IMG/VR virus record: IMGVR_UViG_3300037258_000332
Span: 1 to 25,552 of that record
Strand: one strand, 5' to 3'
DNA length: 25,552 nt
Source: a virus
The position numbers and the translations under genes are program-made. This document shows, piece by piece, positions 1-25,552 of the stretch; positions within the stretch are counted from its first letter, which is position 1, and every line of letters begins with the position of its first letter. The notes beneath the pieces were generated by a model that was not told the origin of the DNA, searched no databases, and worked only from the letters and a program-made list of their open reading frames with translations.

Positions 1-23
1 CGCTGGATGATAAGGGCAGTGAC

Positions 24-380
24 ATGACCTTTCCCCAGCGCTTCGGTCGCGGCTCTGCCGGTAAGTACAAGAACACGAAGGTGAAGGACGATGGCTACAC
101 CTTCGACAGCAAGGCCGAACACAAGCGCTATGGCGAGCTGAAGCTGATGCGGAGCCAGGGCCTGATCTGCAACCTCATCGTCCACAAGCGGTATCCGATC
201 CTGGTCAACGGCGAGAAGGTCTGTACCTACATCGGAGACTTCGAATACCAGGACCAACAGCTACGGATGCACGTCGAAGATGTGAAAGGAGTGGAGACCG
301 ACGTTTTCAAGCTCAAGGCCAAACTCATGAAAGTCGTGAATGGCATCGACATCGAACTCATCACCAAAGGGCGCAAATGA
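24..380 (+). CDS. DUF1064 family phage protein (nuclease-like)
   Basis: The 118-aa product matches the DUF1064 family as I know it: a basic N-terminus, a segment around residues 24-42 reading YTFDSKAEHKRYGELKLM, then Y-x-G-D-F-x-Y (about 69-75), and the hallmark VEDVKGVETDVFKLKAKLM near residues 84-102. The family is found in phage genomes beside replication and packaging genes and is thought to have a restriction-endonuclease-like fold. The D/E-x-K arrangement in EDVKG would fit a nuclease active site, but activity is inferred. Length is normal for the family. The ATG at 24 has an AAGGG Shine-Dalgarno 8 nt upstream. The frame is open to the window edge, and another frame (1-27) would end in an ATGA overlap with this start, so an upstream gene may be coupled to it. 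Confidence 0.8.
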   Translation: MTFPQRFGRGSAGKYKNTKVKDDGYTFDSKAEHKRYGELKLMRSQGLICNLIVHKRYPILVNGEKVCTYIGDFEYQDQQLRMHVEDVKGVETDVFKLKAKLMKVVNGIDIELITKGRK

Positions 381-1105
381 ACACCGCGATCAGCATTCCC
401 CCTAAAGTCGCGCCCGTCGGCCAGACCGTGAGGCTGCAGACGCTACTGGAGATCTGGGCTGAGGAACAGCTTAGGTGCGCGCTCGATGGCACCTCTACCA
501 GCACCACCAGCACCATCGCCCTGATCCGTGAGCTGCATATGGGCGATCTGTCACCGAAACTGGATGAGAGCAAGCCCTGGACCCAGCGCATCTACGGCAA
601 GGACACCAAGAGCTACCGCACCGGCGCCATGCCCGAGCACCCTATCGCCGACGCCATCGAACACATGCTCACTGGTCCGTACCTGGTGCACGCGCCCATG
701 CTCACCGACAGCACCCGCACCGAGGCCCAGGATCTGAGCCTGCGCGCCAACCGCGCCGACTTCTATCTCATCATCTGCGCGGAGTGGCTGGGCATGGTGC
801 CGCAATGGCAGCCGGAGGCCTGGCGCGCGTCCTGGCGCGGCATGGAATTCCAGCGCTCGGTGCTGGCTATGCATCAGGAGATGCGGGGTTGGAAGTGGCA
901 GCGGATCGTGCGCGGCCACAAAGAGCCTATGACCGAGTACCGGGGCCGGCTGGCCCGGGCGCTCGGCATCAAGACCAAGGGCTTCCGCGCCGGCGAACGC
1001 AGCGAGAACTACGAGCGCCATCTCTACTCCGCGCAGACCTACTTGGGCTGCCTGCCCTGGTTCCAACAACTCATGTTCCCGACGCTTTCAGAAAATAGCA
1101 GATAG
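377..1105 (+). CDS. hypothetical phage protein, 242 aa
   Basis: I do not recognise this product. It starts in an ATGA overlap with the DUF1064 gene, so the two are translationally coupled. The N-terminal half contains a Ser/Thr-rich stretch (about residues 39-46). The C-terminal half is rich in Trp and basic residues (PQWQPEAWRASW near 141-152, then a basic KWQRIVRGHKEP segment near 173-184), which would suit nucleic-acid binding. By position, between a nuclease-like gene and the late structural genes, it could be a regulator of late transcription or a packaging accessory factor, but nothing in the sequence shows that. It ends in TAG and is followed immediately by an AGGAG ribosome-binding site. 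The coding call rests on length, coupling and protein-like composition. Confidence 0.75.
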   Translation: MNTAISIPPKVAPVGQTVRLQTLLEIWAEEQLRCALDGTSTSTTSTIALIRELHMGDLSPKLDESKPWTQRIYGKDTKSYRTGAMPEHPIADAIEHMLTGPYLVHAPMLTDSTRTEAQDLSLRANRADFYLIICAEWLGMVPQWQPEAWRASWRGMEFQRSVLAMHQEMRGWKWQRIVRGHKEPMTEYRGRLARALGIKTKGFRAGERSENYERHLYSAQTYLGCLPWFQQLMFPTLSENSR

Positions 1106-1114
1106 GAGATTGAC

Positions 1115-1249
1115 GTGCCCGCACAGACTGATACCCTAACCCTAGTGTGGGAGATGTGTCTCCCCGCCAGTCTGAACACCAGTGACTTGAGCCGCGCGTC
1201 CGCAAGGGCCTGCGGCTTTTCTTTTGCGGAGGCCTTGCATGGCCACTGA
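1115..1249 (+). CDS. candidate 44-aa leader peptide ORF
   Basis: An AGGAG sequence at 1104-1108 lies 6 nt before a GTG at 1115 that opens a 44-codon frame ending in TGA at 1247-1249. The frame runs across a 6-bp hairpin (1149-1154 with 1159-1164, loop TGTG) and across the terminator-like hairpin at 1200-1225, and overlaps the start of the next gene at 1239. The predicted peptide begins MPAQTDTLTLVWEM and resembles no family I know. It may be a real small gene, a leader peptide whose translation disrupts the terminator, or a chance frame behind a good ribosome-binding site. The Shine-Dalgarno is the main support. Confidence 0.35.
   Translation: MPAQTDTLTLVWEMCLPASLNTSDLSRASARACGFSFAEALHGH
1200..1225 (+). 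terminator. intrinsic terminator-like hairpin before the 86-aa gene
   Basis: Stem CCGCA (1200-1204) pairs with TGCGG (1211-1215) around a 6-nt loop and is followed by CTTTTCTTTT. The Shine-Dalgarno GGAGG of the next gene begins 3 nt after the T tract. The stem is only 5 bp, so termination would be weak, but the layout matches the other intergenic cassettes in this window. Confidence 0.5.
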
Positions 1250-1499
1250 TGCCCGTCTGCATTTCACCCGCCGCGAAGGCGGCGCAGTCCGGATCCATGT
1301 GACCGATGACAGGGACCAGCTGGTATCCGAGTTCCTGATGAGCCAGGACGTATGGGCGTCCGCGGTGGCCAGCGTGAGCGCCCAAGGCGCTTCGCCTGAC
1401 CGCGTCGGGCTGGTGCGGAACTTCCACATGTACGAACCCGCCGGGGTCGATGCCAACGGCTCGCCGGTGGATGAGAGCGCGTTCCCGCTCCACACCTAA
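1239..1499 (+). CDS. hypothetical protein, 86 aa
   Basis: The start is the ATG at 1239, because a GGAGG Shine-Dalgarno ends about 6 nt before it; a TTG at 1224 in the same frame lies inside the T tract of the upstream hairpin and is unlikely. The product begins MATDARLHFTRREGG and shows alternating hydrophobic and charged residues, with no signal peptide or membrane segment. It ends with TAA. I do not recognise a family. It sits alone between a terminator-like hairpin and a 210-nt non-coding stretch, in the accessory zone before the packaging genes. Confidence 0.65.
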   Translation: MATDARLHFTRREGGAVRIHVTDDRDQLVSEFLMSQDVWASAVASVSAQGASPDRVGLVRNFHMYEPAGVDANGSPVDESAFPLHT

Positions 1500-1709
1500 C
1501 CTAGTTTCGTCGGCCTCACCTCAGGACCCGAAAGGCCCGGGGTTGGAGCCATAGACGCCACGAGGTCGACGATTATTTCGCTCATCTGCCAATAGCGGCA
1601 GAAGGAGCTCGGGATCGGCTGGGGCGAAGGCCTTGGCCGACCCTGCCATCTTCAGGCGCGATGCGCCAGCCGACGCCGCCGGCAGCTGCGACATATCCGG
1701 GAGCAAGAC
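1500..1709. other. non-coding gap with small hairpins
   Basis: No convincing gene lies in these 210 nt on either strand. Short inverted repeats are visible: CTGCC with GGCAG around AATAGC (1587-1602 region), immediately followed by AAGGAG with no start codon at usable distance, and GGCGC with GCGCC around GAT (about 1655-1667). It could be a decayed gene or a structured leader for the following gene. The only firm signal is the GGGAG ribosome-binding site at its right edge, serving the ATG at 1710. Confidence 0.5.
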
Positions 1710-2063
1710 ATGAGCGAATCCACACCCGTCCTCAAAGCCCGTTTCGTCGTCATCGATGAGCGCCATCAGGTGGGCCAGTTCCAGGAACTGAAGGTCCCGA
1801 CCGACCCCAAGCAGGGAATGAAGACCGAGTTCGAGCCCATCGTCGGCGTGAAGCTGGTGGCCCAGTCCAAGATCGACGGCCCCTAGGACATCAACGAGCC
1901 GACCTGGCGCGCGGTACCGAACGCGACCCTTGAGTTCATGAACGGCCGCACCGAGGCCTTCGCCGGCTTCAAGCCCGGCCAGCACTACCTGCTGACCCTG
2001 ACGCCTGTCGAGGACCCGACCCAGAAGCAGGATGAACCTGCTGACGGCGGCACGCTGCAGTGA
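1710..2063 (+). pseudogene. small phage gene interrupted by an in-frame amber codon
   Basis: The ATG at 1710 has a GGGAG Shine-Dalgarno 6 nt upstream. The frame runs 58 codons, meets TAG at 1884-1886, and then continues open for another 58 codons to TGA at 2061-2063. Both halves use the same GC-rich codon style and read as one protein: the first ends SKIDGP and the second continues DINEPTWRAVPNATLEF. A single C-to-T change of a CAG codon would explain the stop. Many neighbours end in TAG, so the codon is not generally reassigned here. The product family is unknown to me. The following gene starts at a GTG overlapping the TGA, so translational coupling to the intact frame is expected. It may be a fresh nonsense mutation, a sequencing error, or a suppressed stop. 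Confidence 0.65.
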
Positions 2064-2218
2064 GCGGTAAGGACGTCAAGCGTCCGAACCCGCAGCGGAT
2101 CAACAAGCAGTGGGGACGCCGCCTGCAGCGCCAGCGCGATGACACGCTGAAGCTGCCGAGCGGCGCCGCCTATTTGCGGGACGAGCACGGCACCCTGCGC
2201 AGGGTGAAACCGGCCTGA
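2060..2218 (+). CDS. small basic protein, 52 aa, GTG start
   Basis: A GTG at 2060 overlaps the TGA of the preceding amber-interrupted gene in a GTGA arrangement and opens a 52-codon frame ending in TGA at 2216-2218, one base before the next ATG. The product begins MSGKDVKRPNPQRINKQWG and carries many Arg and Lys residues, ending LRRVKPA. No family is recognised; the composition would suit nucleic-acid or capsid-interior binding, but that is a guess. Support comes from the tight fit between neighbours and good codon use. There is no strong Shine-Dalgarno, so it probably depends on coupling, which the upstream amber stop would weaken. Confidence 0.55.
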   Translation: MSGKDVKRPNPQRINKQWGRRLQRQRDDTLKLPSGAAYLRDEHGTLRRVKPA

Positions 2219-2219
2219 C

Positions 2220-2675
2220 ATGGCCGAGACCCATAAGTACAGCCGGTCCTGCGACTGCGACCACTGCAAGTCCAAGCACGAGGACCACGATGTCTTCGAG
2301 GCCTTCGCGCACAGGTATCACCGGTGCTGGCGGTCTGCCCACAGGATCTCGAACATCATCGAAGCCTGCCGCATCGCCGGCCGCGCCCATGGCTATGCCG
2401 TAGGCGTGCACGGGTCGCTGATGCGGGATCTGGACCTGATGGCGGCGCCCTGGACTGAGACGGCTGCGGATCCTGACGTGCTGGCCCAGGCCATCGCCCA
2501 GGAGCTCAACGCCGGCGGCAAAGGCGGCTACCACCTGTGTATGCCGGGTAGCCGCAAGCCCCACGGGCGCATGGCTTACATCATCCACTTCTGGGCACCC
2601 AACGACTTCGGCCCGACCTACATCGACCTGTCGGTACTGGCACCGCATGTGCCGCTGCCTCCGGAGACCCTATGA
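2220..2675 (+). CDS. conserved phage hypothetical protein with a GSxxRDLDL motif
   Basis: The 151-aa product has a Cys/His-rich N-terminus (CDCDHCKSKHEDHD, about residues 11-24) and a central segment VGVHGSLMRDLDLMAAPWTE (about 62-81), followed by HGRMAYIIHFW and a C-terminal YIDLSVL. I have the impression that proteins with the central motif occur widely in phage genomes without an assigned function. The G-S then D-x-D pattern recalls nucleotidyltransferase active sites, but the spacing is shorter than usual, so this is only a resemblance. The Cys/His cluster could bind a metal. It starts 1 nt after the previous stop and ends in an ATGA overlap with the next gene, so it belongs to one operon. 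Confidence 0.65.
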   Translation: MAETHKYSRSCDCDHCKSKHEDHDVFEAFAHRYHRCWRSAHRISNIIEACRIAGRAHGYAVGVHGSLMRDLDLMAAPWTETAADPDVLAQAIAQELNAGGKGGYHLCMPGSRKPHGRMAYIIHFWAPNDFGPTYIDLSVLAPHVPLPPETL

Positions 2676-3079
2676 CTGTCAATTTCGGTGACCTCGGCAA
2701 CCTGAACGGCGCCCTAGCGCTGGTTAACGCCGGCGCCTCGCCTATCAATGCCGCGGTCAAGAACGCGCTGAACAACGGCCAGCCCGCGCGCGGCATCAAG
2801 CTCAAGATCTACATCTCCGGCGCGCCCACGGGCACGACGCCGACGATGACGGTCACGATCCAGGGCGTGGACATCGTGAGCGGGCAGAAGTGGACGATCC
2901 TGGCCAGCGTGGCCTTGAATGCCGCCGGCTTCACGGTCTTGACCGTATACCCGGGTGCTGCGGTGAGCTCGAACGTCAGCGCCAACGACGAGATCCCGGC
3001 CAACCTCAACATCAACGTCGCCTTCGGCGGCACCACGCCGGTGTTCAACGGCACCATCGACGTCGAGCTCCTGCCCTGA
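2672..3079 (+). CDS. putative beta-rich virion protein, 135 aa
   Basis: The start ATG at 2672 overlaps the preceding TGA and has GGAG 5 nt upstream. The product is acidic and rich in Gly, Ala, Thr and Val. It has no signal peptide, and alternating hydrophobic residues predict beta strands (for example LKIYISG near 44-50, MTVTIQGVDI near 59-68, FTVLTVYPG near 87-95). The segment NDEIPANLNINVAFGG (105-120) recalls SNEIPAN in the C-terminal domain of the protein at 6780-7562, so both may be capsid decoration or minor structural proteins. That likeness is short and could be coincidence. Location before the terminase genes is unusual for a head protein. Function is inferred from composition only. 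Confidence 0.55.
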   Translation: MTVNFGDLGNLNGALALVNAGASPINAAVKNALNNGQPARGIKLKIYISGAPTGTTPTMTVTIQGVDIVSGQKWTILASVALNAAGFTVLTVYPGAAVSSNVSANDEIPANLNINVAFGGTTPVFNGTIDVELLP

Positions 3080-3080
3080 C

Positions 3081-3281
3081 ATGACCTGGCTCGTGTTCCT
3101 CGCCGGCTGCGCCTGCGGCCTGGTGGCCTATGGCTTGTTCGAAGCCTGGCAGCTGCGGCACTCATCCAAGCGCCAGCGGGCCCTGGGGCTGACCTTCGGC
3201 TCAGTGGGCGGAGAGCCCAGGACGCCGGCAGAACTGGATGCGCACATGCTCAGCCAGCGCGGGATCCGCAGTGGCCACTGA
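3081..3281 (+). CDS. small single-pass membrane protein, 66 aa
   Basis: The N-terminus MTWLVFLAGCACGLVAYGLF is a continuous hydrophobic segment of about 20 residues, followed by positively charged residues (RHSSKRQR, about 26-33), the pattern of a membrane anchor with a cytoplasmic C-terminus. LAGC at residues 7-10 resembles a lipobox, but there is no basic n-region before it, so a transmembrane anchor is more likely than a lipoprotein. The ATG lies 1 nt after the previous stop, and the end overlaps the next gene by 11 nt if that starts at GTG 3271. Function unknown; phages often carry such small membrane proteins near lysis or morphogenesis genes. Confidence 0.6.
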   Translation: MTWLVFLAGCACGLVAYGLFEAWQLRHSSKRQRALGLTFGSVGGEPRTPAELDAHMLSQRGIRSGH

Positions 3282-3495
3282 GAAGCCGGCTCCGGTCCCG
3301 ACCCAGCTCTATGCCATCGAGGTCCACGAGTCCAAGAGCGACGAGCTCTACTACGTGATCGCGCATCCCGTGCGAGCCACCAACCCGGCCATGGCGGTCT
3401 GGGAGGCGCTGCGCGTCTACAGCTTCAGGCTCAAGCACTGGCGGCTACAGGCCGTGCCAGCCGAGACCCATTTCCCCAAGACTGAGGCCGCCTAA
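3271..3495 (+). CDS. hypothetical protein, 74 aa, GTG start
   Basis: I chose the GTG at 3271, which has GGGA about 6 nt upstream, over an upstream ATG at 3238 that would overlap the membrane protein by 44 nt. The product reads MATEKPAPVPTQLYAIEVHE and then DELYYVIAHPVRATNPAMAVWEAL, a compact alpha/beta pattern. The phrase VIAHPVRATNPAMAV suggests a small domain of the type seen in phage proteins that modify or bind other proteins, but I cannot assign a family. It ends with TAA 17 nt before the small terminase gene. Confidence 0.55.
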   Translation: MATEKPAPVPTQLYAIEVHESKSDELYYVIAHPVRATNPAMAVWEALRVYSFRLKHWRLQAVPAETHFPKTEAA

Positions 3496-3511
3496 CAGGC
3501 GTGTTCAACCC

Positions 3512-4039
3512 ATGGCACGGAAGCAATCCGACGCCAGCGACCAGACAAAACGGACAAGAAAGCCGTCCCGCTCCAAGGACCCTAAAAAGCGCTTCTTGGT
3601 AGCCATCGAGGACGGCTTGAGCATTACCAGCGCGGCTAAGCGCGCAGGTATGAGCAGGCAGTACGCCTACGAACTCAAGGACAAGGATCCTGAGTTCTCC
3701 CGCCTTTGGGATGAATCTGTTGAAGCAGCTACGGACAAGCTGGAAGAGGCCGCTTTTGAGCGTGCCCATGACTCCAGCGACCAGATGATGAGCTTCCTAC
3801 TTCGGGCACGCCGCCCCAAGAAGTACGGTGATAAACGAACCATCGACCTTAACGCCAGCGTCACGGGCAGCCTCGGTTTCGAAGATCTCACCGGACTTAC
3901 CGACGCCCAGCGAGCTGCAAAGCTTGCTGCGCTATTTGACGCCGCAAGAGCTCGAGCTTCTGGACAAGCTCCTGCTATCGGACAGGAAGTGGCGCCCGTT
4001 GCCGGGCCCGCAGACGCTGGCGTATCGAAGCCAGGCTGA
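3512..4039 (+). CDS. terminase small subunit
   Basis: The 175-aa product has a basic N-terminus (residues 1-27) followed by a helix-turn-helix-like segment, SITSAAKRAGMSRQYAYELK (37-56), and the typical continuation DPEFSRLWDESVEAATDKLEEAA (59-81) and FLLRARRPKKYGD (95-107). This is the pattern of phage small terminases, which bind the packaging site and regulate the large subunit. The gene is directly upstream of the large terminase, as expected. The final 65 or so residues, after KYGD, overlap the large terminase gene in another frame and are Ala/Gly/Pro-rich, like a disordered tail. The Shine-Dalgarno is weak. Confidence 0.85.
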   Translation: MARKQSDASDQTKRTRKPSRSKDPKKRFLVAIEDGLSITSAAKRAGMSRQYAYELKDKDPEFSRLWDESVEAATDKLEEAAFERAHDSSDQMMSFLLRARRPKKYGDKRTIDLNASVTGSLGFEDLTGLTDAQRAAKLAALFDAARARASGQAPAIGQEVAPVAGPADAGVSKPG

Positions 4040-5408
4040 CTACCTGTTCTATGGCGGAGCCGCCGGCGGCGGCAAGACCGACCTTATCCTGGGTCTGGCT
4101 GGGAACGAGCACAGGCGCTCACTTATCCTGCGACGGGAGATGAAGCAGCTCCTGGCAATCGAGGAGCGCTCCAAGGCCGTTTACGGCCCACGGTATGGGC
4201 TAGATGCCTACCACGGCACCAACAAGATCTGGAACTTCCGTGACGGAAAGGTCCGTCGCACCATCCAGCTTGCCGGCATCGAGAACGTCAAGGATGTCGT
4301 CAACTTCCAAGGTCATCCAGACGACCTGAAAGCATTCGATGAAGTCACGCACTTCACCGAGTACATGTTCAGGTTCATATGCGGATGGCTACGTAGTACC
4401 ACGCCTGGGCAACGCACCAGAGTCATCGCTGCCGGTAACCCTCCGACTGATAGCGAAGGCGACTGGGTCATCAAGTTCTGGGCGCCGTGGCTTGACCCAC
4501 AGCATCCTAAGCCAGCACAGCCTGGCGAACTGCGCTGGTACATCGTCGGAGCGGATGGTAGCGACATCGAGGTAGACGGACCCGAGCCGGTCATGGTGAA
4601 AGGCGAGCTCGTGCAGCCCACGAGCCGGACCTTCATCCCAGCGTTCCTGAGTGATAACCCTTACCAGGACACGTCGGAATACCGGGCTATTCTGGATTCG
4701 TTGCCGGAGCCATTGCGTTCGAAATTGAAGCGCGGAGATTTCACGGCCGGCCGCGAGGACGATGCCTGGCAGGTGATACCGACGGAGTGGGTGCTCAAGG
4801 CCCAGGAGCGGTGGCGGAATCAGCCGAAGCCGAACCTGCCGTTGACCAAACTCGGCGTGGATATAGCCCGCGGCGGTGCCGACCAGACCATCATCTCGCC
4901 GCGATACGGGAGCTGGTTCGACAAGCAGATCGTGAAGCCGGGTACGAGCACGCCCAACGGCGGTGCAGTGGTCCAGCTCATCCTGCCAGTGCGCGGCACG
5001 AGCAAGTGCACAGTGAACTTCGACGTCATCAACGTCGGCGGCAGCGTCTACGACCTGCTGAACAACCTCAAGATCCCGTGCGCCGCGCTCAATGGCAGCG
5101 CCGGTACAGACGCCACGGATGCGGCGACCGGTACTATAGGCTTCAAGAATAAGCGCGCTGAATGGTACTGGCGCATGCGTGAGGCTCTGGATCCTGTGCA
5201 TGGCCAGTTCCTGGCGCTGCCGGATGACCGCGAGCTCCTGGCCGATCTCTGTGCGCCCCGATACAGCATCACCGCCCAGGGCATCCTCATCGAGGACAAG
5301 AAGGCCATCATGAAACGTATCGGTCGCAGTCCCGACAAAGGCGATAGCGCTGTGTATGCCCTGGCCGAAGAGGCAGCGACTGCGACCGCGAGCTTCGGTT
5401 CGTTCTGA
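3828..5408 (+). CDS. terminase large subunit
   Basis: This is the packaging motor: an ATPase plus a nuclease that cuts concatemeric DNA. Walker A is GGAAGGGKT (residues 76-84, K83), Walker B is LKAFDE (167-172, D171, E172), and a coupling-like motif AAGNPP lies at 201-206. The C-terminal nuclease shows acidic residues D345 (GVDIARGG), D399 (NFDVINVGG) and D506 (KGDSAVYAL), as expected for the RNase H-like fold. The 526-aa length is normal. The GTG at 3828 gives the longest frame and a 212-nt overlap with the small subunit; the real start could be internal, for example near TTG 3924, just before LLRYLTPQEL, where family similarity begins. It overlaps the portal ATG by 1 nt. Confidence 0.93.
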   Translation: MINEPSTLTPASRAASVSKISPDLPTPSELQSLLRYLTPQELELLDKLLLSDRKWRPLPGPQTLAYRSQADYLFYGGAAGGGKTDLILGLAGNEHRRSLILRREMKQLLAIEERSKAVYGPRYGLDAYHGTNKIWNFRDGKVRRTIQLAGIENVKDVVNFQGHPDDLKAFDEVTHFTEYMFRFICGWLRSTTPGQRTRVIAAGNPPTDSEGDWVIKFWAPWLDPQHPKPAQPGELRWYIVGADGSDIEVDGPEPVMVKGELVQPTSRTFIPAFLSDNPYQDTSEYRAILDSLPEPLRSKLKRGDFTAGREDDAWQVIPTEWVLKAQERWRNQPKPNLPLTKLGVDIARGGADQTIISPRYGSWFDKQIVKPGTSTPNGGAVVQLILPVRGTSKCTVNFDVINVGGSVYDLLNNLKIPCAALNGSAGTDATDAATGTIGFKNKRAEWYWRMREALDPVHGQFLALPDDRELLADLCAPRYSITAQGILIEDKKAIMKRIGRSPDKGDSAVYALAEEAATATASFGSF

Positions 5409-6808
5409 TGTCGCTGCGTTCACGCATCGCCGGGGGCCTGCGCCTCATGGCCGGCCGTCCCCGTCACCAGCCCAAGCAACTGACGGTGCCATGGGCGCGC
5501 CTTGTCGGGTTCAGTGGGTGGGGGGGTCTCGGCAGTCGCGACCGCAAGAACAGGGTCTTGCCTCGCGCGACGCCGTCGAACCTGCGGTACTTCAGCCGCA
5601 CCGTCTACGCGCGCCGGGCCATCAACGCCATCAAGAACCCGATAGCGCTGTTGCCGTGGGAGATCGTTCCCATCGACGGCGTGGAGATGAGCCCGACCCT
5701 GCAGAAGCAGGCAGATACAGCTACGGCGTGCTTCTCGCACCCGAACCATAGCGACAGCTTCCGCACCTTCCTCGAGCAGGTGATTGACGACACGCTCAGT
5801 GTCAGCGCCGGCGCGGCGGAGATGCAGCTGGGTGGCAACGCCATGCGCCCGCTGTGGATGTTCCCGGTGGACGGTACCAGCATCCAGATCTACGCGGCCT
5901 GGGATGGCGATGTCAGCGAGGCGCGCTATCTCCAGACCGTCGGCTACAGCAACACCGGCATCGCCGAGGGCATTCCGCTCTGCGACGACGAGCTCATGTA
6001 CATCCGGCCCAATCCGTCGGCGGCTACGCCCTATGGCTATGGCCCGACAGAGATCGCGTTCCAGAGCATCAACAGGCTTCTAGGAGCTGGCGAGTTCGCC
6101 GGCAACGTCGCCAGCAACGCCAGTCCCGAGAACCTGCTGTACCTGGCGCAGGCCGATGAAGGCACGATCCAGCAGTTCCGCATCTTCTGGATCGATGAGA
6201 TCGAGGGCCAGGGCAAGACACCCATCTTCGGCGGCCCGAATAAGCCCGAATCAGTGAAGATGCGCGATGGCGGCGACAAGGCGCTGTACATCGAATGGCA
6301 GACGTTCCTCAAGCGAGAGATCGCCACTGCTTTCGACCTCAGTGCCCAGAACCTGAACGTCGACCACGACGTCAACCGCAGCCAGGGAGAGAACAACGAG
6401 GATAGGGATTGGGACCAGGCCATCAAGCCCATGGCCAACCTGCTCGAGTCCCACTTCACCCGTGACGCGCTACAGAAGAAGCTCGGCTTCTACCAACTGC
6501 AGTTCCGCTTCAAGGGTCTGGAGAGGTCAGACGAGACCGCCGAAGCCGACCGCTACGAGGTCTATTACACCAACAACCTGTGCACGCCCAATGAGTGGCG
6601 GGCCAAGATCGGCATGCAGAAGTCGGACTCGAAGTGGGCCGACCTCGACTATGCCGATTACCAAATCGCCGTCGCCGCCGCCAGAGGCGCGAAGGTCGTA
6701 GACGATCCCGCATTGACCGATGACGGAACGGCCGCTAACGGCCAACCCAAGCCTTCCAGGATTTCGGAGAAACGCAAAAATGTCCGCACTGCAAAAACAC
6801 ACGATTGA
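5408..6808 (+). CDS. portal protein
   Basis: The portal forms the dodecameric ring through which DNA enters and leaves the head. The 466-aa product has the HK97/SPP1-type portal pattern: an N-terminal RTVYARRAINAIKNPIALLPW segment (about residues 64-84), DTLSVSAGAAEMQ near 127-139, then WMFPVDGTSIQIY and PYGYGPTEIAFQSINRLL around 210-227, and a long helical C-terminal half with LKREIATAFDLSAQNLNVDHDVNRSQ. Length fits. The ATG overlaps the large terminase TGA by one base, which is typical coupling. The last 29 nt overlap the next gene if that starts at 6780. A G-rich run near 5517-5525 sits within the N-terminal glycine-rich part. Confidence 0.9.
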   Translation: MSLRSRIAGGLRLMAGRPRHQPKQLTVPWARLVGFSGWGGLGSRDRKNRVLPRATPSNLRYFSRTVYARRAINAIKNPIALLPWEIVPIDGVEMSPTLQKQADTATACFSHPNHSDSFRTFLEQVIDDTLSVSAGAAEMQLGGNAMRPLWMFPVDGTSIQIYAAWDGDVSEARYLQTVGYSNTGIAEGIPLCDDELMYIRPNPSAATPYGYGPTEIAFQSINRLLGAGEFAGNVASNASPENLLYLAQADEGTIQQFRIFWIDEIEGQGKTPIFGGPNKPESVKMRDGGDKALYIEWQTFLKREIATAFDLSAQNLNVDHDVNRSQGENNEDRDWDQAIKPMANLLESHFTRDALQKKLGFYQLQFRFKGLERSDETAEADRYEVYYTNNLCTPNEWRAKIGMQKSDSKWADLDYADYQIAVAAARGAKVVDDPALTDDGTAANGQPKPSRISEKRKNVRTAKTHD

Positions 6809-7562
6809 GCTCGGCGTAGCCGTCAATAAGGGCACGACTTATGGCCCCGCCAACGCCAAGGGCGACCGCGTGGGCGCGGTCATGATCCCCAACATCGCCA
6901 CGCCGGCGAGCGCGAGTGCCGTGACCGGCACCACCATCACGGCGGCTGGCTCGGGTTATACCAACCCGGCCAACATCACCTTCACGCCTGGCACGGGCAC
7001 GGCGGCAGTCATCTGCACCGCGCTCAAGGTCGTGACCGGGACCGTCGTGTTCGGCGGAACCAGCGGGTTCGCCGTCAACGACACCATCACCCTCAGCAAT
7101 GGCGCGGTCCTGACTGTCGCCACCGTGAGCGCAGGTGTGGTCCTGACCGTGACCGTAAGCACCCCCGGCAGTTTCACCGGCCAAGTGGCAACCAACCCCG
7201 TCAGCCAGACAGCGACCAGCGGTGTCGGCGTCGGCATCACGACCTGGACCTTGAGCTATGGCGTCCTGACCGTGGCAATCGCCGAGAGCGGCAACGGCAG
7301 CAACCCGACCTGGACCACGACCAGCTCCGATGCCGGCACCGGTGCCACCATCACCACGACCCAGGGCGGCAACAGCAACGCCATCTACGTCAAGGTGGCG
7401 AGCAACGAGATCCCGGCGAACTGCGTCGCTACCTTCGACACCAACTTCGCCTGCAACGGCTGGGTGGCGCTGAAGCGTAACGGCTACGTCACCTTCGCCC
7501 TGCAGCCCATCGGCGCGACCACGCTGGCGGCCGGCACCATGGACGCCATCGTCCTCTGCTGA
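6780..7562 (+). CDS. putative capsid decoration-like protein with Gly/Thr-rich insert
   Basis: The ATG at 6780 has GGAG 10 nt upstream and overlaps the portal gene by 29 nt; an in-frame ATG at 6720 would overlap more and lacks this site. The 260-aa product has three parts: a short N-terminus (1-36, MSALQKHTIELGVAV), a beta-rich repeat-like region rich in Thr, Gly and Val (about 37-200, including ITAAGSGYTNPANITFTPGT), and a C-terminal domain (about 201-260) with NEIPANCVATFDTNF and YVTFALQP. GSGYT-type repeats are common in phage fibre and surface proteins. A location between portal and capsid genes favours a head decoration or stabilising protein. The role is inferred from context. Confidence 0.65.
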   Translation: MSALQKHTIELGVAVNKGTTYGPANAKGDRVGAVMIPNIATPASASAVTGTTITAAGSGYTNPANITFTPGTGTAAVICTALKVVTGTVVFGGTSGFAVNDTITLSNGAVLTVATVSAGVVLTVTVSTPGSFTGQVATNPVSQTATSGVGVGITTWTLSYGVLTVAIAESGNGSNPTWTTTSSDAGTGATITTTQGGNSNAIYVKVASNEIPANCVATFDTNFACNGWVALKRNGYVTFALQPIGATTLAAGTMDAIVLC

Positions 7563-7609
7563 TGCACTGAAACCGTCCCATAACCGACCCAATCCGGGAG
7601 CATCCATCC

Positions 7610-8020
7610 ATGGCCAACAAGAAACCGACCGATACCGACACCCAGAACGCGCCTGCGGCAGCTAATGCCGAGGAAACAGCCGCCTCCACGGCTCCTGTAG
7701 CCAACGCGGAGGCGGAGGCAGCGGCCTCGGAGCCGGCCCCTGCGGCAGAGGTGACGGCCGCGGCCCCCGAGCCCGAGGCTCCGGCGCCAGCGGCACCCGT
7801 TTCCGAGACCGCAGAGGTTGAAGCGAAGGCGCAGACCTTCATGCAGCACCTGCAGGGCGAGATCATCAACGCCGAGCAGTCGGGCAAGAATGACCTGCAC
7901 TCGTGGCTGCTGAGCCTGGAGAGTCATCTCGGCGGCTTGGTGACGCACTGCAAGCGCTTGGAGCAGGAGGCATCGCCCGAGATCAAGAAGTTCGTGGACG
8001 GCGTCAAGAACCTGCTCTGA
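7610..8020 (+). CDS. Ala/Pro/Glu-rich protein, 136 aa
   Basis: The ATG at 7610 follows a GGGAG Shine-Dalgarno. Residues 1-70 are low-complexity Ala, Pro, Glu and Thr, predicted disordered and acidic; residues 71-136 are a helical domain (AEVEAKAQTFMQHLQGEIIN, then LHSWLLSLESHLGGLVTHCK) ending FVDGVKNLL. The family is unknown to me. Its position just before the protease-scaffold and capsid genes suggests a head morphogenesis role, for example an auxiliary scaffold or a capsid-binding peptide with a flexible linker, but that is inference. A GNRA-loop terminator follows 22 nt after its stop. Confidence 0.65.
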   Translation: MANKKPTDTDTQNAPAAANAEETAASTAPVANAEAEAAASEPAPAAEVTAAAPEPEAPAPAAPVSETAEVEAKAQTFMQHLQGEIINAEQSGKNDLHSWLLSLESHLGGLVTHCKRLEQEASPEIKKFVDGVKNLL

Positions 8021-8041
8021 CCAGACCCTGGCACTGAACCG

Positions 8042-8070
8042 AAAGGCCCGGCAACGGGCCTTTTCTTTTT
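8042..8070 (+). terminator. intrinsic terminator with GCAA tetraloop
   Basis: Stem GGCCCG (8045-8050) pairs with CGGGCC (8055-8060) around a GCAA tetraloop, extended by A-T pairs, and is followed by TTTTCTTTTT (8061-8070). The protease-scaffold Shine-Dalgarno GAGGA begins only a few bases later. Strong by appearance. Confidence 0.8.
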
Positions 8071-8085
8071 CCACTCGAGGACTCC

Positions 8086-9498
8086 ATGGCGAAGCTCACC
8101 ACCGAACAGCGCAAGGCGTTGCCGGAGTCTGATTTCGCCGTACCCGAGACCCGCGACCTGCCGATGCATGACCAGGACCACGTCAAGATGGCGTGGAACA
8201 TGGTCGATAAGACCAAGGACCTGAGCGACGTCCAGCGCACCGAAGCCAGGCGCCGGATTCTTGAGCGCGCCAAGAGCTTGGGTATCGATACCAGCGACTG
8301 GCACACCATCAAGGCTATGGCGTTCGAGGCCATAAGCCTGGAGGCCATGAGCGTCGAGGTCCCGGAGACACCGGACCACCCGAACAAAGTCCCATTCAGC
8401 GGCGTGCTCTGCTTCGTGGACCGCCCCAGCGACAAGGCCCCTGAAGGCAGCAAAGGCAAGCGCGTGATCATCACCGCTGCTGCCGCCCGCGCCGCCATCC
8501 CGACCATTCTGTTGATGGGCGTGGATTACAAGGAAAAGTTCGACGGCCACGACGTGACGAAGAAGATCGGCGTCATCACCGCCGGCGACGTCGTAGGCGA
8601 AGAATTTCAGATCAAAGGTTTCCTCTACGGTTCCGACTTCCCAGAACAGGTCGCTTACATCCAAGCGCATAAAGACGAGCTTGGCTTCAGTTATGAAGTC
8701 AAACGGGCTTTGATTGCGTCCATGGATGAACCTGTCTTGACTGTCGAGAGCTTGATTTTCAGTGGTGCCGCCATCCTCAAGAAAAAGGATGCGGCCTATA
8801 CATCAACTTCTTTGTCGGCGAATGCCGACGCGGAGATCGACATGACGAAGGAAGAACTGACCGCATTGTTCGCGGAAGCCGAGAAGAACATGGCCAGCAA
8901 GATCGAAGCCGCCGTGGCCGAGGCCCTGAAGAAGAACACGGATACCAGCCTCAGCGCCGCTTCGGTGCTGTCCAAGGTGAAGAAGCACAGCGACAGCCTG
9001 CGCAGCTGCGCCGCCGGCATGGAAGCCGATGGCATCGGCATGCATAACACCGGCGGTCACGTCCACCTGTTGCGGCGCATGGCCGACAACATGGAAGCCG
9101 AGGCCAGCAAGGGCAGCCTGCCGAGCTACTACAACAGCGGCAGCGATTTCCATGCCGCTGCCCAGCCCAGCGAGGCCGACCTGAAGGCCGCTGCCGACAA
9201 GCAGAAGGCCGACATCACCGCTGCCGTGACCGCGGCGCTCGAACCGCTCAAGACCGAGTTCGCCGATTTGAAGGCCAAGGCCTTCGATAAGGCGGCTGGT
9301 CCCGAGCGCAAGACGTTGCCGGCCTCGATCCAGCAGTTGGTGGACAAGGGCCACCTGAAGCTGGATGCGGCTGCCGATGCCGATGCCAAGGTCAGCGCTG
9401 CCGACCTCGACAAGGCCCTGACCGCTGCCGGCGTGACCAGCATCAGCCAGCGCATGGCCTTCAAGACCGAACTCGCTGCCGCCGGCCGCCTGGCCTAA
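8086..9498 (+). CDS. capsid maturation protease fused to scaffold
   Basis: The 470-aa product has three regions. Residues 1-75 (MAKLTTEQRKALPESDFAVP, then MHDQDHVKMAWNMVDK) resemble the DUF6582 module found at the front of some phage proteins. Residues about 98-235 look like an S78-type prohead protease: FDGHDVTKKIGVI with candidate catalytic His155, GFLYGSDF, and ELGFSYEVK with candidate Ser202. Residues about 250-470 are helical, rich in Ala, Lys and Glu, and suit an internal scaffold that is cleaved during maturation. The gene directly precedes the major capsid gene, as protease-scaffold genes do. The ATG at 8086 has GAGGA upstream. Catalytic residues are assigned by eye. Confidence 0.75.
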   Translation: MAKLTTEQRKALPESDFAVPETRDLPMHDQDHVKMAWNMVDKTKDLSDVQRTEARRRILERAKSLGIDTSDWHTIKAMAFEAISLEAMSVEVPETPDHPNKVPFSGVLCFVDRPSDKAPEGSKGKRVIITAAAARAAIPTILLMGVDYKEKFDGHDVTKKIGVITAGDVVGEEFQIKGFLYGSDFPEQVAYIQAHKDELGFSYEVKRALIASMDEPVLTVESLIFSGAAILKKKDAAYTSTSLSANADAEIDMTKEELTALFAEAEKNMASKIEAAVAEALKKNTDTSLSAASVLSKVKKHSDSLRSCAAGMEADGIGMHNTGGHVHLLRRMADNMEAEASKGSLPSYYNSGSDFHAAAQPSEADLKAAADKQKADITAAVTAALEPLKTEFADLKAKAFDKAAGPERKTLPASIQQLVDKGHLKLDAAADADAKVSAADLDKALTAAGVTSISQRMAFKTELAAAGRLA

Positions 9499-9527
9499 GC
9501 CGCTTCACCAAACGACAACCAGTCGCA

Positions 9528-9544
9528 GGCCCCACAACGGGGCC
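9528..9544 (+). other. GC-rich hairpin upstream of capsid gene
   Basis: GGCCCC (9528-9533) pairs with GGGGCC (9539-9544) around ACAAC. No T tract follows, so this is not a standard terminator; it may protect the capsid mRNA 5' end or mark a processing site. The capsid Shine-Dalgarno AAGGA lies about 20 nt downstream. Confidence 0.5.
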
Positions 9545-9578
9545 GGCGCGGTCCTCTATTGCCTAAGGAATAACTGCA

Positions 9579-10568
9579 ATGAAAGACGCACGCTTCCTGG
9601 ACTCCATCAGCGCCAGCGCCGACTTCCTCGGCCCCGGTGCTATCGAGACCAACCGCTACGAGAACGAGATCACCGACCTGGTGCGCCGCAAGTCCATCGC
9701 CTTGGAGCGCATCCAGCACGTCCCCGCGACCGGTCAGCCGACCCGCTACTTCGAGCAGACCGCCATCGCCCAGGGCACGTTCCAGACCACCCAGAACGCA
9801 CTCAGCCCGACGCCGGCGACGCCGACCCGTGCCGAGCGTTCGGCGGTCATCAAGGCCATCGCCAACCAGACCAACATCACGCTGTTCGACCGCGACGTGA
9901 CCCGCCAGCAGGGCCAGTTCGCATCCATCGTCGCCCAGGACGTGGAAGACGTCATCAACGGCGTCGTGGTGGTCTCGGCGGCGGCGCTGTGGAACGGCAC
10001 CGACACCAGCCTGGTGACCCCGACCACGGCGCAGTACGTGGGCCTGCTGACACAGATCACGCAGACCAGCGTGTTGGTCAGTGGCACGAGCATCATCGAC
10101 GGCCTGAAGGCTCAGGTCGCGACGATGATGGCGAACACGACCTTCGACGTGCGGCCGACGGCGATCTACGTCAACCCCATCCTGGCCGACCTCATCGACC
10201 AGGAAGCCAAGGCCAACCACTTCCAGCTCAATGAGACTGAGGTGGTGGCGGGCGTCAAGGTCCTGTCCATCCAGACCCAGGCCGGCAAGCTGCCGATCAT
10301 CCCCGACCCGTACATCCCCAGCAGCACGAGTTCGGCGTTCGGCTTCTCCGCTCCGCCGGCGGGCCAGACCAACTACTTCGCCGTCATCACCACCGAAGAC
10401 ATGATCAAGATCTTCTACGTGTCCGGCGAGACCCAGAACCCCAAGCCGCGCCTGTTCGAGCTCGGCCTGGTCGGCAACCTCAACGGTCAGTTCGTGTCGG
10501 TGCTGTTCGATGCGCCTGTCGCGAAGGGCCCCAGCTACGCCCATGCCGTGGTGTGCGTCCAGCACTAA
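9579..10568 (+). CDS. major capsid protein
   Basis: The 329-aa product forms the icosahedral shell. It shows the style of an HK97-fold capsid protein: an N-terminal arm (residues 1-35), an ALERIQHVPATGQPTRYFEQ segment (41-60) suited to the E-loop region, a long central alpha/beta part with VRPTAIYVNPILADLIDQEA (188-207), VVAGVKVLSIQTQAGKLPII near 218-237, and a C-terminal YFAVITTEDMIKIFYVSGE segment. The order protease-scaffold, then capsid, and the length both fit. AAGGA is well placed before the ATG. A hairpin precedes it and two terminator-like structures follow, consistent with a highly expressed transcript. Confidence 0.88.
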   Translation: MKDARFLDSISASADFLGPGAIETNRYENEITDLVRRKSIALERIQHVPATGQPTRYFEQTAIAQGTFQTTQNALSPTPATPTRAERSAVIKAIANQTNITLFDRDVTRQQGQFASIVAQDVEDVINGVVVVSAAALWNGTDTSLVTPTTAQYVGLLTQITQTSVLVSGTSIIDGLKAQVATMMANTTFDVRPTAIYVNPILADLIDQEAKANHFQLNETEVVAGVKVLSIQTQAGKLPIIPDPYIPSSTSSAFGFSAPPAGQTNYFAVITTEDMIKIFYVSGETQNPKPRLFELGLVGNLNGQFVSVLFDAPVAKGPSYAHAVVCVQH

Positions 10569-10593
10569 CGGTTGAGCCTTAGCTGAACGCAAA

Positions 10594-10662
10594 GCCAGCC
10601 CCACCCGTGTCTCATCCACGGGCAGTACCTGTCTCCCGGCAGGGCGGGGCTGGCCCTATTTT
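10594..10662 (+). terminator. branched terminator-like structure after capsid gene
   Basis: GCCAGCCCC (10594-10602) is perfectly complementary to GGGGCTGGC (10646-10654), and the downstream side is followed by CCTATTTT. Inside lie a 6-bp hairpin, CCCGTG (10604-10609) with CACGGG (10617-10622), and a 4-bp hairpin, CCTG (10628-10631) with CAGG (10640-10643). The whole can form a three-way junction. It is not a tRNA: no acceptor, anticodon or T-loop signature is present. Confidence 0.6.
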
Positions 10663-10673
10663 CCGGGGGCGAT

Positions 10674-10700
10674 GCCGCGCCGTCGCGCGGCTTTTCCTTT
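10674..10700 (+). terminator. second intrinsic terminator after capsid gene
   Basis: GCCGCGC (10674-10680) pairs with GCGCGGC (10685-10691) around CGTC and is followed by TTTTCCTTT. The Shine-Dalgarno GGGAG of the next gene starts 2 nt later. It lies 20 nt behind the branched structure, giving a tandem terminator between capsid and connector genes. Confidence 0.75.
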
Positions 10701-10713
10701 CCGGGAGACGAAC

Positions 10714-10959
10714 ATGAAAGTGTATTCGCCGCACGAGAAGCAACAGAAGGGCAAGCACACGATCCGGCTGACCCCTGGCACCAAGAACCCTGACTCCGCG
10801 TTCATGCGAGAGAACGAGAAGGGCGAGAAGGTACCTCAGCTCTTCACCGTGACCTTCAACGACGGCATGGCCGTGGTCGATGACGCGCTCGGTAAGTGGA
10901 TGGTGGACAACAAAGTCGCGCTCAAGAGCAAGAAGCTCATCAAGCTGCTGACCGACTAG
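10714..10959 (+). CDS. small hypothetical protein, 81 aa, post-capsid
   Basis: The ATG at 10714 has GGGAG upstream; an earlier in-frame start at 10672 lies inside the terminator stem and is rejected. The product is basic and Lys-rich: MKVYSPHEKQQKGKHTIRLT, then PQLFTVTFNDGMAVVDDALG and a C-terminal KSKKLIKLLTD. This strand-rich centre with a short helical tail could be a small head protein or a connector accessory, but no family is recognised. It is followed after 9 nt by the connector gene, whose Shine-Dalgarno overlaps this TAG stop. Confidence 0.65.
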   Translation: MKVYSPHEKQQKGKHTIRLTPGTKNPDSAFMRENEKGEKVPQLFTVTFNDGMAVVDDALGKWMVDNKVALKSKKLIKLLTD

Positions 10960-10968
10960 GAGCCGTAG

Positions 10969-11889
10969 ATGCCGCAGAGCCAGTATCTGACCGGCGGCGA
11001 CCTCGCGGCCTATGGCGTCGCCGGGGCCACCACGCAACAGGTATGCACGGCATCGGTCCTGGTGGACACGTACCTGCTCCGCCCAGAGGGCATGGTGTGG
11101 GCGCCTGATTCCAGCGGCCGTCCGGGTTGGATGGTCGCCAAGGATCCGGTGCTGACGCTGCATAGTGCAGGCGCGATCTCGCCAGGTCTCAACGTCCAGG
11201 TGCCGGTGGTTGAGACTAATGTCGCGCCGATGCTGCAACCCGGCGATGTCATGATCCTGGACCGGCAGAGCACAGGCCCCTTCGTCGGCGAGACCGTTGT
11301 CGTTGGTTCAGTCATCAACGGCATCATCACCCTCAACCAGGTCCTGTACGCACACAGCGGCGGCGTCACCCTCGAGACCGGCATGGTCATCGTCGAGGAG
11401 CGGGTGCTGCCTTCGGGACGTCCTAAGAGCCGTGTCGCGCATTGGCCTGTGGCGCGCATGGTCTCGGGCTTGGGCCGTTATGGCTTCGGCCGGCGCAGCC
11501 AGGGCAGCAGCGGCTACCCGTTGGAGGCCTTCAACCTCCTGGCCACGCTGCAGCAGTTCGGTGGCCCGCCCATCTGGGAACAGATGGACGTGACGCACAT
11601 GGGCATAGAGCCGGAAGGTGACTTCTGGATTCCCGCTGGCATCCTCTTGGCGTACTACACCCGCGTCAAGCTCGCATTCGTGTGCGGCTGGCCCGTGGGT
11701 GCGTTGCCGAGTTGGGTCAAGCAGGCAGTGGCCAACGTCATCATCAACACCGGCGCCACCATCGGCATGCCGCCGAACATCAAGTTGGCCAAGGCCGGAG
11801 ACACACAGCTCACGCGCTGGGCCAGTAGCAACATCGACGAAGACACCAAGGCCATGATCCAGAGGTATCGAGTCCGGGACTTCGCCTAA
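10969..11889 (+). CDS. putative head-tail connector/adaptor protein
   Basis: The 306-aa product begins QYLTGGDLAAYGVAGATTQQ (residues 4-23) and continues with VLVDTYLLRPEGM, which resembles the opening of phage head-tail adaptor proteins, where helical segments bind the portal. The middle (about 60-140) is beta-rich with LQPGDVMILDR and similar strands. The C-terminal part is helical with SWVKQAVANVIINTG near 245. Position directly after the capsid gene and before a head-closure candidate supports an adaptor role. It is larger than minimal adaptors, so the central domain may be extra. It starts with GGAG 6 nt upstream and ends in a TAATG overlap with the next gene. Confidence 0.6.
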   Translation: MPQSQYLTGGDLAAYGVAGATTQQVCTASVLVDTYLLRPEGMVWAPDSSGRPGWMVAKDPVLTLHSAGAISPGLNVQVPVVETNVAPMLQPGDVMILDRQSTGPFVGETVVVGSVINGIITLNQVLYAHSGGVTLETGMVIVEERVLPSGRPKSRVAHWPVARMVSGLGRYGFGRRSQGSSGYPLEAFNLLATLQQFGGPPIWEQMDVTHMGIEPEGDFWIPAGILLAYYTRVKLAFVCGWPVGALPSWVKQAVANVIINTGATIGMPPNIKLAKAGDTQLTRWASSNIDEDTKAMIQRYRVRDFA

Positions 11890-12251
11890 TGAGCTTTCTC
11901 TACCCGCGCGTCATCACGGTATGGCGCTTGCCCAAGCAGAATGCTGCCGGCGCACAGGGCTACATCGGGCAGACCGACGCCCAATATCAGCAGCAGCCGC
12001 AGCCGACACCGGTGAGCATCCAGGCGGCGGTGCAGATGAAGAAGGATTCTGGCTCTCAGCCCGCGCATCTGGCAGCGGATGTCAGCAAGCGCGTGTACTG
12101 GGAGATCCTGACCGCACCCGGCCCGCAGCCCACGACTTTCGAATCCAACGACATCGTCAAGGACGACCTCGGCCGCAGGTTCCAGGTCGTGGGCTCGTAT
12201 CTGACCGCTTTCGGCAACTGGCAGTGCCTAGCCGAACGACAGGAGGCCTGA
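11889..12251 (+). CDS. putative head closure (stopper) protein
   Basis: The 120-aa product starts MSFLYPRVITVWRLPKQNAA and has a Gln-rich loop (YQQQPQPTPVSIQA) followed by a strand pattern ending NDIVKDDLGRRFQVVGSYLT and WQCLAERQE. Small beta-barrel proteins of about this size after the adaptor commonly plug the head, as in the SPP1 gp16 and lambda gpFII group. The D-x-x-G-R-x-F-x-V-V motif is typical of this sort of protein. Assignment is by size, order and motif style only. It shares one base with the previous stop and lies 1 nt before the tail terminator-like gene. Confidence 0.55.
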   Translation: MSFLYPRVITVWRLPKQNAAGAQGYIGQTDAQYQQQPQPTPVSIQAAVQMKKDSGSQPAHLAADVSKRVYWEILTAPGPQPTTFESNDIVKDDLGRRFQVVGSYLTAFGNWQCLAERQEA

Positions 12252-12252
12252 T

Positions 12253-13062
12253 ATGGCCGACCTATCCGATGTCGGGATCTGGTTCGAGGCTCAGTGCACG
12301 ACCATTTGCTACCCAAATGGCTCTTCGCAGCCGCCCATTACCGGAAGCGGCAAGACCATCAGCCTGGGCCGGGGATGGCCGGATCCGAAGACACTTGATG
12401 CCGTGATGGCGGCTGGTGTCGGCAATGCCTACGTCAACATCTACCCCATGCCTGGCATGGAGCGCAACACCACGCGCTTCCCCAAGGCCTGGCAGCAGGT
12501 ATCTGTGACCGCAGCGACTCTGACCCTCACGGTCAGCGGCCGCACCGTGACCGTTGGCGGCACGCCGGCGGTAGGCCAAGGCGCCGTGGTTTCCGTGAAC
12601 ACGCAGCCCTATGGCTACGCGCTCGTGGGCGGCGACACCTTGAACAGCATCGCCGCGGCTTTGGCGGCCCTTATCCCAGGAGCCAGCGCTGTCGGCGCGG
12701 TCGTGACCGTTCCCGGCGTGTCGCCACTGAGCGCGGCCGTGAGTGTCACCGGCACCGCAGCCATGGAGACTAGGCGGCAACAGCGGGTGTTCGGCGTCTA
12801 TGTCTGGGCTCCAGATCCGGTGACCCGTGACACGGTGGCCCAGGCCATAGACGGTGCCATGGCCGTGATCGAGCGCTTCACGCTGCCGGATGGATTCTCG
12901 GCACGGCTGATCTATCACGGCACCATGGAAACCGATGAGCTGCAGGCTCGCCTAATCTACAAGCGGAGCCTGATGTATTCGGTCGAGTACGCGACCACCA
13001 CGACCCAGACCACACAGACCGTCGGCGCTACCAGCGTCGGCATTGCATCCGCAACGGGCTAG
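12253..13062 (+). CDS. putative tail terminator/completion protein
   Basis: AGGAGG is perfectly spaced before the ATG at 12253. The 269-aa product has an N-terminal block with ICYPNGSSQPPITGSG, RGWPDPKTLDAVMAAG and VNIYPMPGMERNTTRFP (about 18-77), a central Thr/Val-rich insert (about 85-170), and a C-terminal block with RRQQRVFGVYVWAPDP, DGFSARLIYHG and RSLMYSVEYATT. The split alpha/beta layout and the position just upstream of the sheath suit a protein that caps the tail tube and joins it to the head. The central insert includes DTLNSIAAALAALIPGA and looks like an added domain. Function is inferred. Confidence 0.6.
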   Translation: MADLSDVGIWFEAQCTTICYPNGSSQPPITGSGKTISLGRGWPDPKTLDAVMAAGVGNAYVNIYPMPGMERNTTRFPKAWQQVSVTAATLTLTVSGRTVTVGGTPAVGQGAVVSVNTQPYGYALVGGDTLNSIAAALAALIPGASAVGAVVTVPGVSPLSAAVSVTGTAAMETRRQQRVFGVYVWAPDPVTRDTVAQAIDGAMAVIERFTLPDGFSARLIYHGTMETDELQARLIYKRSLMYSVEYATTTTQTTQTVGATSVGIASATG

Positions 13063-13078
13063 ACCCGAAGGAACCGAT

Positions 13079-13246
13079 ATGGCCGATGATAACCAGCCCC
13101 AGGTATCCGCCAAGACCGCGAAGAAGCCGCTGCTGACGGTGCGCGAGCCCTTCGACGACTACCAGAAGGGCGACCAGATCTTCGACGCCGACGAGGCCAA
13201 GACCGTCCAGGAATCGCATCCCCATTTCGTGACGCGCCTGCCCTAA
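13079..13246 (+). CDS. small protein before the sheath, 55 aa
   Basis: The ATG at 13079 follows AAGGA with good spacing; an in-frame start at 13043 would overlap the previous gene and is less likely. The product reads MADDNQPQVSAKTAKKPLLT, then DDYQKGDQIFDADEAKTVQE and a final PHFVTRLP. A pattern of a GD-I-D turn followed by a short helix and an FV-R end is common among small phage head or tail accessory proteins, but I cannot assign a family. It is followed by a clear terminator before the sheath gene. Confidence 0.65.
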   Translation: MADDNQPQVSAKTAKKPLLTVREPFDDYQKGDQIFDADEAKTVQESHPHFVTRLP

Positions 13247-13270
13247 AGCGGACGCTGACTGACCCACGCC

Positions 13271-13297
13271 AAGCCGCCTCGAGCGGCTTTTTTATTT
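13271..13297 (+). terminator. intrinsic terminator before sheath gene
   Basis: AAGCCGC (13271-13277) pairs with GCGGCTT (13283-13289) around CTCGA and runs into TTTTTTATTTC. This has the longest uninterrupted T run of the series. The sheath ATG lies about 23 nt downstream of the tract. Confidence 0.8.
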
Positions 13298-13319
13298 CCT
13301 CCTTTCGAGTGAGGCATCC

Positions 13320-14867
13320 ATGATCATCCCGCAGGGCAGTATCAACGCCACGGCGCTCGTCGTCCCCGACCTCTACGTCGTCATCATCCCGCCGTCGGTG
13401 ACGCTGCTCAACGGCGTCCCCACCAACATCATCGGCAACGTCGGCACCGCGAGCTGGGGGCCCGTGAACGCGCCTGTGGTGTGCTCGGACATGGCCAGCT
13501 ATGCCCGCAGCTTCGGCCCGATCATGCCGCGGAAGTTCGACCTCGGCACGGTGGTCGCCGCCGAAGTGCTGCAGGGCGCCAATGACTTCGTCTGCGTACG
13601 CGTCACCGACGGCACGGACGTCGCTGCTACCGCCATCCTCCAGGACACCAGCAACGCCACCGGCGTAACCCTGACCGCCAGATACACCGGCAGCCTGGGC
13701 AATAGCATCACCGCGACGGTTGCCAACGGCAGCAAGGCCAGCACGTTCAAGGTCACGTTCGTACTCCCTGGCCAGGTACCGGAGGTGTTCGATAACATCG
13801 CCGGCACGGGCCTGCCGTTGTGGACTGCCATCGCCGCAGCCATAAACAACGGCAACAGCGTGAGCCGTGGCCCGAGCCAGTTCTTCACCGGTGCTGTGGG
13901 CTCTTCCGTCGTCGCTCCGAAACTGGCCTCGGTAACCGCTGCCAGTGGCACCGATGGCGCCACCACCATCACCTCCAGCGTGCTGGTGGGTGCAAATACC
14001 GGTAACCGCACGGGCATGTACGCCCTGGCCGGCACCGGCGCCAGCATCGGCGTGCTCGCTGATGCCGACGACACCACGCAGTGGGCCAACCAGGACGCCT
14101 TCGGCCTGGCCAACGGCATCTACATGCAGCTGGTGAACCCGGCGGGCCAGGTGGGCGCTACCGGCGCGGCTACGGCCGCTACCAACAAGGCCACCGCCGG
14201 CATCGACGACTACGCGTCGAAGATGTACATGGGCGACTGGATCTACTTCAGCGACACCGTCAACAACGTCACACGCCTGATCTCGCCCCAGGGCTTCGGT
14301 GCCGGCCGCTTGGCCAACCTCAGCCCCGAACAGTCGAGCCTGAACAAGCGCATGTACGGCATCGTCGGCACCCAGAGCGGTGCTGTGAACATCACCTATG
14401 CCGACGCCGACCTGGTTGGCTTGGTCAATGCCGGTATCGAGCTCATCACCAACCCCTGCCCGGGCGGCAACTACTTCGGCTGCCGTATCGGTCAGAACTG
14501 CAGCAGCAACTCCGCCATCAACGGCGACGAGTACACCCGGCTCACGAACTACATCGCCGCGACCCTCAATGCCGGCATGGGGCCGTACGTAGGCCAGCTG
14601 CAGACCGTCCAGGAGCGCTTGGACGCGCAGACCGCCATCCAGTCGTCCCTGTCCAACATGTGGGACCAGGAGATGATCGGGGACGTCAACAACCCCACGC
14701 AGCCGCCGTTCTCGGTGGTCATCAGCGCCAGCAACAACCCCACGTCACAGGTGGTGACGGGAGTGCAGGTGGCGACGGTGCAGGTCAAATACCTGTCGGT
14801 GGTCCGCAAGTTCCTGATCAACTTCCAGGGCGGCCAGACCGTCCAGATCGCCGTGCAGCCGGCCTAA
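13320..14867 (+). CDS. tail sheath protein
   Basis: The 515-aa product is the contractile sheath subunit that drives the tube through the envelope. The N-terminus contains a P-x-x-Y-V-V-I-I-P-P segment and the characteristic VGTASWGPVNAPVVCSDMA (about 41-59), then FDLGTVVAAEVLQGANDFVCVRVTDGT. The middle region (about 115-330) is a variable outer domain rich in Thr, Ala and Gly. The C-terminal region has GLVNAGIELITNPCPGG, an INGDEYTRLTNYIAATLNA helix and ends VVRKFLINFQGGQTVQIAVQ, the conserved core. Size and order (sheath then tube) are decisive for a myovirus. Confidence 0.88.
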   Translation: MIIPQGSINATALVVPDLYVVIIPPSVTLLNGVPTNIIGNVGTASWGPVNAPVVCSDMASYARSFGPIMPRKFDLGTVVAAEVLQGANDFVCVRVTDGTDVAATAILQDTSNATGVTLTARYTGSLGNSITATVANGSKASTFKVTFVLPGQVPEVFDNIAGTGLPLWTAIAAAINNGNSVSRGPSQFFTGAVGSSVVAPKLASVTAASGTDGATTITSSVLVGANTGNRTGMYALAGTGASIGVLADADDTTQWANQDAFGLANGIYMQLVNPAGQVGATGAATAATNKATAGIDDYASKMYMGDWIYFSDTVNNVTRLISPQGFGAGRLANLSPEQSSLNKRMYGIVGTQSGAVNITYADADLVGLVNAGIELITNPCPGGNYFGCRIGQNCSSNSAINGDEYTRLTNYIAATLNAGMGPYVGQLQTVQERLDAQTAIQSSLSNMWDQEMIGDVNNPTQPPFSVVISASNNPTSQVVTGVQVATVQVKYLSVVRKFLINFQGGQTVQIAVQPA

Positions 14868-14890
14868 ACCGGAACGCCATCAACACCTGA

Positions 14891-14917
14891 CCCCGCCTAG
14901 GCGGGGCCTTTCTTTTC
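14891..14917 (+). terminator. intrinsic terminator between sheath and tube genes
   Basis: CCCCGC (14891-14896) pairs with GCGGGG (14901-14906) around CTAG and is followed by CCTTTCTTTT. AGGAG for the tube gene starts 2-3 nt after the T tract. This may lower tube or downstream expression relative to sheath, or act as an antitermination target. Confidence 0.78.
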
Positions 14918-14929
14918 CAGGAGCCTCCC

Positions 14930-15361
14930 ATGCCTCTGAATGGCTTTTCCATAGGCCGCGATGTCAGCTTGAACATCAACACCTCGACGGGTGCGCTGAC
15001 GCTCAGCCTGATCACCAGCTTCAAGTCCCGCCAGCAGGTGGTGAAGAAGTCCATCAAGGGCCTGGACGGCCTCACGCGCACGCTGAAGTTCCCCAACGGC
15101 TGGGCCGGCAGCTTCGACGTCGAGCGCCAGGACTCGACCTTGGACGATTACATCGCCCAGGACGAGGCCAATTACTACGCCGGCCAGGACAACCCCACTA
15201 TCACCATCACCGAGACCATCACCGAAGTCGATGGCTCCGTGTCTCAATACCAGTACAAGAACTGCACGCTCACCCTGTCCGACGCCGGCGACAAGAAAGG
15301 CGACGACACCATCAAGCAGAGCCTGGAGTTCGAATCCGAACAGCGCCTCAAGCTCAGCTGA
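14930..15361 (+). CDS. tail tube protein
   Basis: The 143-aa product follows the sheath gene and forms the inner tube. It is beta-rich: GFSIGRDVSLNINTSTGALT (residues 5-24), an ITSFKSRQQVVKKSIKGLDG segment, PNGWAGSFDVERQDSTLDDY near 62-81, and strands ITITETITEVDGSVSQYQYK and NCTLTLSD, ending QSLEFESEQRLKLS. The size, the SFDVERQDS-type sequence and the final L-x-F-E-S-E strand fit myovirus tube proteins with a single beta-sandwich domain. AGGAG lies before the ATG. Expected to be one of the most abundant virion proteins. Confidence 0.85.
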   Translation: MPLNGFSIGRDVSLNINTSTGALTLSLITSFKSRQQVVKKSIKGLDGLTRTLKFPNGWAGSFDVERQDSTLDDYIAQDEANYYAGQDNPTITITETITEVDGSVSQYQYKNCTLTLSDAGDKKGDDTIKQSLEFESEQRLKLS

Positions 15362-15390
15362 CCTTTCTCTGATCGCAACCGGGAGCCAAC

Positions 15391-15762
15391 ATGTCCGACG
15401 CACCCACACCTTCTAGCCAAGCCACGGCCTCCGCCGTCCAGACCTTCGAGGTCGTGGACAAGGATAAGGGCCGCAAGATCACCCTGAAGAAGCCCAGCGT
15501 CATCGCTCAGTACCGCCTCATCGGCCTACTGGGCGGTGACTTGGCCAGCAACCAGGTGTTTGTGGCCATGGCCCTTCCCCTGATCTATGTCTCTGCCATC
15601 GACGGCGAGCCCGTCATCACCCCCGTCAAGTACGCCGAACTCGAAGCCCTGATCCAACGCCTCGATGAAGGCGGCGTGGCGGCCGTGAGCGAAGGCGTCA
15701 TCAAGCACTTCGGCAAACCCGACACCGACCTCGCCGCGGGTACCGCTAGTTTAAAAGCGTAG
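15391..15762 (+). CDS. tail assembly chaperone (G-like, unshifted product)
   Basis: The 123-aa product sits between tube and tape measure genes, where lambda G or P2 E-type chaperones lie. It starts MSDAPTPSSQATASAVQTFE and contains ITLKKPSVIAQYRLIGLLGG (about 31-50) and VFVAMALPLIYVSAIDGEPV (about 54-73), ending FGKPDTDLAAGTASLKA. This fits tail assembly chaperone domains, which bind the tape measure and recruit tube subunits. The stop TAG at 15760-15762 lies 3 nt after a U UUA AAA slippery heptamer, and a -1 frame continues for 58 codons. GGGAG precedes the ATG. Confidence 0.85.
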   Translation: MSDAPTPSSQATASAVQTFEVVDKDKGRKITLKKPSVIAQYRLIGLLGGDLASNQVFVAMALPLIYVSAIDGEPVITPVKYAELEALIQRLDEGGVAAVSEGVIKHFGKPDTDLAAGTASLKA

Positions 15763-15790
15763 CGACCTCGGAGCCGCTGAAGGAGGCTCT
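15750..15790 (+). promoter_or_regulatory. programmed -1 ribosomal frameshift site
   Basis: T TTA AAA at 15750-15756 is in the correct zero frame (codons AGT, TTA, AAA, GCG, TAG). Slippage by -1 lets both tRNAs re-pair as TTT and AAA and bypasses the TAG. A possible stimulatory stem follows 13 nt later: GGAGCC (15770-15775) with GGCTCT (15785-15790), one pair being G-U, around a 9-nt loop. The heptamer, stop and downstream frame agree with the G/GT arrangement known from phage lambda (lambda uses a different heptamer, G GGA AAG). Confidence 0.85.
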
Positions 15791-15932
15791 GTTCCTGGTC
15801 GGCAACGGCATCCCCTTCGACGTGGCCATGCAGCTCTCAGAGATTGACCGGGCGGCGTACTGCATCATCTTCAGTGAGCAGAACGGTGCCAAGTTCAACT
15901 GGCGAACCATGGAATTCGACAAGCCGACATGA
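15756..15932 (+). CDS. tail assembly chaperone C-terminal extension (GT-like, -1 frame)
   Basis: The -1 frame from the slippery site encodes 58 residues up to TGA at 15930-15932, beginning SVATSEPLKEALFLVGNGIP and containing FDVAMQLSEIDRAAYCIIFS and a final NWRTMEFDKPT. It lacks its own start codon, so it is expected only as part of a fusion of about 180 aa with the upstream G-like protein. In lambda-type systems the extension binds the tape measure or the tube. The segment with DVAMQLSEIDRAAYCIIFSE resembles the GT part of other phages. Its stop overlaps the ATG of the next gene (ATGA). Confidence 0.85.
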   Translation, partial: SVATSEPLKEALFLVGNGIPFDVAMQLSEIDRAAYCIIFSEQNGAKFNWRTMEFDKPT

Positions 15933-16492
15933 GCGCGCGCGAGTTTCCATCCCTCACCGAGTTCGGCCTGCACCTCGCCGAGATCGCCATCGCCGAGGAC
16001 GAGTTCATACACGCAGGCCTGGACCGTGCCGCGGCGCTGATCGAGCGCGAGGCCAAGCGCGAGTTCGGAGTGTATCAGCCTGCCACGGGTCCATTCCCGG
16101 CGTGGCCAGAGCTCGCTGATTCCACGCAACAGCGCCGCGAGGACATGGGCTACACGCCCAACGACCCGCTGCTCGCGAGTGGCGCTACAAAAGAGACCGT
16201 GTCCCGCGAGGTCCATGGACTCGATGCGGTGGTGGGCTCGACGTCAGACTTGATGATCTACCACGAGTTCGGCACCAGCCGCATGCCAGCGCGCCCCGTG
16301 TTCGGACCGGCTTGGTTCAGGAACCGAGAAGCGGTGGGCAGGTTGGTGGCGGAAGGCGCCGTGCTCGGCATCATCGGCTTGCGTAGCTTCGGGTTCGCAC
16401 AACATCGCGAAGCCGGGCAGCTGCCGGTACATGAATCCCTGGGATACGACTCCTCGGTATCAGCCGAAGACGGCAACGCCGGCGAGGAATAG
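15929..16492 (+). CDS. HK97 gp10-like tail/neck protein
   Basis: The 187-aa product carries the marker IYHEFGTSRMPARPVFGPAW (about residues 110-129), typical of the HK97 gp10-like group of minor virion proteins, which are usually neck or tail-completion proteins. The N-terminal half is helical with LIEREAKREFGVYQPATGPF, and DPLLASGATKETVSREVHG leads into the motif. It starts in an ATGA overlap with the GT frame. Placement between the chaperones and the tape measure is unusual for this group, which is more often near the head-tail joining genes, so its role here may differ. It ends with TAG, and 184 nt separate it from the tape measure gene. Confidence 0.75.
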   Translation: MSAREFPSLTEFGLHLAEIAIAEDEFIHAGLDRAAALIEREAKREFGVYQPATGPFPAWPELADSTQQRREDMGYTPNDPLLASGATKETVSREVHGLDAVVGSTSDLMIYHEFGTSRMPARPVFGPAWFRNREAVGRLVAEGAVLGIIGLRSFGFAQHREAGQLPVHESLGYDSSVSAEDGNAGEE

Positions 16493-16678
16493 AACGAATC
16501 CAAGAACGGCCAGTGCAACCAAGGCCCCGGCTCCGCCCAGAACACCAAGCAAAAGCCGCTGCTCAGGCAGCAGCTGGTATCCCAGCGGCTGTATGCGCGG
16601 GATGTATTGCTGTCTCGGGTATTGAACCGAAGCGAAGCGATCCGCAAACCACTCACGGACCCTGAGCCAAACCGCCAT
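16460..16678 (-). CDS. candidate antisense small membrane protein, 72 aa
   Basis: On the - strand an ATG at 16678-16676 opens 72 codons ending at 16460. The product starts MAVWLRVREWFADRFASVQY, has a proline- and glutamine-bearing middle, and ends with a hydrophobic segment of about 29 residues (LLLGVLGGAGALVALAVLGF, then VLFLAGVAVF), a convincing membrane span. It fills the gap between the gp10-like gene and the tape measure almost exactly, and its start shares a CATG palindrome with the tape measure start. Against it: every neighbour except the right-end hydrolase is on the + strand, no strong Shine-Dalgarno is visible, and antisense of polar codons often looks hydrophobic. A + strand alternative (16431-16625) is less protein-like. 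Confidence 0.35.
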   Translation of the reverse strand: MAVWLRVREWFADRFASVQYPRQQYIPRIQPLGYQLLPEQRLLLGVLGGAGALVALAVLGFVLFLAGVAVFG

Positions 16679-18563
16679 GTTCGAAGCCTATAAAGTCGGC
16701 ATACGCCTGAGCCTGGTCAGCAATGTTGCGACCGGGCTTGCGGCCATGTCAAGGCAGTTCACGGCCACCGGTGCACAGGCCAAGGCGCTGCAGGTCGAAC
16801 TCGGGCGCATCCGTGCGCTGGCTCTGACCGGGGGCGCCGTCACCGGCCTGGGCCTGTTCGGGCTGGGCATGATGGACAAGGCCCTGAAGCCGGCTGAGGC
16901 ATATGCTCATCAACTGAACGTAATGAACATGGCCGGCCTGAAGCAGGTCGACATCGCCAATGCCGTTGGAGCGGCGTGGAAGACCTCACACGAGGCCATG
17001 ACCACGACCGCTACAGAGAACCTCAAGACGTTCATGGATCTGCGCGCCGTCCTTGGTGATGCCAGCCATGCAACGGCCGTCATGCCCATCGTCGCCAAGC
17101 TCTCGGCCGTCCTGGCGGCCTCAGGAGACACGAAGATCAGCGGCAGCGCTCAGGACCTGGCCTTCAGCGTCGCCAAGGCCCTGGACGTCAAGGGCAGCGC
17201 CATCGACCCCGGGCAGTTCACCAGCGGCGCGGAGCAGATCGCGAAGGTCATCAGCGCATTCCAGAGCCGGGTGACGCCCGAGCAATATCTGTCGGTTGTG
17301 CGATACGCTCGCCAGGCCAAGTTCGGCCTCAGCGACGAGTTCATGTATCAGTTGCTGCCGACGCTCATGCTTGAGAACGCGAGCAAGGGCGGTGGCGGTG
17401 GTGGCAGCCGCGGCGTGGGTCCGATGCTGGCAGCCTTCTACCGGCTCACCAACCAGGGCTTCGTCAACAAGAAGTCGATCCCGCTCCTGGAGCAGCTGGG
17501 CCTGATAGCGCCGGGTTCGTCCATGAGCACGACCACCACCGGCAGCATGGTCAACGCCTTGCGCGGACACGAGTTGGCGGCTTCGAATCCCTTCGCCTGG
17601 GTCCAGACCGTGCTGCTGCCGGCGATACACCATGCCTATGGCCAGAACCTGAGCCGCGAACGCCTGCAGGAGATCATCAACGGCGTATTCCGCGGCAACC
17701 AACTCGGTGCCAACTTGGCTCTCGAGTTCGCGCTCAAGCCCCAGAACTTCCTCCGCGACCAGAAGATCATCCAAGGCGCGATGCCTCTGAATGAGGCCTA
17801 CAACTCAGCAATAACACAGGATCCTGGTACCGCTCGCAGGGCGCTGGATGCGCAGTGGGAGAACCTGAAGGTCTCGCTGATGATGGGCTTGGTGCCGATC
17901 CTGATACCGCTGCTCACCAAGCTGGCGAACGTCTTCATGTTCATCGGCGACATCCTCCGCGATCACCCGCTACTGGCTCAGTCATTGGCGGTCGGCTTCA
18001 CCAGCCTCTTCGCCATCATGGGTCTCGTCATCGGCCCGATGCTGTTGTTCAACGCCTCTTTGGCCGCGCTGAAGCTGGCGCTGCCGGGCGTGCTGACATC
18101 ATTCGGCGGCGTGACCTCATCCTTGAGTCTTATGGGCAAGCTCGGCGCCGTCGTGGCCGCGGGTTGGCTCGGCTATACCGTCGGCAGCATCATCAACGAC
18201 TACGTCATCTCCCCGCTGATCCAGAAGCTGACCGGCGGCAAGGACGACAGCCTGGGGAGTTGGCTCTACGACTTCACCCACCCCAACCAGTACGACCCCA
18301 AGGCGCCTAAGCCGAATCTGAAGAATGGTCTGACTCTCACCGATGAGCATGGCAATGCCATAGCCCAGCCCTCCGCTGTTGGACCCAATGCCGGTAACCG
18401 CACCCTGGTGCTGCATTCGAACCTGCACATCGACAGCAAGCTCCTGGCCAAGACCGTGACCAAGCATCAGGTCCGGCTGATGGGTGGGCCCAATACCAGT
18501 TCCCAGGGCATGAGTCTGGATCAGTATCTGCCCCCTGACGCACCGAGCCTGGCCACGCCGTGA
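16677..18563 (+). CDS. tail tape measure protein
   Basis: The 628-aa product is the longest in the tail module. It begins MFEAYKVGIRLSLVSNVATG, typical of tape measure starts, and is rich in Ala, Leu and Gly helices. A Gly run (KGGGGGGSRG, 237-246) breaks the middle. Hydrophobic stretches lie at about 401-424, 436-470 and 488-510, consistent with a segment that enters the host membrane during DNA injection. The gene follows the chaperones and precedes the baseplate genes, as expected. Its length would set the tail length. No lytic enzyme domain is visible. The Shine-Dalgarno is weak, and the end overlaps the next gene by a GTGA. Confidence 0.88.
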   Translation: MFEAYKVGIRLSLVSNVATGLAAMSRQFTATGAQAKALQVELGRIRALALTGGAVTGLGLFGLGMMDKALKPAEAYAHQLNVMNMAGLKQVDIANAVGAAWKTSHEAMTTTATENLKTFMDLRAVLGDASHATAVMPIVAKLSAVLAASGDTKISGSAQDLAFSVAKALDVKGSAIDPGQFTSGAEQIAKVISAFQSRVTPEQYLSVVRYARQAKFGLSDEFMYQLLPTLMLENASKGGGGGGSRGVGPMLAAFYRLTNQGFVNKKSIPLLEQLGLIAPGSSMSTTTTGSMVNALRGHELAASNPFAWVQTVLLPAIHHAYGQNLSRERLQEIINGVFRGNQLGANLALEFALKPQNFLRDQKIIQGAMPLNEAYNSAITQDPGTARRALDAQWENLKVSLMMGLVPILIPLLTKLANVFMFIGDILRDHPLLAQSLAVGFTSLFAIMGLVIGPMLLFNASLAALKLALPGVLTSFGGVTSSLSLMGKLGAVVAAGWLGYTVGSIINDYVISPLIQKLTGGKDDSLGSWLYDFTHPNQYDPKAPKPNLKNGLTLTDEHGNAIAQPSAVGPNAGNRTLVLHSNLHIDSKLLAKTVTKHQVRLMGGPNTSSQGMSLDQYLPPDAPSLATP

Positions 18564-19537
18564 CGCCACTGACCCTGACCGATAGCAGCGGCAACGTCTT
18601 CACGTTCCAACGCTTCGAGATACCTGAGGTCTTGCCCTTCGGCGGCACGCAGCGCCTGTCCGTGCACGAGTACCCCGGTGGTGGCCGCAGCATCGACGCC
18701 ATCGGCTACCAGCCCAAGACCATGGAATGGACCGGCGAGCTCACCGGTCCCAATGCCGTAACCCGTGGTCGCTACCTCGAGACGCAGATGGCGCAGGGCA
18801 CGTTCTTCACCCTGGGGTGGAGCGAGTTCAGCTATGAGGGCGTGATCGCAGAGTTCACCGGCAACTTCATGCAGGAAGGCCGGATACCGTACACGATCCG
18901 GTTCGAACCCGAGACCGACCTCACGCAGCCGGTAAATATCGGCAGCAGCGCCACGGTGGACCAGGCCATCCTCGGCGATATGAGTGCCGCCAGCGCCTTG
19001 GGCACGACCATCAACGACGGCGTGCTGTCGGGGCTGCTCAGCACCCTCAATAGCGCGATCTCGGCGGTCTCCAGCTTCGCCCACGCCGCGCAAAGCGTCA
19101 TCGCCTCCGTGACCCAGCCCCTGGCAGAGGTGCAGCAGCGCGTACAGGTACTGATCGCGAGCAGCGAGAACACGATCAAGAACATCACCACGTTCGGCGG
19201 CCTGGTGCCGAACAACCCCGTGGCGCAGCAAGCCGCTGGCCTCAGCAACACCACCAACGCCTTCACGCAGTCGGCAGCGCTCTACAACCTCAACAGCGTC
19301 GTCGGCCGCATGGGCGGCAACTTGACTGCCTTGAGCGGTCCCTCGCCAGATACCAAGACCGTCACCGTGACCGGCGGCACCCTCTACGGCGTCGCGGCCC
19401 AGGAATATGGCGACGCCACGCAGTGGCAGACCATAGGCGATGCCAATGGCATCAGCGATCCCGTGCTCCAAGGCGTGGTCACGCTCAAGATCCCGCCGGC
19501 GCCTCCTGGCACTAAGCCTCAGGTGCCGACACCGTGA
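18560..19537 (+). CDS. baseplate protein with N-terminal DNA-circularisation-like and C-terminal LysM domains
   Basis: The GTG at 18560 overlaps the tape measure TGA (GTGA). The 325-aa product has an N-terminal domain with FQRFEIPEVLPFGGTQRLSV (14-33) and a strand-rich stretch IGYQPKTMEWTGELTG, resembling the DNA_circ_N/gp53 group. A helical Ala/Ser-rich middle follows (about 135-250), and the C-terminus has VTGGTLYGVAAQEYGDATQW and GISDPVLQGVVTLKIPP, a LysM-like peptidoglycan or protein-binding domain. LysM-bearing proteins in this position connect the tape measure to the baseplate hub (T4 gp53 and P2 gpX-like roles). The role is inferred from domain and order. Confidence 0.7.
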   Translation: MTPLTLTDSSGNVFTFQRFEIPEVLPFGGTQRLSVHEYPGGGRSIDAIGYQPKTMEWTGELTGPNAVTRGRYLETQMAQGTFFTLGWSEFSYEGVIAEFTGNFMQEGRIPYTIRFEPETDLTQPVNIGSSATVDQAILGDMSAASALGTTINDGVLSGLLSTLNSAISAVSSFAHAAQSVIASVTQPLAEVQQRVQVLIASSENTIKNITTFGGLVPNNPVAQQAAGLSNTTNAFTQSAALYNLNSVVGRMGGNLTALSGPSPDTKTVTVTGGTLYGVAAQEYGDATQWQTIGDANGISDPVLQGVVTLKIPPAPPGTKPQVPTP

Positions 19538-20592
19538 GGCAGCCACGCGGCCTGATTCGGGTCAATGGCAACCTCATCACGGGCTGGACAGAATTCGAAG
19601 TCACGAGTAACAGCCTGTATAAGGCCGACGAGTTCGAAGCCACGCTGTCGCTACGTAATGCCGCGCCCGGTCTGGATTGGACGTGGTGGGCCAGCCAGCA
19701 GGTACTGACGGTCGAGATTTATGCCGGCGTGCCCCAGGACCCGACGCGTTATGACGCCAACGACCTCACCCAGCTCATCGTCGGCAACGCCGACCTGGTG
19801 GACACGGACCCGGTGATGGGCACCGTGCACCTGACCGGGCGCGACAATACCGCGCTGTTGATCGATACCAAGACCGACCAGAAGTATCAGAACCTGACCG
19901 CGTCTCAGATCGCGACGCAGCTGGCCGAGGCCGCTGGGCTGACTGCAAACGTCACCGCGACCACGACCAAGGCCGGCGTCTACTACAACATCGACCACGT
20001 CCTGCCGTCCACCGAGCGCAGCCAGTGGGACCTGCTGACGTATCTGGCGCAGCGTGAAGAATTCACGGTAGGGGTGAGCGGCAACACCCTCACCTTCGGC
20101 CCGTTGGCGCCTGACCAGACCGTCTATCCCATCAACTGGATAGAGCCGGATCCGGTCCTGCCACAGGCCAACGTGCCGCGAATCGGCTTCAGCCACAACC
20201 TCACGCTGGCCCGTGACGTGGTGGTTAAGGTCAGGAGCTGGAACGCGGCGCAGAAGCAGGCCTTCACCAAGACCGCCACGGTCAAGCACAAGAGCGGAAG
20301 CCCCGGGCAGCCGCAGACCTACAGCATCGTCAAACCCGGTCTGACTCCGGACCAGGCTCAGCAGCTGGCCCAGAGCATGGCCCTGAACATCAGCCTGCAC
20401 GAGATAAGGATGCGGCTTGATAACATGCCCGGTGACGGCTTGCCGACGACGCAGCAGGCTCTGGAACTCACGGGCACGCCCTACGACCAGACCTTCTACC
20501 CGGAGAAGATCACGCGGCGCTTCAGCAGTGGCAGCTACGTCATGGACATTGAGTCCAAGAACGTACGGCCTGAGTCGGAGGTATTGGTTTGA
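19534..20592 (+). CDS. baseplate hub protein (P2 gpD/T4 gp27-like)
   Basis: The GTG at 19534 again overlaps the preceding TGA. The 352-aa product begins GLIRVNGNLITGWTEFEVTS and contains the hub-type strand FEATLSLRNAAPGLDW, a helical LTASQIATQLAEAAGLTANV segment (about 121-140), and QWDLLTYLAQREEFTVGVSG, which matches late-control gpD and T4 gp27-like hubs. The C-terminal part has a DIESKNVRPES end. The hub ring sits between the tube and the spike, and the next gene encodes a gpV-like spike, supporting the call. Confidence 0.8.
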   Translation: MRQPRGLIRVNGNLITGWTEFEVTSNSLYKADEFEATLSLRNAAPGLDWTWWASQQVLTVEIYAGVPQDPTRYDANDLTQLIVGNADLVDTDPVMGTVHLTGRDNTALLIDTKTDQKYQNLTASQIATQLAEAAGLTANVTATTTKAGVYYNIDHVLPSTERSQWDLLTYLAQREEFTVGVSGNTLTFGPLAPDQTVYPINWIEPDPVLPQANVPRIGFSHNLTLARDVVVKVRSWNAAQKQAFTKTATVKHKSGSPGQPQTYSIVKPGLTPDQAQQLAQSMALNISLHEIRMRLDNMPGDGLPTTQQALELTGTPYDQTFYPEKITRRFSSGSYVMDIESKNVRPESEVLV

Positions 20593-21164
20593 GCGACATG
20601 GTCTCGATCATGAAGCTGGCGGCCTCGATGATGCTCGGTGGTCGCGCCATCTGCCGTGTCGGACTGGTGAGCGCGTATCAGGGCCAGCCGTTCTCGGCCA
20701 AGGTCAGGATCATGCCAGAGGATGTGGAGACGGGCTGGTTGCCCATCGTCACCATCTTCGGCGCTTCGGGCTGGGGTCTCGCTGCGGCACCAGCAGTCGG
20801 TGCGCAGGCCGTGGTGATCTACCAGGAGTCGGACCCAACCATCGGCATGGTGCTGGGGTTCCTGTTCAGCGTCTCCGACCAACCGCCTGGCCCCGTGGCC
20901 TCTGGCGACATGTGGCTGACCCACAGCACGGGTTCGCTGCTCAAGTTCACCGGTGACGGAAACGTGACCGTCAACGCCCACGCCAAGATGATCATGCAGG
21001 CCAGCGAGTTCGACCTCACCGGCACTGTGAAAGTGACCGGAGACCTGCATGCCACCGGCACCGTGACAGGCGATACCGACGTCAAGACAGGCACGGTATC
21101 GCTCAAGACCCATGTGCATCCCGGCGTCACCTCAGGCCCGAGCGTCACCGGACTACCGCAGTAA
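20589..21164 (+). CDS. baseplate spike/assembly protein (gpV-like)
   Basis: TTG at 20589 is the likely start: GGAGG at 20577-20581 is 7 nt upstream, whereas the ATG at 20598 would be 16 nt away, and TTGA overlaps the previous stop. The 191-aa product has an N-terminal OB-fold-like region (VGLVSAYQGQPFSAKVRIMP, then WGLAAAPAVGAQAVVIYQES) and a C-terminal strand-repeat tip ending with HVHPG (H175, H177). In P2 gpV and related membrane-piercing spikes an HxH pair at the tip binds iron, and a similar role is likely here. It would be at the centre of the baseplate. Confidence 0.85.
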   Translation: MSDMVSIMKLAASMMLGGRAICRVGLVSAYQGQPFSAKVRIMPEDVETGWLPIVTIFGASGWGLAAAPAVGAQAVVIYQESDPTIGMVLGFLFSVSDQPPGPVASGDMWLTHSTGSLLKFTGDGNVTVNAHAKMIMQASEFDLTGTVKVTGDLHATGTVTGDTDVKTGTVSLKTHVHPGVTSGPSVTGLPQ

Positions 21165-21536
21165 ATGGACCTCTACCACCAATTCGGTTCCGACCTCATC
21201 GTCGGCGCCAACGGCGACCTCTTGCCTGCGACAGCCGATACCGAGATCCAGCAACGCCTGTTGCGGCGCCTGTTCACGCCTGAGGGCGCCTATCTATGGC
21301 AACTGGACTTCGGCGCCGGTGTGCCGCAGCGCGTGGGCGACACGCTCTCGCCATCGGTATCGGGACAGATCCTGGCCCAGATCAAGGCCGCCATCGCGCT
21401 TGAGCCTGGCATCGCTCAGATACCTGTCCCCGTCATCACTCTCTCGACCGTGGATGGAGGCCTCGTCGGCTCGATCCAGTACGTGGACGCACAGACCAAG
21501 TTGCCCGCTGTCATCACCTTCCCGGAACCCACATGA
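21165..21536 (+). CDS. baseplate wedge protein (gp25/gpW-like)
   Basis: The ATG directly follows the TAA of the spike gene. The 123-aa product begins MDLYHQFGSDLIVGANGDLL and contains EIQQRLLRRLFTPEGAYLWQ and FGAGVPQRVGDTLSPSVSGQ, the pattern of gp25-like baseplate wedge proteins. These join the sheath to the baseplate wedges. The size (about 110-140 aa) is normal. Order spike, gp25-like, gpJ-like, gpI-like matches P2 (V, W, J, I), which strengthens this assignment. It ends in an ATGA overlap with the next gene. Confidence 0.85.
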   Translation: MDLYHQFGSDLIVGANGDLLPATADTEIQQRLLRRLFTPEGAYLWQLDFGAGVPQRVGDTLSPSVSGQILAQIKAAIALEPGIAQIPVPVITLSTVDGGLVGSIQYVDAQTKLPAVITFPEPT

Positions 21537-22663
21537 GCCTGAATACCAAGGACTTCAACACCGTCGTCAGTGACCAGGTCACGACGATCCAGTCACAGGT
21601 CCCGCAGTTCAGCAACTTCAATTCCGGCACCGTGCTGCTGGCCATAGTCCAGGCCGTGGCCAGTGTGGTCATGTACCTGCAAAGCCTGCTGACGCAGATG
21701 TATGCGTTCGCCCGGGCCAGTACCTCGGCAGGCTCCGATCTCGATAGCTGGATGGCTGACTTCGGTCTGACCCGGCTGCCGGCGGTGGCGGCTTCGGGCC
21801 AGGTCACCTTTGCACGGTTCACGCCCACGGCTGCGGCTACCATCCCGGTGGGCACCAACGTCGAGAGCGGCGACGGCACGCAGGTGTTCGCGGTCATCGC
21901 GGATGCGACGAACCCGAACTATGTGCCGAGCCAGAGCGCCTACGTCTGCCCGGCCAATACCTCGAGCATCGCCGTCACGGTCCAGGACACGGTGGCGGGC
22001 GCTGCGGGCAACGTCATCATCGGCGCGCTCAATACCCTCACCAGCCCCATCGTCGGCATCGACACCGTCACCAATGCCGCTGCCTACCTCAACGGCGCCA
22101 ATGCCGAGACCGATGCCGCGTTCCGGATCCGGTTCCAGAACTACCTGGCCAGCCTCGCCGAATCCACGCCCACCGCCATCGGCAATGCCATCGCCTCTGT
22201 TCAAGCCGGCCTGACCTACACCTTGACCGAGGACCTGGACTTCAACGGCGCCACGGACAACGGCTACTTCTACGTGGTCGTGGACGACGGCTCGGGCGCG
22301 CCTTCGGGGCAGCTGCTGGCCAACATCGCCGCGGCCATCAACTTGGTGCGCGCCGCCGGCGTCCGTTTCGGCGTGTTCGGGCCCACGGTGCTGACGGCGA
22401 ACATAGCCATGACCATCACCACGGCGCCTGGCTACACGCACTCGGTGATCGTCGCGGCAGTCACGGCGGCCATCGAGGCCTATGTCAACGCGCTGGCGGT
22501 GGGCGCGACGCTGCCCTATACCATCCTGGCCAGCATCGCCTACAGCTATGGCGGCGGCGGAATCGTTACCAATGTCACCGGGGTCGGCCTCAACAGTGGC
22601 ACCTCGGACCTGGTACCGACGGGTAAGCAGGTCATCAAGTACGGCACGGTGGTGGTGACATGA
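21533..22663 (+). CDS. baseplate J-like protein
   Basis: The 376-aa product has the gpJ/gp47 pattern: an N-terminal helix region with GTVLLAIVQAVASVVMYLQS, YAFARASTSAGSDLDSWMAD (about 58-77), FTPTAAATIPVGTNVESGDG (about 91-110), and ETDAAFRIRFQNYLASLAES (about 191-210). The C-terminal half has DNGYFYVVVDDGSGAPSG and a strand-rich end. It forms the wedge core that expands on host binding. Length and order, between gp25-like and gpI-like genes, agree. It starts and ends with 4-nt ATGA overlaps, so it is strictly coupled to its neighbours. Confidence 0.88.
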   Translation: MSLNTKDFNTVVSDQVTTIQSQVPQFSNFNSGTVLLAIVQAVASVVMYLQSLLTQMYAFARASTSAGSDLDSWMADFGLTRLPAVAASGQVTFARFTPTAAATIPVGTNVESGDGTQVFAVIADATNPNYVPSQSAYVCPANTSSIAVTVQDTVAGAAGNVIIGALNTLTSPIVGIDTVTNAAAYLNGANAETDAAFRIRFQNYLASLAESTPTAIGNAIASVQAGLTYTLTEDLDFNGATDNGYFYVVVDDGSGAPSGQLLANIAAAINLVRAAGVRFGVFGPTVLTANIAMTITTAPGYTHSVIVAAVTAAIEAYVNALAVGATLPYTILASIAYSYGGGGIVTNVTGVGLNSGTSDLVPTGKQVIKYGTVVVT

Positions 22664-23304
22664 ACTCCCTGACGCGCCTGCTGCTGGCCATACCGCGGTG
22701 GTTCGGCAGCACATTCCCCGCACTCACGGCGCTGCTCGCCGGCATCGGCACCGCGCTCGACAACTTCACCGCGCTCTGCGGCTATATCAAGCTGCAGCTC
22801 CGCATCAGCACTGCCACCGACGGCTTCCTCGATCTCATCGCCGGCGACTACTTCGGCCAGAGTCTAAGCCGGAACCCTGGCGAGACCGATGCCAGCTTCC
22901 GGTCGCGCATCAAGTCCAACCTGTTCGCGCCGGTGGTGACGCGGGCCGCGATCTTGGCCCGGCTCTACACCTTGACCGGACGCGTCGCGACCATCTTCGA
23001 ACCCGGCAACCCGCTGGACACCGGCGGTTACACCGTCGGCGGCTGCGGCTACGGCGTCGCCGGAGGCTGGGGCAGCATCAACATGCCCTGTCAGTTCTTC
23101 GTCTATCCCAAGCGCCAGGCACAGAGCGGCATCCCCTTCGTCGGCGGATACGGCAGCAGCGTCGGCGCTTACTCGACGCCGTCCCAAGCCGAATACGCGG
23201 ACCTGAACATGGCCATCCAAGGCGTCCCGGATTCGACCATCTACGCCCTCATCAACAAGATCCGCGCCACCGGCATCACCGCCTGGGTCCAGATCAGCAA
23301 CTAG
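22660..23304 (+). CDS. baseplate/tail protein, gpI- or DUF2612-like
   Basis: The 214-aa product is the last member of the baseplate operon and starts in an ATGA overlap with the gpJ-like gene. Marker segments are STATDGFLDLIAGDYFGQSL (about 50-69), ETDASFRSRIKSNLFAPVVT (about 74-93) and a Gly-rich patch (TGGYTVGGCGYGVAGGWGSI). The D-x-x-F-R-x-R-I pattern recalls the family of tail proteins that join wedges to fibres, including DUF2612 proteins. It precedes the fibre gene, so a wedge-fibre connecting role is likely. It ends with TAG, and a UUCG-loop terminator follows 25 nt later. Confidence 0.75.
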   Translation: MNSLTRLLLAIPRWFGSTFPALTALLAGIGTALDNFTALCGYIKLQLRISTATDGFLDLIAGDYFGQSLSRNPGETDASFRSRIKSNLFAPVVTRAAILARLYTLTGRVATIFEPGNPLDTGGYTVGGCGYGVAGGWGSINMPCQFFVYPKRQAQSGIPFVGGYGSSVGAYSTPSQAEYADLNMAIQGVPDSTIYALINKIRATGITAWVQISN

Positions 23305-23329
23305 TCGAACCCACAACCTAATTCCCTTG

Positions 23330-23356
23330 GACCCGCTTCGGCGGGTCTTTTCATTT
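23330..23356 (+). terminator. intrinsic terminator with UUCG tetraloop before fibre gene
   Basis: GACCCGC (23330-23336) pairs with GCGGGTC (23341-23347) around TTCG, the very stable C(UUCG)G closure, and is followed by TTTTCATTTC. AGGAG for the fibre gene starts 1-2 nt later. It separates the baseplate operon from the fibre gene. Confidence 0.8.
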
Positions 23357-23367
23357 CAGGAGCATCC

Positions 23368-25164
23368 ATGCACCGCCAGCTCGTATACCCGGGCCAGATC
23401 CCGCTCGAGACCGATGTCCTCAGCACCAACAAGGACGCGTATCAGGCCATCGCCAAGCTCGCCCAGGCCTTGTTCGGCAGCAACACCGTGGTCAACGGCC
23501 TGACGGCCAGCGCCACCGGTCCCGCGTCCCTGGCGGTCCTGATCCAGCCCGGCGAGATCTATTCCGTCCAGACCATGGACACATCGGCTTACAGCACCTT
23601 GGGCACGGATGCGGCCACGATCCTGAAGCAGGGCATCATCACCACGACCTCGACCCTGAGCACGCCGGCGCCGGGCACCGCAGGTCAGAGCATCAACTAC
23701 CTGGTCGAAGTCGGCTTCGTCGAATCCGACGCCAACGCCGTGGTGCTGCCGTACTACAACGCCAGCAACCCCTCGGTGGCGTGGTCCGGTCCCGCCAACA
23801 GCGGCTCGGCGCAGTTCACGCAGCGTCAGGACCTGGCCCAGGTGCAGGTCAAGGCCGGCACCGCTGCCGCCACCGGCACCCAGGTCACGCCGACGCCGGA
23901 TGCCGGTTTCGTCGGGCTGTGGGTGGTCACGGTGGCCAACGGGCAGGGCACGGTCACGGCCGGCAACATCACCGCCTACGCCGGCGCGCCGTTCCTGCAC
24001 GGCCCCAGCAACAATCCCCTGTTCCCGGTCAGCAACTACGTCGCGACCGTAGACCCCGGCGTCAGCAACGACAACACCCAGGGCTACGTCATCGGCTCGA
24101 ACTGGCTCAACACCAGCACCAACACCATGTTCGTGTGCGTGAGCGCCGGCACCGGTGCCGCGGTGTGGAAGGCCGACACCAGCGCGCCCAGCCCAAACTT
24201 CTTCGTCGATCCGAGTTGCCGCGTGGCCCAGGGCGCGACGGCAAGCCTGTCCCTCACCAAGCAATACGGCTCCGTGGACATGGTGCAGGCCTGGGTATCG
24301 GGCGCGGGTGCGGCAGTCAGCGCCGGCACCATCGGCCAGGACACGGCCGGTACCGCTGGTGGCATCACGCCCTACAGCGTGTCCGTGACCGGGGTCACCA
24401 CCACCGGCGCGGCTGCGGCCATGAACTTCCGCCGCTGGATCGAGAGCCGTGACAGCTTGCCGATGGTGGGGCAGACGTGCACGTTCTCGGCCATCATCGA
24501 GCATAACGTCGGCTCTACACTCGCGGGCTGCACGATCACACTGAACAAGGCCAACGCCCAGGATAACTTCGCCGGCGGCACCACGCTCATCGCTACCAGC
24601 CCAACCTTCAGCGTGGCTTCTGGCGCTTCGACCGTCGTCAGCTTCACCACGGCCATGGGCGCCTGCGGCAACGGCGTGGAGATGGTCATCAACCTGCCGT
24701 GCGGCGCCATCACCACCAAGAACTTCTACGCCACCGACTTCCGCGGTGCCGTGGGTTCCTCGGTCCAGGTGTTCGCGCTGCCGAAGTTCAATGACGACTA
24801 CGTCAATGTGATGCGGTATTTCGAGAAGAGCTATGAATACGCCACGGTCCCAGGCACTGCCATCGGCAATCGCCCAACGAACGGCGGTATATCCTTCGGC
24901 AATGGCGGTACTTGGAACAGTGCAACCATATTCTCGTTATTCTCCTGGGCATACAAGGTGCCCAAGCTCGCAGCGCCGACGGTCAAACTGTTCTCACAAA
25001 ACAGTGGGGCTGCCAACAAAGTCTATGATCTGACGCAGAACGCTGATGAAACGATCACACCGAACTCGTATCAAGACGGTTTCGCGGTTACGAATGGAAC
25101 TGGCGGCGCATTGACGGCAGGGGATGTGTTCATGCTGCAGTTCACAGCAGACGCGCGACTCTAG
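23368..25164 (+). CDS. tail fibre/receptor-binding protein
   Basis: The 598-aa product begins MHRQLVYPGQIPLETDVLST, which fits N-terminal baseplate-attachment domains of phage fibres. Residues about 30-300 include YQAIAKLAQALFGSNTVVNG and strand-rich Thr/Ala/Gly repeats. The remaining half (from about 290) looks like a carbohydrate-binding or tip region with RRWIESRDSLPMVGQTCTFS, FSAIIEHNVGS and a C-terminal VNVMRYFEKSYEYAT segment. From about 24780 the DNA becomes visibly less GC-rich, which suggests a swapped tip domain. AGGAG precedes the ATG. The stop TAG shares a CTAG with the stop of the convergent hydrolase gene. Confidence 0.8.
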   Translation: MHRQLVYPGQIPLETDVLSTNKDAYQAIAKLAQALFGSNTVVNGLTASATGPASLAVLIQPGEIYSVQTMDTSAYSTLGTDAATILKQGIITTTSTLSTPAPGTAGQSINYLVEVGFVESDANAVVLPYYNASNPSVAWSGPANSGSAQFTQRQDLAQVQVKAGTAAATGTQVTPTPDAGFVGLWVVTVANGQGTVTAGNITAYAGAPFLHGPSNNPLFPVSNYVATVDPGVSNDNTQGYVIGSNWLNTSTNTMFVCVSAGTGAAVWKADTSAPSPNFFVDPSCRVAQGATASLSLTKQYGSVDMVQAWVSGAGAAVSAGTIGQDTAGTAGGITPYSVSVTGVTTTGAAAAMNFRRWIESRDSLPMVGQTCTFSAIIEHNVGSTLAGCTITLNKANAQDNFAGGTTLIATSPTFSVASGASTVVSFTTAMGACGNGVEMVINLPCGAITTKNFYATDFRGAVGSSVQVFALPKFNDDYVNVMRYFEKSYEYATVPGTAIGNRPTNGGISFGNGGTWNSATIFSLFSWAYKVPKLAAPTVKLFSQNSGAANKVYDLTQNADETITPNSYQDGFAVTNGTGGALTAGDVFMLQFTADARL

Positions 25165-25552
25165 TTGACTATCTGCTGCATGAAGTTACTCACGGTCTCA
25201 CCCAAGAACTGATAGCCACTGTCCTTGAAGTGGACGCTTTCCGGTATCTGATACTGAGTTTCAAGTGGTCGCACGGCACTGTAAAGATCATCGACCGCGA
25301 CACCCTGAGACCGCATCATCTGCACGGCGGCAGCGTTGTATTCGATGACCTTGGCATTGTCCACGCAGAATCCATTGTGTTCAGGCGCAGGCGTAGTGGT
25401 CGCAAAGATCGGAATCGCGCCGCTCTCACGAATAGCATCTAGGACAGTCTGCAGATTCTCAAGGTAGTCAGAGAGATCGGTATCCTGCGGCGTGCCGGCA
25501 CCGCACCTCAGGTCCCAGATACCGGCATTGAAATGGACAATTGCATAGGGAC
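25161..25552 (-). CDS. SGNH/GDSL-type hydrolase, 5' end beyond window
   Basis: The frame is open on the - strand from the window edge (25552) to TAG at 25163-25161, giving about 130 C-terminal residues. In the edge part I read YAIVHFNAGIWDLRCG, then LSDYLENLQTVLDAIRESGA and IFATTTPAPE, and at the end VDDLYSAVRP and VHFKDSGYQFLG. These match blocks of SGNH/GDSL hydrolases: a block III-like FNAGIWDL, the IPIFATTTP strand, and a block V-like VHFKDSG with the candidate catalytic His. The nucleophile Ser block lies beyond the window. Such enzymes remove acyl groups from glycans. The GC content is lower than in the structural genes. It may be a phage tail-associated deacetylase or a host gene. Confidence 0.75.
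   Translation of the reverse strand, partial: PYAIVHFNAGIWDLRCGAGTPQDTDLSDYLENLQTVLDAIRESGAIPIFATTTPAPEHNGFCVDNAKVIEYNAAAVQMMRSQGVAVDDLYSAVRPLETQYQIPESVHFKDSGYQFLGETVSNFMQQIVN

Follow-up and report, generated by a model that had tools for sequence, protein, structure and literature searches.

Why should sequences resembling transcription terminators stand directly in front of the structural genes of a virus? This question is raised by a 25,552-base virus record (the window, that is, the whole stretch of DNA analysed), which carries a head and contractile-tail gene block. Terminase, portal, sheath, neck and baseplate genes were recognised in it by profile, and the capsid gene weakly. A side observation among the gene assignments is a 117-codon reading frame (1710-2063, plus strand) with an in-frame TAG at 1884-1886; the gene is broken or the sequence in error, unless the stop is suppressed.

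The original prediction held that a hairpin, a T-rich tract, a Shine-Dalgarno (SD) sequence and a start codon follow one another at six boundaries, and all six cassettes were found on the plus strand. Cassette 1 (1189-1239) consists of a hairpin at 1189-1218, a T-tract at 1217-1225, the SD GGAGG at 1228-1232 and the ATG of gp86 at 1239. Its hairpin had been drawn as CCGCA-AGGGCC-TGCGG at 1200-1215 and was replaced by a better fold with an 8+4 bp stem, a 1x1 internal loop, a GCAA loop and an abutting T-tract; the fold of 1140-1239 is no more stable than shuffles (z -0.76). The other five hairpins lie where they had been predicted. Cassette 2 (8041-8086) has its hairpin at 8041-8064 (loop GCAA), T-tract at 8061-8070, SD GAGGA at 8077-8081 and the ATG of a 470-aa gene at 8086. 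Cassette 3 (10674-10714) has its hairpin at 10674-10691, T-tract at 10692-10700, SD GGGAG at 10703-10707 and the ATG of gp81, the gene after the capsid gene, at 10714. Cassette 4 (13271-13320) comprises a hairpin at 13271-13289, a T-tract at 13288-13297, the SD GAGG at 13311-13314 and the ATG of the tail sheath gene at 13320. Cassette 5 (14891-14930), with a hairpin at 14891-14906, a T-rich stretch at 14909-14916, the SD AGGAG at 14919-14923 and an ATG at 14930, precedes a 143-aa gene in the tail-tube position; its hairpin is the weakest (fold z-score 0.13). Cassette 6 (23329-23368) has its hairpin at 23329-23348 (loop TTCG), T-rich stretch at 23348-23356, SD AGGAG at 23358-23362 and the ATG of a 598-aa gene in the fibre position at 23368. 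The names "protease-scaffold" for the 470-aa gene and "fibre" for the 598-aa gene are names from position: family searches gave just DUF6582 (at the N-terminus) and a PHROG of unknown function for the former and no match for the latter. A GC-rich hairpin that has no T-tract (9528-9544, plus strand) precedes the capsid gene (ATG 9579). In the capsid-gene leader of the closest relative (L003) the hairpin differs in sequence from that of the window, and several relatives have a full cassette there.

A combined scan for a stem, a T-tract, an SD, an ATG or GTG start and an ORF of at least 60 codons returned exactly these six sites on the plus strand and none on the minus strand, while 60 dinucleotide shuffles of the window gave a mean of 0.017 cassettes and a maximum of one. 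A plain terminator scan found 7 terminators against 7.8 expected in the first half of the window (the first 13 kb), which is not significant, and 12 against 6.6 in the second half; the signal is thus significant once SD and start codon are required as well. Related viral contigs, represented by about 70 loci (71 distinct, some overlapping), had 90 cassettes on the coding strand and one on the opposite strand.

Analysis of the hairpins revealed GC-rich stems with short loops, as in intrinsic terminators, and a T-rich tract directly after the stem at five sites of the window, counting site 1 as redrawn; at 14891 the nucleotides CC separate the two. Over the 8 nt that follow a boundary stem the T content is 0.61, compared with 0.23 after strong hairpins generally. 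Among long-leader cassettes it is equal after the stem (0.41) and before the SD (0.40; 14 cases of mixed quality), a comparison that favours neither a terminator nor another kind of hairpin. A terminator score is positive at four of the six window sites as first drawn, at five with site 1 redrawn, and in 80% of the relatives' cassettes, a set pre-selected for the T-run. Two terminator-like hairpins stand in tandem upstream of the sheath gene in four relatives (L032, L107, L110 and L136) and in none of the shuffles. Between the window and L003 no stem substitution disrupts pairing: the 8041 stem carries a compensatory double change from G-C to C-G, and two further stems carry C to T opposite G. 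An abutting T-run, tandem copies and a compensatory swap are, at the level of sequence, features of intrinsic terminators.

Placement across relatives was determined with homologues of the window genes as anchors, counting terminator-like hairpins that end at most 50 nt from the start codon. Such a hairpin precedes the fibre gene in 13 of 17 cases, the sheath gene in 22 of 45, gp81 in 4 of 10, the tube gene in 17 of 45 and the capsid gene in 4 of 27; other structural genes gave 0/26, 0/25, 1/47, 0/38 and similar, and shuffled leaders anchored in the same way mostly had a hairpin in less than 1%. The hairpin sequences vary freely, while their position is kept at about 45-60% protein identity, which bears out the prediction that structure is kept rather than sequence. 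Boundaries are mainly of two kinds, either packed or overlapping and usually free of a hairpin, or separated by a gap of 45-90 nt that in most cases holds a hairpin (capsid 9/11, sheath 12/16, tube 14/16 and fibre 12/13 of the gapped boundaries). Typically the stem begins 17-29 nt (about 20) after the upstream stop codon, and the ATG follows it by 20-22 nt. The spacers between stop codon and hairpin contain 37% C and 20% G, against 30% each in the genomes; these C-rich, G-poor spacers may be just unstructured, or may possibly reflect a Rho-loading bias. A tblastn search of ten upstream regions (L088-L097) found no homologue of the window's terminase and early genes, and cassettes are nearly absent from these regions; upstream of the portal gene the sequences suggest strong mosaicism.

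Comparison of prophages revealed a split between lineages. In named bacteria, 10 of 12 beta- and gammaproteobacterial prophages have the cassette before the sheath gene and 8 of 11 before the tube gene, whereas the corresponding counts for alphaproteobacterial prophages with the same genes and about equal G+C are 3 of 45 and 0 of 46. Loss of the hairpins in relatives, named beforehand as counter-evidence, was thus seen in one large lineage and not in others, and the virion does not demand the cassette. The split tracks phage descent on the sheath tree with just four independent pairs; host class as its cause is inseparable from descent and was set aside. The original prediction also proposed that the hairpins tune stoichiometry by partial termination. 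Sheath and tube are expected near 1:1 in contractile tails, so that such tuning predicts hairpins after the tube gene and none between sheath and tube. The reverse was seen, with hairpins between the two genes and few after the tube gene (2/33 and 3/51), which, together with the near absence in alphaproteobacterial prophages, weakens the simplest form of this proposal.

How, then, are the downstream genes transcribed? A standard promoter scan of the plus strand of the window found no promoter-like site, and the distance from hairpin to gene is too short to accommodate a promoter; expression of the downstream gene therefore needs a polymerase that passes the hairpin. Essential genes must, if the hairpins act as their sequence predicts, be reached by read-through, either leaky or antiterminated. 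We favour a scheme in which the structural genes form a single late operon and the six cassettes would be intrinsic-terminator sequences that fill its intergenic gaps. Each would be joined directly to the ribosome-binding site of the gene that follows, so that RNA polymerase would have to cross it before that gene could be expressed. Productive late transcription would cross the sites in a processive antitermination state, conferred by a protein or an RNA, with some leak; unmodified or spurious polymerases would be trapped at the hairpins, which may also supply stable 3' ends for segmental mRNAs. We give this scheme, terminators passed mainly by antiterminated late transcription, about an even chance of being correct.

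A candidate late antiterminator, by position only, is gp242 (377-1105, plus strand), a basic orphan protein (pI 9.0) whose gene is flanked by that of a predicted Holliday-junction resolvase on one side and by cassette 1 on the other. HK97 and ES18 have their Q gene and late activator gene, respectively, in a comparable place ahead of the late operon. No homologue was found in the viral contigs, phages and genomes searched, there was no Pfam, PHROG or NCBIfam match, and a single-sequence AlphaFold model gave no confident fold (pLDDT 36). The Q families PF06530 and PF03589 were absent from 29 relatives, many of whose records are fragments, as was PF06323, in a search that had no positive control; an Rfam scan of the window gave no match. 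These negative family searches are weak evidence, since antiterminators that lack similarity to Q exist, as exemplified by AlpA (PMC7969949). The predicted late antitermination thus stays plausible through the lack of room for promoters and the company of Q-type phages described below, while its suggested agent, gp242, is an orphan and no Q family was found in the 29 relatives.

The interval downstream of gp242 holds a weak promoter-like match, TTGACG-16-TACCCT with a TG extension (1110-1137, plus strand), which fits at 8 of 12 positions; 27 matches of this quality occur on the plus strand, so that it is not significant alone. The terminator-like hairpin at 1189-1218 lies downstream of gp242 in a possible early-terminator position, although the nearby promoter match is just 8/12. 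Nested inverted repeats occupy 1124-1174, where CAGACT (1124-1129) and AGTCTG (1169-1174) enclose GGGAGA-TGTG-TCTCCC (1149-1164); they could be an operator or a leader RNA. A more elaborate idea, which we hold to be unlikely, is that late antitermination in this phage group depends on a factor not yet recognised, either a protein like gp242 or a leader RNA near 1106-1199, and that serial cassettes work as checkpoints that admit just modified polymerase to the genes of the most abundant virion proteins; one lineage would have lost the system and gone over to tightly packed genes.

Other explanations would do without antitermination. Leaky terminators could by themselves lower transcription in steps and so fix the proportions of the proteins, in the manner of Tphi between capsid gene 10 and tail gene 11 of T7, where a hairpin, T-run, SD and ATG precede gene 11. 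The annotated partial terminator tI of phage 186, which follows the sheath and tube genes, points the same way, as do termination sites mapped by long-read sequencing after the capsid gene of LUZ100 (PMC10134795) and downstream of the CKA15 tube gene (PMC12282133). Yet the sites of the window precede abundant proteins and separate sheath from tube, hairpins after the tube gene are few, alphaproteobacterial prophages with the same genes nearly lack the cassettes, and serial strong terminators would presumably leave little transcript for the fibre gene; we regard leaky termination as possible but doubtful. That the arrangement arose by chance or as a by-product of base composition could be argued from the plain scan, which does not exceed shuffles over the first 13 kb, but full cassettes far exceed shuffles and recur at homologous boundaries from locus to locus (Fisher p 1e-29, with the kinship of loci ignored), and this explanation can practically be dismissed.

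Two explanations place the role of the hairpins in the RNA. As processing or stabilising ends, they would shield upstream mRNA 3' ends or downstream mRNA 5' ends after cleavage. Their distances from the stop codon and the ATG lie just beyond the expected ribosome footprints, and they occur at uncoupled boundaries adjoining abundant proteins, as this role would have it; but this role calls for neither tandem copies nor a T-run directly at the stem, and short GC-rich stems differ from typical RNase III sites, so that as the main role it appears improbable. As translation insulators, the hairpins would keep the SD and start codon clear of upstream RNA structure, and accessibility is indeed 0.48 at cassette starts against 0.41 at tightly packed boundaries. 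In silico, however, it hardly changed from the native 0.482 when the hairpin was shuffled (0.473, p 0.07) or deleted (0.479), the same genes are just as open where they have no hairpin (0.488), and the SD of site 3 is paired in the predicted fold. Insulation is accordingly very improbable. Intrinsic termination is favoured over it on the strength of the stem-adjacent T-run, the terminator scores, the tandem copies in sheath leaders and the near-constant start accessibility on deletion; stabilisation of RNA ends would be possible as a consequence of termination.

Annotations have placed terminators within the late operons of phages for decades, but their purpose has seldom been tested. The homologous operons with and without the cassette, some in named isolates, offer a comparative handle on its role, so that effects on stoichiometry, silencing or RNA stability are open to direct test.

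Comparison with known systems showed that T7 Tphi (24210), whose hairpin and T-run lie 18 nt ahead of gene 11 and are followed by SD and ATG, is like the window cassettes, where the same two elements closely precede the SD of a structural gene. Tphi differs in being a single site, after the capsid gene (gene 10), that acts on T7 RNA polymerase, and it functions without antitermination. The 186 tI site also lies within a tail operon; it differs from the window sites in following rather than preceding sheath and tube, in belonging to an activator-driven operon and in failing the cassette scan. Since both exist without antitermination, the layout does not require it. Many intrinsic terminators in one large operon are shared by the window and the conjugation operon of pLS20, where more than 20 are passed by antiterminated polymerase (PMC8955417); pLS20 is a Gram-positive plasmid, and conAn antitermination has been demonstrated there. 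The late clusters of the Bacillus siphophage SPP1 are similar in layout, being bounded by potential stem-loop terminators with no recognisable late promoters, and most gaps above 45 bp contain such signals (PMC6316719).

Among the phages surveyed, the layout is frequent in HK97, HK022, N15, ES18 and D3, present at the lambda capsid boundary, and absent or nearly so from P2, 186, Mu, D3112 and the structural genes of PB1; the N15 and most HK97 sites were called by annotation and eye, as the SD or T-run fails the strict scan. In HK97, N15, ES18 and D3, putative terminators annotated in GenBank (hairpin, T-run, SD and start) lie in the late operons before protease, major tail, tape-measure or fibre genes or after the capsid gene, with no promoter between; HK97 has an annotated Q and ES18 an annotated late activator. 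The pattern fits a link with late antitermination in this small, non-random sample. These four phages are of lambdoid type with other structural genes, while the window encodes a contractile tail and has sites before the sheath gene and between sheath and tube. The arrangement itself is already known from phage genomes; new are the counts of where it occurs, anchored on homologous genes, in a contractile-tail group that has been little studied, and the observation that one lineage nearly lacks it.
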